Shown here in pieces: positions 1-64,000 of a DNA stretch of 64,000 nt. The DNA is taken from contig NZ_CP061170.1 of the NCBI RefSeq assembly GCF_011751745.2, forward strand, positions 558,001 to 622,000, written 5' to 3'. The stretch's first letter is position 1. Every line of letters begins with the position of its first letter. The position numbers were made by a program, and so were the translations under genes. The notes below the pieces were generated by a model, which made no database searches, was not told the origin of the DNA, and saw nothing but the letters and a program-made list of their open reading frames with translations. The stretch comes from Paramicrobacterium fandaimingii (GTDB taxonomy: Bacteria > Actinomycetota > Actinomycetes > Actinomycetales > Microbacteriaceae).

Positions 1-969
<969 letters not shown>

Positions 970-999
970 TCAGCATCCGATGGCTCAATGTGCGGCGGT

Positions 1000-2037
1000 T
1001 CAGGCGCGCGGCGCCGTTGACTCGCGCACGACGAGCTCGAGCGGCATCATCGTGGCGTTTGGCACCGTCTCGTCTCCGTCGATCAGCCGCAGCAGGATGC
1101 CGGCCATGGCGTCGCCCATCTGCTCCGGTGACTGGTCGACGGTGGTCAGCGGCGGGGATGCTGTCGCCGCATACCTGTCGTTGTCGAAGCCGACGACCGA
1201 GATGTCGTCTGGCACGCGCAGCCCGGCGCTGCGCAGTGCCGAGTACGCGCCGACAGCCATCTGGTCGTTTGCGGCGAAGACCGCGTCGATGCGCTCGGAG
1301 TTGTGCAGCAGCGAGCGCATGGCTGTGGCGCCGTCGGCCGGTGAGAAGTCGCCATAGGTGACGAGTGAGTCGTCGAGCCCTGCGTTCGCGATCGCTGCCC
1401 GCCAGCCGTCGAGCCGGTCATGGCCACCGGGCATATCGGTGCGCCCAGCGATCGTTGCGATGCGGGTGTGCCCCAGGTCGATCAGATGCTGGGTCGCCAT
1501 GCGCGCTCCATCGACGTTGTCGACGTCGACGTAGAACCCCTCGATCGCCTCGGGGATGAGCGGCCGCCCCGCGAAGACCATGGGAACCGTCGCACCCAGC
1601 TGCGTGTACGAATGGTCGCTCACGTGGTGCGACACGATGAGAGCGCCGTCGACGTTTCCACCGCGCAGGTAGCGCCGTGTCTTCGCCGAGGAGGTCTCTG
1701 TCTCCATCAGCAGGCTGAGCGTGTATTCGGTGTCGGCGAGGTGCAAGGCGACGCCTTGCACAATCGACGAGAAGAAGGGGTCATCGAACACCTTCGACGC
1801 GGTCTCGGGAACGATCACCGCGATGGCCTGCGTCTTCTTGCTCGCGAGGGACCGGGCGACGCGATTGGGCACATAGCCGAGCTCGTCGATTGCGGCGGTG
1901 ACGAGCGCCACGACCTCGTCAGTCACCTTCGGTGAGTTGTTGACGACGCGCGACACCGTCGCCCGAGAGACGCCGGCGCGTGCGGCGACGGCCTCGAGGG
2001 TGGGCGCGCTCGAGGTCACGATTGTGCGATCCGTCAT
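1000..2037 (-). CDS. cebR: LacI-family repressor, probable cellobiose regulator CebR
   Basis: 345-residue LacI/GalR transcription factor. The N-terminal helix-turn-helix (AARAGVSRATVSRVVNN, residues ~18-34) is followed by the hinge region (YVPNRVARSLASKK) and a periplasmic-binding-protein-like effector domain. An AGGGGG ribosome-binding site precedes the ATG. The gene lies 45 bp downstream of bglC on the same strand and ends the cebE-cebF-cebG-bglC cassette, the gene content seen around CebR in Streptomyces. The likely targets are the two TGAGAGCGCTCTCA palindromes upstream of cebE, which resemble the Streptomyces CebR box TGGGAGCGCTCCCA. The effector (cellobiose or a related beta-glucoside) is inferred from context. 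Confidence 0.85.
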   Translation of the reverse strand: MTDRTIVTSSAPTLEAVAARAGVSRATVSRVVNNSPKVTDEVVALVTAAIDELGYVPNRVARSLASKKTQAIAVIVPETASKVFDDPFFSSIVQGVALHLADTEYTLSLLMETETSSAKTRRYLRGGNVDGALIVSHHVSDHSYTQLGATVPMVFAGRPLIPEAIEGFYVDVDNVDGARMATQHLIDLGHTRIATIAGRTDMPGGHDRLDGWRAAIANAGLDDSLVTYGDFSPADGATAMRSLLHNSERIDAVFAANDQMAVGAYSALRSAGLRVPDDISVVGFDNDRYAATASPPLTTVDQSPEQMGDAMAGILLRLIDGDETVPNATMMPLELVVRESTAPRA

Positions 2038-2082
2038 CGCGCCCGACCCCCTTCGGCAGTCGAAAAACTGCGTGTCACCAGC

Positions 2083-3504
2083 TTAATGCGCGGATGCCGT
2101 CTCGCTGCGAACATCGGAGCGAACCTGCGCGATCAGCTCGGAGTATGCGCGGCCCGAGTCTTTCACCGTGCGTTCGAGCGTGTCGTAGTCGACCCGCACG
2201 ATGCCGAAGCGCTTGTCGTAGCCCCACGACCACTCGAAGTTGTCGAGCAGCGACCACACGAAGTAGCCGCGCACGTCGGCGCCGTCTGCGATCGCGTCAG
2301 AGATCGCCTGCACGTGGTCGCGAATGTATGCAGTGCGCTCAGGGTCATGCACACGACCGTCATCCGAGACCACGTCGTCGTATGCGGCGCCGTTCTCTGT
2401 GACATACAGCGGAGGGAGGTTCGGGTACTCACGGCCAAGACGCGTGAGCAGCACGCGCAGCCCCGAGGGGTTGACCTCCCAGCCCATTGCCGTGCGGGGC
2501 AGCCCGCGTGAGGGGAACGCGAGGTGCTCGCTGCCGATCCAGGGGGAGCGGATGCTGCGGTCCGTCGCTCCGGAATGACCGTCAGAGCCCTCCGCGGGGT
2601 GCCCCGAGACCTGGTCGTCGTGGTAGTGGTTCACGCCGAGAAAATCGATCGGAGTGCCGATGATCTGCAGGTCGCCCGGCTTGATCAGCTCGCGCAAACC
2701 GAACTGCTCAAGGTCGGCGAGAGTGTCGTCTGCGTATGCGGCCGTGACGATCGGCTCGAGAAACACGCGGTTCTGCAGCACGTCGAAACGGCGAGCCGCC
2801 TCCACGTCCACGGGGTCGTTCTCGTCGAGCGGTATCGCGTTTGACAGGTTGAGGGTGATGCCGAGGCTCTCGGCGCCGAGCTCGCGAAGCCGGTTAACGG
2901 CGAGCCCGTGCGCGAGGTGCTGATGGTGGATGGCCGCAACCGCGGCATCCGGTTCTTGCCTGCCCGGCGCGTGAACGCCGGCCGCGTACCCGAGCAGCGA
3001 CGAGCAGAAGGGCTCGTTGAACGTCGTCCAGTGCTTCACGCGGTCACCGAGAGCGTCGTACATCACCTCGGCGTAGCGCACAAAGCGCTCGGCCGTCTCT
3101 CGGTTCGCCCAGCCCCCGCGCTCCTCGAGAGCCTGCGGAAGATCCCAGTGGTACAAGGTCATCCAGGGCAGGATTCCGGCCTCGAGCAGCTCGTCGACGA
3201 GTCGACTGTAGAAGTCGACGCCCTGCTGATTGACGTCGCCGTCGTCAGGCAGCACACGCGACCAGCTCGTCGAGAAGCGGTAGGTGTCGAGACCGATTTC
3301 GCGCATGATCGCAACGTCTTCGCGATAGCGGTGGTAATGATCGACGGCGGTCTCGAGATTCTCGCCTCGGGCGACCGCGCCCGGCACGCGGGCGAAGGCG
3401 TCCCACACGGAGTCACGCTTGCCCTCCTCGTGGCCTGCGCCCTCAACCTGAGCGGCAGCGGTGGCGGATCCCCACATGAATGTCGGCGGGAAATTGAGTG
3501 TCAT
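2083..3504 (-). CDS. bglC: GH1 beta-glucosidase (cellobiose-cleaving, cytoplasmic)
   Basis: 473-residue family 1 glycoside hydrolase that hydrolyses imported cellobiose or other beta-glucosides. It has no signal peptide. The N-terminus reads FPPTFMWGSATAAAQVEGA, the acid/base glutamate sits in TTFNEPF and the nucleophile in YVTENGAAY; the C-terminal GYFVWSLLDNFEW motif is also typical. The frame stays open far upstream, but the ATG at 3504 overlaps the stop of cebG by one base (TGATG), starts exactly at the conserved N-terminus and is translationally coupled. It is the fourth gene of the ceb operon, so its substrate is delivered by CebEFG. The product could also act on longer cello-oligosaccharides. 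Confidence 0.93.
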   Translation of the reverse strand: MTLNFPPTFMWGSATAAAQVEGAGHEEGKRDSVWDAFARVPGAVARGENLETAVDHYHRYREDVAIMREIGLDTYRFSTSWSRVLPDDGDVNQQGVDFYSRLVDELLEAGILPWMTLYHWDLPQALEERGGWANRETAERFVRYAEVMYDALGDRVKHWTTFNEPFCSSLLGYAAGVHAPGRQEPDAAVAAIHHQHLAHGLAVNRLRELGAESLGITLNLSNAIPLDENDPVDVEAARRFDVLQNRVFLEPIVTAAYADDTLADLEQFGLRELIKPGDLQIIGTPIDFLGVNHYHDDQVSGHPAEGSDGHSGATDRSIRSPWIGSEHLAFPSRGLPRTAMGWEVNPSGLRVLLTRLGREYPNLPPLYVTENGAAYDDVVSDDGRVHDPERTAYIRDHVQAISDAIADGADVRGYFVWSLLDNFEWSWGYDKRFGIVRVDYDTLERTVKDSGRAYSELIAQVRSDVRSETASAH

Positions 3505-4388
3505 CAGCCCTTCACGGCTCCTTGCATAATTCCAGAAATGAGTTGCTTGCCTGCCACTACGAAGAGTACAAGCAGCGGGACGGTTGAGAGTATCGCGCCG
3601 GCCAGCACGATCGAGTAGTCGACATAGTGTGCCGACTGCAGCTGACTGAGAGCTGTCTGCAGCGTCGGGTTCGTTGAATCGAGCACGAGCAGCGGCCAGA
3701 GAAAGTCGGTCCAAGCGGTCATGAACGTGAACAGGGCGAGGATCGCCATGGCGGGGCGCGCGGCGGGAACCGCGACGTGGAAGAAGGTGCGAATCATATT
3801 CGCGCCGTCGACGCGGGCCGCCTCGAGAAGTTCGTCTGGAATGACGTCGACGAGGTACTGCCGCATGAAGAACACCCCGAAGGCTGTGACCAGCAGCGGA
3901 ATGATGACCGCGCCGATGCTTCCCGTCCAGCCCCACGTGCGCATCAGCATGAAGAGCGGAATGATGCCGAGCTGGGTTGGGACGGCGAGCGTGGCGATGA
4001 CGAACACCATCAGGCCATTGCGGCCGCGAAAGCGCAGCTTGGCAAACGCGTAGCCAGCGAGTGTCGAGAACGTCACGACAGACAGGGTGACGACGCACGA
4101 GATGATGAGGCTGTTGCCGAGTGCCTTCCAGAACGGAATCGATTCGAACACCACCTGCGCGTTGATCCAGAATCGTCCGCCGGGAAGCAGCGGCGGCCAC
4201 GAGAGGCCGAAATCCGAGTTCTGACGGGTCGACATGACGAACGACCACCAGAGCGGGTACGCGGAGCACACGAGAAACACCGTGAGAAGCCCGTACGTGA
4301 GAAAGCCTGGGCGGCGATCGATGCCGAAGAAGCGGCGGCGCCTCGGAGCATCCGGTGCTGTCTTCTTCTGCGTGACTGCGATGCTCAT
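3504..4388 (-). CDS. cebG: Sugar ABC transporter permease (MalG/CebG type)
   Basis: 294-residue inner-membrane permease of the carbohydrate uptake (CUT1) class with about six membrane segments, starting near LTYGLLTVFLVCSAYPLWW. The EAA loop that docks the ATPase is seen as ELLEAARVDGAN. The ATG at 4388 follows GGAGG at good spacing and overlaps the cebF stop by 4 bp (ATGA); the longer open frame upstream lies inside cebF and is not used. It pairs with cebF and the lipoprotein CebE for cello-oligosaccharide import. No ATPase gene is nearby, so a shared MsiK-type ATPase elsewhere is expected, as for Streptomyces ceb. Confidence 0.9.
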   Translation of the reverse strand: MSIAVTQKKTAPDAPRRRRFFGIDRRPGFLTYGLLTVFLVCSAYPLWWSFVMSTRQNSDFGLSWPPLLPGGRFWINAQVVFESIPFWKALGNSLIISCVVTLSVVTFSTLAGYAFAKLRFRGRNGLMVFVIATLAVPTQLGIIPLFMLMRTWGWTGSIGAVIIPLLVTAFGVFFMRQYLVDVIPDELLEAARVDGANMIRTFFHVAVPAARPAMAILALFTFMTAWTDFLWPLLVLDSTNPTLQTALSQLQSAHYVDYSIVLAGAILSTVPLLVLFVVAGKQLISGIMQGAVKG

Positions 4389-5425
4389 CGCGAGACCTCC
4401 TTGTTGCGGTACGCGGCCAATCGTCGCTGGCGTCTGGTCGTCGATACCTTTGTCTCTGCCGTTGCGATCGACCTTGACAATAGGAAGTTGATCAGCCCGA
4501 TGCCGACGATGATGAGAAACAGCAGCCACGCGATGGCTGACGCTTCGCCGAAGTTTTGTCGGAAGAACGCCATCTCCCAGAGGTAGAGCACTGTCGTCTG
4601 GAACTGCCGCTGAGAGCCGCCAGCCGTCGCCGCATCGAACATGCGGGGTTCGACGAAGATCTGCAGACCCCCGATGGTCGCCGTGATGATGACGAAGACC
4701 ATGGTTGGTCGGATGCTGGGGAGAGTGATGCTGAAGAATCGGCGCAGCATTCCGGCGCCATCGAGCGCCGCGGATTCGTGCACGTCGCGGGGGACTGACT
4801 GCATGGCGGCAAGCAGGATGAGAGCGTTGTAGCCCGTCCAGCGCCAGTTCACCATCGTGGCGATGGCAATGTGGCTCGGCAGCGTGTCGGTTTTCCAGCC
4901 GATGGCGTCGAGACCGAAGTTCTGCAGCATGTTGTTGATGAGGCCGTAGTCCTCACTGAACATGTTCGAGAAGATCAGTGCGACGGCGGCAGGGGTGACG
5001 ACGTAGGGAAGCAGGATGCTCATGCGCCAGAACGTCTTCGAGCGAATGTTCTGGTCGAGGATCGCAGCGATGAACGTCGCAGCGATGAGCTGCGGAATCG
5101 ACGAGAGCACGAAGATGCTGAACGTGTTGAACAGCGAGTTCCAGAAGAACTCGTCCTGCAGCACGCTGACGAAGTTGTCGATGCCGACGAAATCGCCCTG
5201 GCCTTTGAGAAGGTCCCAGTCATAGAGAGAGACGACGAACGTATAGATGAGCGGAAAGAGGCCGACGAGCCCGAAGACGATGAAGAACGGGGCGACGTAG
5301 GCGTAGGGGGACGCCTTGACGTCGAGGCGGCTGAGCCAGTGGCGCCGACGCTCGGCGCGGTCTGGCGTGCGTGGGGAGGAGGAGTGGGAAGGCGTTGTCT
5401 TGCCCGGGGTGAGTGTCGCAGTCAT
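4385..5425 (-). CDS. cebF: Sugar ABC transporter permease (MalF/CebF type)
   Basis: 346-residue inner-membrane permease, CUT1 family, with an N-terminal cytoplasmic tail, then ASPYAYVAPFFIVFGLVGLFPL as the first membrane helix, and the EAA motif as HESAALDGAGM. I place the start at ATG 5425. A longer in-frame ATG at 5476 would make the ribosome read through a 12-bp perfect hairpin (5442-5469) and add an atypical leader (MPRGSLGDQG), so it is less likely. The Shine-Dalgarno at 5425 is weak, suggesting modest expression compared with the upstream binding protein. It forms the channel with CebG. Confidence 0.87.
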   Translation of the reverse strand: MTATLTPGKTTPSHSSSPRTPDRAERRRHWLSRLDVKASPYAYVAPFFIVFGLVGLFPLIYTFVVSLYDWDLLKGQGDFVGIDNFVSVLQDEFFWNSLFNTFSIFVLSSIPQLIAATFIAAILDQNIRSKTFWRMSILLPYVVTPAAVALIFSNMFSEDYGLINNMLQNFGLDAIGWKTDTLPSHIAIATMVNWRWTGYNALILLAAMQSVPRDVHESAALDGAGMLRRFFSITLPSIRPTMVFVIITATIGGLQIFVEPRMFDAATAGGSQRQFQTTVLYLWEMAFFRQNFGEASAIAWLLFLIIVGIGLINFLLSRSIATAETKVSTTRRQRRLAAYRNKEVSR

Positions 5426-5441
5426 GAGAGCCCAATCGTGT

Positions 5442-5469
5442 GGGGCTCCCTGGTCTCCCAGGGAGCCCC
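5442..5469 (-). promoter_or_regulatory. Perfect intercistronic hairpin between cebE and cebF
   Basis: GGGGCTCCCTGG and CCAGGGAGCCCC form a perfect 12-bp stem with a 4-nt loop, 6 bp after the cebE stop and 16 bp before the cebF start. There is no T-run after it on the transcribed strand, so it is not a classic full terminator. Such hairpins after binding-protein genes usually stabilise the upstream mRNA or partly attenuate transcription, giving more binding protein than permease; that role is inferred here. Confidence 0.8.
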
Positions 5470-5475
5470 GTGGCA

Positions 5476-6795
5476 TCAGTTGTCGATGACGAGTTCCTGC
5501 AGAAGGTCGAGTGCCTTCTGCCAGGCTTCATCTGCTGTCGCTTCCTGCTGGTCGAGCAGGTTGAGCGCTGGTCCGAAGACGTTCTCCTGAATCACGGAGT
5601 CGTCCGGGCCCTTGAACTGCGCCTGAACGCCCTTGGCGCGCTCGGCGAGAATCGCTCCGGTCGGCGCGTTGTTGAAGAGCTCGTTCGGGGTTGCTTCCTC
5701 GGCGAGAGTCTCTTCTGCCTTGATCGTGCTGGGGAAGTTGCCCGCAGCCTTTGACTGCTTGACCTGCTGCTCAGGGTCGGTCAGCCACGCGGAGAGCTCG
5801 GCTGCCGCCTCGATGTGCTCCGATGAGGTGGGAACCGAGAGGAACGAGCCGCCCCAGTTCACCGGACCGCCGGGGTAGACGTCGGCGAAGTCCCAACCTG
5901 TGCTGGCATCGCCGCCGCCGGATTCAAGCGAGCCCTTGATCGTTCCGAGCATCCAGCCTGGGCAGACGAACGTGGCGAAGGAGCCGTCAACGAATGCCTT
6001 GCCTCCACCCCAGTCCCACGCGGTCTGTGCGGCGGACTGTCCGTTCAGCGTCGCCTCGGCGAGCTGGTTGAAGCGATCGTGCATCTCAGAATTGCCCTCG
6101 ATGTTCAGGTCGCCGTCTGAGGTGTAGTACCCCTCGTCCATCTGGTTGACCATGGAATTCCAGACGAAGCCCGAGTGGTCGTACCAGGCCTTGCCGGTCT
6201 TCTCTGTGTACTCGGCGCCCAGTTCGAAGTAGGTGTCCCAGCTGGCGTCGTCGCCGCCGAAGAGGTCGGCGACATCGTCGCGATCGGTCGGCAGTCCGGC
6301 CTGCTCGAAGAGCGGGCCGTTGAAGCAGAGGCCGGTCGGGCCGATGTCTGTGCCGTAGCCGATGACGCGGCCGTCGGGGTCGGTTCCCTGGTCGAACTTC
6401 CAGTCGAGCCAGCGGTCCTTGATGTCTTGTGCGCCGTAGTCGTTGAGGTCGACGAAGCGGTCGGAGACCTCCATGATGGCGCCGAGCCAGCCTTCTTCGA
6501 CCGCGACGATGTCGCTCAGCCCAGAGCCCGCGGCGATCTTGGTGAATGCATCGGTGCGGGCGTTTCCACCCGTGTCGATGTTCGTCGGCTTGATTGTGAT
6601 GTTCGGGTTCAGCTTCTCGTATTCCTTGTACAGGTCGTCGTAGCCGAAGGTGCCGAACGTCGTGATGGTGAGGGTGATGTCTTCATCACCGGATGCTGCT
6701 GAGCCGCCGTCTGCTGAACAGCCAGTGGCCAGCATCGCGAAGGCTGCAACACCGGCAACGGTTCCTGCTGCCTTGGTGCGTCGTGAGAGTTTCAC
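5476..6795 (-). CDS. cebE: Cellobiose/cello-oligosaccharide-binding lipoprotein CebE-like
   Basis: 439-residue extracellular solute-binding protein of family 1. The signal peptide ends with a lipobox (MLATGC, lipid-anchored Cys26), so it is tethered to the outer face of the membrane. The GTG start at 6795 has a strong AAGGAG site (AGGAGTGACC before GTG); the open frame continues upstream only through the operators. It is the first gene of the ceb operon, transcribed from the promoter at 6899-6928 and presumably repressed by CebR. It delivers beta-glucosides to CebF/CebG. The exact sugar is inferred from synteny with bglC and the operator type. Confidence 0.88.
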   Translation of the reverse strand: MKLSRRTKAAGTVAGVAAFAMLATGCSADGGSAASGDEDITLTITTFGTFGYDDLYKEYEKLNPNITIKPTNIDTGGNARTDAFTKIAAGSGLSDIVAVEEGWLGAIMEVSDRFVDLNDYGAQDIKDRWLDWKFDQGTDPDGRVIGYGTDIGPTGLCFNGPLFEQAGLPTDRDDVADLFGGDDASWDTYFELGAEYTEKTGKAWYDHSGFVWNSMVNQMDEGYYTSDGDLNIEGNSEMHDRFNQLAEATLNGQSAAQTAWDWGGGKAFVDGSFATFVCPGWMLGTIKGSLESGGGDASTGWDFADVYPGGPVNWGGSFLSVPTSSEHIEAAAELSAWLTDPEQQVKQSKAAGNFPSTIKAEETLAEEATPNELFNNAPTGAILAERAKGVQAQFKGPDDSVIQENVFGPALNLLDQQEATADEAWQKALDLLQELVIDN

Positions 6796-6845
6796 GGTCA
6801 CTCCTTTGTGGATGGTTGATGTGGTGGGACGGTAGTGCCGATACG

Positions 6846-6859
6846 TGAGAGCGCTCTCA
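6846..6859. promoter_or_regulatory. CebR-type operator, proximal copy
   Basis: Perfect 14-bp palindrome TGAGAGCGCTCTCA, in the cebE leader about 50 bp before the start codon. The same 14-mer recurs 24 bp away. It differs by one base per half-site from the known Streptomyces CebR box (TGGGAGCGCTCCCA). Confidence 0.88.
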
Positions 6860-6867
6860 TTTGGGGG

Positions 6868-6885
6868 CGTGAGAGCGCTCTCACG
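6868..6885. promoter_or_regulatory. CebR-type operator, promoter-proximal copy
   Basis: 18-bp perfect palindrome CGTGAGAGCGCTCTCACG. It lies just downstream of the predicted start of transcription (about 6892), so bound repressor would block the polymerase leaving the promoter. Centre-to-centre distance to the other copy is 24 bp, a little over two helical turns. Confidence 0.88.
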
Positions 6886-6898
6886 CAATCTGGACAAG

Positions 6899-6928
6899 AC
6901 TCTAGGCCGCACAGAGTCACTTTGTCAA
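6899..6928 (-). promoter_or_regulatory. cebE promoter (-35 TTGACA, -10 TAGAGT)
   Basis: On the minus strand TTGACA (6923-6928) and TAGAGT (6899-6904) are separated by 18 bp. This fits a housekeeping sigma promoter with a perfect -35. The leader would be about 97 nt and contains both CebR-type palindromes. Confidence 0.75.
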
Positions 6929-7028
6929 CGGGCACTCGCGAGAGCGTCGCCACAGACCTTCAGGTTGCGTCACACGGGGATCGCCTAAGATTGGGAAGAT
7001 CCGGTTTCCCTGTTTTCAAAAGGCATCT

Positions 7029-7922
7029 ATGCGTCGCACGTCCCGAACCGCTGTCGCAACAGCGCTGTTCGCCGCTGCCGCGATGCTTCTCGCGGGGTGC
7101 GCAGTTGCCCCAGCGGATGCCGTGTCACGGCAGGAGCCCGATCGCCCCGTGCCGTCGGCCACAGCAACCCCGGTTGCGATTCCGACGGTCACCGAGGTCT
7201 CACCGGCATCCGGATCTCTCTCGGGCGGCGAGACCGTCACTCTCACGGGAGAATCGCTGTCGCAGGTGACGTCAGTGAAATTCGGCGACCAGACAGCGAG
7301 CGACCTCGCCGTCGTCGACGAGAAGACAATCACCGTCGTCGCCCCGAACCAGGCAACGTACCAGGCTGGTGCCGTCGACGTCACAGCGATGATCGGTGAG
7401 CAGGCTGCTCCGGCATACGACGAGCTCAGGTACGAGTACTCCGCAGAGACCGACGTCGACAGGCAGATGCAGTACGCGCTGACCTACTGGAAGGACTACA
7501 ACGACGAGGAGTGGGGCGATTACAACCCGCTCGGCGGTGATTGCGCCAACTTCGTGTCGCAGACCCTCGCCACGCGCGGCTGGGAGCAGACGCCGACGTG
7601 GCGCAACAACTCGGGCAGCGCGACGTCTGCCTGGTCGTTCGTTCCCGCCCTCGACAGCTGGCTGCAGACAGTTCCCGGCGTCACCCGGCTGAGCAGCGAC
7701 CAACGCGATCAGGTGGCCGTCGGTGACGTCGCGGTGTTCAGCTGGAGCGGAACCGGCTATCGCGACCATGTGATGATCGTCTCCGACGTGATCACGAACG
7801 ACGATGGCAGCATCGACGTCAAGCTCGTGGGGCACAACGTCGACGACGACTTCCGTGACCTCGATGAGACCCTCACCGAGGAGCACCCCGGCGGCGACGT
7901 CTGGTTCTACTCGATTCCGTAG
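7029..7922 (+). CDS. Lipoprotein with IPT/TIG domain and putative amidase (Amidase_6-like) domain
   Basis: 297-residue secreted lipoprotein: signal peptide with lipobox LLAGC (Cys24), a linker, an IPT/TIG immunoglobulin-like domain (VTEVSPASGSLSGGETVTLTG, ~residues 55-135), then a papain-like putative amidase domain. The domain signature is GGDCANFVSQTLATRGW (candidate Cys nucleophile), with RDHVMIVSDV (candidate His) and a GHNVDDD stretch near the C-terminus. It probably acts on cell-wall or other extracellular amide substrates; the substrate is unknown. Single gene, convergent with pgm, with a palindromic repeat after its stop. Confidence 0.72.
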   Translation: MRRTSRTAVATALFAAAAMLLAGCAVAPADAVSRQEPDRPVPSATATPVAIPTVTEVSPASGSLSGGETVTLTGESLSQVTSVKFGDQTASDLAVVDEKTITVVAPNQATYQAGAVDVTAMIGEQAAPAYDELRYEYSAETDVDRQMQYALTYWKDYNDEEWGDYNPLGGDCANFVSQTLATRGWEQTPTWRNNSGSATSAWSFVPALDSWLQTVPGVTRLSSDQRDQVAVGDVAVFSWSGTGYRDHVMIVSDVITNDDGSIDVKLVGHNVDDDFRDLDETLTEEHPGGDVWFYSIP

Positions 7923-7999
7923 CGGGGAGCTGGCAACCGCGTTATCGGACCGGGCCCCTGGAGGTGCGCGCCCCAGCGCCCCCTGGTTGGCATGAGGAT

Positions 8000-8089
8000 G
8001 TTCAATCATTCGGATCTCCCGTGAGACACGCCGCGATTTGGGCGACGACACGCCGGTATCGGGGTCGGGCCTCCGAATGAGTAAACGGT
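8000..8089. repeat. ~90-bp palindromic intergenic repeat, copy A
   Basis: Lies between the convergent ends of the lipoprotein gene and pgm. It begins GTTCAATCATTCGGA and ends TCCGAATGAGTAAACGGT, so the two ends are an inverted repeat (ATTCGGA core). Inside are two direct copies of GACACGCCG. Copies B (40292-40380) and C (45313-45402) share ends, length and interior words. This is the most diverged copy. Confidence 0.75.
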
Positions 8090-8129
8090 CGAGCGCGCGA
8101 CTCAGCGTCACAGATCGACGAGAGGTGTA

Positions 8130-9752
8130 TCAGCCTTTGAGTGCCGCATCGACAATGGTCTTCGCCTCGGTGAGCACCTGCTCGAGATGATCTGTGCCGC
8201 GAAACGACTCGGCGTAGATCTTGTAGACGTCTTCTGTGCCGCTCGGGCGCGCAGCGAACCACGCGTTCTCGGTGACGACCTTCACACCGCCGATTGCCGC
8301 GTCGTTGCCTGGCGCGTGCGACAGCTTCGCGGTGATCTGCTCGCCCGCAAGTTCGGTGGCATGGATGCTGTCGCCGTCGAGCTTCTTCAGAATTGCCTTC
8401 TGCTCGTCGGTCGCGGCGGCGTCGACGCGGCGGTAGGCCGGATCGCCGAAGCGCTCCGTGAGCTGCGCGTACAGCTGCGACGGGGACTTTCCGGTGACGG
8501 CACGAATCTCGGCGGCGAGAAGGCAGAGCACGATGCCGTCTTTGTCCGTCGTCCAGACTGTGCCGTTTGTGCGCAGAAAGCTCGCGCCCGCGCTCTCTTC
8601 ACCGCCGAAGCCCACCGAGCCATCCACGAGCCCAGGCACAAACCACTTGAAGCCGACCGGAACTTCCCACAGCGTGCGATCGAGGGATGCTGCGACACGG
8701 TCGATCATCGAGCTTGAGACGAGGGTCTTGCCGATCGCGGCATCCGGATTCCACCCCGTACGGTGCTGGTAGAGATAGTCGACGGCCACGGCGAGGAAGT
8801 GATTGGGGTTCATCAGCCCCGCGTCTGGCGTGACGATGCCGTGCCTGTCGGCATCCGCGTCGTTGCCGGTGAGAATGTCGTAGTCGCCCCGATGGTTCAG
8901 AACCGACGCCATCGCGGAGGGGCTTGACGGATCCATGCGGATCTTGCCGTCCCAATCGAGGGTCATGAACCGCCACGTGGGGTCAACGAGCGGGTTCACG
9001 ACGGTGAGGTCGATGTCATAGCGGTCGGCGATCGCCTGCCAATAATGCACGCTTGCGCCGCCGAGCGGGTCGGCGCCGATGCGAATATCCGACTTTCTGA
9101 TCGCCTCCATGTCGATGATGTTCTCGAGGTCATCGACGTAGCGACCGCGAAAATCGTACGTGTCGACGGCGCTCGGTTCGGCGCGCTTCACCTCGGCGAG
9201 GCCGCCTTCGATCAGCGCGTTGGCGCGATCGGCGATCCGCGATGTTGCGTCGCTGTCGGCCGGCCCGCCGTGCGGTGGGTTGTACTTGAAGCCGCCGTCG
9301 CTCGGAGGGTTGTGGCTCGGCGTGATGATGATTCCGTCGGCGCGATTATGATGCGCCGGGTCGTTGTTGTACAGCAGAATCGCGTGGCTCAGCGCTGGCG
9401 TCGGCACGAAATCGTCGAATTCGTCGACGAGCACGTGCACTTTGTTGCCCACGAGCACTTCGAGCGCTGTGGTGCGCGCCGGAGCGCTCAGCGCGTGGGT
9501 GTCCGCGCCGAGAAAGAGCGGCCCCTCGACCCCGATCGATGCTCGATACTCCACGATCGCCTGCGTCGTCGCGGCAATGTGGTCGTCGTTGAACGCCGTG
9601 TTCAGCGAGGAGCCTCTGTGCCCGCTTGTTCCGAATGCCACGCGCTGAGAGGCGATCTCGGGATCGGGTTTGAGTTCGTAGTACGCGGCGATCAGTGAGT
9701 CGATGTCGACGAGGTCGTCGTCGGTGGCGAATGTTCCAGCACGCTCGGTCAT
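8130..9752 (-). CDS. pgm: Phosphoglucomutase (alpha-D-glucose phosphate-specific)
   Basis: 540-residue alpha-D-phosphohexomutase interconverting glucose 1-phosphate and glucose 6-phosphate, linking glycogen or sugar-nucleotide metabolism to glycolysis. The catalytic phosphoserine loop is ITPSHNPPSDGG (~residue 146), the metal-binding loop is GNDADADRHG (~residue 304) and the sugar-binding loop is GGEESAG. N-terminal FGTSGHRG is typical. Length matches the Pgm subgroup of actinobacteria. It is divergent from pheA with only 64 bp between them; GAGAAT lies 6 nt before the ATG, so its transcript may be leaderless. Confidence 0.95.
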   Translation of the reverse strand: MTERAGTFATDDDLVDIDSLIAAYYELKPDPEIASQRVAFGTSGHRGSSLNTAFNDDHIAATTQAIVEYRASIGVEGPLFLGADTHALSAPARTTALEVLVGNKVHVLVDEFDDFVPTPALSHAILLYNNDPAHHNRADGIIITPSHNPPSDGGFKYNPPHGGPADSDATSRIADRANALIEGGLAEVKRAEPSAVDTYDFRGRYVDDLENIIDMEAIRKSDIRIGADPLGGASVHYWQAIADRYDIDLTVVNPLVDPTWRFMTLDWDGKIRMDPSSPSAMASVLNHRGDYDILTGNDADADRHGIVTPDAGLMNPNHFLAVAVDYLYQHRTGWNPDAAIGKTLVSSSMIDRVAASLDRTLWEVPVGFKWFVPGLVDGSVGFGGEESAGASFLRTNGTVWTTDKDGIVLCLLAAEIRAVTGKSPSQLYAQLTERFGDPAYRRVDAAATDEQKAILKKLDGDSIHATELAGEQITAKLSHAPGNDAAIGGVKVVTENAWFAARPSGTEDVYKIYAESFRGTDHLEQVLTEAKTIVDAALKG

Positions 9753-9803
9753 GCGCCCATTCTCTCAGTGCCGGTTCCGCCAGTGCACATTGTCTCGGGC
9801 GAC

Positions 9804-9809
9804 TAGGCT
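9804..9809 (+). promoter_or_regulatory. -10 box TAGGCT of leaderless pheA
   Basis: TAGGCT ends 7 nt before the ATG at 9817 and no Shine-Dalgarno is present, so transcription should start at or next to the start codon. Confidence 0.6.
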
Positions 9810-9816
9810 CGATGCT

Positions 9817-10776
9817 ATGCCTCAGAACGACGCCTCCGTCCTCCGCACGTACAGCTATCTCGGGCCGCGCGGAACGTTTACCGAGGCAGCTCTTGCGCAG
9901 GTGGCAGAAGCCGAGGGTCAGATCTGGCGCAGCGTCAACAACGTCGGGGAGGCGTTCTCCGACGTCGCGAGCGGCGTCTCTGATGGGGCCGTCGTCGCTC
10001 TCGAGAACTCGATAGACGGCGGCGTTTCCGCCGCGCAGGATGCCCTGGCCACAACGGCGGGTCTGCGCATCATGGGGGAGTACCTCGTGCCCGTCGACTT
10101 CACGATCGTCGCGCGGCGCGGAATGACGCTCGAGCAGGTGTCCCACCTCAACGGGCACCCGGTTGCCTACGCGCAGTGCCGGCGCTGGATTGAGAAGCAT
10201 CTCCCCGGGCACACGCACATCCCGTCAACAAGCAACGTCGCCGCCGCGGCGAACCTGCTCGAGAGCGATGTCGCCGACGCCGCCATCGCTCCACCGAACA
10301 TCACGGAGCACTACGACCTCGAGGTGCTTGCCGAGCACATCGGCGACAACATCAACGCCGTCACGCGTTTCGCACTCGTGACGACGTCGCGCAGCATCCC
10401 CGAGCCGACAGGCGCAGACAAGACGAGCTTCGTCGCCGAGCTGCCCATCGACCAGCCGGGCGCCTTGCTCGACATGCTCGAGCAGCTCTCGACGCGCGGC
10501 GTCAATATGACCATGATCCAATCGCGGCCCATCGGAGACGAATTGGGCCGGTACCGGTTTGTGATCGACGTCGACGGGCATATTCGCGATGAGCGCGTCG
10601 CCGATGCGCTCATGGGCATTCACCGGTTCAGCCCCCGCGTCACCTTCCTCGGCTCCTACCCGAGGGCAGACAAGGCGCCCGTGCGGTTCGATGCCCGGTA
10701 TGACGACGACGTCTACATCGAGGCCCGCGACTGGCTGCGCGGCCTCATCTCGGGGGAGCCCACCCCCGAGGCGTAG
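9817..10776 (+). CDS. pheA: Prephenate dehydratase
   Basis: 319-residue enzyme converting prephenate to phenylpyruvate for phenylalanine synthesis. An N-terminal catalytic PDT domain begins YLGPRGTFTEAAL, with ALENSIDGGVSAAQD and later FALVTTSR; a C-terminal ACT regulatory domain (ELPIDQPGALLDMLEQLSTRGVN, ~residue 205 on) would bind phenylalanine for feedback inhibition. Monofunctional, with no chorismate mutase part. The open frame extends 38 codons further upstream into the pgm promoter side, but ATG 9817 lies 7 nt after TAGGCT and begins right before the conserved domain, so I use it. Confidence 0.93.
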   Translation: MPQNDASVLRTYSYLGPRGTFTEAALAQVAEAEGQIWRSVNNVGEAFSDVASGVSDGAVVALENSIDGGVSAAQDALATTAGLRIMGEYLVPVDFTIVARRGMTLEQVSHLNGHPVAYAQCRRWIEKHLPGHTHIPSTSNVAAAANLLESDVADAAIAPPNITEHYDLEVLAEHIGDNINAVTRFALVTTSRSIPEPTGADKTSFVAELPIDQPGALLDMLEQLSTRGVNMTMIQSRPIGDELGRYRFVIDVDGHIRDERVADALMGIHRFSPRVTFLGSYPRADKAPVRFDARYDDDVYIEARDWLRGLISGEPTPEA

Positions 10777-10815
10777 AAGAACACCGCACGCCGCGTTTCA
10801 CCGAAGGAGCTGAAC

Positions 10816-11340
10816 GTGCCCGACTCGACATCAGAATTCGACCCCCGTTTCGACCCGCGATTTCAGCCGGGCTTCGACCCTGAGGTGCACAGCGAACAGT
10901 CGCGTGGGCCGCGTGATTCACCGACAGAAGCGCCGACCGTGGCCGATTCCAACGACGAGGTACCCGTCGTGGATGCTGACGATCTTGCACACGGGGGAGC
11001 CCTCGATGGCGACGAGCACGAGGCAATGGATGCCGCGGCCGCACCACCGCGCAGCGGTGTCGTGTTGATGCTGCGCAACCCCTTCGTGTGGACCATCGTC
11101 GTTCTCGGAGTCGGCCTCGTCGCCTGGTCCCTGACCGCCTACTCATCGGCGATCGAGACGACGGCGAGCATTTTCTCTGGAGCGATCGGACGCAGCGACG
11201 AGACCATGACCGAATACGCGTCTGCGCAGTTCGCGATCGGCATCGCTCCGTTCACACTCGTTGTCGGCATCCTCGCCCTCGTCGGCGTCGTCTTCTTCGC
11301 CGCGGTGACGTGGTGGCGTGAGCGCGCGGCACAACGATGA
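10816..11340 (+). CDS. Acidic-tailed two-helix membrane protein, unknown function
   Basis: 174 residues, GTG start after AAGGAG. The first ~85 residues are acidic and disordered, opening with repeated FDPRF/FDPEV units; then two membrane helices (PFVWTIVVLGVGLVAWSLTAYS and FAIGIAPFTLVVGILALVGVVFFAA) with the charged end RERAAQR. It follows pheA by 39 bp and overlaps the next gene by 4 bp (ATGA), so the three may be cotranscribed. I do not recognise a family. Confidence 0.7.
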   Translation: MPDSTSEFDPRFDPRFQPGFDPEVHSEQSRGPRDSPTEAPTVADSNDEVPVVDADDLAHGGALDGDEHEAMDAAAAPPRSGVVLMLRNPFVWTIVVLGVGLVAWSLTAYSSAIETTASIFSGAIGRSDETMTEYASAQFAIGIAPFTLVVGILALVGVVFFAAVTWWRERAAQR

Positions 11341-11858
11341 CATCGCGCATCTCGTGGCGGGCTCTCATCACGACGGTCGTTGGCATCGTTCTGCTCATCG
11401 GCGGTTTGCTCACAGTCTGGGGTGGGCTGGCGCAGAGGTACGAGTCCGCGCATTCAGCGATCAGCGTCCACGAGCAGAAGCCACCGTCCGATCTCAATGA
11501 GTACACGTACTACTCGTTCGAAGGTGACGGCAGCGGTGCTCTCGACGACAACCTCTCGTCGATGCTCGAGAGCATCAGGGCGCTGCTGCTCTCTGACGCA
11601 GAAGCGTCAGGATCGTTCAATGTCCCCCACCTGGACGTCTACGTCGAGGAGGCGAGTCTCGTTGCTGTGTCAGGGGAACCGCCTCGGGATCGGCCGTATC
11701 GCTACGGCATCTACTTTCAGCCGTGGGCGCCCCACGGGTACATGATTGCGCCGTTCGTCGGAGGCCTGATCACGTTTGCCGGGCTCTTTTGGATGGCCGC
11801 ACGGTGGCACCTGACAGCATCCGTTCGACACCGTGAGATTGACGAAACCCCGCTGTAA
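11337..11858 (+). CDS. Two-helix membrane protein with extracytoplasmic domain, unknown function
   Basis: 173 residues. Helix 1 (ALITTVVGIVLLIGGLLTVWGGL) is near the N-terminus and helix 2 (MIAPFVGGLITFAGLFWMAA) near the C-terminus, leaving about 100 residues between, probably outside the cell. It is translationally coupled to the preceding membrane protein by an ATGA overlap, suggesting the two form a complex. No catalytic motif is seen. Confidence 0.7.
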   Translation: MTSRISWRALITTVVGIVLLIGGLLTVWGGLAQRYESAHSAISVHEQKPPSDLNEYTYYSFEGDGSGALDDNLSSMLESIRALLLSDAEASGSFNVPHLDVYVEEASLVAVSGEPPRDRPYRYGIYFQPWAPHGYMIAPFVGGLITFAGLFWMAARWHLTASVRHREIDETPL

Positions 11859-11985
11859 CAGCGAAACTGTGTCTGGCCCCACGAAAGGTCATACCCCCTG
11901 TCTCGGTGCTTAGCGTGCCGCAATCCCATATGCGCGTGCCCGCCAAGACGAGCTTCAGCCAAAGCAGCCTGATGCTTCGACGTAA

Positions 11986-13356
<1,371 letters not shown>

Positions 13357-13378
13357 CCGAGTCAGTACTCAGCACCAA

Positions 13379-13433
13379 CGTGTGCCACTTAGCGCGGCTT
13401 GCCCTGAGCTGAGGCCGCACAAAGTGGCACACG
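13379..13433. terminator. Long palindromic bidirectional terminator
   Basis: CGTGTGCCACTT (13379-13390) pairs perfectly with AAGTGGCACACG (13422-13433); including the inner GCGCGGC/GCCGCAC pairing, about 18 of 20 stem positions match. A TTTTTG run follows on the plus strand, as expected for a Rho-independent terminator of gdhA; it may also serve the converging gene. Confidence 0.8.
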
Positions 13434-13455
13434 TTTTTGTGCGGGCAGCGGTAGA

Positions 13456-14499
13456 TCAGGCCCTGTCTGCGGCGGCGGTTTCTGCCGCAGCGGCAGCGCG
13501 CTGCTTGGCGGCTGCGCGGGAGCGCGGGACCGGCACCTTCACGGTGAGCGCGAGTGGGTCAACCGTGAAGCGCGTTGCCGTCGTCGTTCCGATCTCGTCG
13601 CCATCGAGCTCGAGCTGCTGCGGGTCGTCTGGCTTCACCGTCACCATGGGCGAGCGCAGGTACGTCACCGTGCGGTCGCGACCCTCCGTCGCGGTGAGGA
13701 TGCGTCGCCCGATGCTGGAGCGGCGCAGCACGCCGTTCTCCCAGCGCACCTTGCGCCACACTTGCAGCCACCCGAGAGCGCCCTTGGGCTGAAGCACAGC
13801 CAAGTCGAGCTTTCCGTCGTCGATCTTGGCGTCGGGGAGCAACTCGATGCCGGCGGGAAGCGTGCCGCAGTTGGCGACGAGGATCGTGCTGACGTGGGCG
13901 CTGTGGGGCGCCGACTCGGCGAGCTGGTAGCGAATGCGAAACGGCTTGAGGTCGGCAAGCGAGCGCACGACAGCATCCGCGTAGGCAAGCCAGCCAACCG
14001 ACTTCTTCAAATCGTCGTTGGTGTTCGCGATCATCTGGGCGTCGATTCCCATGCCCGCCATCACGAGAAACACATACTGCTGCGCTGGCCCGTTCTCTGC
14101 GCGAACCTCGGCGATGCCGACATCGATAGCGCGATCGTTGCCCGCATAGGCGATGGACACCGCCTGCTTGACGTTGCCGAGCGGAAGATCGAGGTTGCGC
14201 GCAAGCAGGTTTCCCGTGCCTGCCGGAACAATGGCCAGCGGCACGCCGCTCGAGCGCAATCCTTCCGCGACGCAGCGCACGGTTCCGTCGCCGCCCGCAG
14301 CGACGACGACCGATGCGCCCTTCTTGACAGCCTGTTTGGCCATGGACACACCGGGGTCGTCGATAGTTGTCGCGATGAAGAGGGGTTCGCCCCACCCGTG
14401 CTCGACGGCGCCCTCGGTGATGATCCGCTTCAACTTCTCGGCATCCGTCTTGACCGGGTTGAACACGACTGCCGCGAATTTCTCGCCTTCGACGCTCAT
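13456..14499 (-). CDS. Diacylglycerol kinase catalytic-domain protein
   Basis: 347-residue lipid-kinase family protein (DagK/YegS/sphingosine-kinase fold). The nucleotide loop VVVAAGGDGTVRCVAEGL (~residue 65) is intact, followed by PAGTGNLLARNLDLPL; the C-terminal beta-sandwich includes GKLDLAVLQPKG and QLELDGDEIG. It would phosphorylate diacylglycerol or a related lipid at the membrane. The C-terminus is Ala/Arg-rich. Divergent from serS with only 36 bp between, and TAAGTT sits 6 nt before its ATG, implying a leaderless transcript. Confidence 0.88.
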   Translation of the reverse strand: MSVEGEKFAAVVFNPVKTDAEKLKRIITEGAVEHGWGEPLFIATTIDDPGVSMAKQAVKKGASVVVAAGGDGTVRCVAEGLRSSGVPLAIVPAGTGNLLARNLDLPLGNVKQAVSIAYAGNDRAIDVGIAEVRAENGPAQQYVFLVMAGMGIDAQMIANTNDDLKKSVGWLAYADAVVRSLADLKPFRIRYQLAESAPHSAHVSTILVANCGTLPAGIELLPDAKIDDGKLDLAVLQPKGALGWLQVWRKVRWENGVLRRSSIGRRILTATEGRDRTVTYLRSPMVTVKPDDPQQLELDGDEIGTTTATRFTVDPLALTVKVPVPRSRAAAKQRAAAAAETAAADRA

Positions 14500-14505
14500 A
14501 GAAGA

Positions 14506-14511
14506 AACTTA
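14506..14511 (-). promoter_or_regulatory. -10 box TAAGTT of the leaderless lipid-kinase gene
   Basis: Read on the minus strand, TAAGTT ends 6 nt before the ATG at 14499, with no ribosome-binding site. It sits within 13 bp of the oppositely oriented serS -10 box. Confidence 0.6.
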
Positions 14512-14523
14512 CCCGGTTCCGCA

Positions 14524-14529
14524 TAGACT
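14524..14529 (+). promoter_or_regulatory. -10 box TAGACT of leaderless serS
   Basis: TAGACT ends 6 nt before the GTG start of serS at 14536; no Shine-Dalgarno is present. Confidence 0.65.
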
Positions 14530-14535
14530 TGGCCT

Positions 14536-15801
14536 GTGATTGATCCCGTAATTCTGCGCGAAAACCCCGATCTCATCCGACGCTCGCAAGTAGCACGCGG
14601 CTCCCGAGTCGAACTTGTCGACGAGGCGATCGAGGCGGATGCCGCGCGGCGACGCGCAATCGGAGTCTTCGAAGAGCTGCGTGCAGAGCAGAATGCCTTC
14701 AGCAAGAAGGTCGCGAGGGCGCCGAAAGATGAGAAGAAGGTGCTCATCGCGGAGGTGCAGCAGCTCGCCGCGCGTGTGAAAGACGCACAGCGCGCGTCGA
14801 GCGAGGCTGAAGACGCCTTCACGACGGTGGTCCGCGCGATCGAGAACGTCATCATCGAGGGCATTCCCTCGGGCGGCGAAGACAACTTCAGGCTTCTGCG
14901 CACTGAGGGAGAACGGCCCACGTTCGACTTTGCGCCGCGCGATCACCTTGAGCTCGGCGAGACGCTTGACGCGATTGACATGGCGCGCGGCACGAAGGTG
15001 TCGGGTGCGCGCTTCTACTACCTGAAGGGCATCGGCGCGCGCCTGGAGCTCGCTCTCATGACGCTGGGTCTCGACCGTGCGCTCGAGGCGGGCTTCATCC
15101 CGCTCATCACGCCGACGCTGGTGAAGCCGGAGATCATGGCCGGAACGGGATTTCTCGGAGAGCACTCCGATGAGGTGTACAAACTCGAGGCAGACGATCT
15201 GTACCTCACGGGAACGAGCGAGGTCGCGCTCGCCGGGTACCACGCCAACGAGATCGTCGACCTGTCGAACGGCCCTCTTCGCTACGCCGGCTGGTCGACG
15301 TGCTACCGCCGCGAGGCCGGTTCGCACGGAAAAGACACGCGCGGCATCATTCGCGTTCACCAGTTCAACAAGCTCGAGATGTTCGTCTACACCGATCCCG
15401 CAGATGCCGAGGCCGAGCACGAGAGGCTGCTCGCCTGGCAAGAGGGAATGCTGCAGAGCCTCGGGCTCAGCTACCGGGTGATCGACACGGCCGCAGGCGA
15501 CCTTGGTTCGAGTGCAGCCCGCAAGTTTGACGTGGAGGCGTGGGTTCCCACGCAAGACGCCTACCGCGAGCTCACCTCGACGTCGAACTGCACAACGTTT
15601 CAGGCGCGCCGACTCGACACGCGCCACCGCACTGATTCGGGCAAGACGGCTCCGGTTGCGACTCTCAACGGAACGCTCGCGACGACGCGCTGGCTCGTCG
15701 CACTGCTCGAGACGCATCAGCGTGCCGACGGCTCTGTCGTGATCCCCGAGGTGCTGCGCCCGTACCTTGGCGGGCTCGAGGTTGCGGAGCCCGTGGCGTG
15801 A
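14536..15801 (+). CDS. serS: Seryl-tRNA synthetase
   Basis: 421-residue class II synthetase charging tRNA-Ser. The N-terminal coiled-coil arm (residues ~30-100, rich in Arg/Glu/Lys) is followed by the catalytic core: motif 2 region FRYxG-like [27 protein letters not shown], and the C-terminal motif 3 part [15 protein letters not shown]. Starts with GTG at the end of a 6-nt spacer after TAGACT. It overlaps the next gene by 4 bp (GTGA). Two tRNA-Ser genes lie 0.9 and 2.4 kb downstream. Confidence 0.97.
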
Positions 15802-16589
15802 CAGCCACGCCAAAGCTCATCGCGCTCGACGTCGACGGAACCGTTCTTCACGAAGACGGCGAGGTGTCCGCTGCCGTGCGCGACGCTGTTGCGACAGCAT
15901 CCGCAAACGGCCATGAGGTGATGCTCGCGACGGGGAGAAGCTGGGAGTCGACACGGCCGGTGCTCGAACAGCTGAACCTCGTGAGTGACTACGCGGTGTG
16001 CGCGAATGGCGCCGTGATCATGAAGCGCGTCGGCGATGACTACGTGCGACACCACGTCGAGACGTTTGACCCGACCGAGGTTCTGCGCCTCATTCACAAC
16101 CACCTCGACGACGGTCGCTACCTCATCGAGTACCCAGACGGCAACCGCCGCTACACCGAGGGCATGACCGACTGGAACCTCGATGGCGCTGAGAAAGTCG
16201 GGTTCGAGCAGCTGCTTGAGAAACCGGTGTCGCGCGTCGTCGTGGTGTCGCCCGATCACGACGAACAGGATTTTCTGAAGGTCGTCGAAGACATGGGGCT
16301 GCACAAGGTCACGTATGCGATCGGCTGGACGGCATGGCTCGACATTGCGCCGTTCGGGGTCAACAAATCGACGGCCCTCGAGCACGTGCGATCGTGGCTC
16401 GGCATCGACCGCAACCTCGTCATCGCGGTCGGAGACGGGCGCAACGACATCGAGATGCTTCGCTGGGCTGGACAGTCTGGCCGCGGTGTCGCCATGGGCC
16501 AGGCGCCAGATGAGGTGAAGGATGCCGCGACTTTCGTCACGTCTGATGTGGCAAGTGACGGCCTCGTTTCCGTTCTCGCGTCGGTCTGA
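15798..16589 (+). CDS. HAD-superfamily hydrolase, Cof/YidA type
   Basis: 263-residue HAD phosphatase of subclass IIB. Motif I is [12 protein letters not shown] (~residue 10), motif [11 protein letters not shown], motif III includes the Lys in [10 protein letters not shown], and motif IV is [11 protein letters not shown]. Such proteins dephosphorylate small sugar phosphates, flavin or pyridoxal phosphates; the substrate cannot be read from sequence. The GTG start overlaps the serS stop by 4 bp, so the two are coupled. Confidence 0.88.
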
Positions 16590-16622
16590 CCGCACCGAAT
16601 CGTTCACACTCCCTCGGTCAGG

Positions 16623-16628
16623 TAGAAT
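16623..16628 (+). promoter_or_regulatory. -10 box TAGAAT upstream of tRNA-Ser(UGA)
   Basis: TAGAAT lies 25 bp before the tRNA. A clear -35 at proper spacing is not visible. Confidence 0.45.
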
Positions 16629-16653
16629 CGTTCGCGCCGTCTTTCGACGGTGA

Positions 16654-16741
16654 GGAGGGCTGTCCGAGCGGCCGATGGAGCTGGTCTTGAAAACCAGTGG
16701 GCAGAAATGTCTCGTGGGTTCGAATCCCACGCCCTCCGCCA
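16654..16741 (+). tRNA. tRNA-Ser (anticodon UGA)
   Basis: Class II tRNA with a perfect acceptor stem (GGAGGGC/GCCCTCC), anticodon loop CTTGAAA (anticodon TGA) and a long variable arm, T-loop GGTTCGAATCC, discriminator G and encoded CCA. A TTTTT run follows directly. Confidence 0.95.
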
Positions 16742-16917
16742 GTTTTTCGCACGAAAAGAATGCTGCTTCAGCAAAGCTTCGGCGACTCCTGAGCATCCTT
16801 CAATCGGATTTTCAGCAGCGTGTGCGTAAAATCTATGCACTAAGGGCCGTTTGCTCCCCGAATCACGGGTCGAAGAGCGGTATCTTGCACATCTGTCCCC
16901 TGTGAGAGGAAACTTCA

Positions 16918-18156
16918 GTGGCGCGACGAGCCGTAGCCGTTGCCCGTCATGGCAAGCTGCCGAGGCGCAGTCCGTGGACGAGTGTCGGCAAGTTCGTCGC
17001 AGCAAGCCTCGCAGTCGTGCTCGTGAGCACGTCTGCCGTTGTCGCGTGGGCCATCAATGACGTTGTGCAGACGGCGCCCGAGGGAGTGACGCTCGCGGGG
17101 GAGACACCCGGACAGGTGATCCCCGACATCAACTCGATCGAGGGCGGCGCCAACGTGCTCGTGATCGGCAGCGACAGCCGCGAGGGCCAGGGAGATGGCT
17201 ACGGCTCGCACGAGACGGCAAAGCTCAATGATGTGACGATGCTTCTGCACATCGCCGAAGATCACAGCAATGCCACAGTCGTCAGTTTTCCGCGCGACAT
17301 GTATGTACCGATTCCCTCGTGCCCGAAGGTTGACGAGAACGGCAAGCCGACAGGCGAAGACCACTATGCGATGAGTTCGCAGAAGATCAATACGTCTCTT
17401 TCCTATGGCGGAATGGCGTGCACCGTGCTCACCGTCGAAGCGCTGACGGGGCTCGACATTCAGTACGCGGCAATGGTGCAGTTCAACGGAGTGATCGCGC
17501 TCTCGAACGCGATCGGCGGCGTCGAGGTGTGTCTTGCCGAGTCGATCAAGGACTCGAAGACCGATCTTGACCTGCCCGCGGGCAATGTCTCACTGAAGGG
17601 CAAAGACGCGCTGCAGTTTCTGAGAACGCGGCACGGCGTCAGCGACGGCTCTGACCTGGGACGCATCAGCAACCAGCAGCTGTTTCTCTCTGCGCTCGTG
17701 CGCGATCTCAAGTCGGCCGAGACCCTCACCGACCCGGTGAAGCTCTACAGCATAGCCAAGGTCGCGGCGACGAACATGACGTTCTCGACGAGTCTCAACA
17801 ACATCAACACGATGGTGGGGCTTGCCAAGTCGCTGTCTGAGATTCCGACAGACAAGATCACGTTCGTGCAGTACCCGAATTTCTACCAGGGCGACGGTGT
17901 CGCTCCGCTGACCAGCGACGCCGAGACGCTCATGGACGCCATCAAGGCAGATAAGAACCTCTCGGTCACGGGTGGCACGGGTGGCTCGATTCCCGAAGAC
18001 GGCGAGACCACAGAGCCTCCGGCGACGACCGATCCCAATGCGACGGAAACCCCCGATTCCACGGAGGCGCCCGATGATGGAACTGTGGAGTTGCCCGATT
18101 CGATTCACGGCCAGAACGCCTCGCAGGTGACCTGTGCAGACGGAAACGGGTATTGA
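16918..18156 (+). CDS. LytR-CpsA-Psr (LCP) family cell-wall glycopolymer transferase
   Basis: 412-residue membrane protein: short basic cytoplasmic tail, one membrane helix (FVAASLAVVLVSTSAVVAWA, residues ~27-46), then the extracellular LCP catalytic domain that attaches teichoic-acid-like or arabinogalactan-type polymers to peptidoglycan. Conserved features are NVLVIGSDSRE, DVTMLLHIAED, SFPRDMYVPIP and the Arg-rich FLRTRHGVSDGSDLGRISNQQ. The C-terminus is a Thr/Pro/Glu-rich low-complexity tail (~residues 350-395). GTG start with GAGAGGAAAC in front. A hairpin follows the stop. Confidence 0.9.
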   Translation: MARRAVAVARHGKLPRRSPWTSVGKFVAASLAVVLVSTSAVVAWAINDVVQTAPEGVTLAGETPGQVIPDINSIEGGANVLVIGSDSREGQGDGYGSHETAKLNDVTMLLHIAEDHSNATVVSFPRDMYVPIPSCPKVDENGKPTGEDHYAMSSQKINTSLSYGGMACTVLTVEALTGLDIQYAAMVQFNGVIALSNAIGGVEVCLAESIKDSKTDLDLPAGNVSLKGKDALQFLRTRHGVSDGSDLGRISNQQLFLSALVRDLKSAETLTDPVKLYSIAKVAATNMTFSTSLNNINTMVGLAKSLSEIPTDKITFVQYPNFYQGDGVAPLTSDAETLMDAIKADKNLSVTGGTGGSIPEDGETTEPPATTDPNATETPDSTEAPDDGTVELPDSIHGQNASQVTCADGNGY

Positions 18157-18158
18157 TT

Positions 18159-18183
18159 CGGATGCTGCGAGCGGCAGCATCCG
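18159..18183 (+). terminator. Hairpin after the LCP gene
   Basis: CGGATGCTGC and GCAGCATCCG form a perfect 10-bp stem with a 5-nt loop, directly after the stop. No T-run follows, so termination efficiency is uncertain. The stem is built from two opposed copies of the over-represented word GGATGC. Confidence 0.55.
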
Positions 18184-18245
18184 CATGATTCGCCGCTGAG
18201 GCTCGCACCCGTTATGATTGAACCCGCGCTCCTCGCGGGGCGCAT

Positions 18246-18335
18246 GGAGACGTCGCATAGTCCGGCCGAGTGCACCACCCTGCTAAGGTGGAGTCCCCTC
18301 TAAGGGGACCGAGGGTTCAAATCCCTCCGTCTCCG
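18246..18335 (+). tRNA. tRNA-Ser (anticodon GCU)
   Basis: Acceptor stem GGAGACG/CGTCTCC, anticodon loop CTGCTAA (anticodon GCT), long variable arm (GTCCCCT/AGGGGAC stem), T-arm GGGTTCAAATCCC. CCA is not encoded. Confidence 0.95.
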
Positions 18336-18488
18336 CACTTTTGCAGGCTCTTCCCATCTTCGTCGGGGTACCTTGCGGGCTGCCTCATCTCGTCTGGAAC
18401 GTCGCGGGGTGCGACGCCACATCACATTTCCTCGCCCTGTCTTGTCGGACAATTGAAGGCAGAAGGCGTGCCGGGGAGCGAGGAGACG

Positions 18489-19436
18489 ATGTCTGACCCG
18501 ACCGAGCGTGGAGGCAGGTCGCGGAACCTGAGCGTGATCATGGGCGAACGACGCCAGCTCATCAACGTAGCGTATCGGCTCCTCGGCACATTGGCCGATT
18601 CCGAGGATATGGTCCAGGAGACTTACGCGCGCTGGTACGCGCTCTCCCAGCAGGAAAGGGATGCCATCGATTCCCCAGGCGCTTGGATGAGCCGGGTGAT
18701 GAGCCGACTGTGCCTCAACGCGCTGAGTTCGGCGCGCGCTCGTCGGGAACGCTTCGTGGGCGAGTGGATGCCCGAGCCGCTGCCGGAACCGACGGAGTGG
18801 GTAAGCGGCCGGTCGGGTTCCACCGCCATCGATCCGGCCGACCGAGTGACCCTCGACGAGTCGGTCTCAATGGCTTACCTCGTAGTGCTGGACTCAATGA
18901 CCCCGGCAGAACGCGTCACGTTCATCTTGCACGACATCTTCCGTTACCCGTTCGCAGAAGTGTCTGAGATCGTCGGGCGCAGCGCAGTCGCGTGCCGCCA
19001 ACTGGCTTCTTCGGCCCGACGCCGAATTCGTGCTTCCGACGCACTGACAATGACTCCAACGGGTCAACAAGCCCGGGTCATCAAGGGCGTCAAGCACGCG
19101 TGCGACGTTGGGGACATGGGCATGCTCGTCGGCCTGCTGGATCCGGAAGCAACAATGGCTGCCGACGGTGGGGGTCTGGCCAAGACTGCGCTTCACCCGA
19201 TCCGTGGCGCTGAGCGAATTGCTCGCTATGCGCTCGGGGTCATGGGTGAGCCTGACGACACGACAGTTCTGGAGCGCACGGTCAACGGTCTGCCCGGTCT
19301 CGTGCTGCAAAGAGAAGGAGTCACCGTCACCGTTGCGGCGTTCCAGATTGAGGGCGATCGAATCACACGGATCTGGGTGATCCGGAATCCCGAAAAACTC
19401 CGACAGTGGACGGAGAATCATCAGGACGAGTGGTGA
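18489..19436 (+). CDS. ECF41-family RNA polymerase sigma factor with SnoaL-like C-terminal extension
   Basis: 315-residue sigma factor. Sigma region 2 covers ~residues 15-85 (AYRLLGTLADSEDMVQETYARW), region 4 ~125-182 (MTPAERVTFILHDIFRYPFAEVSEIVG), then a C-terminal SnoaL-like domain of ~120 residues. Two ECF41 hallmarks are seen: WMPEPL in the linker (93-98) and DGGG in the extension (226-229), which tunes sigma activity instead of a separate anti-sigma factor. The ATG at 18489 has a GAGGAG site; the open frame runs upstream into tRNA-Ser and is ignored. Followed by a DoxX-like gene, a common ECF41 partner. Confidence 0.88.
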   Translation: MSDPTERGGRSRNLSVIMGERRQLINVAYRLLGTLADSEDMVQETYARWYALSQQERDAIDSPGAWMSRVMSRLCLNALSSARARRERFVGEWMPEPLPEPTEWVSGRSGSTAIDPADRVTLDESVSMAYLVVLDSMTPAERVTFILHDIFRYPFAEVSEIVGRSAVACRQLASSARRRIRASDALTMTPTGQQARVIKGVKHACDVGDMGMLVGLLDPEATMAADGGGLAKTALHPIRGAERIARYALGVMGEPDDTTVLERTVNGLPGLVLQREGVTVTVAAFQIEGDRITRIWVIRNPEKLRQWTENHQDEW

Positions 19437-19496
19437 GACCGAGGTGAATCCTGTTGCAGATCACAAGACCGATGTGGCGAACGAAACGGAGAGAAC

Positions 19497-19853
19497 GTGC
19501 AGGTTGCCTACGTCATCGCCAGCATTGTCGGTGTGGTGTTCAACGGCGGTGCCGCCGTCATCTACCTGATTGGCCACGAGTACCCCAAGAGCCAGGCGGA
19601 TATGAAAGGCGTACCCCGAAGGTACGTTCCCGTGCTGGGCACCCTGCTGGCGGTCGGCGCAATAGGGTTGCTGGCTGGACTCGTCGTGCCACCGATCGGG
19701 GTTGTTGCCTCAGCGGGTCTTGTGCTGTACTTCATGGGCGCAATCCTCGCGCATCTGCGAGTAGGATCCCGTGACATCCTTGGCGGAATCGTCTTCCTGG
19801 TGATCGCGGTGACCATCCTCGCTCTCGGTGTCGTGCGGCTCGAACTCGCCTGA
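19497..19853 (+). CDS. DoxX-like small membrane protein
   Basis: 118 residues, GTG start after GGAGAGAAC. Four predicted helices (VAYVIASIVGVVFNGGAAVIYLI; VLGTLLAVGAIGLLAGLV; GVVASAGLVLYFMGAILAHL; GIVFLVIAVTILALGVV), arranged as in DoxX_2 family proteins. It lies 60 bp after the ECF41 sigma gene in the same direction, the usual arrangement for ECF41 target or partner genes, and is probably induced by that sigma factor. No enzymatic motif. Confidence 0.75.
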   Translation: MQVAYVIASIVGVVFNGGAAVIYLIGHEYPKSQADMKGVPRRYVPVLGTLLAVGAIGLLAGLVVPPIGVVASAGLVLYFMGAILAHLRVGSRDILGGIVFLVIAVTILALGVVRLELA

Positions 19854-19924
19854 GGGTTCCTGTGAGCACCTTGTCGCGCGTGGCTTCGCGTCGTAGTGTG
19901 AGGTCACGACGAAGGGGGTTCTAT

Positions 19925-20131
19925 ATGGGTTTCGGAGATAAGGCCAGCAACGCTGCCGAAGACGCAAAGGGCAAGGCCAAGGAGACGGTTGGCGATGCCA
20001 CGGACAACGAGGACCTCGCGAATGAGGGCCGCGCTGACCAGGCAAGCGCCTCCGCTAAGAAAGCCGGCGAAAACGTCAAGGATGCCGCTGACAACGCCTC
20101 GCAAGGCGTAAAGGATCTTTTCAACAAGTAG
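19925..20131 (+). CDS. CsbD-like stress protein
   Basis: 68 residues, hydrophilic, Ala/Lys/Asp-rich, with the CsbD signature KASNAAEDAKGKAKETVGDATDNEDLANEG split over the first half. These small proteins accumulate in general stress; mechanism unknown. The ATG at 19925 has AAGGGGG upstream; the frame is open further up but that part is not CsbD-like. A TAGTGT -10-like box lies upstream. Followed by a perfect hairpin terminator. Confidence 0.85.
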   Translation: MGFGDKASNAAEDAKGKAKETVGDATDNEDLANEGRADQASASAKKAGENVKDAADNASQGVKDLFNK

Positions 20132-20152
20132 CGCATCTGCGCTCTGAACGGT

Positions 20153-20182
20153 CGGTGCCCCGCGAGATTTCGCGGGGCACCG
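20153..20182. terminator. Perfect hairpin terminator after csbD-like gene
   Basis: CGGTGCCCCGCGA and TCGCGGGGCACCG form a perfect 13-bp stem with a GATT loop. It lies between converging genes and can act in both directions, though no T-run follows. Confidence 0.75.
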
Positions 20183-20231
20183 CCATGTGCGAGGGCGAGT
20201 GCTGCGGCACAGGTATGAACGATGTCATGAC

Positions 20232-21059
20232 TCAGTAGTCGTTTGCCATCTTGCCGTTCTTCGCCCGATAACCGAGGTAGAGCCCATAGCAGACAAGGCC
20301 GACTCCTGCCGCCGTGAGAAGTGTCGGCCCATATGGCTGCCGCCGCACGGTTTGAAAAACGGCGCTGATGCCTTCGGCCTTATCGGGGTTGTAAGCGAAC
20401 GCGGAGTACGCCACGAGCGTGCCCGCTCCGCAGATGACGGCGCCCTTGGCGATATAACCAATGGTGCCGAGTACGACGGCCGCAGCGCCAACGACTCCCG
20501 TTGCGGAAATCAGGTCTTTCCGATGTGTGCGCCGCAGCCCTTTGACGATGAAGAACGTGCCGAAACCGAATATTGTCGCACCGAGCACGACCAGAAGAAG
20601 TCGGCCCGGCGTCGTCTGCATCAACTCAAGGCTCAGCTGCGACTTCTCTGACAAGCTCTCACGTCGCCGGGCATCGTCGAGGGCGAACGACGCCGTAGCC
20701 ACGGCAAGAAAGATGTAGATGATGGCGAGTCCACTGGCGCTTGATTTCTTGAGAACCCGTTGGCGTTTGCTTGTGTAACGACGACCAAACAGCACCTCCA
20801 AGGTCTGCCATACACCGAGGGCCAGTAAGGCAATAAACGCCACCCAGAGAGCGATGAAACCACCAGGTAGGCCGGAAATTTCGCTCATGACACCGGCTTC
20901 GCTCGGTCTACCGCCATGAGCGATCACCATATGAATCGCATTCACGCCGATCAGCACGTGCAGGAGGCCGTTCATGGCAAATCCCGCGCGAGCGATGACT
21001 TCGAAGGTCGTTGAGTTCGTCGCGGCGTCCGCCGCTTCTGCTCCACTCGAATCCGACAC
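20232..21059 (-). CDS. DUF1206-domain membrane protein
   Basis: 275 residues with about six helices in three repeated pairs, each starting with an Arg-Gly/Ala-Gly motif (ARAGFAMNGLLHVLIGVNAI; SSASGLAIIYIFLAVATASF; GTIGYIAKGAVICGAGTLVAYSAF). This repeat pattern is the DUF1206 signature. Function unknown; often found with stress genes, as here (ECF41, CsbD). Divergent from the small SAP-like gene with 208 bp between them. Confidence 0.82.
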   Translation of the reverse strand: MSDSSGAEAADAATNSTTFEVIARAGFAMNGLLHVLIGVNAIHMVIAHGGRPSEAGVMSEISGLPGGFIALWVAFIALLALGVWQTLEVLFGRRYTSKRQRVLKKSSASGLAIIYIFLAVATASFALDDARRRESLSEKSQLSLELMQTTPGRLLLVVLGATIFGFGTFFIVKGLRRTHRKDLISATGVVGAAAVVLGTIGYIAKGAVICGAGTLVAYSAFAYNPDKAEGISAVFQTVRRQPYGPTLLTAAGVGLVCYGLYLGYRAKNGKMANDY

Positions 21060-21267
21060 GCTACGGCGCTTTGCGGCTAGCAGTGATCATACTGACCGAG
21101 TTTAATGATTTCGAAGCATCTTGATGACCTCGGTCTCTCTGACAACTCCAATGTATGGTGTGGCTGATCATTGGCGAATGAGAGTTCCCTCAGCATCCGC
21201 CCTCATTGACGTCAGACACCGTATCGTCGCGAGAAGCAGCACCGTTCGCGAGAGAAAGGTGAGTACA

Positions 21268-21534
21268 ATGCCCGGACGCAAGAACTCCAGCCTCAAGAAG
21301 CCAGAGATGTACGAAGAGCTTCGTGATGAGGGCGCATCGAAGGAAAAGGCGGCGCGCATCTCGAACGCCGCGTCCAATCGGGGAAAATCGTCCGTCGGAC
21401 GCAAGGGTGGCAAAGCGGGGGATTACGAAGACTGGACCGTTGATGAGCTGAAGTCGCGGGCCAAAGAGCTTGGGATCAGCGGCTACTCCGACAAACGCAA
21501 GTCAGAGATCATCACAATGCTCCGCAATCACTGA
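21268..21534 (+). CDS. Small protein with Rho N-terminal/SAP-like domain
   Basis: 88 residues. The first half is basic (PGRKNSSLKKPEMYEELRDEGASKEKAARISN), the second half is a helix-extended SAP-like fold (WTVDELKSRAKELGISGYSDKRKSEIITMLRNH) like the N-terminal domain of Rho. Probably a nucleic-acid-associated protein. The ATG at 21268 follows AAAGGTGAG; the longer frame upstream has no support. Confidence 0.75.
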   Translation: MPGRKNSSLKKPEMYEELRDEGASKEKAARISNAASNRGKSSVGRKGGKAGDYEDWTVDELKSRAKELGISGYSDKRKSEIITMLRNH

Positions 21535-21567
21535 TTCATCGATACCGAGCGAGGAGCGTGACGACGC

Positions 21568-22824
21568 ATGACACTGTCGCAGCCGCATGATCTCGCTGAG
21601 GAACGGGCAATTCCCCGAATCGCCGGTGACCAGTCGATGGCGTTTCTCGCTGAGGGATACCGATTTGGTCAGCGTCGCTTCGACGAGTATGGCGCGGACG
21701 CATTCCGCACCCATCTCATGGGGCGGCCCGTTCTTTTTCTGCGCGGCACCGAGGCCGCCCGGTTCTTCTATGAGGGCCAGCGGTTCACCCGCTCTGGTGC
21801 CATGCCGCGTTCTGTGCAGCACTCGCTGCAAGACGAGGGCAGCGTGCAGGCGCTCGTGGGCGAGGCACATCACGAGCGGAAGGCTCTGTTTCTGAACCTC
21901 CTTGACGAGCGCGAGCAGGGCCAGCTTCGACGCTGTTTTCGCGACGAGTGGGATGCCGCGATCGGCAGATGGGGCTCGCGCCGCGTGCGGCTCTACGACG
22001 AGGCCGCCGATGTCTTGACGCGCGCAGCGTGCGCGTGGGCGGGGATCTCGATTGACGCAGCGGATGCCCGTCGCCGTTCGATCGAGTTTGTCGCGATGAT
22101 CAACGGCGCGGGGTCATTTGGCCCGAAGAACTGGCGCGGACGAGCACTGCGCCTTCGTACGGAAAAGTGGGCGCGCACCGTTGTTCAGCAGGCACGAGAG
22201 AGCGATGACGACTCCGTGGTGACGCGACTTGTTCGCTATCGCGATGCGGATGGCGGTGGGCTCGACGATGAGACGGCGGCAGTCGAGCTGCTCAACCTCG
22301 TGCGTCCGACCGTCGCCGTTGCTCATTTCATCACCTTTGCCGCGCTTGCGCTGGAGCGGCACCCGCGGTGGGCCGAGCACGTCAGGGAATCCGACGATCA
22401 GCTGCGGAGCTTCGTGCAGGAGGTGAGGCGAACCGCACCGTTCTTCCCGCTCGTCGGCGGTACCGCCGATCGCCAACTCACCTGGATGGGCGAAGAGGTC
22501 GCCGAGGGGGCGTGGGTGATGCTCGATCTGTTCGCGACGAACAGGGATGCCCGGGTTTGGGATGATCCTCTGATGTTTCGCCCCGAGCGACACGACGCAG
22601 GCCCATCCCCGAAGGACGCATTGATCGCGCAGGGAGCCGGCGATTATGCCGATGGGCATCGCTGCCCTGGCGAACCCGCGACGATCGAGTTGCTTGAGGA
22701 GGCCGTTCTGCTTCTGACCCGTTCGATGCGCTACGACGTCCCCGAGCAAAATCTTCGGGTGGACCTCGGGACGCTGCCTGCTCGGCCGGCATCCGGATTT
22801 CTGATCGAGAACGTCACTAGCTGA
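21568..22824 (+). CDS. CYP152-type cytochrome P450 (fatty-acid peroxygenase)
   Basis: 418 residues. The haem-binding loop GDYADGHRCPGEPATIELL (Cys366), the I-helix stretch LNLVRPTVAVAHFITFAALAL with Arg247-Pro248, and the C-terminal VPEQNL match CYP152 enzymes (P450-SPalpha, P450-BSbeta, OleT), which use hydrogen peroxide directly to hydroxylate or decarboxylate fatty acids. Arg247-Pro248 replace the usual acid-alcohol pair and bind the substrate carboxylate. The residue that is His85 in OleT and Gln85 in BSbeta is Gln94 here (SVQALVG), pointing to hydroxylation rather than alkene formation. ATG 21568 with a GAGGAG site. Confidence 0.88.
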   Translation: MTLSQPHDLAEERAIPRIAGDQSMAFLAEGYRFGQRRFDEYGADAFRTHLMGRPVLFLRGTEAARFFYEGQRFTRSGAMPRSVQHSLQDEGSVQALVGEAHHERKALFLNLLDEREQGQLRRCFRDEWDAAIGRWGSRRVRLYDEAADVLTRAACAWAGISIDAADARRRSIEFVAMINGAGSFGPKNWRGRALRLRTEKWARTVVQQARESDDDSVVTRLVRYRDADGGGLDDETAAVELLNLVRPTVAVAHFITFAALALERHPRWAEHVRESDDQLRSFVQEVRRTAPFFPLVGGTADRQLTWMGEEVAEGAWVMLDLFATNRDARVWDDPLMFRPERHDAGPSPKDALIAQGAGDYADGHRCPGEPATIELLEEAVLLLTRSMRYDVPEQNLRVDLGTLPARPASGFLIENVTS

Positions 22825-22870
22825 CCTCTGCGACGAAGGCGAGCGCCGAGGCGACGGCCTGCGCTCGCAG

Positions 22871-23072
22871 TTACGTCATCGCCGCGAGCGAAGTGGCAAG
22901 AACCGTGTGCGGACGCAGCCACCCGACGATGGCGATGCCTACGAGGGCGGCGAGCACGAGAGCCGCCCGTCCCAGCGCACACCCACACCACGACGCTGAC
23001 GGCTGCGATCGCGGTTGCGCGAACCGTCCACGTCATGCCGCGCGATGCCGTGGCCGCCCGCGGTGCGGACAT
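22871..23072 (-). pseudogene. Frameshifted two-helix membrane protein
   Basis: An ATG at 23072 with GGAG in front starts 9 bp after the hydroxylase stop. Frame 1 gives MSAPRAATASRG then a membrane helix (VRATAIAAVSVVVWVCA) and then turns into Arg-rich nonsense. A different frame from about 22980 gives LGRAALVLAALVGIAIVGWL and ends LATSLAAMT with a stop at 22871. The two halves join into one plausible two-helix protein if a single-base shift near 22975-22985 is assumed. Either a broken gene or an assembly indel. Confidence 0.45.
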
Positions 23073-23081
23073 GGCTCCAAT

Positions 23082-24986
23082 CTACGCCGAAGGGGACGGA
23101 TGCTGCTCGAGCAGGCTCTGCGCGAAGAACGCTGTCAGCTCGTCCGTCGCGCGAAGCGGCAGCACGTTCGCAACGTACTGGTCTGGTCGCACAACGACGA
23201 CGGCGCCGTCGCGACTGACGCCGCGCTGCTCAAAGATGTCGTCGTCTTCGAGCGTCGCGTACACCTTCTCGTAGTCGACAAGCTGAAACGGCCCGGTCTT
23301 CGGCAGGAATATCGTCGGGACGCTGCTGATATCGACGTCGTCAAGCCCCTGCTGATAGATCACCTTGACGTCGAACAGACTGTCGATGTCTGCGCCCGTC
23401 GGCGTGAATCGCGCGACAGGCGACTCGGGGCTCACTCGCATCCACTCTGCCCAGGAGGTGAGTGCAGACTGCTCGCCTGGCGCAGCGGCATCCGCGAAGG
23501 CATACACGCGCCAGCGCCCATCGGCGCGCGCATGGTGGCCGAGGTGAACCGGGTTGGTGTCGGCCACGCGCATGACTCGTGCCGATGTGAAGCGCTTGCC
23601 GAGGGCAAAGCCGCTCGCGAGCTGCTGATGCGCCGGCTCTCCCGTGATCATCGAGGGCCTGTACTGCGTCATGAAGCCGGCGGGGAACTCAGCTGTTGCT
23701 GTGTAGAAGTCGCTCAGCTCTTTCGGATTCGCGAACTCCTCTGGCTTCTTCGCCATCATCGTCGACCACTCCTTGTCGAAATCGATGAGGTTCTGTGCGA
23801 TCTCCTGCCGCTCGCCTGAGTAGGTGCACAACAGTTCTTCCGGGCTGACGCCAGAGAGCACCTGGCCCAGCTTCCAGCCGATGTTGAAGCCGTCTTGCAT
23901 TGACACGTTCATTCCCTGCCCGGCCTTGGCGCTGTGCGTGTGGCAGGCGTCGCCCGCAATGAACACCCGCGGATTCACCGTGTCGGTGTCTGCCGCGGGA
24001 ACGTCGTCGAACTTGTCTGTCACGCGGTGCCCCACCTCATACACGCTCCACCAGGCGACGTTGCGCACCTCGAGCGAGTAAGGGTGAATGATGTCGTTTG
24101 CCTTGGCGATGATCGCTTCGATGGGCGTGTTGCGCACTTCGTGGTTGTCGCCTGCGCCGACGACGCCGAGATCGACGTACCAGCGGGCAAGGTAGCCGCC
24201 CTCGCGGGGAATGAGCAGAATGCTGCCGGACTCTGACTGAATGGCGCACTTGGTGCGCACATCGGGAAAATCGGTATCGGTGAGAACGTCCATGACGCCC
24301 CACGCATGAAATGCCTGGTCGCCGTCGAGCGTGCGGCCGATCGACTCGCGCACGGCGCTGCGGGCGCCGTCGCAGCCGACGACGTACTTTGCCGAGACAG
24401 TGCGAATCTCACCCTGCTGGGCGCCAGCGGTGCTGCGCAGCCTGACGCTCACAGGGTACTCACCCTCTGAATTGACCGTGAGATCGACGAACTCGTAGCC
24501 ATAATCGGGACGAATGCGCCCCGGACCGTTCTCGGCACAGAACGAAAAGTAGTCGAGAACTCGGGCTTGGTTGACGATGAGGTGCGGAAATTCGCTGATG
24601 CCGTGCGGGTCGTCCCGCTCGCGTGCCGAGCGCACGATGTTCTGCGGGTTTCGCGGGTCGGGCGACCAAAAGTTCATCGACGTGATCTGGTATGCCTCGG
24701 CGATGATCGAATCGGCGAACCCGAACGCCTGAAACGTCTCGACGCTGCGAGCCTGGATGCCGTCGGCCTGACCGATTTCGAGGCGCCCGGGCCGTCGCTC
24801 AACGAGCCGCGTTGTCACGCCGGGGTACTGCGAGAGCTGAGCGGCGAGGAGCATGCCCGCCGGGCCGGAGCCCACGATCAGAACGTCGGTCTCGTCGGGA
24901 AGCTCCTCCGGCCGATCGAGCCCTGTGCCCGCAGCGGGTTGCACGCGGGGGTCACCAGAGACGTACCCGTGATGATGAAACTGCAT
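23082..24986 (-). CDS. FAD-dependent aromatic hydroxylase (phenol 2-monooxygenase / 3-hydroxybenzoate 4-monooxygenase type)
   Basis: 634-residue class A flavoprotein monooxygenase. FAD-binding GxGxxG is VGSGPAGMLLAAQL (~38-51), the DG motif is VVGCDGARSAVRES and the GD motif FIAGDACHTHSAKAGQGMN. A C-terminal thioredoxin-like domain (~residues 450-634) is typical of the phenol-hydroxylase/MobA branch, which ortho-hydroxylates phenols or hydroxybenzoates with NAD(P)H and oxygen. ATG 24986 is preceded by GGAAGG; the open frame extends far upstream through the operator region and is not used. Divergent from an IclR regulator, its likely controller. Confidence 0.88.
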   Translation of the reverse strand: MQFHHHGYVSGDPRVQPAAGTGLDRPEELPDETDVLIVGSGPAGMLLAAQLSQYPGVTTRLVERRPGRLEIGQADGIQARSVETFQAFGFADSIIAEAYQITSMNFWSPDPRNPQNIVRSARERDDPHGISEFPHLIVNQARVLDYFSFCAENGPGRIRPDYGYEFVDLTVNSEGEYPVSVRLRSTAGAQQGEIRTVSAKYVVGCDGARSAVRESIGRTLDGDQAFHAWGVMDVLTDTDFPDVRTKCAIQSESGSILLIPREGGYLARWYVDLGVVGAGDNHEVRNTPIEAIIAKANDIIHPYSLEVRNVAWWSVYEVGHRVTDKFDDVPAADTDTVNPRVFIAGDACHTHSAKAGQGMNVSMQDGFNIGWKLGQVLSGVSPEELLCTYSGERQEIAQNLIDFDKEWSTMMAKKPEEFANPKELSDFYTATAEFPAGFMTQYRPSMITGEPAHQQLASGFALGKRFTSARVMRVADTNPVHLGHHARADGRWRVYAFADAAAPGEQSALTSWAEWMRVSPESPVARFTPTGADIDSLFDVKVIYQQGLDDVDISSVPTIFLPKTGPFQLVDYEKVYATLEDDDIFEQRGVSRDGAVVVVRPDQYVANVLPLRATDELTAFFAQSLLEQHPSPSA

Positions 24987-25006
24987 CGTTGCCAATCCTT
25001 CCCTCC

Positions 25007-25038
25007 GACTGCTTTGTCGAGCTGACTGCTTTGTCGAG
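25007..25038. repeat. Tandem 15-bp repeat in the hydroxylase leader
   Basis: GACTGCTTTGTCGAG occurs twice (25007-25021 and 25024-25038) with a 17-bp period, between the hydroxylase start codon and the palindromic operators. It may be a second regulator site or a slipped-strand duplication. Confidence 0.7.
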
Positions 25039-25059
25039 GCGTTTGCGGAGAATCCAAGT

Positions 25060-25076
25060 TGTTCTATTATTGAACA
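25060..25076. promoter_or_regulatory. Palindromic operator in the hydroxylase/IclR intergenic region
   Basis: TGTTCTATTATTGAACA has perfect TGTTC/GAACA arms around an AT-rich centre. Its left half recurs 20 bp away. It is positioned between the divergent hydroxylase and IclR genes and overlaps AT-rich -10-like sequence (TATTAT). Confidence 0.65.
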
Positions 25077-25079
25077 TCG

Positions 25080-25096
25080 TGTTCTACTATTAGATA
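25080..25096. promoter_or_regulatory. Second, half-conserved operator copy
   Basis: TGTTCTACTATTAGATA repeats the left half and centre of the palindrome at 25060 with exactly 20-bp spacing (two helical turns), while the right arm has decayed. Consistent with cooperative binding of an IclR tetramer. Confidence 0.55.
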
Positions 25097-25161
25097 ATGC
25101 TAAGCGTGGGTGAACGGCCGTGCAAGTCATGCCCTCCAGCGACGCTGGTGAAAGGGGAGAC

Positions 25162-25899
25162 GTGAGCAACGACGTTGTGCAGGGCACGCGGGTGTCGGGC
25201 GGCAGGGGAGCTGCATCGTCGCAGACGCTGAGCCGCGGCATCAGAATTCTCGAGATTCTCGCCGACGCATCGACGCCGCTGACGATCGACGAGGTCTCGA
25301 ACGAGCTGGGAGTGCATCGCTCCAATGCGTACCGGCTGCTGCGCACGCTCGAGGAGCACGGGCTCGTCGGCCGCGACTCGGCTGGGCGCATCGCCCTCGG
25401 TGCACGCATGGCATCGCTTGCTGCGGGTGTCGCTCACGATCTGCAGGCCGAGGCGCTGCCCGAACTCACGACGGTGGCGAACGAACTGGGAATGACCTGC
25501 TTTCTCACGATTCGCGACCACGACATGTGCACGACGCTTGCGAGCGTCGAGCCGCGGCACGCGGTTGCCTCTGTCGCCCAACGTCCGGGTGCCAGCCACC
25601 CGGTCACCGTCGGAGCGCCGGGGAAGGCGATTCTCGCGCAGCTCGCCCGAAGCGAGTGGCCCGCCGACGTTTCGGACGAGCTGAGGGCCGAGGTCGACGC
25701 GGTCGCAGTGACCGGCTTCGCCACGAGCCACAACGAGGTGATCCCGAGCGTGCAGTCGGTTGCCCTTCCGCTTGCGCTGCGCGGGCGGCAGCCGGCCGCG
25801 ATCGCGGTCGTGCACGTCGCGCCGACGCTCGACGTCGAGCGGATCGTCGAGCGCCTCGGACGTTCGATTGTCGCGATCAGCGACGCGCTGGGTGGATGA
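25162..25899 (+). CDS. IclR-family transcriptional regulator
   Basis: 245 residues. The N-terminal winged helix (LSRGIRILEILADASTPLTIDEVSNELGVHRSNAYRLLRTLEEHG) is followed by the GAF-like effector domain (~residues 90-240). The frame is open from a GTG at 25120, but GTG 25162 has a strong AAAGGGGAG site at proper spacing and leaves a normal-length N-terminus, so I use it. Divergent from the aromatic hydroxylase; the family usually senses an aromatic or short organic acid. The AT-rich palindromes between the genes are the probable binding sites. Confidence 0.85.
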   Translation: MSNDVVQGTRVSGGRGAASSQTLSRGIRILEILADASTPLTIDEVSNELGVHRSNAYRLLRTLEEHGLVGRDSAGRIALGARMASLAAGVAHDLQAEALPELTTVANELGMTCFLTIRDHDMCTTLASVEPRHAVASVAQRPGASHPVTVGAPGKAILAQLARSEWPADVSDELRAEVDAVAVTGFATSHNEVIPSVQSVALPLALRGRQPAAIAVVHVAPTLDVERIVERLGRSIVAISDALGG

Positions 25900-25914
25900 C
25901 TCGCGCCCGCGGTG

Positions 25915-26292
25915 TCACAGCAGCGACGTCAGCGCCCAGCCGAGCGCAGCCGCGGCGACAGCGAGCACGAGCATCCCGACTCCGCCTGCCAGACCGGCGA
26001 ACCAGCGGCCCTGCTGAACAAGCCTGACGGTCTCGACGCTCGCCGTGCTGAACGTCGTATAGCCGCCGAGAAAGCCCGTGCCGACGATGAGCGCGACGCT
26101 CTCGGGAATGAGAAACGCGGCCGCCGCGCCGGTCAGTGCCCCGAGAACCAGGGAACCGCTGACGTTGATGATTGCGGTACCGAAGGGGAACGGCTTCTGC
26201 AGGCGGGCGCTGATGACGCCGTCGAGCCAGAATCGAACGGCGGCTCCGACGCCACCGGCGAGAGCAAGCGCGAGGAACACGAGGGGCGTCAC
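25915..26292 (-). CDS. crcB: CrcB/Fluc fluoride channel subunit 1
   Basis: 125 residues, four membrane helices. Conserved features: GGxxGAxxR as GGVGAAVRFWLD near the start, NVSGSLVLG in helix 2, and GFLGGYTTFSTASVE in helix 3, which lines the fluoride pore. The GTG start has a GGAGGTG site and overlaps the upstream crcB stop by 4 bp. Two different subunits encoded in tandem are usual in actinobacteria and form a heterodimeric fluoride exporter. Confidence 0.93.
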   Translation of the reverse strand: MTPLVFLALALAGGVGAAVRFWLDGVISARLQKPFPFGTAIINVSGSLVLGALTGAAAAFLIPESVALIVGTGFLGGYTTFSTASVETVRLVQQGRWFAGLAGGVGMLVLAVAAAALGWALTSLL

Positions 26293-26729
26293 AATGCACC
26301 TCCGCCTCGAGTGCGGCGCCGGTGCAGACCTGCGCCGAGCATAATGCCGAGCACCGTTGCGACGGCACCGACGAGAAGAGTGAGAAGCACATAGCCGATC
26401 GCGAGCGTCGTCGTGCCGTCGCCGATCAGCCCCACCGTGTCGACGGCAAACGTGCTGTAGGTGGTGAAGCCGCCGAAGAAGCCCGTGCCGATGCCGAGAC
26501 GAAGCGCGCGTCGGCGCCCCGTGTCATCGCCGAAGCGGCTGAGCGCCTCAAGCAGCATGCCGAGCCCGAGTGCGCCGAGCAGGTTCACGGTGAGCGTGGC
26601 CAAGGGAAAGGAATCGCTGTTCATGCCGAGCGCGATCGCGGCGCGCAGCGCGCTGCCGACGGCGCCACCGATCGCGACGAGTGCGAGAAACCGCCACTGA
26701 GTGTGTGGGGGACGCTCTGGTGTGTTCAC
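26289..26729 (-). CDS. crcB: CrcB/Fluc fluoride channel subunit 2
   Basis: 146 residues, four helices with GGAVGSALRAAI, NLLGALGLG and GFFGGFTTYSTFAVDTV. First gene of the pair, translationally coupled to the next subunit. GTG start without an obvious ribosome-binding site, 15 bp after the end of the GntR gene on the same strand, so it may be cotranscribed with it. I see no room for, or sign of, a fluoride riboswitch directly upstream. Confidence 0.93.
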   Translation of the reverse strand: MNTPERPPHTQWRFLALVAIGGAVGSALRAAIALGMNSDSFPLATLTVNLLGALGLGMLLEALSRFGDDTGRRRALRLGIGTGFFGGFTTYSTFAVDTVGLIGDGTTTLAIGYVLLTLLVGAVATVLGIMLGAGLHRRRTRGGGAL

Positions 26730-26744
26730 GGGCGGACGTGCGCG

Positions 26745-27506
26745 CTAGGCACGGGGCGAGTCGATGATGGGCTCGAAGCTCGGGGGTATGGCGTCTGGAG
26801 GAGTTTCGACGGTCTCGACGTCGGCATCCTTGCCGATCAGTCGCGAGACCGCGTCGTCGAACTGCATCGAGAGCGCTGCGAGCGCCGCATCAACGTCGCC
26901 ATCGCGCATCGCCCCGAGAAGGGTCTCGTACGTGGGGGAGACGCTGCGCCGCACAGCGTAGCCGTTGGGAGAACTGAAGCTGGCGATGCGCGTCTCAATG
27001 GTGAGAGTGCTCATGTAATGCGAGAGGCGACGGCTGCCAGCGGCATCCACGAGAGTTTGGTGAAACACGATGTCCGCGTTGCCGATCGCGCGCGCGTCTG
27101 TTCCTTCGCTCACCTCGATGAGCGTCGAGAACGCCGCGTCGAGGCGGGAAAGCGCGTCTGCGTCGCCGCGTTTCATGATGAGTCTGAGCGATTCTGACTC
27201 GACTGCCTTGCGCGCGGCATAGAGATCGGCGACGTGCTCGGGCCCGATCTTGCTGACGCGAAGTCCTCGACCTGGAGTCGCCGTCAGCAGGCCCTCTTGA
27301 ACCAACCGCTGCATGGCCTCTCGAAGCGGACTGCGGCTCACTCCAAGTTGGGACGAGATCTCGACCTCGCCGATCTGCCCACCGACCGGGAGAGCCCCCG
27401 AGAAGATCGCATTGCGCAGCTCGACAGCGATGAGATCAACCGTCGATGTCCGTGGAACTCGGAACACCGATACCGGCGCTCCCGAACGACGTGTGCTCTG
27501 TGGCAT
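26745..27506 (-). CDS. GntR-family regulator, FadR (FCD) subgroup
   Basis: 253 residues. N-terminal winged helix (LIAVELRNAIFSGALPVGGQIGEVEISSQLGVSRSPLREAMQRLVQEGLL) followed by an all-helical FCD effector domain (~105-235) with the metal/ligand His in VFHQTLVDAAGSRRL. ATG 27506 is preceded by AAGGGAA; the frame upstream is open but unsupported. Divergent from the ehuBCDA importer, with a perfect TTTGTATACAAA palindrome in between, so it probably represses that operon and itself. Effector unknown; ectoine or a derivative is plausible. Confidence 0.85.
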   Translation of the reverse strand: MPQSTRRSGAPVSVFRVPRTSTVDLIAVELRNAIFSGALPVGGQIGEVEISSQLGVSRSPLREAMQRLVQEGLLTATPGRGLRVSKIGPEHVADLYAARKAVESESLRLIMKRGDADALSRLDAAFSTLIEVSEGTDARAIGNADIVFHQTLVDAAGSRRLSHYMSTLTIETRIASFSSPNGYAVRRSVSPTYETLLGAMRDGDVDAALAALSMQFDDAVSRLIGKDADVETVETPPDAIPPSFEPIIDSPRA

Positions 27507-27636
27507 GAGAGTTCCCTTGTGTCTGTGCAAACGGGCGGCGCACGATCGTCGGGCCGTCGGCGCGTCAACCGGGTGGCCCAGGCGACCTCGCTCTGGAACG
27601 AGCATAATCCGCTGTCAGCGAGCCAACCATAACAAC

Positions 27637-27648
27637 TTTGTATACAAA
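27637..27648. promoter_or_regulatory. GntR operator TTTGTATACAAA
   Basis: Perfect 12-bp palindrome in the region between the divergent GntR gene and ehuB. The TTGTATACAA core is typical of FadR-subgroup sites. It lies about 130 bp from either start codon. Confidence 0.75.
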
Positions 27649-27786
27649 CAGACAATAAGCCTGTCGGAATGTGCGCGTGTCTGAGAATGGGCATAGGGTA
27701 GCCAAAGCCATCCCCAATTTCGGGCCGGGTCCCCGCTCACAATGAAGGGTGAGGGTTCGCCCCGTCACTACCGAAAGAGGAACACG

Positions 27787-28704
27787 ATGACAAAGCGTCG
27801 AATGCTCGCCCGTACTGGCATTGCCGCGGTCGGGATCTTGGCACTCGGCCTCATGGCCGGGTGCAGCTCTGACTCTGGATCCGGCGGAGGCGGCGGATCA
27901 GACGACTCAGGCAGCACTCTCCAGAAGGCCATTGATGCCGGGTCGATCACCATCGCGGTTGCCGACGAGCGCCCCTACTCGTGGGTCGATGACAACGGTG
28001 AGCCCCAGGGGGCAACAGTTGCCATGCACAAAGAGATCTTCAAGGCTCTCGGCATCGACGACATCAAGGTCGTCGAGTCCGACTGGAACTCGCTGATCCC
28101 CGGACTGAATGCCGGTCGCTTCGATGTGATCAGCGCGGGAATGTCGATTCTTCCCGACCGCTGTGCGAAGGCCGCATTCAGCGACCCAGAGATCATGTAC
28201 ACGACAACCCTGATGGTTCCCGAGGGCAACCCCGAAGGACTGACTGACCTCGACTCCGTGAAGGCGACAGACGGTGGCGTCAAGCTCGCCATTCTCGCCG
28301 GCGGCATCGAAGCCGGATACGCCGAGTCGCTCGGAATCACGAACACCGTCGAGGTCGACAACGCTCAGGACGGCATGGACCTCGTCTCCAACGGTCGCGC
28401 CGACGTGTTCGCAATGACTGCCATCTCGCTCAACTGGATGGCCGAGAACAACCCGGATGCGGGAGTCGAGACGACTGACGCCTTCGTTCAGGTGATCGAC
28501 GGAGTCGAGCAGATCGGTGCAGGATCGACGGTCTTCCGCCAGGACGACACAGAATTGCTCGACGCGTACAACAAGGAGCTCGCGAACATCACGGGCGACC
28601 CCGAGAAGTACATGTCGCTCGTGGGTGAGTATGGGTTCACCGAAGAGAACCTGCCTCCCGAGGACCTCACGACTGAGCAGCTCTGCGAAGGGGACCTGAG
28701 CTAA
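27787..28704 (+). CDS. ehuB: Ectoine/hydroxyectoine-type ABC transporter, binding lipoprotein EhuB
   Basis: 305-residue family 3 solute-binding lipoprotein (lipobox LMAGC, Cys26; then a Gly/Ser linker). Core sequence GSITIAVADERPYSWVDDNGEPQG, DWNSLIPGLNAGRFDVISAGMSILPDRC and SNGRADVFAMTAISLNWM resembles EhuB more than glutamine- or arginine-binding proteins. It captures compatible solutes outside the membrane for EhuC/EhuD. ATG 27787 follows AAAGAGG. No ectoine catabolic genes are in the window, so the role (osmolyte scavenging or nutrition) is open. Confidence 0.8.
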   Translation: MTKRRMLARTGIAAVGILALGLMAGCSSDSGSGGGGGSDDSGSTLQKAIDAGSITIAVADERPYSWVDDNGEPQGATVAMHKEIFKALGIDDIKVVESDWNSLIPGLNAGRFDVISAGMSILPDRCAKAAFSDPEIMYTTTLMVPEGNPEGLTDLDSVKATDGGVKLAILAGGIEAGYAESLGITNTVEVDNAQDGMDLVSNGRADVFAMTAISLNWMAENNPDAGVETTDAFVQVIDGVEQIGAGSTVFRQDDTELLDAYNKELANITGDPEKYMSLVGEYGFTEENLPPEDLTTEQLCEGDLS

Positions 28705-28705
28705 C

Positions 28706-29434
28706 TTGGGCGATAACTTCGCGGCGCTCATCGGAGCGCTGCCGTTGGTGGGCGAAGGTGTATTGGTCACCATTCAGCTCACCATCGGCGGCGCTCTGCT
28801 GGCGCTCGTCATCTCAATAGGACTCGGGCTTCTCGCTCGTTTCCAGAACATCGTTCTTCGAGGCACTGCGCGAGCCATCATCGAGTTCTTCCGCGGCACG
28901 TCTCTCGTGGTGCAGCTCTTCTGGTTCTTCTACGTGATGCCGCAGCTCGGAGTCGAGCTGCCCGCAATGTTCGTCGGCATTCTCGCGCTCGGGCTCAACT
29001 ATGGAGCGTATGGCGCCGAGGTTGTTCGGGGCTCGATCAACTCGGTGCCTTCCGGACAGTGGGAGGCGACGACAGCCCTCAGTCTGAGCCCAACCCAGCG
29101 CATGTGGCGCATTATCTTCCCGCAGGCGTGGGCGCTCATGATCCCCTCCCTGACGAACCTGCTCATTCAGCTTCTCAAGGGAACGGCAATCGTCAGCTTC
29201 ATCACATTGACCGATCTCACCTACGCGACAGACAAGCTGCGCAACTCGTCAGACACATTCTTCGCATACGGCGTGAGCCTTATTATCTACTTCCTCATTG
29301 CATACGTACTGACGCTCGTCATGAACGCCCTCGAGGTGCAGGCCAAGCACAAGCTCGGTCGCGGTGAGTCGTTGCGTCAGGCCCTCAGCTTCCGTTCTCC
29401 GCGAAGCGTCGACGGTAAGGCGGGTGTGTCATGA
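28706..29434 (+). CDS. ehuC: Ectoine-type ABC transporter permease EhuC
   Basis: 242-residue polar-amino-acid family permease with about five helices (LVTIQLTIGGALLALVISIGLG, etc.) and the ATPase-docking loop GAEVVRGSINSVPSGQWEATTALSLSPTQRMW. TTG start one base after the ehuB stop, with AAGGGGAC upstream. Overlaps ehuD by 4 bp (ATGA). Confidence 0.82.
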   Translation: MGDNFAALIGALPLVGEGVLVTIQLTIGGALLALVISIGLGLLARFQNIVLRGTARAIIEFFRGTSLVVQLFWFFYVMPQLGVELPAMFVGILALGLNYGAYGAEVVRGSINSVPSGQWEATTALSLSPTQRMWRIIFPQAWALMIPSLTNLLIQLLKGTAIVSFITLTDLTYATDKLRNSSDTFFAYGVSLIIYFLIAYVLTLVMNALEVQAKHKLGRGESLRQALSFRSPRSVDGKAGVS

Positions 29435-30087
29435 CCGGCCTTCAATGGGACTGGACCATGGTCTGGGAGGCGCTCCCAGAGCTGCTCCTCAAATTCGTGC
29501 AGGTCACCCTGCTTGTCACCGTTCTCGGAAGTATTATCGCTGCCGTTCTCGGGCTCGTCATCGCCGTCGCACGGCGATCTGCGCCGAGGCCGATTGCCGC
29601 TGTGCTCACGTTTGTCGTGAACTTCATCCGAATGACGCCCATCGTGGTTCAACTGCTGTTCGCGTACTACCTGTTCCTCGAGCTGGATCCCGTGACGATC
29701 GGCGTGATCATCTTCGGCATCCACTACGCCACGTACATGGCTGAGGTCTACCGCGCTGGCATCGAAGCGGTGCCTAACGGCCAGTGGGAAGCCACGACTG
29801 CGCTGTCGATGTCGCCCACTCGCACGTGGACAGCCGTTGTGATTCCGCAGGCCTTGAGGTCGACAATTCCCGCCCTGGGAAACTACGTCATCTCGATGTT
29901 CAAGGACACACCGTTCCTCATCGCGATCACCGTGACCGAGATGGTCAGAGCTGCCCTCGTCTTCGGCGGGAACCATTTCACATACATCGAAGCGATCACA
30001 TTGGCTGGCGTCATCTTCTTGGTCGCCAGCTACCCCACGTCATTGCTCATCGGCCGATTGGAAAAGCGACTTGCCTTCTCAAACTGA
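29431..30087 (+). CDS. ehuD: Ectoine-type ABC transporter permease EhuD
   Basis: 218-residue second permease of the same family. Docking loop AEVYRAGIEAVPNGQWEATTALSMSPTRTW; helices include LVTVLGSIIAAVLGLVIAV and FVVNFIRMTPIVVQLLFAYY. Translationally coupled to ehuC (ATGA) and overlapped by the start of ehuA. Confidence 0.82.
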   Translation: MTGLQWDWTMVWEALPELLLKFVQVTLLVTVLGSIIAAVLGLVIAVARRSAPRPIAAVLTFVVNFIRMTPIVVQLLFAYYLFLELDPVTIGVIIFGIHYATYMAEVYRAGIEAVPNGQWEATTALSMSPTRTWTAVVIPQALRSTIPALGNYVISMFKDTPFLIAITVTEMVRAALVFGGNHFTYIEAITLAGVIFLVASYPTSLLIGRLEKRLAFSN

Positions 30088-30862
30088 CACAGAGCCGGCA
30101 ATCCGGTTCGACAACGTTGAAAAGCGATTCGGCGACAACGTCGTTCTGCACGACTTGGACTTCAGCGTCGCCAAGGGTGACCGCGTCACACTCATCGGGC
30201 CCAGTGGTTCAGGAAAGACGACGATTCTTCGTCTTGTCATGACGCTCGAAGAGGCGAACGCCGGGTACATCTACGTCGACGGCGAGCCGCTCACGCACGA
30301 AGAGCGTGGCGGAAAGCGCGTTGAACTGAAGGAGAAGCACAAGAACGAGGTGCGGAAGCGCATCGGAATGGTGTTTCAGCAGTTCAACCTGTTTCCCAAC
30401 ATGACGGTCATGGACAACCTCATTGAGGCGCCCGTGCACGTTCTGAAGATGTCGAAGGCCGACGCCCGCGAGAAGGCAAAGGGTCTTCTTGAGAAGGTGG
30501 GGTTGTCTGACAAGGCAGATGCTCACCCTCTCGAGCTCTCCGGTGGGCAGCAGCAGCGCGTTGCCGTTGCGCGCGCGCTGGCGATGGACCCCGAGATTCT
30601 GCTGCTCGACGAAGTGACGTCGGCGCTCGACCCCGAGATCGTGGGCGAAGTGCTGAACATTCTTCGTGACGTGGCGAAAGAAACAGACATCACGATGCTG
30701 ATCGTGACTCACGAGATGCAGTTTGCGCGTGACGTCTCGAACCGCGTGCTGATGTTCGACGGCGGAAAGATCGTCGAGGAGTCAGACCCAGAGACGATGT
30801 TCACGTCGCCGAAGGAGCAGCGTACGCGCGACTTCCTCTCGGCGGTGCTCGGCAACAACTGA
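30071..30862 (+). CDS. ehuA: Ectoine-type ABC transporter ATPase EhuA
   Basis: 263-residue ATPase. Walker A GPSGSGKTT, Q-loop VFQQFNLFPNM, signature LSGGQQQRVAVARAL, Walker B EILLLDEVTSALD and His switch IVTHEM. An insertion between Walker A and Q-loop (LTHEERGGKRVELKEKHKNE) is typical of EhuA. The TTG at 30071 has GGAAAAG in front and overlaps ehuD by 17 bp; no better start is seen before the conserved N-terminus. It energises the EhuB-EhuC-EhuD importer. A strong terminator follows. Confidence 0.85.
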   Translation: MPSQTDTEPAIRFDNVEKRFGDNVVLHDLDFSVAKGDRVTLIGPSGSGKTTILRLVMTLEEANAGYIYVDGEPLTHEERGGKRVELKEKHKNEVRKRIGMVFQQFNLFPNMTVMDNLIEAPVHVLKMSKADAREKAKGLLEKVGLSDKADAHPLELSGGQQQRVAVARALAMDPEILLLDEVTSALDPEIVGEVLNILRDVAKETDITMLIVTHEMQFARDVSNRVLMFDGGKIVEESDPETMFTSPKEQRTRDFLSAVLGNN

Positions 30863-30881
30863 TCTCGGCAATCTCATCAGG

Positions 30882-30915
30882 AAGGGCTGGATTTCGTCAC
30901 GAAATTCAGCCCTTT
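30882..30915 (+). terminator. Terminator of the ehu operon
   Basis: AAGGGCTGGATTTCGT pairs with ACGAAATTCAGCCCTT over 16 bp with one G-U wobble, 20 bp after the ehuA stop. A short pyrimidine run (TTCTC) follows. Confidence 0.8.
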
Positions 30916-30943
30916 CTCACGTTTCGGCTCGTGACTCTCGCCG

Positions 30944-31330
30944 TCAGTCGCGCGAGCGTTTGGTGGCAGCCTGAGTCTTCACCCGCGCGTTCTCTTCGTG
31001 CACCTTCGCCTGGCGTGCTCGTTCGGTCACCAGCCACTCGGGCTTCTTCACGAGAAGCTCCTTGATCTGAGCAGTTGTGAGCGGATCGGTGATCTCTGCG
31101 CGGGCGAGACCCGATGTCGAGACGCCGAGCTTGCGCGCAACTTCGTGGCGCGGGTGCGGGCCATCGCGGCGCAGCTCCGCCAGCCATTCGGGGGGATTCA
31201 CCTGCAGCTCGTTCAGCTCTTCTCGGGTCACGGGCCCGTCGCGAAACTCGGGTGGTGTCGCAGAAAGCAGTATGCCGAGTTTCTTTGCGGCCGTTGCGGC
31301 TTTCATCGACTGAGATGTGGGTGCGCTCAT
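30944..31330 (-). CDS. DUF5997-family protein with HTH-like centre and internal repeat
   Basis: 128 residues. Two similar segments, PVTREELNELQVNPPEWLAEL (~29-50) and PLTTAQIKELLVKKPEWLVTE (~82-103), flank a helix-turn-helix-like stretch (HEVARKLGVSTSGLARAEI). No known enzyme fold. The ATG at 31330 is used; the frame runs further upstream over the divergent gene's leader. It sits head-to-head with a LysR-type effector domain gene that lacks a DNA-binding domain, an arrangement that suggests a shared function. Divergent spacing is 62 bp. Confidence 0.78.
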   Translation of the reverse strand: MSAPTSQSMKAATAAKKLGILLSATPPEFRDGPVTREELNELQVNPPEWLAELRRDGPHPRHEVARKLGVSTSGLARAEITDPLTTAQIKELLVKKPEWLVTERARQAKVHEENARVKTQAATKRSRD

Positions 31331-31392
31331 AATGCTTAAGCGTACGTGAGTCGCGACGTAATACGCTTGCACAAGCACGACGGGAGCGAAAC

Positions 31393-32184
31393 ATGGGCGA
31401 GAACACGACGGATGCTGTCGACGGGCGACACCTGCGTGTGGCATTTGTGCCGGGCGTCACCCCCGACAAATGGTTTCGCACCTGGCGGGAGCGCATGCCG
31501 GACGTGGATATTGTTGCGGTGCCGCTTGAGGATGAGCGTGAACAGCGGCTGGTTCTGACGGACAGCCGCGCAGACATGTCGCTCGTGCGCTTGCCGATTG
31601 CCGATGACGGGCTCCACGTGATTCCGCTCTATGTCGAGAATCCCGTCGTCGTTGCCCCCAAGGGGCATGAGATAACGGCAGCGGATGCCGTGGACATCGC
31701 CGACCTTGCGGGTGAGCACCTGTTGCAGCATCCGGATGCCGTCGCCGAGTGGCGAGACATCGCTCTCGAAGTTGCTGACGGAACGCGCATCGACGTGCCG
31801 TCGATGACGCCGCGCGACGCGATCGAACTGGTTGGCAGCGGGGCCGGCATCGTGATTGTTCCGTTGTCGGTCGCCCGGCAGTTCGACCGCAAAGACGTGG
31901 TTCGTCGACCCGTCACCGGCGTCGCAGAAACTCGAGTCGCACTCTGCTGGCCTGTCGATGCGGATGGCGAGCTGGTTGAGCAGTTCATCGGCGTCGTGCG
32001 CGGGCGCTCGGCGAGAAGCACGCGCTCCCTTGGATCCGTTGAAGCTGAGCAAGAGGCGGCCAAACAGCGTGCGGCGAAGAAGAAGGCCGCCGCCCGGCGA
32101 TCAACCGAACAGGCTCGAGAGCGCAAGCACGCCGACCGTGCAGCACGGCGCAAGGCGGGCGGGCGAAAGCGCGGTCGACGCTGA
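31393..32184 (+). CDS. LysR-type substrate-binding domain protein without HTH
   Basis: 263 residues. It starts straight into the effector fold of LysR regulators (LRVAFVPGVTPDKWFRTWRERMPDVDIVAVPL; SLVRLPIADDGLHVIPLYVENPVVVAPKGHEI; GSGAGIVIVPLSVARQF) and has no N-terminal winged helix. The last ~55 residues are a Lys/Arg/Ala-rich helix that could bind nucleic acid. ATG with GGGAGCG upstream. Divergent partner is the HTH-like DUF5997 gene. Possibly one half of a split regulator; ligand unknown. Confidence 0.75.
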   Translation: MGENTTDAVDGRHLRVAFVPGVTPDKWFRTWRERMPDVDIVAVPLEDEREQRLVLTDSRADMSLVRLPIADDGLHVIPLYVENPVVVAPKGHEITAADAVDIADLAGEHLLQHPDAVAEWRDIALEVADGTRIDVPSMTPRDAIELVGSGAGIVIVPLSVARQFDRKDVVRRPVTGVAETRVALCWPVDADGELVEQFIGVVRGRSARSTRSLGSVEAEQEAAKQRAAKKKAAARRSTEQARERKHADRAARRKAGGRKRGRR

Positions 32185-32211
32185 TCGACGGCGGCGTCGC
32201 ACGCGACTTCG

Positions 32212-33321
32212 CTAGCTCACGGTTGTGCCGAACAGCAGGCCGAGCAGATAGGTGACGAGTGCCGCCCCGTACCCGATGGCGAGCTGCCGCAGCGCGCGTT
32301 TCACAGGAGATGCCCCCGAGAGCACGCCGACGATCGCTCCGGTGATCAGAAGCGCGACGCCAACGAGCACGGCAGCGATGATGATCGCCGTCAGACCAGA
32401 GGCACCGAACAGCAGTGGAATCACGGGAATGATCGCCCCGGATGAGAAGAAGCAGAAGCTGGATGCCGCGGCTCCCCACGCCGAGCCGATGGCCGAGTGG
32501 CTGTCGCTTTCGGGTGCTGCACTGTGCTGCACGGCGTCGTCCCTGCCGTGCACGCACTCGAGCCCATAGAGGCGTTCGCGCGCGTGCGATTCGGCGTCTT
32601 CTGCGGACATGCCGCGGGCACGGTAGACCAGCGCGAGTTCGTTTGCCTCGGCATCCAGGTTCGGCAGAATCTTCGTGGTGTCGGGGTTGGGGAGAGTGGA
32701 GCTGAGAAGCTCTCGCTGCGACCGCACCGACACGAATTCGCCCGCGCCCATCGAGAGGGCGCCGGCGAGGAGGCCGGCGATGCCCGAGGCGAGAACGATC
32801 GAGCTTGAGACTCCCGTCGCAGCCATGCCGATCACGAGGGCGAGGTTGGAGACGAGACCGTCGTTGGCGCCGAAGACGGCGGCGCGGAACGTACCGGACA
32901 GGCGTGTGCGGCCGCGTGCCGCGAGACCGCGAACGACCTCTTCATGAATCTGCTCGTCTGCGGCCATGGCATCGGTAGCGTCATTGTCTGTGCCGTACGG
33001 CGACCGGGATTCGGCTTGCTGCATGAGGGCGAGCACGAAGATGGAGCCGAAGCGACGGGCGAGAAATGCCAGCATCCGCGTGCGCATCTTCGTTCGAGTG
33101 GGGAGCCCCACGTTCTCTCCGAGGAGGTCGACCCAGTGTGCTTCGTGACGCCTCTCGGCATCGACGAGCCCGAGAAGAATGGCGCGCTCTTCGCCAGAGC
33201 GTTTGCTGGCGAGTTCTTCGTAGACGGCGGCCTCTGCGCGTTCGTCTGCGAGGTATTGACGCCAGCGCCTGATGTCGGCGGGCGTCGGGTTTCGGGGTGC
33301 GGCTGACTGAGCGTCGGTCAC
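32212..33321 (-). CDS. VIT1/CCC1-family metal transporter with ferritin-like domain
   Basis: 369 residues. N-terminal ferritin-like diiron helices (YLADERAEAAVYEELASKRSGEERAILLGLVDAERRHEAHW, ~20-60), then a VIT1/CCC1 membrane domain with GTFRAAVFGANDGLVSNLALVIGMA, SMGAGEFVSVRSQREL and three C-terminal helices. Related proteins (MbfA, VIT) move Fe2+ or Mn2+ out of the cytoplasm. The GTG at 33321 has a perfect AGGAG 6 nt upstream. The leader is a yybP-ykoY riboswitch, so manganese is the likely inducer and substrate. Confidence 0.87.
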   Translation of the reverse strand: MTDAQSAAPRNPTPADIRRWRQYLADERAEAAVYEELASKRSGEERAILLGLVDAERRHEAHWVDLLGENVGLPTRTKMRTRMLAFLARRFGSIFVLALMQQAESRSPYGTDNDATDAMAADEQIHEEVVRGLAARGRTRLSGTFRAAVFGANDGLVSNLALVIGMAATGVSSSIVLASGIAGLLAGALSMGAGEFVSVRSQRELLSSTLPNPDTTKILPNLDAEANELALVYRARGMSAEDAESHARERLYGLECVHGRDDAVQHSAAPESDSHSAIGSAWGAAASSFCFFSSGAIIPVIPLLFGASGLTAIIIAAVLVGVALLITGAIVGVLSGASPVKRALRQLAIGYGAALVTYLLGLLFGTTVS

Positions 33322-33339
33322 GGTCTTCTCCTGGTCGGT

Positions 33340-33367
33340 GGCCGGAGAAAACGACAAGACTCCGGCC
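33340..33367 (-). promoter_or_regulatory. Expression-platform hairpin of the Mn2+ riboswitch
   Basis: CTCCGGCC/GGCCGGAG form a perfect 8-bp stem 8 bp before the AGGAG ribosome site. It competes with the GGCC of the P1 3' flank, offering an on/off switch for translation or transcription. Confidence 0.55.
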
Positions 33368-33376
33368 TGATCGGCC

Positions 33377-33490
33377 GAAGGTCTCGTTCGCCCGCGTGCG
33401 GGTGGAATGCCGGGCGCCTACTGCGACACCAGTATGTCGACATTCCGCTTTGCCCGATGGTCCGGGCCGTGGGAACTACTCCCCTTCAAG
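33377..33490 (-). ncRNA. yybP-ykoY (Mn2+-sensing) riboswitch aptamer
   Basis: Minus-strand leader of the VIT-family gene. It contains the invariant GGGGAGTAG (33476-33484), the GTCGACATAC loop segment (33432-33441) closed by GGAATG/CATTCC, an internal CCCGC/GCGGG hairpin and the terminal GAGACCTTC that closes P1 with GAAGG. These are the family's conserved parts in the right order. Downstream, GGCCGGAG/CTCCGGCC (33340-33367) can fold next to the AGGAG site and is the probable expression platform. Confidence 0.87.
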
Positions 33491-33599
33491 CTCGGTAGTC
33501 TACCTGGAGGCCAAGGCGAAGGCCAGCGCAGGGGTGCCGCAGTGTGGAATGTCACGGCGTGTCGCCCGAACGTGGGCTACCAACCGTCGCGCGGGCGGT

Positions 33600-33605
33600 T
33601 AAGAT
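33600..33605 (+). promoter_or_regulatory. -10 box TAAGAT of a leaderless membrane-protein gene
   Basis: TAAGAT ends 6 nt before the ATG at 33612; no ribosome-binding site. Confidence 0.55.
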
Positions 33606-33611
33606 TGAGGC

Positions 33612-34082
33612 ATGCTGCGGTATGGCAGAGAAGCGTTCGTCGGCGTCGTCGCCGGAGCACTTCTTGGTGCCATTCTGTATATCGGAACCGCGGTCCCCTC
33701 GCTCGTCGCCGGAAGCCCGATTGCTGTGCAGCTGCTTCCCATCGGGCTTATCGTGTCTGCACTCGCCGGAGCGTTCGTCGGTGTCGTCGTCGTGTTCGGG
33801 GTGCTTGTCGCTCTTGTGATCCGAGACCGTGAGCTTGATGCCTCACCGAAGAAGCGACAAAAGGCCGCGTCGTGTGGTGCGGCGATCGGAGTGCTCGCCC
33901 TCGCTGTCGGGCTGTGGCTCATCGAGGGTGCACCGAGTCTGGTGCAGGTGTCAAGCCTCGCGCTCGTCGCGGTGTGTGCTGCTCTCGGCGCGTGGGGAGC
34001 ATGGGCAGGCGTTCGGCATGCAGATTCACGAATCGAGCATGCTTCTGAGAGGCAGTCCTCACGGGGGCGCGCGTCTGTCTGA
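33612..34082 (+). CDS. Four-helix membrane protein, unknown function
   Basis: 156 residues with helices at FVGVVAGALLGAILYIG, LLPIGLIVSALAGAFVGVVVVFGVLVALV, CGAAIGVLALAVGLWLI and ALVAVCAALGAWGAWAG, a short charged loop (RDRELDASPKKRQ) and a basic C-terminus. No family recognised. The start codon directly follows a -10 box, so the mRNA is probably leaderless. Confidence 0.65.
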   Translation: MLRYGREAFVGVVAGALLGAILYIGTAVPSLVAGSPIAVQLLPIGLIVSALAGAFVGVVVVFGVLVALVIRDRELDASPKKRQKAASCGAAIGVLALAVGLWLIEGAPSLVQVSSLALVAVCAALGAWGAWAGVRHADSRIEHASERQSSRGRASV

Positions 34083-34272
34083 CGCAGGGTTATTCGGGCA
34101 GCCTGAGGGGCCGTGCGTTGATGCTGCTCAGGGTGGGGCCCGGCATCGCAGATGATTCGCTCGGCAGCGACAGGGCCGACGTGTTCTCTGCGTACGCACC
34201 GTCTTCTGCGCTGTCGGTGGGTGCAACAGCGAGGCCGCACGCGCTGCCCATTTTTTCTCGCCAGCGTCTCGG

Positions 34273-34299
34273 TGCCCTCGCGCACAGTGCGCGAGGGCA
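34273..34299. terminator. Perfect hairpin after the aldo-keto reductase gene
   Basis: TGCCCTCGCGCAC and GTGCGCGAGGGCA are perfectly complementary around a single base. It lies 22 bp past the reductase stop and about 190 bp past the membrane-protein stop; either transcript could end here. No T-run is present in the direct flanks. The 238 bp between the two genes hold nothing else that I recognise. Confidence 0.65.
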
Positions 34300-34320
34300 T
34301 CCGCCAATCTCTGTCGAGGG

Positions 34321-35379
<1,059 letters not shown>

Positions 35380-35531
35380 CGTATACTCCTTTTGCTGGTG
35401 GATGCTGTGAGGCAACTCTGTCGAGCGTATCGATTTTGCGGGGTCCGTGAGAATGCTCCCGCAATCGATTGGCGCGTGAACGGTTCAGTGATGTATTCTC
35501 TACTACGGCCCGCTTAGCAGTTCTCGGCCAT

Positions 35532-35604
35532 GCGCCACTAGCTCAACGGATAGAGCATCTGACTACGGATCAGAAGGTTGGGGGTTCGAATCCCTCGTGG
35601 CGCA
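35532..35604 (+). tRNA. tRNA-Arg (anticodon ACG)
   Basis: Acceptor stem GCGCCAC/GTGGCGC, anticodon loop CTACGGA (ACG, read as ICG after deamination by TadA, encoded at 55.3 kb), T-arm GGGGGTTCGAATCCCTC, discriminator A. CCA is not encoded. Confidence 0.95.
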
Positions 35605-35622
35605 CACTGCGTTGAGACAGTT

Positions 35623-35654
35623 CGAAAACGGCCCGCTGACGCGGGCCGTTTTCG
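35623..35654. terminator. Perfect hairpin terminator after tRNA-Arg
   Basis: CGAAAACGGCCCGC and GCGGGCCGTTTTCG pair over 14 bp with a TGAC loop, ending in TTTCGTTTC. A classic bidirectional terminator, shared with the converging lipoprotein gene. Confidence 0.9.
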
Positions 35655-35667
35655 TTTCTCCACTGTC

Positions 35668-37389
35668 TCATGCCTTCACAACGCGCACGAACCGCACAGT
35701 CAGATCGTCTGCACCGTCGCCGAGCGACACCCGGAACGACGTGTCGCCTTCGCTGAACGCGTCGTCGGGAAGCGCGACCGTCGCCGTCTTCCACTGACCA
35801 TCACCCGTGCGCTCGATGTCTGGCGAAGACCAATCACCGACATCGACGGTGAACGCTCCAGCGCCGTCGTCAAGGTACGTCACTTTCACAACGGGGTGAG
35901 CCTCGGCGGATGCCGCGGCGAACCGCGCGTCGAGCTCGAAGACGAAGCCGGTGTCGCCGTTCGCGGCATCCGTCACCAACCCTTCGTGTGCCGTGCCGTT
36001 GTCTGGCTCGAAGACCTCCGAATGCACGTCGGCATTGGAGCGGTGGGCAACCGATCCGGGCTCGTCGACCTGCACGAGCCACCGCTCAAGGTTGCGCACC
36101 CACGGTCGCGTCTGCCACTCGCCGGTGAACGGCCCCGCTTCGTCGCCAGCCCAGTACATGTCTTCAGCATCGCGCAGCGCCGCCCATGCATCCGGAGAAT
36201 TCTGCGCCGTGTGGCCCATCGACAGGCGCACCCAGTCCCAGAGCTTGGGGTATTCGGCGAAATACGACGGCTCGGGCACAACGTAGATCCAGTTCGTGTG
36301 CAGCTGCAAAGCCTTCAGATTCGATTGCCGCACCGCATAGTACGGCTCGTCTGTCTCGTATCCGCACGCGTTGAAGCACTCGTTCTCGGTGGCGACGATG
36401 CGGCTTCCGTCGTGCACAGGCAGGGTATCGTCGAGCGTCATGTGCCCGTTCGGCAGAATGTGCGACCCGTAGGCTGGCGCTTCGCTCAGGTGAAAGTTCG
36501 ACAGCTCGGTGATGCCGGTTCGAATGCCGAGCCCGGCGTCGACAGCCTGCTTCGCCAGCAGATCGTCGTCGGCGCCGAAGGGCCCCCACGGGTAGTCCTC
36601 GCCTGTGAAGACGAGCTTGTTCGCATTGTCGCCGAACATGTCGGCGAGGTCGGTCCAGGCATGGTCGTACCACGACAGATACGTCTCGAGATCGAGGTCT
36701 CCCGCGTCGACGGCGGCAGTGATCATCTCGTAGTCGAACTCCGCCCACGTGAAGGCCCCGGGAACATAGACGAAGGCGAGACGCTCATCGGCGGCGAGCC
36801 CGCTGTCGATGAACAGCGACTGGTAGGTGTCCATGAGGTGGCCCCAGACGCACTCATTCCAGATCGGCAGATGTCGCTGGCCGTCGTAGTCGGGCCCGTA
36901 TGTCGACACCTCGCAATCGTCAACGACCCACTGGGGCGCCCATTTCTCGCCGCTCGCGAACACGCGCATCCAGAAGCTGCCTTGGCCCTCGAGCTGCTCG
37001 TCGAGCGGTGCGAAGCTCATGTCTTGGGCCGTGCCGCTCGAGTCCCTGTCGAGCGCACCGGGCTCGGACTGGATCTGCCCCCACGACACGTCGACGGAGC
37101 GGGTGTACACCTGATCGGCGGGCGACGCTTCCTCAGAGAAGAACCCCGAGTTCGCCGCCACACCGGCATCCGCCGGAAGGCTCCAGTCGTCACCGACGCG
37201 GATCATCACTCCGTCACCGGCATCCAGAAAGGGGAATGCCGGCCCGTCGTCTGCCGCACTGACCCGCTCGGATGCCGCCGGGCTCTGCGCGCACGCGGTA
37301 ACACCGGCGACGGACAGAGCGAGCCCGAGGGCGATGGTGCTGCGGACCCGTCGATGTCTGCCGGTCTGCTGGGTGATGATCTTCGTCAC
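35668..37389 (-). CDS. Secreted lipoprotein, glycosidase-like TIM-barrel with C-terminal beta domain
   Basis: 573 residues. Signal peptide with lipobox VTAC (Cys33). The middle (~60-450) resembles clan-A glycoside hydrolases: MRVFASGEKWAPQW, FTWAEFDYEMI, NKLVFTGEDYPWGPFG and EPSYFAEYPKLWDW contain candidate acidic catalytic residues, but I cannot assign a GH family. The last ~140 residues form a beta-rich carbohydrate-binding-like module (FVFELDARFAAASAEAHPVVKVTYLDDG). GTG 37389 has GGAGG 5 nt upstream, better than the ATG 12 bp earlier. Divergent from another lipoprotein gene. Confidence 0.65.
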   Translation of the reverse strand: MTKIITQQTGRHRRVRSTIALGLALSVAGVTACAQSPAASERVSAADDGPAFPFLDAGDGVMIRVGDDWSLPADAGVAANSGFFSEEASPADQVYTRSVDVSWGQIQSEPGALDRDSSGTAQDMSFAPLDEQLEGQGSFWMRVFASGEKWAPQWVVDDCEVSTYGPDYDGQRHLPIWNECVWGHLMDTYQSLFIDSGLAADERLAFVYVPGAFTWAEFDYEMITAAVDAGDLDLETYLSWYDHAWTDLADMFGDNANKLVFTGEDYPWGPFGADDDLLAKQAVDAGLGIRTGITELSNFHLSEAPAYGSHILPNGHMTLDDTLPVHDGSRIVATENECFNACGYETDEPYYAVRQSNLKALQLHTNWIYVVPEPSYFAEYPKLWDWVRLSMGHTAQNSPDAWAALRDAEDMYWAGDEAGPFTGEWQTRPWVRNLERWLVQVDEPGSVAHRSNADVHSEVFEPDNGTAHEGLVTDAANGDTGFVFELDARFAAASAEAHPVVKVTYLDDGAGAFTVDVGDWSSPDIERTGDGQWKTATVALPDDAFSEGDTSFRVSLGDGADDLTVRFVRVVKA

Positions 37390-37653
37390 ATTCGCCTCCA
37401 TGAGATTCTCAGGCGATTCTCTCGGAGATTTTCGCACGCGGATGGAAGCAGTCACCGCAGATGCTCGTTTTGCGCAGTCACGGTGAGCGAGCGCTGCTCT
37501 TTCCGTGCTGGCCGGGTGGTCGACCCTGAGCGTCTCGTGCACATGAAATACGTCTCCGATGTTGGTCCGCTTTCACGAGGGGAGCACGGCTAGGGTGTAC
37601 CGGATGCTGCTGCCGCAGCGGCTCACGAACGATCGTCATTCTGAGCGCAACCA

Positions 37654-38223
37654 ATGAGGAGCTTCGCTATTCGACATCACGCTTTCGCCACAGCTCTTGC
37701 CGCACTCGCGCTCGTCGGACTCGTCGGCTGCGCGCCGGCCGACGCCGAAGGCGGCCCGACGAAGACGCCGTCCGTTCCGCAGAGCCTCGCGCCATCGGCA
37801 ACCGACGTCGCGGTCGGCGAGCAGAACGCCGAAGAGCTCTGTGCAGCCGAGAGCTCCTCTGGGTCAGATGACGTGTGCGTGCTCGAAGACACCCAGATCG
37901 ATGGCACCATCGTCTTCGCCACACAGCGGGTCGTGAAGCTCATCGGCGCGACGGTGACCGGCTCAGCATCCATCACGGGCGCTGACAACGTAGTCGTCAC
38001 AGACAGCGCCGTGGACGGCGACCTCGAGATGGCCGGAAACGTGGATGCTGTCGTCGCGCACAACTCCGTGGGGGCAACCCTCACCGTCGACGGCGGCAAA
38101 CACGGAACCATTGATGACAACACGGTTGACGGCGACCTCAACTGCACGGGCAATGGAAAAGTGGAGGGCTCAGGCAACAGGGTGTCGGGCACGGCAGCCA
38201 GTCAGTGCGCGCCTCTCGGGTGA
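37654..38223 (+). CDS. Lipoprotein with predicted beta-helix repeats, unknown function
   Basis: 189 residues. Lipobox GLVGC (Cys26), a Thr/Pro linker, then short beta repeats rich in Gly/Asn/Val (QIDGTIVFATQRVVKLIGATV; NVVVTDSAVDGDLEM; AVVAHNSVGATLTV; TIDDNTVDGDLNC), as in right-handed beta-helix proteins. A conserved Cys pair may form a disulfide. Its 3' end overlaps the converging SDR gene by 22 bp. The 264 bp upstream, shared with the divergent lipoprotein, hold no feature that I recognise beyond a TAGGGT too far from the ATG. Confidence 0.65.
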   Translation: MRSFAIRHHAFATALAALALVGLVGCAPADAEGGPTKTPSVPQSLAPSATDVAVGEQNAEELCAAESSSGSDDVCVLEDTQIDGTIVFATQRVVKLIGATVTGSASITGADNVVVTDSAVDGDLEMAGNVDAVVAHNSVGATLTVDGGKHGTIDDNTVDGDLNCTGNGKVEGSGNRVSGTAASQCAPLG

Positions 38224-39197
38224 GCCTCGGCGACCAACGCGTCGAAGACCGCGTCGAGAGCGGCATCCGTCACCTGCTTCGCTTGGTGTGCGTCAAACCA
38301 CGCGATCTGCTCGCGAGCGCCCTGCCAGTAGGGCACAGTCGTGCCGAACTCCGGCACGAGAGCGCGCAGCTTGCTCGTGTCGAAGACCATCGAGTGCGAC
38401 TTGTCGCCGAGCAGGCCGGGGCCGAGTTGCGGAACCGCCGAGGCGATGCGATCGCTCGTGACGTGAATGATGTTGCAGGGTGCCCCTGCGGCATCCGCGA
38501 GCCACTCGTAGATCTGATTCCACGTCGGTGCGTGATCGCCGGTGATCGTGAACGCCTCTCCGAGCGCGAGCGGATTGCCGAGCAGGCCGGTGAACCCGAC
38601 GGCGAAGTCAGAGTTGTGCGTCACCGTCCAGAGGCTCGTTCCGTCGCCGTGCACGACGACCGGTTTGCCCGCGCGCATGCGGGCGATGTCGGTCCAGCCG
38701 CCGAGCGTCGGCAGCCCCGTGTGATCGTAGGTGTGCGAGGGTCGCACGATGGTCATGGGAAAACCGCTGTCGCGATACGCCGCAACAAGCAGGTCTTCGC
38801 CCGCGATCTTGTCGCGGGAATACTGCCAGAACGGGTTGCGCAGCGGCGTTGACTCGGTGACGGGCAGGAGCGACGGCGGCGTCTGGTACGCAGACGCAGA
38901 GCTGATGAAGACGTATTGCCCCGTGCGCCCGCTGAAGAACTCGATGTCGCGCTGCACCTGCTCGGGCGAGAAGGCGACGAACTGCGCAACGGCATCGAAC
39001 TCGCGAGTGCCGATGGCGTCCTGAACGGATGTCGGTGAGCTCGCGTCCGCCGTCAGCTGCTCGACGCCGTCTGGCAGCGGCCGTTCAGTGGTTCGTCCGC
39101 GATTGAGCACCGTCACCTCGTGGCCTCTCTGCAGTGACGCGCGAACGCACGCCGAGCTGATCATGCCAGAACCGCCGATGTAGAGCACTCGTGTCAT
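38202..39197 (-). CDS. NAD-dependent epimerase/dehydratase family protein (atypical SDR)
   Basis: 331 residues. Rossmann motif VLYIGGSGMISSACVRASLQRGHEVTVLNRG (GGxGxIS instead of GxxGxxG), SSASAYQTPPSLLP and a YSRDKIAGE motif in place of YxxxK. This pattern fits the atypical SDR group related to UDP-glucose epimerases and RNA-binding CSP41-like proteins. I start at ATG 39197; another ATG lies 12 bp upstream. Product unknown. Divergent from the LacI gene. Confidence 0.78.
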   Translation of the reverse strand: MTRVLYIGGSGMISSACVRASLQRGHEVTVLNRGRTTERPLPDGVEQLTADASSPTSVQDAIGTREFDAVAQFVAFSPEQVQRDIEFFSGRTGQYVFISSASAYQTPPSLLPVTESTPLRNPFWQYSRDKIAGEDLLVAAYRDSGFPMTIVRPSHTYDHTGLPTLGGWTDIARMRAGKPVVVHGDGTSLWTVTHNSDFAVGFTGLLGNPLALGEAFTITGDHAPTWNQIYEWLADAAGAPCNIIHVTSDRIASAVPQLGPGLLGDKSHSMVFDTSKLRALVPEFGTTVPYWQGAREQIAWFDAHQAKQVTDAALDAVFDALVAEAHPRGAH

Positions 39198-39264
39198 GGG
39201 TCTCATCATGCCGGATGCCGAGGCACGGCGCCATGGCTGGTGCGTCGTCTCCCGCGGTGCCGAT

Positions 39265-39270
39265 TAGGCT
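39265..39270 (+). promoter_or_regulatory. -10 box TAGGCT of a leaderless LacI-family gene
   Basis: TAGGCT ends 6 nt before ATG 39277; no Shine-Dalgarno. Confidence 0.6.
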
Positions 39271-39276
39271 GTGTGC

Positions 39277-40284
39277 ATGCGAGCGACAATGCGCGACGTG
39301 GCGTCGCGGGCGGGGGTGTCGCCCAAAACGGTATCGAACGTCATCAACGGCGTCGTCTTTGTGCGCCCAGCCACTCGCGAACGCGTCGAGCAGGCGATGG
39401 CAGAGCTCGACTACGTTCCGAATTTCAGCGCTCGAAGCCTGCGCAACGGGCGCTCGGGGGTGCTGGCCCTTGCGCTGCCGAACCTCAATACGCAGTACTC
39501 GGCTGAGACGATCAGCGCATTCGTCGAGGTGGCGCATGCTCGAGGCTGGGCGATTCAGATCGAAGAGACCGGAGCGGAGCCGCAGCGCGAGTTCGAGCTG
39601 CTCTCGCGTGCCCGAGCGCACCTCGTCGATGGGCTCATCCTCAACCCGATCACGCTTGAGGACAGCGTGATCGCCGAGGTGCGCGGCCTTCCGCCGCTCG
39701 TGCTGATCGGCGAGGTCGAGCAGAGTCTCGTCGACCTGGTCGGCGTCGACAGCCGTGATTCGGCACGCGATATGACGCGGCACCTCATCGACAGGGGAAA
39801 CCAACGCATCGCCGTCGTCGGCTCTCCCGTCGGCCATTTTCAGACGGCGACAGCGAGACAGCGCGCCGAGGGCTACCGCGACGCACTGCGCGAGGCTGGT
39901 CTGCCGACGGATGCTGCGCTCGAGATCGGCTGCCCAGACTGGACGTCTGCGGCGGCAGCATCCGCCTTCTCTGCGTATCTCGACGGCGGCGGCGAGGTAC
40001 CCGACGCGGTGTTCTGCTTTACAGACACCATGGCTCTCGGCGTGCTCAACGAGCTGTGGGCCCGCGGGCATCGGGTGCCTGGCGACGTGCGGGTTGCGGG
40101 CTTCGACAACACGATCGACAGTCCGTATATGACGCCGCCGCTGACCACCGTGGCCTTCGACCGCCGTGAGCTCGCTCGTTTCGCGATCGAACGCCTTGAA
40201 CAGCGCATCGCCGACGTGACGCTCGAGCCGGCGCGCATTCGGGTGCCGTACGAGATCGTCACGCGCGAGAGCACCCGCCCCTAG
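39277..40284 (+). CDS. LacI-family repressor, probable regulator of the arabino-oligosaccharide operon
   Basis: 335 residues. HTH MRDVASRAGVSPKTVSNVINGV (~5-26), hinge DYVPNFSARSLRNGRSG, then the effector domain ending in TTVAFDRRELARFAIERLEQRI. ATG 39277 is favoured by the -10 spacing over the TTG/ATG two codons upstream. It lies directly upstream of the binding-protein gene; the operon promoter carries a perfect palindrome ATTACATCGATGTAAT, its likely site. The effector is inferred to be arabinose or an arabinoside from the GH51 gene at the end of the operon. Confidence 0.85.
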   Translation: MRATMRDVASRAGVSPKTVSNVINGVVFVRPATRERVEQAMAELDYVPNFSARSLRNGRSGVLALALPNLNTQYSAETISAFVEVAHARGWAIQIEETGAEPQREFELLSRARAHLVDGLILNPITLEDSVIAEVRGLPPLVLIGEVEQSLVDLVGVDSRDSARDMTRHLIDRGNQRIAVVGSPVGHFQTATARQRAEGYRDALREAGLPTDAALEIGCPDWTSAAAASAFSAYLDGGGEVPDAVFCFTDTMALGVLNELWARGHRVPGDVRVAGFDNTIDSPYMTPPLTTVAFDRRELARFAIERLEQRIADVTLEPARIRVPYEIVTRESTRP

Positions 40285-40291
40285 CGCCGCT

Positions 40292-40380
40292 GTTCAGCGA
40301 TTCGGAACTTTCGGGCGACACGCCGTGCCGCAGCCCGCGACACGCCGCACAGCTTCGTTTTTTCCGAATGCGTGAACGGT
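40292..40380. repeat. ~90-bp palindromic intergenic repeat, copy B
   Basis: Starts 7 bp after the LacI stop. Ends are GTTCAGCGATTCGGAA and TTCCGAATGCGTGAAC, an inverted repeat matching 13-14 of 16 positions; the flank ends GGT. The interior has two direct copies of GCGACACGCCG at 22-bp spacing and a TTTTTT run before the right end, so it could also act as a terminator. Best-preserved copy. Confidence 0.82.
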
Positions 40381-40424
40381 GATCGTCCGATCCCGTGATC
40401 GCACCTTCTCGTGCGAGACACCTC

Positions 40425-40453
40425 TTGCGTCGACTATTACATCGATGTAATGA
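40425..40453 (+). promoter_or_regulatory. Promoter of the arabinoside operon (TTGCGT, 17 bp, TAATGA)
   Basis: TTGCGT (40425-40430) and TAATGA (40448-40453) with 17-bp spacing. The operator palindrome covers the spacer and the first part of the -10, so repressor and polymerase would compete. Confidence 0.5.
40436..40451. promoter_or_regulatory. LacI-type operator ATTACATCGATGTAAT
   Basis: Perfect 16-bp palindrome with the central CG usual for LacI-family sites, 45 bp before the binding-protein start codon. Confidence 0.82.
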
Positions 40454-40495
40454 TGGGGCATCCACGATGGTGTCCACCACAAGGGAGTGATGTTC

Positions 40496-41839
40496 ATGAC
40501 ACGATCTCGACAGGCGGGTGACGGCCCGGGTCTTTCGAGGCGCCGCATGCTGACAGGCGCGGCAGTGCTGCTCGGGGGCGCCTTTGCCGCCCCTGCCCTC
40601 AGCGGCTGTACGCAGGCAGCAGCATCCGGAGTCACCAACCTCAGCTACTGGCATCTGCTCAGCGGCGGCGACGGCATCACCATGGCAAAGCTCGTCGCCG
40701 ACGTCGAGAAGGCGCTCGGTGATGTCACCGTCGACCAGACGGTGCTCGCCTGGGGTGCGCCGTACTACACAAAGCTCGCTATGGCGGCAGCAGGAGGCCG
40801 CGCACCCGACATCGCGATTATGCACGCCAGCCGTGTCACGGGCTGGGCGCCCGGTGGCCTGCTTGACCCCTGGGATCTCGATCTCCTCGCCGAATTCGGT
40901 GTCAGCGAAGACACCTTCAAGCCGCGCATCTGGGAGAAGGGCTTCACAGACGACAAGCTGTACTCGGTTGCCCTCGATTCGCATCCGTTCATCACCTTCT
41001 TCAATACAGACGTTGCCGACGAAGCGGGCGTGCTGAATTCCGATGGCACCCTCATTGAGACGTCGACGCCAGACGCGTTCATCGAGATGGCGCTCGAGAT
41101 GCAGGCGGTCACGGGGCAGCACGGGCTTTCGTGGGGGTATCTCAACGACGGAGCTCAGCTCTGGCGGCTCTTCTACACGCTGTACAAGCAGCACGGCGCA
41201 GACATGGTGCTCGAGACGGGCAAGCCAGCGGAGTTCGACGAGGATGCCGCGATCGAATCGCTCGAGTTCATGACGAAGCTTGTCGACGGCACCGTTGCAG
41301 CGACCAATAGCGACATCAACAACGGCATCGCCGAGTTCGCCGGCGGCAAGAGCGGAATGCTCTTCTCGGGGGTATGGGAACTCCGCACCCTGCAGGATGC
41401 GGGAATCGCGTTCGACGCGACGACGATTCCGACGCTGTACGGCACCCCGGCCGTGTATGCGGACTCCCACACGTTCGTGCTGCCGCATCAGTCGAACCCA
41501 GACGAGACGAAGCGCCGCGCTGCATATGAGTTCATGTCGACGCTGCTGAAAGACTCGATCGAATGGGCGGGTGCCGGACATATTCCTGCATACCTGCCCG
41601 TCATCGACGATCCAGCGTATGGTGACCTCGTCCCTCAGGCCCACTATGCTGACGCCGCAGATCTGATCAACTACGATCCGCCCGCATGGTTCACGGGTTC
41701 AGGCTCTAACTTCCAAAACTACTTCCTCGACGCGATCCAAGGCGTCATGCTCGGCGGCACGACTCCCGAAGCGGGTTTTGCGTCATTCATCGGGCGGATA
41801 AACACACTGCTCTCGAAGCCGAATCCGGTGACGGTATGA
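40496..41839 (+). CDS. Sugar-binding lipoprotein, Tat-type signal, arabinoside importer
   Basis: 447 residues, family 1 solute-binding protein. The N-terminus has a twin-arginine motif (LSRRRMLTGAAVLLGG) and a lipobox (LSGC, Cys38), so it is probably exported folded through Tat and lipidated. Start: three in-frame candidates (40487 GTG, 40490 and 40496 ATG) lie near AAGGGAG; 40496 has the best spacing. It serves the two permeases that follow. Sugar specificity (arabino-oligosaccharides) is inferred from the GH51 gene in the operon. Confidence 0.85.
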   Translation: MTRSRQAGDGPGLSRRRMLTGAAVLLGGAFAAPALSGCTQAAASGVTNLSYWHLLSGGDGITMAKLVADVEKALGDVTVDQTVLAWGAPYYTKLAMAAAGGRAPDIAIMHASRVTGWAPGGLLDPWDLDLLAEFGVSEDTFKPRIWEKGFTDDKLYSVALDSHPFITFFNTDVADEAGVLNSDGTLIETSTPDAFIEMALEMQAVTGQHGLSWGYLNDGAQLWRLFYTLYKQHGADMVLETGKPAEFDEDAAIESLEFMTKLVDGTVAATNSDINNGIAEFAGGKSGMLFSGVWELRTLQDAGIAFDATTIPTLYGTPAVYADSHTFVLPHQSNPDETKRRAAYEFMSTLLKDSIEWAGAGHIPAYLPVIDDPAYGDLVPQAHYADAADLINYDPPAWFTGSGSNFQNYFLDAIQGVMLGGTTPEAGFASFIGRINTLLSKPNPVTV

Positions 41840-41891
41840 GCGCCCCGACCTGGCAGCGCACGACGCTGCGCGACGACAAAGGAGTCTCGCT

Positions 41892-42824
41892 GTGACCACG
41901 GCAACCGCTCGAAACGTGCTTTCTGACACCGGCGCCACAGTGAAGGCGTTGCGGTCGAATAAACCACGGGAAAACCTCACGGGGTGGGCATTCATCGCCC
42001 CACTCGGCATCCTGTTCATTCTGTTCATGCTCGTGCCGATCCTCTGGGGCATTTACCTGAGTTTCACGAACCAGAGCCTCACCGGGGCGGGCGGCGATCT
42101 GATCGGTTTTGATAACTACGCCGAGGCGCTCGCCGACCCTGACATGTGGAGGTCGATGCTCAACACCGTGTGGTTCACGGTGCTCAGTACCATCCCTCTC
42201 GTCGTGGTGGCGCTTGCGCTCGCGCTCCTCGTCAACACCGGGCTGCCTGGGCAGTGGCTGTGGCGGCTCTCGTTCTTCATGCCCTACCTGCTCGCCTCCA
42301 CCGTGGTTTCGCTCATCTGGGTGTGGCTGTACAACCCGCAGCTCGGGCTCTTCAACGCCATTCTCGGCTGGTTCGGCATCGATCCGGTCACGTGGCTGCA
42401 GGATCCTGATCTTGCGATGCTCTCGGTCGTCGTCACGACAGTGTGGTGGACAATCGGGTTCAACTTTCTTCTCTATCTCGCTGCACTGCAGAACATTCCA
42501 GAGACTCAGTACGAGGCAGCATCGATCGACGGGGCTGGCCGCTGGCGCACCCTGGCCTCAATCACGATTCCGCAACTGGGCCCGACAACGATCATGGTTG
42601 TGGTGCTGCAGCTGCTGGCGTCTCTCAAGGTATTCGACCAGATCTACCAGATGACCGGGGGCGGCCCGGCGGGCACCACGCGATCGGCCATTCAATACAT
42701 CTTCGAGACGGGGTTCACCGGCTTCCGCTTCGGGTACTCGTCGGCGATCTCGTACATCTTCTTCGTACTCATCATCATCGTCTCGGTGATCCAGTTCCGC
42801 ATCACGGCGCGAAGGAGCGCATGA
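41892..42824 (+). CDS. Sugar ABC transporter permease (MalF type)
   Basis: 310 residues, six helices beginning WAFIAPLGILFILFMLVPILWGIYLSF; EAA loop YEAASIDGAGRW. GTG start with AAAGGAG at 41878-41884. Second gene of the arabinoside operon, 52 bp after the binding protein. Confidence 0.88.
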   Translation: MTTATARNVLSDTGATVKALRSNKPRENLTGWAFIAPLGILFILFMLVPILWGIYLSFTNQSLTGAGGDLIGFDNYAEALADPDMWRSMLNTVWFTVLSTIPLVVVALALALLVNTGLPGQWLWRLSFFMPYLLASTVVSLIWVWLYNPQLGLFNAILGWFGIDPVTWLQDPDLAMLSVVVTTVWWTIGFNFLLYLAALQNIPETQYEAASIDGAGRWRTLASITIPQLGPTTIMVVVLQLLASLKVFDQIYQMTGGGPAGTTRSAIQYIFETGFTGFRFGYSSAISYIFFVLIIIVSVIQFRITARRSA

Positions 42825-42825
42825 C

Positions 42826-43722
42826 ATGTCGACACTTACCGAACAACACACAGTTCCCGCGGGCGGCCGCTCGGCAGCATCCATCGCCCCCGCCCGAAAG
42901 AAGAAGCTCGGTCCGGCCGGAATCGCAGCACTTGTCGTGCTCATCGTGCTTGCGGTGGCGTGGCTGCTCCCATTCTTCTGGGCAATCGTCACGTCGCTCA
43001 AAAGCGAGACGGATGCCGCCTCGGCAGCGCTCTGGCCGGCACAGGGCTTCACGTTCGACGCATACGCCAAGGTGCTCGCCGAGGGCAACGTGCCGATCTG
43101 GGCGTGGAACAGCCTGTTCACGGCGGCGTTGATCACGCTCATTACGGTGCTCACCTCGGCACTTGCCGCCTACGCGTTCTCACGCATGCGCTTTCGCGGG
43201 CAGAAGTGGGCGTACATCGTGGTGATCGCGGCGATCGCCGTTCCGCCTCAGGTGCTCATCGTTCCTCTCTTCTACGAGATGCTCGCGATGGACCTCGTTG
43301 ACACGTACTGGGGCCTCATTCTGCCGCAGGTGGTGCAGCCGATCATCGTGCTGATTCTCAAGCAGTTCTTCGACCAGATTCCGATTGAGCTTGAAGACGC
43401 GGCGCGTGTCGACGGCGCAAGCAGACTGCGCGTCTTCACGTCGATCGTGATGCCGTTGTCCCGGCCAATTCTCGCGGCGGTGTCGATCTTCGTGTTCGTG
43501 TGGGCGTGGAACAACTTTCTGTGGCCCTTCATCATCATCAACGACCCGCAGCTGATGACGCTGCCCGTCGGCCTGCAGACGGTGAAGAGCGCCTACGGCA
43601 TCCAGTACGCGCAGAACATGGCGATGGCGATTCTCGCCGCACTGCCCCTCATCATCGTCTTTCTCTTCTTCCAACGCCAGATCATCAAGGGCATCTCCAC
43701 CACCGGCTTCGGTGGACAGTAA
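42826..43722 (+). CDS. Sugar ABC transporter permease (MalG type)
   Basis: 298 residues; first helix IAALVVLIVLAVAWLLPFFWAIVTS, EAA loop LEDAARVDGASRLR. Starts one base after the previous stop. No ATPase is encoded nearby, so the importer probably borrows a shared MsiK-like ATPase, as for the ceb system. Confidence 0.88.
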   Translation: MSTLTEQHTVPAGGRSAASIAPARKKKLGPAGIAALVVLIVLAVAWLLPFFWAIVTSLKSETDAASAALWPAQGFTFDAYAKVLAEGNVPIWAWNSLFTAALITLITVLTSALAAYAFSRMRFRGQKWAYIVVIAAIAVPPQVLIVPLFYEMLAMDLVDTYWGLILPQVVQPIIVLILKQFFDQIPIELEDAARVDGASRLRVFTSIVMPLSRPILAAVSIFVFVWAWNNFLWPFIIINDPQLMTLPVGLQTVKSAYGIQYAQNMAMAILAALPLIIVFLFFQRQIIKGISTTGFGGQ

Positions 43723-43773
43723 TTCACCGTGCAGCAGCCCTCGAGACCGACCGCACCACACACAAGGAGACAC

Positions 43774-45306
43774 ATGACCACCGCTCGCATCACCATCGAC
43801 CGCGACTTCAGAGTCGGCGATGTGCCTCGGCGCATCTTCGGCTCGTTCGTCGAGCACATGGGACGCTGCGTCTATTCCGGCATCTACGAGCCGGGGCATC
43901 CTCAGGCCGATGAGCGCGGGTTCCGCCGCGACGTTCTCGATCTCGTCAAGGAGATGGGGCCGACAGTCGTGCGTTACCCGGGAGGCAACTTCGTCTCGGG
44001 GTACAACTGGGAAGACGGGGTCGGCCCTGTCGACAAGCGCCCAACGCGCATCGATGGTGCCTGGCACACGATCGAGACGAATGCGTTCGGCCTGCACGAG
44101 TTCGTCGACTGGGCGCGCGAGGCCGACGTCGAGGTGATGGAGGCCATCAACCTCGGAACCCGGGGAGTGGATGCCGCTCGCGCACTCGTGGAGTACGCAA
44201 ACCACCCCGGGGGCACAGCGTGGAGCGACATGCGACGCACGAACGGAGCGGAGGACCCCTTCGACATCACACTCTGGTGCCTGGGCAATGAACTTGACGG
44301 TCCGTGGCAGATCGGCCACAAGACCGCGGACGAGTACGGACGACTCGCGCAAGAGGCCGGTAAGGCAATGAAGCTCGTCGACCCGTCGATCGAGCTCGTT
44401 GCGGTTGGCAGCTCGAACACCGGAATGCCCACGTTCGGCGCCTGGGAGCACGCGGTGCTGAATCACGCGTACGACGAGGTGGACTACATCTCGCTACACG
44501 CCTACTACCAAGAGCACGATGGCGACGCGAAGAGCTTTCTCGCCACGGCCGTCGACATGGACTACTTCATCGAGTCGGTCATCTCGACGGCGGATGCCGT
44601 GGGGGCACAGCGCAAGACGACAAAGCGCATCAACCTCTCGTTCGACGAGTGGAACGTCTGGTACCAGCGCGGGCTCGACACCGACGACCAGCCGCACAAC
44701 GTCGAGAAGAGCTGGCAGACGCACCCGCGTCTGATCGAAGACGAGTACAACGTCACGGATGCTGTCGTCGTCGGCACGTTCCTCAACTCGCTGCTGCGGC
44801 ACGGCGACCGCGTGACCATCGCCAACCAGGCTCAGCTCGTCAACGTGATCGCGCCGATCCGCAGCGAAGAGGGCGGCCCGGCATGGCGTCAGAGCATCTT
44901 CTGGCCATTCGCCCGCATGTCGCAGCTTGCTCACGGAAGCATTCTGCGCACGGCCGTCTCGAGCGACAAGGTAGACACAGACAAGTACGGTGATGCCGAT
45001 GTCGTCGACGTGAGCGCAACGTGGGATGAAGAGCACGGCACAGTTGCGTTCTTCCTCGCCAATCGTGGGCTCGACGAGGCGGCAGATGTGTCAGTGAAGC
45101 TCGGCGGGTTCACGGCATCCGGGGTTTCCCGCGCTGAGGTGCTCACGGTGCCCGAGGGTGGCGACCGCTTCACGTCGAATACGCAGAACGCGCAGCCCGT
45201 CGGCCTCACGCCGCTCGAGGGCGTCACTGTCGACGGTTCCGCGCTCACGCTGAAGCTGCCGGCGCTCTCGTGGGCGGTCGTCGTCGTCGAGGTGACGAGA
45301 GCGTAG
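43774..45306 (+). CDS. abfA: GH51 alpha-L-arabinofuranosidase
   Basis: 510 residues, cytoplasmic (no signal peptide). The (alpha/beta)8 domain starts RRIFGSFVEHMGRCVYSGIYEPGH, with YPGGNFVSGYNWEDGVGP; the acid/base Glu is in CLGNELDGPWQIGH and the nucleophile in NLSFDEWNVWYQ. The C-terminal beta domain follows from ~390. It releases arabinose from imported arabino-oligosaccharides. ATG 43774 has AAGGAG at ideal spacing. Last gene of the operon; a palindromic repeat follows its stop. Confidence 0.94.
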   Translation: MTTARITIDRDFRVGDVPRRIFGSFVEHMGRCVYSGIYEPGHPQADERGFRRDVLDLVKEMGPTVVRYPGGNFVSGYNWEDGVGPVDKRPTRIDGAWHTIETNAFGLHEFVDWAREADVEVMEAINLGTRGVDAARALVEYANHPGGTAWSDMRRTNGAEDPFDITLWCLGNELDGPWQIGHKTADEYGRLAQEAGKAMKLVDPSIELVAVGSSNTGMPTFGAWEHAVLNHAYDEVDYISLHAYYQEHDGDAKSFLATAVDMDYFIESVISTADAVGAQRKTTKRINLSFDEWNVWYQRGLDTDDQPHNVEKSWQTHPRLIEDEYNVTDAVVVGTFLNSLLRHGDRVTIANQAQLVNVIAPIRSEEGGPAWRQSIFWPFARMSQLAHGSILRTAVSSDKVDTDKYGDADVVDVSATWDEEHGTVAFFLANRGLDEAADVSVKLGGFTASGVSRAEVLTVPEGGDRFTSNTQNAQPVGLTPLEGVTVDGSALTLKLPALSWAVVVVEVTRA

Positions 45307-45312
45307 GAGTCA

Positions 45313-45402
45313 GTTCAACCATTCGGAACTTCGCCGCCCGTCGCGGCGTGTCGGTGCGCGGCGCGCCGCGAGGCGGGTGGCTTTTCCGAATGGTTGCACG
45401 GT
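45313..45402. repeat. ~90-bp palindromic intergenic repeat, copy C
   Basis: Between the converging arabinofuranosidase and epimerase genes, 7 bp after the former's stop. Ends GTTCAACCATTCGGAA and TTCCGAATGGTTGCAC match 15 of 16 as an inverted repeat; the copy ends ACGGT like A and B. The interior carries CGGCGTGTCG, the reverse complement of the CGACACGCCG word in A and B, and extra GC palindromes. Confidence 0.82.
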
Positions 45403-45410
45403 GCGCTGCG

Positions 45411-46328
45411 TCAGAGAGCGCGGATGCTCCAGCTCGCCGTCGCCTGGGCATCGGGATCGAGCGTGATCAGATCTGTGCCCGAGTTGAAGGCGTCGGGCGG
45501 GCAGGTCATGGGTTCCACGGCGAGGCCGATGCGGCTGATCTCGGGCGCGTCGTCGCGGTCGGCGGTGTGCACCTGAACCCAGGGGCATGCGGCATCCCAG
45601 CTCATCACGACGCCCGTGCCGTCATTCGTGCGTACCGTCACCTCGGCGATTCCGTCGGCGTCGCGTGCAAGCCCGGTGAACGCGTGATCGATGAATGTGT
45701 CGCCGATCACCCGCTGCTCGCGAAAGTCGAACTGTGTGCCTTCAACCGGCTCCAGCCCCGTGGGGATCAGCCGGTCGTCGGTCACGGTCAGAACAGACGC
45801 GGCGGGAACCGTCGCTTTCCACTCGTCGACGCGGCCCGCGCCCGCAACGAGATAGGGGTGCGGCCCCGTGCCGAACGGCGCTGCCGAGGTGCCGCGGTTC
45901 GTCGCCGTGACCGAACTGTGCAGGCCCTCGTCGTCAAGCCGAAACGTGACGGCGATATCGAGTGTGAAGGGGTAACCGTCTTGCGCGACCATCGCGGTGC
46001 CCAGCGTGACGGCGGCCTCGCTCTGCTCAAGGATGCCGTACTCGAGCCATGCACCGAGCCCGTGCAGCGCGTGTCCCCGCCCCGGCTCGGTCAGTGGCAG
46101 CTGTTGCTCTGTTCCCTCCCAGACGTATCGCCCATCAACGACGCGATTCGGCCACGGCACGAGGGTTGCTCCACGATACGCGGGCCGCATCTCGCTCTCA
46201 GCGAATGGCACGACAAGGTTGCGCCCGGCGAACGTGAGTTCGCGCAGGGTTGCGCCGATTGAGGCGATGGATGCCGCGTAGTCGCCGTGCTGCAGGGTGA
46301 TGTTCCGTCCGGAAAGTGCTCTCGTCAT
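45411..46328 (-). CDS. Aldose 1-epimerase (GalM family)
   Basis: 305-residue mutarotase-fold protein that interconverts alpha and beta anomers of hexoses or pentoses. Active-site features: NRVVDGRYVWEGTEQQLPLTEPGRGHALHGL (His), GTGPHPYLV (second His) and EISRIGLAVEPMTCPPDAF (catalytic Glu). ATG 46328 has GGATGGAAG upstream. It ends 9 bp from the converging palindromic repeat; its location beside the arabinoside operon suggests a role in L-arabinose mutarotation. Confidence 0.87.
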   Translation of the reverse strand: MTRALSGRNITLQHGDYAASIASIGATLRELTFAGRNLVVPFAESEMRPAYRGATLVPWPNRVVDGRYVWEGTEQQLPLTEPGRGHALHGLGAWLEYGILEQSEAAVTLGTAMVAQDGYPFTLDIAVTFRLDDEGLHSSVTATNRGTSAAPFGTGPHPYLVAGAGRVDEWKATVPAASVLTVTDDRLIPTGLEPVEGTQFDFREQRVIGDTFIDHAFTGLARDADGIAEVTVRTNDGTGVVMSWDAACPWVQVHTADRDDAPEISRIGLAVEPMTCPPDAFNSGTDLITLDPDAQATASWSIRAL

Positions 46329-46455
46329 GGCTTCCATCCTGCCGCATCTGTTCTCTCGTAACGAACCTCTGCATGGCGAATTCATAGCTGCTTCTAGGCT
46401 GGTGTCAGTGCCGAGTGATTAACTGATCTTCCACCCGAGAACGGCGAGGAGCACC

Positions 46456-47016
46456 ATGCCCACCTCTGACATCCAGACGCGTCTGTACCTTGACGTCGAT
46501 GGAGCAATCAACGCTGACGAACCGCCATTTTCCGAGGTGAAGTCAACGCGCGTGCAGATCGAGTACGGGGGCGGCATGATGAGCCGCATGCCGCTCACCT
46601 GGGCACCCGAGGTGGTGGCCGAGCTCGACGCTCTGCGCGACGAGTTCAGCCTTGAGCTCGTGTGGCTGTCGACGTGGAACGAGATGCACGCGTCGATGAC
46701 GAGTCTTGCCCCGGCATTGGGAGGGCTCTTCGGGGGGCGTGCCATCATGGACGTCGACGCTGTCAGCGTCGACCGTGGGCGAGGCTGGTGGAAGGCACAG
46801 AGCATCATCGCCGACCAAGAGCTGGCCTCGGCCCCGTTTATCTGGGTTGATGACGAAGCTGTGATGGCACACGGCGGAATGGTCGACGATGCAACCGTCG
46901 GCACGCCCTCTCTCAAGCTCACAACCGTGTACGAACACGGCATCGAGCGATTGCACTTAGCGCAGATGCGCTCGTTTCTCGCCGAGCAGGCGCAGCGCCA
47001 GGCGGTGCTGCGCTGA
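46456..47016 (+). CDS. HAD-like domain protein (Swiss-Army-Knife RNA-repair HAD type)
   Basis: 186 residues with degenerate HAD motifs: LYLDVDGAIN (motif I), LVWLSTWNEMH (motif II), WWKAQSI (Lys) and FIWVDDEAV (motif IV). The short length and the WLSTW motif match the HAD_SAK family, in which HAD domains are linked to RNA repair modules; here it stands alone. Substrate unknown. GGAG site before the ATG. Confidence 0.7.
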   Translation: MPTSDIQTRLYLDVDGAINADEPPFSEVKSTRVQIEYGGGMMSRMPLTWAPEVVAELDALRDEFSLELVWLSTWNEMHASMTSLAPALGGLFGGRAIMDVDAVSVDRGRGWWKAQSIIADQELASAPFIWVDDEAVMAHGGMVDDATVGTPSLKLTTVYEHGIERLHLAQMRSFLAEQAQRQAVLR

Positions 47017-47060
47017 TCGAACGCGCTGGGCCGATGCTTGCCACAGCGCTCAGATGCTCA

Positions 47061-47066
47061 TAGCGT
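47061..47066 (+). promoter_or_regulatory. -10 box TAGCGT of a leaderless small gene
   Basis: TAGCGT ends 6 nt before ATG 47073. Confidence 0.55.
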
Positions 47067-47072
47067 GACGGT

Positions 47073-47309
47073 ATGGCAGAACACGCGGGGCGGGCGATGG
47101 TTCTTCCGACGGATCGGGAGAAGCGCACAGGGGATATCGGGCCGTGGGTCCGGCAGCTGAACATTGATGAGCTGCGAGAAGACCTCGACGACACGATTGC
47201 AGCGATTCGGGTGAAGATCGTTCCCGTTGCCATCGGGGTGGGCGTCGCTGCGGTCGGCGCTGCCATCTACGTCATCGCGACAGCCTTCAGCGGTGACGAT
47301 GATGAGTGA
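47073..47309 (+). CDS. Small single-helix membrane protein
   Basis: 78 residues: amphipathic helix (IDELREDLDDTIAAIRVKI), one membrane helix (IVPVAIGVGVAAVGAAIYVIATAF), acidic tail GDDDE. Directly followed by, and overlapping, the BrkB-like gene, so the two are likely partners; phage-holin-like or DUF3618-like small proteins occur in this position. Confidence 0.65.
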   Translation: MAEHAGRAMVLPTDREKRTGDIGPWVRQLNIDELREDLDDTIAAIRVKIVPVAIGVGVAAVGAAIYVIATAFSGDDDE

Positions 47310-48309
47310 TCTGACTGAGGAACTCTCTCGACCCACACGGCTGCGCTTTCGCAGCATCCGGGCTGCCTACGTTCGCGCCATTCAGATGTTCACCGTCAAC
47401 AAGGCGGCCGATGTGGCGGCGACGCTCACGTACTTCCTGGTGTTGGCGCTCTTCCCAGGTCTCATCGCGATCGTCTCGATTCTGTCGATCGTCAACGCCG
47501 ATGGATCGGTGAGCACGGGGCTGATTCAGATGCTGAACGACATGGCGCCGAAAGAGACGGCGAAGGCGCTCGAAGGGCCGATTACCACAATCATGTCGGC
47601 ACCGGGCGCCGGGCTCGGACTCGTGTTGGGTATTCTCGGAGCGATTTGGTCGGCGTCGAAGTACGTCGATGGATTCACTCGCGCGGCAAATCGCGCGTTC
47701 GGCGTCACCGAGGGGCGGCCTGCGCTCAAGCTGCGCGCGACGGTGCTTCTGCTCACCGCTTCGAGCCTTGTGGCGATCACAATCATGGCGGTTCTGCTCA
47801 TCGTCAGCTCACCTGTTGCCCGCCTGATCGGGTCGGCGATCGGTCTCGGTGACGCGAGCGTTGCCACCTGGAATATTGCCAAGTGGCCCGTGCTGGTTCT
47901 CGCCGCCATCGCGCTCATCGCACTGCTCTATTATTTTTCGCCGAACGTGAAGCCGTCGAAGTTTCGATTTATCGGCCTCGGGGCGATCACGGCACTGTTT
48001 GTCTGGGCGGTGACGACTGTCGGCTTCGTTGTCTACGTCTCGAACTCCGGAGGCTATAACGCGACGTACGGGTCACTCGGCGGCATCATCGTCTTTCTCA
48101 TCTGGCTGTATTTGAGCAATTTGGCACTCGTCTTCGGAATCGGCGTTGAGGCCGAGCTCGAACGATCGCGGCAACTGCAGCAGGGGATTCACGCTGAGTA
48201 TTCTCTGCAGCTTCCGCTGCGCGACGCGACAGCGATTGACAAGAAGATCGAAGCCCAGGCCAAAGCAGTGATCGCGGCACGCAAACTGCGCCGCTCTTTC
48301 GATGACTAG
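47299..48309 (+). CDS. YihY/BrkB-family membrane protein
   Basis: 336 residues, about six helices. Family hallmarks: KAADVAATLTYFLVLALFPGLIAIVSIL, GIIWSASKYVDGFTRAANRAFGV-like segment and the C-terminal GSLGGIIVFLIWLYLSNLALVFGIGVEAELE. Function not established (once proposed as RNase BN; now regarded as a possible transporter). Starts inside the preceding gene (ATG 47299 or 47302). Its stop codon shares the sequence CTAG with the converging MarR gene. Confidence 0.85.
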   Translation: MMSDLTEELSRPTRLRFRSIRAAYVRAIQMFTVNKAADVAATLTYFLVLALFPGLIAIVSILSIVNADGSVSTGLIQMLNDMAPKETAKALEGPITTIMSAPGAGLGLVLGILGAIWSASKYVDGFTRAANRAFGVTEGRPALKLRATVLLLTASSLVAITIMAVLLIVSSPVARLIGSAIGLGDASVATWNIAKWPVLVLAAIALIALLYYFSPNVKPSKFRFIGLGAITALFVWAVTTVGFVVYVSNSGGYNATYGSLGGIIVFLIWLYLSNLALVFGIGVEAELERSRQLQQGIHAEYSLQLPLRDATAIDKKIEAQAKAVIAARKLRRSFDD

Positions 48310-48749
48310 CAGCCCGCTGTTGCCGTGCGCACTTTCGTCGTCAGCGCGGTGAGCTGGGTGAGTTCCTCGTCCGACAGAGCTGCAAGCATGACATCGGTGA
48401 TCGATTCCATGTGCTTGACGGCGATGGAGCGAAACTCGCGATAGCCGGCTTTGGTCATGCGCACAATTGTGCCGCGGCCATCTTTCTCGTCCTGAGTCTT
48501 CTCGACATAGCCGCGAGCGACGAGACGATCGACCATGCGTGAGACGCTCGGCTGGCTCAGCAGCACGCGGGAATTCAGCAGCCGAAGGCGCGCTGCTCTC
48601 TCGGGCTCGCGTGAGAGATTGAAAAGAATGTCGTACTCATTGATCGAGATCGAATGAGTTGGGAAGTCATCGTTGAGTACGCGCATCACCTGCACCTGGG
48701 CGCGAAACAGCGATTCCCACGCGTGCACAGCCGTGGATCTCTGAGCCAT
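48306..48749 (-). CDS. MarR-family transcriptional regulator
   Basis: 147 residues. Winged helix in the middle: SINEYDILFNLSREPERAARLRLLNSRVLLSQPSVSRMVDRLVARGYVEK, then the wing DEKDGRGTIVRMTKAGYREF. ATG 48749 with AGGAGGG; the longer frame upstream runs through the promoter. The dyad GTTGCA-N12-TGCAAC over its own -10 suggests autorepression. Overlaps the converging brkB-like gene by 4 bp. Confidence 0.87.
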   Translation of the reverse strand: MAQRSTAVHAWESLFRAQVQVMRVLNDDFPTHSISINEYDILFNLSREPERAARLRLLNSRVLLSQPSVSRMVDRLVARGYVEKTQDEKDGRGTIVRMTKAGYREFRSIAVKHMESITDVMLAALSDEELTQLTALTTKVRTATAGC

Positions 48750-48762
48750 TGGAATCCCTCCT

Positions 48763-48786
48763 GTTGCATCAGGATAGTAGTGCAAC
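48763..48786. promoter_or_regulatory. MarR operator overlapping the -10 box
   Basis: GTTGCA (48763-48768) and TGCAAC (48781-48786) are perfect arms 12 bp apart; the minus-strand -10 TACTAT (48774-48779) lies between them, 25 bp before the start codon. Confidence 0.65.
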
Positions 48787-48815
48787 GGGGGGCGGGGGCC
48801 GCTATGACACAGATT

Positions 48816-48849
48816 GAGGGCCGGTCGTAGAGGCTTACGACCGGCCCTC
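48816..48849. terminator. Perfect 14-bp hairpin upstream of the MarR promoter
   Basis: GAGGGCCGGTCGTA and TACGACCGGCCCTC with a 6-nt loop. It lies between the decayed PadR region and the MarR promoter. It could be the terminator of a lost minus-strand gene or a shield against read-through; no T-run flanks it. Confidence 0.6.
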
Positions 48850-48926
48850 TCCCTTGCACCAAGAGTGTCCTGCAATCACATTCCGCGCCAGCCGCCACAG
48901 CAAAGCAACTGACGCACTTCGAATAT

Positions 48927-48966
48927 ATAACGGAAAGATAACATCGTCTAGTTACCAAAGCGTTAT
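48927..48966. promoter_or_regulatory. Nested symmetric dyad in an AT-rich stretch
   Basis: ATAACG-N6-TAAC-N8-GTTA-N6-CGTTAT: outer and inner arms are complementary and all spacers are symmetric over 40 bp. The surrounding sequence (TATATAACGG, TTATTTTT) is unusually AT-rich. It precedes the PadR relic and looks like a double operator. Confidence 0.5.
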
Positions 48967-48994
48967 TTTTCTGCCAATGTTCTGAACAGCGGCT

Positions 48995-49148
48995 ATCCAA
49001 TTGCCCAGCCTGCGGAAGCTGGGGGTGCCTGCTCGTCGAGGTCGAGAAGGTTCCGTCTGAAAAGGGGCCTCCGCGGAAGGTGTATTCGCTCAACACCAAC
49101 GGGCGACGGCAGCCAACGCGATGCACCGGTACTCATGCACTCCGGTGA
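48995..49148 (+). pseudogene. PadR-family regulator relic, truncated and frameshifted
   Basis: IQLPSLRKLG is read in one frame, then CLLVEVEKVPSEKGPPRKVYS followed by LNTNGRR in the next frame; together they match the winged-helix core of PadR regulators (YPSLRKLE...GLL...SERGPPRKYYxLTxxGR). The N-terminal half is missing, a single-base frameshift lies near 49015-49025, and TGA follows at 49146. Just downstream (49171-49245), MFTDLADLWERAAVDGTPVWEI resembles the C-terminal part of DUF1048-like proteins that usually follow padR. Confidence 0.6.
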
Positions 49149-49219
49149 CGTCTCCGACGGCTACACGCTTATGACGATGTTCACCGACCTGGCCGACCTC
49201 TGGGAGCGCGCGGCGGTCG

Positions 49220-49354
49220 ATGGCACCCCAGTGTGGGAAATCGGTGTACTCACGCGTCGGTGGCGATATCTGTATTTCCATTGGCTGGCTTGTCGCTATT
49301 CTCGCCATGACGTCTGTCGTCGCCGGCGTGTTCTATCGGAGGAAGAACCGGTAG
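49220..49354 (+). CDS. Possible 44-residue membrane peptide (or remnant)
   Basis: ATG 49220 to TAG: one membrane helix (ISIGWLVAILAMTSVVAGVFY) with a basic end RRKNR. No ribosome-binding site. It overlaps the DUF1048-like remnant in another frame, so it may be the last exon-like piece of a decayed membrane protein rather than a living gene. Confidence 0.3.
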   Translation: MAPQCGKSVYSRVGGDICISIGWLVAILAMTSVVAGVFYRRKNR

Positions 49355-49376
49355 GGCGTCGTTGCCTCATCGACGT

Positions 49377-49382
49377 TAGGCT
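49377..49382 (+). promoter_or_regulatory. -10 box TAGGCT of a leaderless GNAT gene
   Basis: TAGGCT ends 6 nt before GTG 49389. Confidence 0.6.
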
Positions 49383-49388
49383 GACGCA

Positions 49389-50381
49389 GTGGATGACATT
49401 CTCGATGCCAGTACGTCAGCACCTATCGTCGACGCCGCTGAACGGTGGACCTCGGATCGCATTCGCTCGTGGTCGGTGACCCTCCGCGAGAACCTCGCCG
49501 CCTGGCTTCAGCCGAACCTCGATCTCGTCGGCGATGCGGAGTGGGGAGCCATCGGTCGCCAAATGACGGGCCTCGGTGTCGGGGAGCCGCTCGATTGGGC
49601 AAACCGACGCATCAAACTCGCCGATGGAGAGTGGGCGATCACCGGCATCCGATTTCGTGGTGGCGACCTCGCCAAGCCCTTTGTCGACGTCATCGCAACG
49701 TCGCTGCCGCCGAGCGCCGAGGGGCTTGGGCTGCTGGCCGAGATTCTGCCGCATTACGCTGACTTTGCGCCGCTGTGCCTTCGGGCTAACGCCCCCGACC
49801 CGGTCGGCCTCATCTCTGCGATCGACCGTGCTGGCCCTGCTGCCGGGCACGCCGCCGTTGACCTCTGGATCGTCGCCGGTCGAATACGCGATCTTTCGGC
49901 GCGAGAGCCTGCTGCGGGCGAGGCTCGTGTGGCGCTTGAGAAGATATCACCGGATGCCGCGGCCGCGCGGGCCGCCGAGATCTACGCCGAGATCGCGAAT
50001 TCCCGCCCCGACATCGCGGAGTGGGCAATCCCCGAAGACGCGGAGTCGCTGTCAGAGTGCGCCGAGGAGGGGCTGCTCTTCGAGGTGCGGGTCGACGGCG
50101 TGCCCGCCGGAGTTGCCGCCCTCGCCCGCGACGACTCCTTCGGCCTCCGCGGCTGGTGCGTGCACGAGATCTGCCTCGACAGCGAGCATCGCGGCCGTGG
50201 GCTCGGCCCCGTCGTACTCCGGCAGCTGGCGGGACGACTCCCAACCGCGAACGACGTGCTCTGGGGGCATATTCACCCAGACAATCAGGCCTCATTGCGC
50301 AATGCGCTCGCCGCCGGGCGCGAGATCGTCGGGGCGCAACTGTGGCTTACGCCCGAGGGCTACCCTGGCATGCCCGGCTGA
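49389..50381 (+). CDS. GNAT-family N-acetyltransferase with N-terminal extension
   Basis: 330 residues. The acetyl-CoA-binding GNAT motif A is in the last 110 residues: WCVHEICLDSEHRGRGLGPVVLRQLAGRL, followed by WGHIHPDNQASLRNALAAGRE (motif B). The first ~200 residues have no family that I can name. GTG start directly after a -10 box. Its 3' end overlaps the converging CPBP gene by 22 bp; both proteins end PGMPG because the shared DNA is nearly self-complementary. Confidence 0.8.
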   Translation: MDDILDASTSAPIVDAAERWTSDRIRSWSVTLRENLAAWLQPNLDLVGDAEWGAIGRQMTGLGVGEPLDWANRRIKLADGEWAITGIRFRGGDLAKPFVDVIATSLPPSAEGLGLLAEILPHYADFAPLCLRANAPDPVGLISAIDRAGPAAGHAAVDLWIVAGRIRDLSAREPAAGEARVALEKISPDAAAARAAEIYAEIANSRPDIAEWAIPEDAESLSECAEEGLLFEVRVDGVPAGVAALARDDSFGLRGWCVHEICLDSEHRGRGLGPVVLRQLAGRLPTANDVLWGHIHPDNQASLRNALAAGREIVGAQLWLTPEGYPGMPG

Positions 50382-51334
50382 CGCGTCGCAGCGCGCCTGC
50401 CGCGTCGGAACAGCCACACAACGACCGTTGCGTATACAAGCGTCGTCGCGATCGTGATGATCAGATCGATGATGCCGAGCGAACTCGCGTTGGCGTCAAC
50501 GAGGCCGAATGCGCCAAGCCCAAAGACAGACACGTTATTGACGATGTGCAGCCCGATCGCGGCTTCGAGACCGCCAGTTCTCCAGGTGAGCCAGCCGGCG
50601 ATGATCGCGAAGACGGCGACGCTGGTCTGGCCCAAAGGATCGTAGCCGTGGGCGATCACGAAGAGGGGAACGGGCAACAGAATCGCGAAGAGCGGATGCC
50701 GAAGCCACCCGCCGATCGTCTGCATCAGGTACCCGCGAAACACATACTCTTCGGCCGCTGCCTGAAACGGCACGAGCAGCAGAGTGAGCGCGAGGGGGAG
50801 TGCTGCTTCTGAGATGCCGAGGGGCGCAGGGATGCCATCGCCCGAGAACGCGGCAATTGTTGACGACACCCCCTGGCTGAGCGCGAACACCATAGCCGCA
50901 ATGCCGAGGCAGCGCAGCAGCAAACCCCACCGCACGCGTCCAGCGACAGACGAGAGCAAGCCGACAGGCTTCGTGCCTGCAAGCAGCTGTGCGATGAAAA
51001 GGGAAGGGAGCAAGTAGATGAGCGACAGCAGAGTGAACGCGAAGACAGCGGGATTACTCAGATCGAGGGCGGCCTGTCCACGAGTGAACGCGTCAAGAGC
51101 GGTGCCAATGTCAGGACTGATGACCCTCGCGATCAGCATCGCGATCACACATCCGACAATGAAGATTCCGTAGAAGACCACGCCGACGATCCCGACGACG
51201 AGTGGTCGCCACCAGCGGTAGGCGTCCGTCGACCGCGCAAGACGGTGGTACGGCAGGGCACCGGGTACGAATGCTGCCGGGGAGAAGCGCGTCAGTGTCA
51301 CGTCATCCATGGTGGCGCTGAATGTTGTGAGCAT
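50360..51334 (-). CDS. CPBP-family intramembrane metalloprotease
   Basis: 324 residues, about eight helices. CPBP motifs: EEYVFRGYLMQTI (EExxxR, motif 1), FVIAHGYDPLGQT (FxxxH, motif 2) and HIVNNVSVFGLG (motif 3), forming the metal site of Rce1/Abi-type proteases. Start ATG 51334 is preceded by AAGGATG; a second in-frame ATG lies at 51310. Divergent from the histidine kinase with 92 bp between. Confidence 0.85.
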   Translation of the reverse strand: MLTTFSATMDDVTLTRFSPAAFVPGALPYHRLARSTDAYRWWRPLVVGIVGVVFYGIFIVGCVIAMLIARVISPDIGTALDAFTRGQAALDLSNPAVFAFTLLSLIYLLPSLFIAQLLAGTKPVGLLSSVAGRVRWGLLLRCLGIAAMVFALSQGVSSTIAAFSGDGIPAPLGISEAALPLALTLLLVPFQAAAEEYVFRGYLMQTIGGWLRHPLFAILLPVPLFVIAHGYDPLGQTSVAVFAIIAGWLTWRTGGLEAAIGLHIVNNVSVFGLGAFGLVDANASSLGIIDLIITIATTLVYATVVVWLFRRGRRAATRQPGMPG

Positions 51335-51426
51335 GCATCCTTCGGGTGCGCAGAAACAGCCATCCTTAAGGATGACCTGATGACGAGCCGTCGGCAGGAT
51401 GCCTCGCGGATGAGACCGCGGATAGC

Positions 51427-52692
51427 ATGATGAGCGTGAACGCCGATACCGTCTTTCCTCGACTGGCGCGCCTGTGGAGCGGAACATGGCGCCTCATTCT
51501 TGTGCTGTTCATCGGTCTGGCGGCGTTCGCTCTGACGTACGGAATGATCGTCATGGATGCGCTGCCCGACGGGCCGCACGATGCCGAGTTGGGCTTACGG
51601 ATTCTTGCCGATCTCGCGTTAGGCGTGATCGCGATCGCTCTGTACCCGTTTCGGCACCGTGCGCCGCTGCTGCTCTCGATTCTCATCGTCGCATCGACGG
51701 CCGTGTCGATGCTGGCCACGGGGGCGGCGCTGTTCGCGCTCGTCTCGCTGTCGACGCGTCGTCGTGTGCGCGAGATCATTCCGGTCGCGGTGCTGTCAAC
51801 AATGTCGAACGTCGTCGTCGAAATGACTCTGCCTCAGAACGAAGCGTCTCCGCTGTGGCTTTCTGCGCTGATGTCGGCTCTCGTGACGGCAGCGCTTGTC
51901 TTGACCGGGCTGTACATCGGCGGGCGGCGTCAACTGCACATCGCGTTGCGAGAGCAAGTAGACAGCGAGAGGCGGGAGCGTACCGCGCATGTCGAGCAGG
52001 CGCGGGCGAGCGAGCGCACACGGATCGCCCGCGAGATGCACGACACACTGGCGCATCGACTCTCACTCGTGTCATTGCACGCCGGAGCGCTTGAGGTGCG
52101 CACTGATCTGAGCCGCGAACAGATCACGCAGACCGCCGGAACGGTGAGGGAAAACGCTCGTCTGGCCGGCGAAGAGCTCCGGGAAATTCTGGGCATCCTG
52201 CGCGATCCTGCGGGCGGGCCCGCTGATTCAAGCCGGATGCTGCAGCCGTCGCTCCGCAATCTGGAGGAGCTGCGTGCCGAGAGCGAGCGCGCAGGAAACC
52301 CCGTCGACCTGACCGTCGAGTCGCAGGTCGCTCCACTGTGGGACGAGCCGTCAGAGACACTCAGCCGCACTGTCTTTCGGGTTATTCAAGAGGCGGTCAC
52401 CAACGCACGAAAACACGCCCCGCACTCCCGTGTGAGCATCCGCGTGCACGGTCAGCCCGGCGAGCACCTCATCCTCACGATCAGCAACCCGATTCGGGCG
52501 GCCCGCGCTGGCGACATCGAGAACGCTGCCGGGGTCGAGAGCGGTGAGGCGACACTGCTTTCGGCACCAGCATCCGGACTCGGTCTCGTCGGCCTGGCCG
52601 AACGTGTGCGACTCGTCGGCGGCACACTCGAGGTCAGTTCACCAGCGAATGGCTCCTTCGCTTTGACAGTATTGTTTCCATGGAAGACGTGA
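51427..52692 (+). CDS. Sensor histidine kinase, NarL/LiaS type (HisKA_3)
   Basis: 421 residues. Four to five N-terminal helices (~20-170), a coiled-coil linker, the phosphoacceptor His in RIAREMHDTLAHRLSLVSLHAG (HisKA_3), and a C-terminal ATPase domain (IQEAVTNARKHAPHSRV; SGLGLVGLAERVRLVGGTL). It senses a membrane or envelope signal and phosphorylates the coupled regulator. Start uncertain: ATG 51427 or 51430; TAGCAT (51423-51428) 7 nt before GTG 51436 would make that a leaderless start instead. Confidence 0.87.
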   Translation: MMSVNADTVFPRLARLWSGTWRLILVLFIGLAAFALTYGMIVMDALPDGPHDAELGLRILADLALGVIAIALYPFRHRAPLLLSILIVASTAVSMLATGAALFALVSLSTRRRVREIIPVAVLSTMSNVVVEMTLPQNEASPLWLSALMSALVTAALVLTGLYIGGRRQLHIALREQVDSERRERTAHVEQARASERTRIAREMHDTLAHRLSLVSLHAGALEVRTDLSREQITQTAGTVRENARLAGEELREILGILRDPAGGPADSSRMLQPSLRNLEELRAESERAGNPVDLTVESQVAPLWDEPSETLSRTVFRVIQEAVTNARKHAPHSRVSIRVHGQPGEHLILTISNPIRAARAGDIENAAGVESGEATLLSAPASGLGLVGLAERVRLVGGTLEVSSPANGSFALTVLFPWKT

Positions 52693-53357
52693 CGCGCTCG
52701 TATACGGTGGCACTCGTCGACGACGAGCAGCTTGTGCGCGTTGGGCTTCGCCTCGTCCTCGAGGGCGATCCGAACCTGACCGTCGTCGGAGAGGCAGCCG
52801 ATGGCGCCGAGGCTCTTGAGCTTGTGGCGCGCACCGATCCCGATGTCGTGCTCATGGACATTCGCATGCCGCAGATGAACGGAATCACGGCGACCGAGCG
52901 GCTGCTCGCTGCGAACCCCGAGCAGACGATCATCATTCTGACGACATTCGATACTGACGAGTTCATGTACGAGGCGCTTCGGCACGGAGCCCGCGGGTTT
53001 CTCCTCAAAGACATGCCGCCACGCGAACTTGTCGACGCCGTGCGGCGAGCTGCGGCGGGGGAGAGGATGCTGTCGCAGTCTGCCCTCTCGTGGCTCATCG
53101 GTCAGGCGACAGGGCCGAACGCGCGGGGCGTGGTGGGGCGGATGCACCCGCAGCTCGGTTCACTCACAGGGCGCGAGCGTGACATCGCCATCGGTGTGGC
53201 CAAGGGTCTGTCAAACGCCGAGATCGCCGCAGAGCTTTTTGTGAGCGTCACGACGGTGAAGACCCATGTGGGTCGCATTCTGGACAAGCTCGGTGCCGAC
53301 AATCGCGTGCAGATCGCCAATGCCGTCAACGGGTCGCTCGAGCGCCCAACGGACTAG
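52680..53357 (+). CDS. Response regulator, NarL/LuxR type
   Basis: 225 residues. Receiver domain with the acidic pair in ALVDDEQ and the phosphorylated Asp in VVLMDIRMPQMNG, Lys in FLLKDMPP; C-terminal LuxR HTH (LTGRERDIAIGVAKGLSNAEIAAELFVSVTTVKTHVGRILDKLGADNRVQ). Overlaps the kinase gene by 13 bp, so the pair is coupled. Similar pairs (LiaRS/DesKR-like) respond to envelope stress; the neighbouring CPBP gene is a possible target. Confidence 0.92.
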   Translation: MEDVTRSYTVALVDDEQLVRVGLRLVLEGDPNLTVVGEAADGAEALELVARTDPDVVLMDIRMPQMNGITATERLLAANPEQTIIILTTFDTDEFMYEALRHGARGFLLKDMPPRELVDAVRRAAAGERMLSQSALSWLIGQATGPNARGVVGRMHPQLGSLTGRERDIAIGVAKGLSNAEIAAELFVSVTTVKTHVGRILDKLGADNRVQIANAVNGSLERPTD

Positions 53358-53366
53358 CGAAGCGCA

Positions 53367-54050
53367 TCAGAACAGGTCGGGCGACGGCGTCGAGGCGTGA
53401 CGGATCGAGACGTCGGCGTGACGATCGAAGCGATAGCCGGCGCCGCGCACAGTGCGCACGATGTCTTCGTAACGCCCCAGCTTCGAGCGCAGCCGACGCA
53501 CGTGCACATCGATTGTCCGCTCGTTCGGGATCTCACCGTCGTGCGCTGACCACAGCGCGGTGATGAGCTCGGTGCGCTCGATGGTGCGGCCTTCGCGCAG
53601 CACGAGGTACTGCAGAAGCTCGAACTCCTTGTAGGTGAGCGTTGCCGACGCGTTGTCGAGCACGACGCGCTTGCGAGAGATGTCGATGACGACGCCCGAG
53701 TGTGCGCGGTCGAGCTCGTCTTCTTCTTCGACAGGCTCTGCGCTGTTGCGGGCGACAGCCGTTGGCTCTTGCAGCGCGAGGCGCACGACGTCGACATCGC
53801 GGCCGCCGACTCCCGAAGGGGCGAGAGCAACTGCGGCGTAGGACTGCGCGGCGGGAGCGAGCTCGCCGATTGTCTTCTTGACGGCTTCGACGATGGCGCC
53901 GAGCGTGGTGCCGGCGGCGCGAGCGGCCTCTTCGTCGAGTCCGACGTACAGCGCGAAGCCCCGGGGCTCGGGCGCTGCCGGCACGGCACGAAGTGCGCGA
54001 GTGCGGTTCTCAGTGGGGACGACCTGCGGAAAAGCGGTTGCGAGTGACAT
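53367..54050 (-). CDS. Winged-helix (OmpR-type DNA-binding) regulator without a receiver domain
   Basis: 227 residues. The C-terminal ~100 residues are a complete OmpR/PhoB DNA-binding domain (LTYKEFELLQYLVLREGRTIERTELITALW; NERTIDVHVRRLRSKLGRYEDIVRTVRGAGYRFD). The N-terminal ~120 residues (FALYVGLDEEAARAAGTTLGAIVEAVKKTIGEL and YAAVALAPSGVGGRDVDVVRLAL) lack the receiver acidic pocket, so it is not a normal phosphorylated regulator. ATG 54050 with AAAGGAAC. Converges with the NarL regulator gene. Confidence 0.8.
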   Translation of the reverse strand: MSLATAFPQVVPTENRTRALRAVPAAPEPRGFALYVGLDEEAARAAGTTLGAIVEAVKKTIGELAPAAQSYAAVALAPSGVGGRDVDVVRLALQEPTAVARNSAEPVEEEDELDRAHSGVVIDISRKRVVLDNASATLTYKEFELLQYLVLREGRTIERTELITALWSAHDGEIPNERTIDVHVRRLRSKLGRYEDIVRTVRGAGYRFDRHADVSIRHASTPSPDLF

Positions 54051-54430
54051 GATAGTTCCTTTGCGATGACGAGTGTGATCCACCCCTGGCCACACCGACG
54101 CGTGTCGGGGCGGGGCGAGAAGTGTGTGGTGTCGAAATGGCGGATGCTGACAGCATCCACGCTCTGTGCGGTATGAGCTCTGTGCGGTATGAGGTCAGGG
54201 TGTTAACGGCACATTCGACAACACATGACAGCAGCGATTCCGGCCATCATCGACCCGGCATCCCCAGGGAACTCGACGGAGCTCAGGGGGCGCGTGCTGT
54301 GTGTCATGACATCAATCTAAGTCGCACGCGAATCGGTGTGTCAAATCATTGCAGTAAATGACGAATGCGTGCGTAACAATAGAGAATCTGCGATTGAAAA
54401 GGCACCAGTCTGCATATTATTCTTCACGGC
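54051..54430. other. 380-bp gene-free region upstream of the winged-helix regulator
   Basis: No supported coding sequence. It holds a tandem repeat (54161-54192), a TGTCATGACA palindrome near 54302 and an AT-rich stretch at about 54320-54420. Probably the promoter region of the winged-helix regulator gene; long for this window. Confidence 0.6.
54161..54192. repeat. Tandem 16-bp repeat
   Basis: GCTCTGTGCGGTATGA occurs twice back to back (54161-54176, 54177-54192), about 110 bp upstream of the winged-helix regulator start. Direct repeats are the usual binding sites of OmpR-type domains, so this may be an autoregulatory site. Confidence 0.7.
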
Positions 54431-54607
54431 TCAAGCTTGGATGCCGTGGCTCACAGAAGCTTGCACGATCCCGACGCCATCGTCGAGACGAGAACGGCGA
54501 GCGGCGGCCGCGAGTGCGCGCGATCCACGGCGCTGGTAGCTGGAGTGCGTCCAGACCACGTAGATCAACGCGAAGGCGGGCCACAGGTAGAGACACGCCG
54601 CGACCAC
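54431..54607 (-). CDS. Possible 58-residue single-helix membrane protein
   Basis: A GTG at 54607, 23 bp after the upp stop, starts VVAACLYLWPAFALIYVVWTH, a good membrane helix, followed by a basic stretch (YQRRGSRALAAAARRSR) in the positive-inside style. No ribosome-binding site is visible. It could be translated by read-through from upp, or start earlier within it. Confidence 0.4.
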   Translation of the reverse strand: MVAACLYLWPAFALIYVVWTHSSYQRRGSRALAAAARRSRLDDGVGIVQASVSHGIQA

Positions 54608-54629
54608 GAACGCCGGTGTGGCTGGTGGA

Positions 54630-55262
54630 TCAGACGAGCCCGTACAGGCGGTCTCCCGCGTCACCCAGCCCCGGCACGATGTAGCCGTTCTCGTCGAGCC
54701 GCTCGTCGAGTGCGCCGAGAACGATTGTGACGTCGAGCCCTTCGGTCTCACGCTCGAGCCGTTCGAGGCCCTCGGGCGCACCGAGAATGCAGACGGCAGT
54801 CACGTCGACGGCACCGCGTTTGATGAGGAACTGAATGGCAGCACCGAGCGAGCCGCCCGTGGCGAGCATCGGGTCGAGAACGAAGCACTGCCTGTTCGAC
54901 AGATCGTCGGGAAGGCGCTCCGCATAGGTCATCGGCTGCAGGGTCTCTTCATCGCGCACCATGCCGAGAAAGCCCACCTCCGCGGTGGGGAGAAGCTTCA
55001 CCATGCCGTCGAGCATTCCGAGGCCAGCGCGCAGAATCGGCACAACGAGCGGCCGAGGCGAGCTGATCTCGAGCCCCGTCGTCGTCGTCACCGGAGTCTC
55101 GATTTCGACGGGCTGTGTGCGCACGCCGCGTGTCGCCTCGTAGGCAAGCAACGTGACAAGCTCTTCGGTCAGCGCCCTGAAGGTGGGAGAAGAGGTTTTC
55201 TTGTTGCGCAGCACCGTGAGTTTGTGGGTGATGAGCGGATGATCGGCAACGTGCACTCGCAT
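54630..55262 (-). CDS. upp: Uracil phosphoribosyltransferase
   Basis: 210 residues. Converts uracil and PRPP to UMP in pyrimidine salvage. Signature PRT loop [22 protein letters not shown]-terminal [19 protein letters not shown], and C-terminal [21 protein letters not shown] 55262 has TAGGTT 7 nt upstream and no Shine-Dalgarno, so it is probably leaderless. Divergent from tadA with 20 bp between start codons. Confidence 0.96.
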
Positions 55263-55269
55263 ACTGTTA

Positions 55270-55275
55270 AACCTA
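55270..55275 (-). promoter_or_regulatory. -10 box TAGGTT of leaderless upp
   Basis: Minus-strand TAGGTT ends 7 nt before ATG 55262. It reaches to within 8 bp of the tadA start codon, so the two genes share an extremely compact divergent promoter. Confidence 0.6.
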
Positions 55276-55282
55276 CAGCCCA

Positions 55283-55855
55283 ATGACCAAAAGCTCAGAC
55301 GGGCACATCGATGACGCAGAGGGAGAATCGCAGATGCCGCTTGGCGCGGACCCGCGACATGACGAGCTCATGACGCTTGCTCTCGATGAGGCGAGGGCAG
55401 CGCTGCAGACGGGCGACGTTCCCGTCGGTGCCGTCCTCGTCGACGCGACGGGGCAGCTGATTGGCAGCGGGCGCAATGCCCGTGAGGCGCGAGCCGATCC
55501 GACGGCGCACGCCGAAATTGTCGCGATCAGGCGGGCAACGGCAACGCGCGGGGAATGGCGTCTCGACGATGCAACGCTCGTCGTCACTCTCGAACCGTGC
55601 GTGATGTGCGCGGGCGCCATTCTGGCGGCACGCATCCCCACGGTGGTCTTCGGCGCATGGGACGAGAAGGCCGGTGCCGCGGGCAGCATCCATGATCTGC
55701 TTCGCGACCGAAGGCTCACCCACAGGGTTGAGGTCGTGCCCGGGGTGCGGGCACGAGAATGCGGCGAGCTGCTGACCCGGTTCTTCCGCGAGACATCGGT
55801 GCAGATGCCGCCGGGTGTGGCGCCGAGCGTACCGGACGAAAGACACAGCACATGA
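55283..55855 (+). CDS. tadA: tRNA adenosine(34) deaminase
   Basis: 190 residues. Zinc-dependent deaminase making inosine at the wobble position of tRNA-Arg(ACG), whose gene lies at 35.5 kb. Catalytic HAE in [13 protein letters not shown] and zinc-binding [14 protein letters not shown] are intact; N-terminal [24 protein letters not shown] is typical. ATG 55283 gives a ~20-residue acidic extension; ATG 55334 is an alternative. Its stop overlaps the murQ start by 4 bp. Confidence 0.93.
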
Positions 55856-56796
55856 CACAGCAGCAGAGGAACGGATCGGGCACGATCCATCGTGAGATCG
55901 AGGGGCTCGCGACCGAACGCGTGAACGATGCGTATGCGACGCTCGACACGTTCAGCACGGCCGAGCTCGTGCAGGCGATGAACCGCGAAGACGCGTCGGT
56001 TGCCGATGCCGTTGCGCGTGTGGAGCCGGCGATCGCTGGGGCGGTGGAGGCGATCGCGGAGCGCATGCGCCGGGGCGGCAGGATGCTGTACATCGGCGCT
56101 GGTACTCCCGGGCGTCTCGGCGTTCTCGACGCGAGCGAGATTCCACCCACCTTCGGGCTCGGCCCGGATCGCGTCGTCGGCATCATCGCTGGGGGCGACG
56201 GGGCGATCCGGACGGCCGTCGAAGGGGCGGAGGACGACGCCGGCAAGGGTGCTGCGGATATCGCGTCACGAGACGTGGCGGAGCACGACACGGTCGTCGG
56301 CATTTCAGCATCCGGTCGCACCCCGTACGTTCTGGGAGCCCTGGCCGAGGCACGCGAGCGCGGGGCATTCACGATCGGCGTTGCCTGCAACGAGGCCTCG
56401 CCGCTTGGCGCCGCAGCGGATGTTGCGATCGAGGTGGTTGTGGGGCCGGAGATCATTTCGGGGTCGACCCGATTGAAAGCAGGTACGGCACAGAAGATGG
56501 TGCTCAACATGCTGAGCACGCTCACGATGGTGAAGCTCGGCAAAACGTACGGAACCCTGATGGTCGACGTGCAGATCACGAACGAGAAGCTCCGCGCGCG
56601 AGCAGAGCGCACGATCATGCGCGCAACCGGGTGTGACCAGTTGCGCGCGGCCGAGCAGCTTGACGCGGCGGACGGGTCGGTGAAGGCGGCGATCGTCGCC
56701 GTTCTCACGGGTGTTTCCGCGGGTGCGGCCGCTGACGCGCTCGAGGCCGCCGACGGGTTCATCAGAGAGGCGCTTGGCCAGGGCGGCGCGCAGTGA
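55852..56796 (+). CDS. murQ: N-acetylmuramic acid 6-phosphate etherase
   Basis: 314 residues, SIS-domain lyase that cleaves the lactyl ether of MurNAc-6-phosphate to GlcNAc-6-phosphate in cell-wall recycling. Motifs: RMLYIGAGTPGRLGVLDASEIPPTFG, GGDGAIRTAVEGAEDD, VVGISASGRTPYVLGAL and RLKAGTAQKMVLNMLST. Start ATG 55852 overlaps tadA (ATGA). It is followed by a GH20 hexosaminidase, giving a recycling unit; the MurNAc kinase or PTS that would supply its substrate is not in the window. Confidence 0.95.
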   Translation: MTQQQRNGSGTIHREIEGLATERVNDAYATLDTFSTAELVQAMNREDASVADAVARVEPAIAGAVEAIAERMRRGGRMLYIGAGTPGRLGVLDASEIPPTFGLGPDRVVGIIAGGDGAIRTAVEGAEDDAGKGAADIASRDVAEHDTVVGISASGRTPYVLGALAEARERGAFTIGVACNEASPLGAAADVAIEVVVGPEIISGSTRLKAGTAQKMVLNMLSTLTMVKLGKTYGTLMVDVQITNEKLRARAERTIMRATGCDQLRAAEQLDAADGSVKAAIVAVLTGVSAGAAADALEAADGFIREALGQGGAQ

Positions 56797-56806
56797 GGAG
56801 CAGCCG

Positions 56807-58450
56807 ATGGTGAGCTCAGCTCTTCACCTCGCGATCATTCCGGCACCCCGAGAAATGCGGACACAGCCGGGCACGTATGAGCTGACGTCGTCGGCGACCA
56901 TCGCGGCACCCGCGGAGCTTGCCCGGCAGGCGGCTCAGCTGCGCCGGCTTCTGCAGCCGGCAACGGGATTCGCTCTCGACAGTGTCGCTCCGGGCCAGGG
57001 CGTGATCGAGCTCAGCCTGGACAGCTCGCTCAGCGACGAGCAGTACGAGCTGACCGTTGATGAGAGCGGCGTATCTGTGCGCGCGGGATCGCCGCGCGGC
57101 ATCCTGTGGGGTGCGCAGAGCCTGCTTCAACTGCTGCCGGCTAAGATCCATCGCCGTGCCATCGTCGACGATGCCGACTGGATGCTGCCGCACGTCGTGA
57201 TTGCGGACGCACCGCGCTTCGGTTGGCGTGGGCTGATGCTCGACGTCGCTCGCAACTTCCGGCCTGCGCGTGACGTGATGCGGGTGATCGACCAGATGGC
57301 GCTGCACAAGCTCAACACCCTGCATCTGCACCTCACTGACGATCAGGGCTGGCGGCTGCAGATCGACGCGTTTCCGCGACTGACCGAGCGCGGCGGGTGG
57401 CGCAGCGACAGCCAGCGCGGTCACGGCCCGAATGCGACTACGACGGGGCGGCCGCACGGCGGCTGGTATACGAAAGACGACGCCCGCGAGATCATCGCCT
57501 ACGCTGCCGAGCGGGGCATCACCGTCGTTCCCGAGATCGAGATGCCCGGGCACGTACAGGCTGCACTCGCTGCGTACCCGGAGTGGGGCATCGGCGCGGC
57601 ACCCGCGGAGCCGTGGCCGCACTGGGGAATCAGTACCCGTGTGCTGAATCTTGAAGAGGCCACGGTTGCGGCCTTCTGCCGCATTCTCGACGAGGTGATT
57701 GAAATCTTCCCCTCGACGTTCATCGGCATCGGCGGTGACGAGGCGAAGAAAGACGAGTGGCAGAGCGATGCGCGCACGCAGGAGCTCATGCGCGAACGCG
57801 GTCTGCGCGACGGCGAGGCAGCGCAGAGCTGGTTCATCGGCCAGATCGACGCACACCTGAGCCGTCGCGGGCGGCGAGCGTACGGCTGGGACGAGATCCT
57901 CGAGGGAGGCCTGGCCCCGGGCGCCACCGTCGCCTCGTGGCGCGGCAGCTACGGCGCGATCGCGGCCGCCCGTGCCGGCCACGACGTGGTCGTGTGCCCC
58001 GACACGGAGGTGTACTTCGATTACCGGCAGTCCGATGACCTGGCCGAGCCCATTCCCGTCGGATTTCCGCTCGGCGTCGACGACGTCTACGCGTTCGACC
58101 CGTTGCCGGCCGAGCTCACGCCCCCGCAAGCAGATCACGTGCTGGGAGGCCAGGCGAACATGTGGAGCGAGCACATCGGCTCATCGCGCTCACTCGACTA
58201 CATGCTGTTTCCGAGACTGTGCGCGCTCGCCGAGGCCGTGTGGTCCGCCGAGAAAAACCTCACCGATTTTCACGCGCGGCTCGATCAGCACCGGTACCGG
58301 CTCGACGCGCTCGGCGTCGAGTACCGGCATCCCGATGGCCCCGCACCCTGGCAGAGCCGGCCCGACGCCCCGGGCAGACCGATCACCCGCGAAGAACGCT
58401 TGGCGATTCAGCGCGCTCTCGTGGAGAACATCCTGCCTGACCTGACGTAG
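56807..58450 (+). CDS. GH20 beta-N-acetylhexosaminidase
   Basis: 547 residues, no signal peptide. N-terminal alpha/beta domain (~1-140), then the TIM barrel with FGWRGLMLDVARNFRPARDVMRVIDQMALHKLNTLHLHLTDDQGWR, GITVVPEIEMPGHVQAALAAYPEWG and the catalytic Asp-Glu pair in FIGIGGDEAKKDEW; substrate-binding Trp and Tyr follow (YGWDEILEGG, VYFDYRQ). It releases GlcNAc (or GalNAc) from chitobiose-, peptidoglycan- or glycan-derived sugars in the cytoplasm. Begins 10 bp after murQ with GAGGAG. Confidence 0.94.
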   Translation: MVSSALHLAIIPAPREMRTQPGTYELTSSATIAAPAELARQAAQLRRLLQPATGFALDSVAPGQGVIELSLDSSLSDEQYELTVDESGVSVRAGSPRGILWGAQSLLQLLPAKIHRRAIVDDADWMLPHVVIADAPRFGWRGLMLDVARNFRPARDVMRVIDQMALHKLNTLHLHLTDDQGWRLQIDAFPRLTERGGWRSDSQRGHGPNATTTGRPHGGWYTKDDAREIIAYAAERGITVVPEIEMPGHVQAALAAYPEWGIGAAPAEPWPHWGISTRVLNLEEATVAAFCRILDEVIEIFPSTFIGIGGDEAKKDEWQSDARTQELMRERGLRDGEAAQSWFIGQIDAHLSRRGRRAYGWDEILEGGLAPGATVASWRGSYGAIAAARAGHDVVVCPDTEVYFDYRQSDDLAEPIPVGFPLGVDDVYAFDPLPAELTPPQADHVLGGQANMWSEHIGSSRSLDYMLFPRLCALAEAVWSAEKNLTDFHARLDQHRYRLDALGVEYRHPDGPAPWQSRPDAPGRPITREERLAIQRALVENILPDLT

Positions 58451-58521
58451 GCGCACACCCCGCGGAGCGCCTCCCGAGGGCCCGGTCGCTGACCGTCGCA
58501 CTGCGCGCGTTGAACGCGCCG

Positions 58522-59532
58522 TCACTCCTGCGGGCGTGCCGTCGACCCGCGCACGACGAGCTCGAAAGGCAGATTGAGATCTGCAGGCTTTGTCGTGCTC
58601 TCGCCCAACTCGGCAAGCAGCAGGTCAACGGCTGTCTCGCCCTGGCGCTTGGGAAACTGGGCGATCGTCGTCAAATCGAAGAACGGTGCCTGCTGGTTGT
58701 CGTCGACTCCGACGATCGACACGTCGCTCGGGACAGAGAGCCCCAGATCCCGTGCCGCAAGAATGGCGCCGATCGCCATGTCGTCTGAAGCCGCGAAGAT
58801 GCCCGTCGGGCGGTTGGAGGGCGAGCCGAGCAGCTGTTTGGCCGCGACGTACCCACCCTGCAATGTGAAGTCCGCTGGCCGCACGAGGGCGTCATCGACA
58901 GTGATGCCCGCATCGGTCAGCGCCGCCTCGTAGCCGCGCCGCCTCGTCGTGGGAAGGTGAAAGTCAACGTCGAACTCCCGACCGCCGCCGATGTGCGCGA
59001 TGCGGCGGTGCCCGAGCCCTGTCAGGTGAGACGTTGCGAGCTTCGCGAGCTGAAAGTCGTCGAGCTCGAGCGTGGGAACGTCGGGAATCGGTCCGCCGAT
59101 GCCGACGAGTGGCTTGTGCAGGTCGTGCAGCGCGCTCACCTCGTCTGCCGTGAGTTCGAGGTTGATCGCGATGACGGCGTCCACCCGCTTGCGCAGCAGA
59201 AAGTGGGTGAAAACGCTGCGGCGTTCGGCCTCGCCTCCGGCGAGGTTATAGAGCGTTGTGTCGTAGCCACGGCGAAGCAGCGCTGTCTCCGCACCCTCGA
59301 CGACGCTGGCGAAGTACCAGTGGCTGAGCAGCGGGACGACGACTCCGATGTTGCGCGTGCGGCCCGAGGCAAGCCCGGATGCTGTCGAGGAGACGACGTA
59401 CCCGAGGTCGCTCGCCGCCTCTTCGACCTTGCTTCGCGTACGCTCGGAAACGTAGCCGCGGCCCGACAGCGCCCGCGATACGGTCGCCGTCGAGACACCG
59501 GCCTTCTGGGCGACCTCTTCGATTCCGGCCAT
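58522..59532 (-). CDS. LacI-family repressor next to amino-sugar genes
   Basis: 336 residues. HTH IEEVAQKAGVSTATVSRALSGRGYVS (~3-28), hinge GYVVSSTASGLASGRT, then a standard effector domain. ATG 59532 with GAGGAG. It converges with the hexosaminidase gene and is divergent from a PfkB kinase, so either or both may be its targets. No clear palindrome is visible in the 56 bp between it and the kinase. Confidence 0.83.
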   Translation of the reverse strand: MAGIEEVAQKAGVSTATVSRALSGRGYVSERTRSKVEEAASDLGYVVSSTASGLASGRTRNIGVVVPLLSHWYFASVVEGAETALLRRGYDTTLYNLAGGEAERRSVFTHFLLRKRVDAVIAINLELTADEVSALHDLHKPLVGIGGPIPDVPTLELDDFQLAKLATSHLTGLGHRRIAHIGGGREFDVDFHLPTTRRRGYEAALTDAGITVDDALVRPADFTLQGGYVAAKQLLGSPSNRPTGIFAASDDMAIGAILAARDLGLSVPSDVSIVGVDDNQQAPFFDLTTIAQFPKRQGETAVDLLLAELGESTTKPADLNLPFELVVRGSTARPQE

Positions 59533-59575
59533 CGAACTCCTCATCAGTGGATGAGCACCAGCATACGCAGCCGTG

Positions 59576-59581
59576 TACATT
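59576..59581 (+). promoter_or_regulatory. -10 box TACATT of a leaderless PfkB kinase gene
   Basis: TACATT ends 7 nt before ATG 59589. Confidence 0.55.
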
Positions 59582-59588
59582 GACCGAT

Positions 59589-60476
59589 ATGCACAGCGTG
59601 ACTGCCCCCGTCGTCGTCATCGGCGACGCTCTCATCGATGAACTTCGCGACAGCTCCGGCACCCGCGATTTTGTGGGAGGAGCGGCACTCAATGTCGCTG
59701 TCGGCCTCGCTCGTCTCGGCGTGCCGACCACGCTCATCGCCATGATCGGCGACGACGCAGACGGCGCTCGCATCGCGGAGTTTCTGAACCAGCATGGCGT
59801 GGGCTTCGTGCGCACGATTGGGCCGAACGGCACGTCGCGGGCGATCAGCGACCGCCGCGCGGGGGAGCCGCGCTACATCTTCAACGAAGCGGCGCAGAAG
59901 CGCGCGATCGAGTTCGGTCCCGAGACGCTACAGGCCATTCACGATGCGCCGTTCACGCTTGTGAGCTGCTTTCCGTTCGACGATCTCGCGCAGGTCGGTC
60001 TGCTGACAGCATCCGTTCCGCCAGGCCGGCGACGCATGATCGTCGATCCCAATCCGCGAGCGGGCATGCTGCACTCGCGTGAGAGGTTCGTGCGCGGCTT
60101 CGAAGCCGTCGCCGAACTCTGCGAACTTGTCAAGGTCGGCGATGATGATGCGCGGATGCTGTACGGCACCGATCTCGACCAGCTCGTGTCTCGGCTTGCC
60201 GACACGGGCGTGCCTCACATCGTCGGCACGGCGGGGCGCGACGGTGCTTTCGTGCGAAGCGGCGACGAAACGGTGACGCGCCCGATCGCCGATCTGCCCG
60301 GCGAGGTGATCGACACAATGGGTGCCGGAGATGCCGTTCTTGCGTCTGTTGTTGAGAGTCTGATCGCGAACGGCGTTCCCGACTCGAACGACGCCTGGGG
60401 CGCTGTTCTCGACCGCGCCATGCTGGTGGCTGGGGCCACATGCAGACACGACGGCGCGTTGCTTCGCGAGCCGTGA
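59589..60476 (+). CDS. PfkB-family carbohydrate kinase
   Basis: 295 residues. VVVIGDALIDELRDSSGTRDFVGGAALNVAVGLARLGVPTTLIAMIGDD at the N-terminus and the ATP/anion hole DTMGAGDAVLASVVESLI at the C-terminus (catalytic Asp of GAGD). It phosphorylates a sugar or nucleoside; fructose, ribose or an amino sugar are possible. ATG 59589 is set by the -10 spacing; the frame is open further upstream across the divergent promoter. Confidence 0.85.
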   Translation: MHSVTAPVVVIGDALIDELRDSSGTRDFVGGAALNVAVGLARLGVPTTLIAMIGDDADGARIAEFLNQHGVGFVRTIGPNGTSRAISDRRAGEPRYIFNEAAQKRAIEFGPETLQAIHDAPFTLVSCFPFDDLAQVGLLTASVPPGRRRMIVDPNPRAGMLHSRERFVRGFEAVAELCELVKVGDDDARMLYGTDLDQLVSRLADTGVPHIVGTAGRDGAFVRSGDETVTRPIADLPGEVIDTMGAGDAVLASVVESLIANGVPDSNDAWGAVLDRAMLVAGATCRHDGALLREP

Positions 60477-60520
60477 ATCCGTCGTGTGGGGCTCGATTTC
60501 GTCCCGGCCGTGTGAAAGGC

Positions 60521-60526
60521 TAATAT
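60521..60526 (+). promoter_or_regulatory. -10 box TAATAT upstream of tRNA-Tyr
   Basis: TAATAT lies 50 bp before the tRNA; the -35 is not clear. Confidence 0.4.
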
Positions 60527-60575
60527 CTCTGTGGCGCCTTCGGTTGGCTGTACAAGTTTGGTCGAGCGCGCCCCT

Positions 60576-60657
60576 GGCGAGTTACCCAAGCGGCCAAAGG
60601 GATCTGACTGTAAATCAGCTGTCATCGACTTCGGGGGTTCGAATCCCTCACTCGCCA
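60576..60657 (+). tRNA. tRNA-Tyr (anticodon GUA)
   Basis: Class II tRNA. Acceptor stem GGCGAGT/ACTCGCC, anticodon loop CTGTAAA (GTA), a variable arm, T-arm GGGGGTTCGAATCCCTC, discriminator A. CCA is not encoded. Confidence 0.95.
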
Positions 60658-60674
60658 CTTTCGGGCAAGCAGTA

Positions 60675-60701
60675 GGGCTCCTGCCATATCGGCAGGAGCC
60701 C
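60675..60701. terminator. Terminator after tRNA-Tyr
   Basis: GGGCTCCTGCC and GGCAGGAGCCC form a perfect 11-bp stem with a 5-nt loop, followed by TTGCTTTTG. Confidence 0.88.
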
Positions 60702-60782
60702 TTGCTTTTGCCAGACCTGTGTGTGCAGTGTGCACATTCGGGGTGCTCCGTGCGAGTACACCCGCGAGCGCACCGAACACGG

Positions 60783-61328
60783 TCAAAGGGTTTGGCCGGT
60801 GTGCTGGCCTTCTCCGATCTCCTCGACGAGCTTGTCGTTGAACGCGGGAAGATCATCCGGAGTTCGGCTCGAGACGAGGCCGCTGTCGACGACAACCTCC
60901 TGGTCAACCCATGTCGCACCCGCGTTTGTGAGGTCCGTTCTCAGGCTCGGGTAGCTCGTCAGAGTGCGGCCCGAGAGAACATCTGCGTCGGCAAGAATCC
61001 ATGCGCCGTGGCAGATGACGCCCACGGGTTTCTGCTCGACGAAGAATCCGCGAACAAACGCGACGGCGTCGTGATCCAGGCGAAGGTCATCTGCGTTGAC
61101 GACGCCGCCAGGAAGCATCAGCGCGTCGAAATCCAGTGCCTTCGCCTCGCGAACCAGCATGTCGACATTCTGACCGTGACCGTTCTTCCCCGTGATCACA
61201 TCCGGAGTCGGTGAGACCATTGTGGGCACGGCTCCGGCTTTCTCGAGTGCCTCCCACGGACTCGTCAGCTCGCTGTCTTCAAAGCCGTTCGTGGCGAGAA
61301 CCGCCACCTTCTTTCCAGTGATGCTCAT
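60783..61328 (-). CDS. DJ-1/PfpI family protein (type 1 glutamine-amidotransferase fold)
   Basis: 181 residues. KVAVLATNGFEDSELTSPWEALEKAG at the start, FDALMLPGGVVNADDLR in the middle and the nucleophilic Cys-His pair in KPVGVICHGAWILADADVL (Cys ~107). Related proteins (YhbO, PfpI, DJ-1) act on glycation damage or as proteases and chaperones under stress. ATG 61328 has GGGAG upstream. Confidence 0.88.
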   Translation of the reverse strand: MSITGKKVAVLATNGFEDSELTSPWEALEKAGAVPTMVSPTPDVITGKNGHGQNVDMLVREAKALDFDALMLPGGVVNADDLRLDHDAVAFVRGFFVEQKPVGVICHGAWILADADVLSGRTLTSYPSLRTDLTNAGATWVDQEVVVDSGLVSSRTPDDLPAFNDKLVEEIGEGQHTGQTL

Positions 61329-61353
61329 TGGTGCTCCCTTCAGATTGTCAACG

Positions 61354-61854
61354 TCAGCTGTTCTGCACCTCGTACGGCGGCTCGTCGTCGTCTCGCTCAT
61401 TCGTGTAGTCGGGGCGCCTCGGCTGGGCCGCCTGGTCTGAGAACTCGCCGCCTTCGCGGCCGCCGAACGGGCGGCCGTGATCTGCGAATTCCTCACGGGC
61501 GAACACAAGAGTCCACGGCCCGGCCGTGAAGCGCGCACCCTGCCTCAGAATCTGCGTGCGCTCTCCGTCAGACGCTGTCGTCTTGGGATTTGCCGTCATG
61601 AGGCCTTCTTCGATGAGCGTCAGGATGTACTCGTCATCTTCGTCATGATGAATTGTCGCGTGCAGCAGCTCTGCCCCCTCGAGCCGCAACTCGCTCGACT
61701 CGGCCGAGCCAATGCTTACGAGCTCGGTTGTGATGTCAAAGACGGATTGAATCGAGTCGCGTGACACGAGGAGCCGTGGATTACCGGCGCCGCGGTCAGA
61801 GTGGGTTGTCGTTGCGGTGCCGTCAATTGGTCCCGCGGTGTTCGGTGTCATCAT
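61354..61854 (-). CDS. FHA-like domain protein
   Basis: 166 residues. The core (~30-125) looks like a forkhead-associated fold: FDITTELVSIGSAESSELRLEGAELLHATIHHDEDDEYILTLIEEG, with the IGS...L-x-L pattern and a His in place of the usual SRRHA motif. Both ends are hydrophilic and disordered, the C-terminus acidic. Possibly a phosphothreonine-binding adaptor; the degenerate loop makes this tentative. AAGGGG precedes the start; ATG 61854 or 61851. It lies 25 bp upstream of the DJ-1 gene on the same strand. Confidence 0.6.
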   Translation of the reverse strand: MMTPNTAGPIDGTATTTHSDRGAGNPRLLVSRDSIQSVFDITTELVSIGSAESSELRLEGAELLHATIHHDEDDEYILTLIEEGLMTANPKTTASDGERTQILRQGARFTAGPWTLVFAREEFADHGRPFGGREGGEFSDQAAQPRRPDYTNERDDDEPPYEVQNS

Positions 61855-62021
61855 GCGCCCCTTTCAACGAACTTCTCAGAGCAGAATACGTGCGTGTCTC
61901 CTCACACTAGGTGCTCCCGCTCACATCAGCGAGTGATTCGGCGAGACGCCGAGTGAGCCGCGCTGTCGATTGACATGCGCAGGGCGAGACCTGTTCGATG
62001 CCGAAGAATCTCGAACGGCTG

Positions 62022-62027
62022 TAGCGT
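62022..62027 (+). promoter_or_regulatory. -10 box TAGCGT of leaderless inositol monophosphatase
   Basis: TAGCGT ends 7 nt before ATG 62035. Confidence 0.55.
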
Positions 62028-62034
62028 CGAGACC

Positions 62035-62850
62035 ATGAGTGCACACGATCTGCAGGACATCGCCCGAGACATTGCCGCTCGCGCCGGTGAGCTGGTCCGT
62101 GACCGACGGCGCGAGGGAGTCAGCGTCGCAGCGACGAAGTCGTCGCCCGAAGACATTGTCACCGCGGCGGATCGCGAGTCGGAGCAGCTCATCCGAGACC
62201 TCATCGTGCGAGCGAGGCCTCATGATGGAATTCTCGGCGAAGAAGGCGGCGGCACAGCAGGGTCCAGCGGCATCACGTGGGTGGTTGATCCGATCGATGG
62301 CACCGTCAACTATCTTTACGGGTTGCCCGACTACGCCGTAAGCATTGGCGTTGTGGAGGGCGACCCCGATCCGGCGACGTGGTCGCCTCTTGCGGCAGCC
62401 GTGTACGCACCAGCGCGTGATCTGATGTACACGGCGTCGCAGGGCGGCGGCGCTTTTCGCGGAACGAAGCAGATTCACGTCAACACCGCGGTGAACCCTC
62501 GAGTGGCGCTCGTGGGAACGGGCTTCGGCTACGATCCCGAGCGTCGCGTACGGCAGGCTGCCATCGTGACAGAGCTGATCGCCGAGGTTCGAGACATTCG
62601 GCGAATGGGATCGGCCGCAATTGATCTGTGCCGAGTTGGAGACGGATGCCTCGATGGTTTTTTCGGAGTGGGGCTGAACCCGTGGGATATGGCTGCGGGG
62701 GCTCTCGTGGCCAGCGAGGCTGGAGCGCGAGTCGGTGGACTCAGAGGGGCGCCGGCAACAGCATCCATGACCCTTCTTGCCGAACCCAGATTATTCGCAT
62801 TCCTTGAAGCAAAGCTTGAAGGTTTGGGCGCGGATCGAATTCTCGACTGA
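62035..62850 (+). CDS. Inositol monophosphatase family protein
   Basis: 271 residues, Mg2+-dependent phosphatase. Metal-binding motifs: GILGEEGG (Glu), WVVDPIDGTVNYLYG (DPIDGT) and the C-terminal NPWDMAAGALVASEAGARV (WD). It dephosphorylates inositol 1-phosphate or a related small phosphate (histidinol phosphate and fructose-1,6-bisphosphate are alternatives). The start is fixed by the -10 box and the first ATG before the conserved N-terminus. Confidence 0.9.
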   Translation: MSAHDLQDIARDIAARAGELVRDRRREGVSVAATKSSPEDIVTAADRESEQLIRDLIVRARPHDGILGEEGGGTAGSSGITWVVDPIDGTVNYLYGLPDYAVSIGVVEGDPDPATWSPLAAAVYAPARDLMYTASQGGGAFRGTKQIHVNTAVNPRVALVGTGFGYDPERRVRQAAIVTELIAEVRDIRRMGSAAIDLCRVGDGCLDGFFGVGLNPWDMAAGALVASEAGARVGGLRGAPATASMTLLAEPRLFAFLEAKLEGLGADRILD

Positions 62851-62897
62851 ACCGCCGCCTCGCCCGCCATTGCAGGCGACGCGAAGCAACGACTCTC

Positions 62898-62917
62898 CGT
62901 TCCCCATTTGGGGGACG
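62898..62917 (+). terminator. Possible terminator after inositol monophosphatase
   Basis: CGTTCCCC/GGGGGACG pair with one G-U around an ATTT loop, 47 bp after the stop. An A-run rather than a T-run follows on the plus strand, so this is weak. Confidence 0.35.
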
Positions 62918-62976
62918 AAAAAACGGCATGTTGCTCTGGAAATATTCAGCCTGACTTTGCTACTGTTTATCAATCC

Positions 62977-63011
62977 GTTACCAAACGGCGCCCCCAATGC
63001 TTACTGGTAAC
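62977..63011. promoter_or_regulatory. GTTACC...GGTAAC inverted repeat upstream of the terminal gene
   Basis: GTTACC (62977-62982) and GGTAAC (63006-63011) flank the leader of the envelope gene at 63050; CCGTT/AACGG also pair locally. GTAAC-containing repeats are described for MtrA, which controls cell-wall hydrolase genes in actinobacteria, so this is a candidate site only. Confidence 0.35.
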
Positions 63012-63049
63012 AACAGCTGTGCCCCCGAGCGAAGAAAGTCCGTCTGCCT

Positions 63050-64000
63050 GTGTCGAGTCGTGCCTCTGAAGAGAACAAGTCTGTTCTCGACCCCTCAGGC
63101 ACCGCAGCGACCCCTCACACAGGAGCAGCATTCGAATCGCGTCGTGCACGCCGTGACCGTGAAGCTCGAGAGGCTCGTGAGAGTGAGCGCTCCGCCGGTG
63201 TCGCGGAGCTCGATGAGGCGACAACTGCCGCGGCTCCGGCGAACACGGAGTTTCTTTCTCGGCGCGATCGCCGCCGTGCCGAGCAGAAGGCGACAGACGA
63301 TCACTCCGGCATGATGCCAAGCGCATCAGCCACGCCCGCTGAGGTGCAGCTTTCCCGTCGCGCCCGTCGTCGCGCAGCATCGCCGGATCCGCAGCCGATC
63401 GCCACAGAGACCGCTCCCGGCGCAGAGCCCGACGTCGTCGTCGAAGCCGAGGTCATCGAGTCCGCTTCGGCAGTGGAAGCGGCTGTCGAGCCCGTCGCCG
63501 AGATCACACCAGACGACGTGCCGACGACGACAGAATCCTTTGAAGAGATCATCGCGGGTGCCTTTCCGGTTGATGAGGCGTCAACTCCTGACGACGCTCA
63601 TGACGACGACACGGTCGACATTCCCGTCAAGGCCGAACCCGTACCGGCCGCCGCGGCAGAAGACACTCCGACACCGCCTCGTGGTCGCCATGGGGCCTCA
63701 GAATCAGCGCCCGTCGACAATCCGCGCCCGCCGCGGTCGATTCGACGCCTTGCTGCGAAGACGATGAGCATCAGCGCTCTTCTCGCTGTCGGGCTCATGA
63801 CCGTTGCGACGTCAGTGCCCGCAAACGCGCTGCTCAGCGCCGACGAGGTGCAGGCGCAGAAGCGTCAGTCGATTCAGCACGAGACATATGCTCCAGGGCA
63901 GCCGCAGTCGCTCGTCAATACCGCCTCGGCCGACCTTGCTCTGCAGCGCGACACGTACGGTGCTCTGTCGGTTACGCAGGCTGCGACGGAACTCGGGATC
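63050..64000 (+). CDS. Large envelope protein, N-terminal part (possible cell-wall hydrolase), runs off the window
   Basis: 317 codons are visible, with no stop before the edge. Residues 1-235 are hydrophilic with three copies of a basic motif xSRRxRRxxE/A (28-38, 68-78, 100-110) separated by Ala/Pro/Glu/Asp-rich linkers; ~239-262 is a membrane or signal helix (MSISALLAVGLMTVATSVPANALL), followed by an extracellular start rich in Gln. The GTG at 63050 is the first possible start after the in-frame TAA at 63008. The class is likely a peptidoglycan hydrolase (NlpC/P60 or similar), inferred from architecture; the catalytic part is outside the window. Confidence 0.6.
   Translation, partial: MSSRASEENKSVLDPSGTAATPHTGAAFESRRARRDREAREARESERSAGVAELDEATTAAAPANTEFLSRRDRRRAEQKATDDHSGMMPSASATPAEVQLSRRARRRAASPDPQPIATETAPGAEPDVVVEAEVIESASAVEAAVEPVAEITPDDVPTTTESFEEIIAGAFPVDEASTPDDAHDDDTVDIPVKAEPVPAAAAEDTPTPPRGRHGASESAPVDNPRPPRSIRRLAAKTMSISALLAVGLMTVATSVPANALLSADEVQAQKRQSIQHETYAPGQPQSLVNTASADLALQRDTYGALSVTQAATELGI

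Follow-up and report, generated by a model that had tools for sequence, protein, structure and literature searches.

Three palindromic intergenic repeats stand at gene ends within a 64,000-nucleotide stretch of the Paramicrobacterium fandaimingii chromosome (the window; G000:C1:558001-622000, in a single-contig genome, G000, of 3,622,163 bp). What are these repeats, and what placed them there? The original prediction described copies of 89-90 bp lying within 7-80 bp of a stop codon, two between convergent genes and one after a LacI gene. We found all three in the window sequence at the places it gave and in those gene contexts, with distances to the stop codon of 43-77 bp for copy 1, 7 bp for copy 2 and 6-11 bp for copy 3 (from ORF coordinates). 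The predicted ends are likewise present, the left sequence GTTCANNNATTCGGA being exact in all three and its inverted right partners having zero or one mismatch. The proposed extents were right at their starts, while the 3' bases ending in GGT are common to these three copies and not to the family. The features are as follows.

8000..8086 (core 8008-8078, 71 bp), no strand: repeat copy 1, on which amidase and phosphoglucomutase genes converge; ortholog in G003
8000..8014, + strand: copy 1 left end module GTTCA-N3-ATTCGGA, exact pattern match
8072..8086, - strand: copy 1 right end module, pattern match with one mismatch
8025..8033, + strand: copy 1 left half, inner 9-mer GACACGCCG, core position 18
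8047..8055, + strand: copy 1 right half, inner 9-mer GACACGCCG, core position 40
40292..40377 (core 40300-40369, 70 bp), no strand: repeat copy 2, 7 bp 3' of the stop of a LacI-family gene; the orthologous place in G003 is without a copy
40317..40325, + strand: copy 2 left half, inner 9-mer GACACGCCG
40339..40347, + strand: copy 2 right half, inner 9-mer GACACGCCG
45313..45399 (core 45321-45391, 71 bp), no strand: repeat copy 3, on which arabinofuranosidase (encoding an arabinofuranosidase C-terminal domain) and aldose epimerase genes converge; orthologs in G003 and G004
45344..45352, - strand: copy 3 left half, inner 9-mer, reading CGGCGTGTC on the + strand, core position 24
45360..45368, + strand: copy 3 right half, degenerate inner 9-mer GGCGCGCCG, detected only if mismatches are allowed

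Architecture and extent of the repeat family

Within the genus the repeat is 86-88 bp long, typically ~87 bp, and consists of inverted end modules (GTKCA-N3-ATTCGGA in Paramicrobacterium), a 68-72-bp core and an inner 9-mer in each half. Counted from the nearer end, the 9-mer GACACGCCG is found either at core position 18 (17-19) or in reverse at position 24 (23-25). One of these mirrored positions is occupied in 101 of the 104 halves of the 52 genus copies, 47 of which were picked by their ends alone and five, with one end mismatch, admitted only with the inner motif; of the other three halves, one has no match at two or fewer mismatches and two carry the motif elsewhere. Because the two positions mirror about position 25, each half amounts to a 15-bp palindromic site, GACACGC-S-GCGTGTC, often with a single arm retained per half. 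The 36 copies with two strict motifs divide into 16 '<>', 9 '><', 7 '>>' and 4 '<<' arm combinations. The copies align outside their ends, on a strict shared inner grid, as the prediction required. The base adjoining ATTCGGA is often the same on both sides (G/G in 19 and A/A in 17 of 52 copies), and the outer stems retain pairing, with covariation at two outer pairs. Across genera the inner 9-mer is constant, whereas the outer stem varies yet stays an inverted repeat; the repeats of one genome, G377, have no GACACGCCG inside.

The three window copies belong to a larger set. The pattern ATTCGGAN{45,75}TCCGAAT has 18 matches in G000, all of 70-71 bp, and none when reversed. A genome-wide covariance search had been set beforehand as a check, and our model (R1, trained on 49 of the 52 genus copies) finds 19 copies in G000, so that the window does not hold the only ones; it also finds 23 in G003 (one weak, E 1.9e-4), 10 in G001 and two weak ones in G002. 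Under strict filters, and with at most 11 candidates scored per genome, R1 matched 74 of 398 Microbacteriaceae genomes, in 26 of 85 genera; these counts are minima. A pattern of interior plus ends found 42 stretches in public genomes, 28 of them Microbacteriaceae (among them Microbacterium sp. MPKO10, Agromyces salentinus, A. terreus, Humibacter sp. and Glaciibacter superstes); the other 14 look like chance matches. The Rfam search matched only four tRNAs and no family corresponding to the repeat, in keeping, as is our search of open-licence literature, with the earlier statement that no named family has these ends. We rejected a phage origin given that none of 50,697 phage records matched; 72,556 plasmid records gave three weak matches, all in Tsukamurella. 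We also rejected lone ends as the ends of a larger transposon, since the sole unpaired TTCANNNATTCGGA site in G000 is within coding-like sequence.

Three options had been offered for the repeats: MITE-like elements mobilised in trans, REP-like elements and structured RNAs. A REP-like or trans-mobilised element is best supported, and a classical MITE is unsupported. A structured RNA, or a terminator acting in both directions, at gene ends would account for the strong folding (mean z -4.9 in G000; z <= -2 in 41 of 50 genus copies), for the pairing and covariation of the outer stems, and for the many copies that lie 7-15 bp 3' of a stop codon. The stem sequence, however, is fixed within a genome, and all four orientation combinations of the inner motif are found, its conservation extending to the non-pairing '>>' and '<<' arrangements. 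We therefore rejected an RNA hairpin as the unifying feature, strong folding notwithstanding. With no Rfam family, and with the bracketing of one gene family described below left unexplained by it, RNA as the main function is very improbable.

A nuclease gene between two copies

It had also been remarked that no transposase is seen. This is correct for the window; at a distance of 431 kb, however, a cognate nuclease gene is flanked by two copies of the repeat.

G000:C1:1052944-1053870: nuclease gene, ~308 aa product, flanked by repeat copies at 1052849-1052934 and 1053966-1054051

The protein joins an AbiEi-antitoxin-like N-terminal part (a winged helix and a second domain) to a Vsr-like PD-(D/E)XK nuclease. 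The top Foldseek match of the N-terminal part (residues 1-198) is 6y8q, an AbiEi fold, and PADLOC gives an AbiEi match at E 1.7e-4. The nuclease part has the Vsr-like PD-(D/E)XK fold, and its catalytic residues are conserved. The Pfam matches of the whole protein are AbiEi_4, MTES_1575 and DUF559, all below the curated cut-offs (23 bits against 38.2 for MTES_1575), and do not include the HUH Y1 family Transposase_17 (PF01797). The nearest named relatives are in P. chengjingii (95%) and P. agarici; identity is only 57% in G004. Biotin ligase, PH-domain and GtrA-like genes stand beside the G000 unit, and the four neighbouring ORFs that we scanned include no DUF1814 nucleotidyltransferase toxin. 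Matches to the nuclease occur in 282 of the 398 Microbacteriaceae genomes. Two other DUF559 genes of G000 have no adjoining copy of this repeat family.

We examined bracketing at 40 nuclease loci in the Microbacteriaceae, ten chosen by the DUF559 domain (L169-L178) and 30 returned for the nuclease (L179-L208). R1 matched both flanks in 11 (L176, L179, L180, L181, L183, L184, L188, L196, L198, L200 and L201), some matches being weak (E up to 0.1) and the second repeat of L181 standing at a distance of 840 bp from its gene. Without the model, a test for inverted repeats whose stems match was positive in eight (L172, L183, L186, L190, L197, L205, L206 and L208). Together the tests find 18 of the 40 loci bracketed and 22 without a two-sided bracket. 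In a set of 42 loci, four of which had been found via repeats, 12 reached a stem score of at least 8, as against 1/200 shuffled partners and 0/200 window pairs. An order-level sample gave scores of at least 10 in 12 of 30 loci (eight of the 12 from other bacterial families) and in 0/150 controls; the other 18 loci showed no two-sided bracket in this test, which is blunt enough to miss G000's own R1-confirmed bracket (L179 in the family set, L236 in the order set). Exact shared k-mers were too weak a test at short k (7-mers in 16/42 loci against 47/600 shuffled partners) and were superseded by the stem test. Bracket stems mostly match across a gene and differ between genes, and the AbiEi/Vsr-like protein is the sole bracketed gene family found.

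A possible objection is that each bracket is a homing cassette, in which a solo repeat, as the empty site, is cut by the nuclease and then receives a copy of the gene. Insertion into a repeat would indeed yield repeat-gene-repeat, the solved structures closest to the nuclease part include a homing endonuclease (3r3p), and in three of 24 brackets the repeats are similar and clearly in direct orientation (one bracket is inverted and 20 are unclear in orientation). The interiors of most brackets are nevertheless unlike; usually they are no more similar to each other than shuffled sequences would be, which implies that most brackets are not recent duplications. As G000 has one bracketed gene to 17 solo copies, and the unit keeps its place in G000, G003 and G004, we consider homing improbable.

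Solo copies were compared with the brackets. G032 has 31 exact copies of its bracketed nuclease's stem (control 0); judged by eye, about 17 belong to one similar 88-bp subfamily, and several G032 copies are in small arrays with repeated flanks. G341 has three stem copies, one of them solo, and solo copies in G258, G105 and G393 match the bracket stem by eye. For G250, G083 and G065, where one nuclease locus was compared per genome out of 4-6 such genes, the stem differs from that of the solo copy compared. In the best-studied cases, dispersed solo copies share their stem with the bracketed nuclease of the same genome. Of this cognate bracketing and stem sharing we are highly confident. On balance we favour reading the repeats as a REP-like family whose DNA-binding nuclease has its gene at another place in the genome; that the nuclease binds the repeats seems to us quite probable, and whether it dispersed them we regard as evenly poised.

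By analogy with AbiEi antitoxins, the AbiEi-like part would bind an inverted array made up of the end modules and the inner sites. The nuclease part might then nick or cut the bound repeat, perhaps as a hairpin or cruciform, and repair of the break or nick, or copying, could have dispersed the repeat, mostly to gene ends.

Conservation and chromosomal position

Of the 19 G000 copies, 15 are found again at the corresponding position in one or more sister species, and so there has been little recent movement in G000; for two of the remaining four no flank match was found within the stretches compared. Over 22 ortholog pairs identity is 0.987 for ATTCGGA, 0.809 for GTKCA, 0.86-0.91 for inner positions 24-26 and 0.588 for linkers 9-17, the high value for the ends being partly built in because copies were found by their ends, which affects the inner site less. 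We rejected concerted evolution of the copies, because linkers diverge and modules stay. Orthologs can also swap arms (L125:14875 is '<>' and L093 is '>>'), as expected if either arm serves. Species-specific absences were seen for window copy 2 in G003, L126:7623 in G004, L126:12388 in G001 and L125:7653 in G003, where the place is occupied by other sequence. No target-site duplication was found at these four absences, whose flanks are diverged or rearranged, or in the G032 flanks. Dispersal in the genus is probably slow now, the copies being mostly old and kept as sites.

Could they be sites and nothing more? The repeats might be pure binding sites of an AbiEi-like regulator or chromosome organiser, spread by ordinary site evolution and kept by selection, with the nuclease part serving repair or defence and the upstream copy acting as operator of its own gene. 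The fixed modular spacing with its mirrored inner grid fits this, as does the better conservation of modules than linkers, discounting the part of end conservation that end-based finding builds in. AbiEi-family proteins autoregulate via inverted repeats, according to PMC7319586; a downstream copy with the same stem, however, is unexpected for an operator, and solo copies are mostly at gene ends rather than promoters (by rough gene calls, 16 of 50 copies are between convergent genes and seven between divergent ones). None of the 52 copies in G000, G003 and G001, a count in which orthologous copies recur, is in the chromosome third opposite dnaA, which we took as the terminus; were the copies independent, which they are not, the chance of this would be 4.5e-4, 9e-5 and 0.017, respectively. 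That gap suits a chromosome organiser, but could also reflect faster turnover near the terminus. The burst of similar copies in G032 speaks against it, and we find the pure binding-site explanation fairly unlikely.

A broader form of the REP-like reading would make the repeats and their enzyme a new class of bacterial element that is widespread in Micrococcales. In it, an antitoxin-derived DNA-binding domain joined to a Vsr-like nuclease would recognise and cut its own gene-specific palindromes and so spread them, with several incompatible nuclease/stem pairs per genome. This would be a third, HUH-independent route to REP-like repeats, and we put it forward tentatively, as a possibility that we somewhat doubt.

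Relation to known systems

Proteins of the DUF559/MTES_1575 kind are common among actinobacteria, and to our knowledge no function is known for them. Gene-specific palindromes give them a concrete, testable target and give REP-like repeats a second type of enzyme. This reading would account for many unannotated intergenic hairpins and, if the mobility is true, would add a new mobile element class. A search of the open-licence literature returned no report linking DUF559/AbiEi-Vsr nucleases to repeats, and our results indicate a pairing not described before, of a nuclease with repeats that are probably bound by it and perhaps also spread by it.

Like MITEs, the repeats are short, non-coding and dispersed, with inverted ends. 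We rejected an ordinary MITE because no target-site duplication was seen, in flanks that are mostly diverged, and because the one bracketed gene family found encodes no known transposase type; the modules are, moreover, conserved between species. Noc/SlmA-type chromosomal sites are absent around the terminus; a comparison with them is weakened here by the non-independence of the 52 copies in three genomes, none of which is in the terminus third.

AbiE type IV toxin-antitoxin systems (AbiEi, Rv2827c) share the N-terminal AbiEi fold. AbiEi bends DNA and binds 23-bp inverted repeats that occur in pairs (PMC7319586), and an inverted-repeat array is the predicted target here too; the differences are the nuclease fusion, the lack of an adjoining DUF1814 toxin among the four neighbours scanned, and the dispersal of the sites. 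Vsr and Vsr-like homing endonucleases (Vsr, I-Bth0305I, VsrA) share the nuclease fold and the pattern of acidic and His residues (for VsrA, as given in PMC12907096), but here the DNA-binding part is AbiEi-like, and the nuclease is linked with palindromic repeats instead of a methylase or intron.

The arrangement resembles REP/RAYT (the REPtron). According to PMC2817692, RAYT genes are bracketed by their own REPs and co-evolve with them, and REP sequence varies by species together with its enzyme (also in PMC3733652). Here too, dispersed extragenic palindromes carry the bracket stem, and the enzyme gene is between two copies. The enzyme, however, is an AbiEi-like protein with a Vsr-like nuclease and not an HUH tyrosine transposase; the repeat is ~87 bp with inner sites, where a REP has 20-40 bp and a GTAG or CGTC tag, absent here; and G000 has 19 copies as against the 37 to 427 perfect copies given for Stenotrophomonas in the Nunvar table. 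The nuclease and its repeats work like a REPtron without being a member, since both the enzyme and the type of repeat differ.

Chromosomal placement and further DUF559 genes

None of the 52 repeat copies, which are not independent of one another, pooled from the own genome (G000) and two others of the genus (G003, G001) lies in the terminus-proximal third of the chromosome, the terminus being assumed opposite dnaA. G000 carries two DUF559 genes besides the repeat-bracketed one, at C1:2383150 and C1:2696077 (outside the window), and no copy of the ~87-bp family adjoins either.

Similar stretches within the window

Two 71-nt stretches in neighbouring reading frames (window 26021-26091 and 26428-26498; 407 bp apart) are 73% alike, and are perhaps a duplicated gene pair.

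Repeats in other genomes

In G032, similar 88-bp repeats form arrays of 2-3 (stretches L210, L215; spacing 260-390 bp), around which the flanks are also repeated. A related repeat in G377 (stretches L132, L133, L134), one pair of which brackets a nuclease gene, shares the ATTCGGA ends and a 70-bp core with the family, with a GATTCGG-like sequence in place of the interior GACACGCCG.
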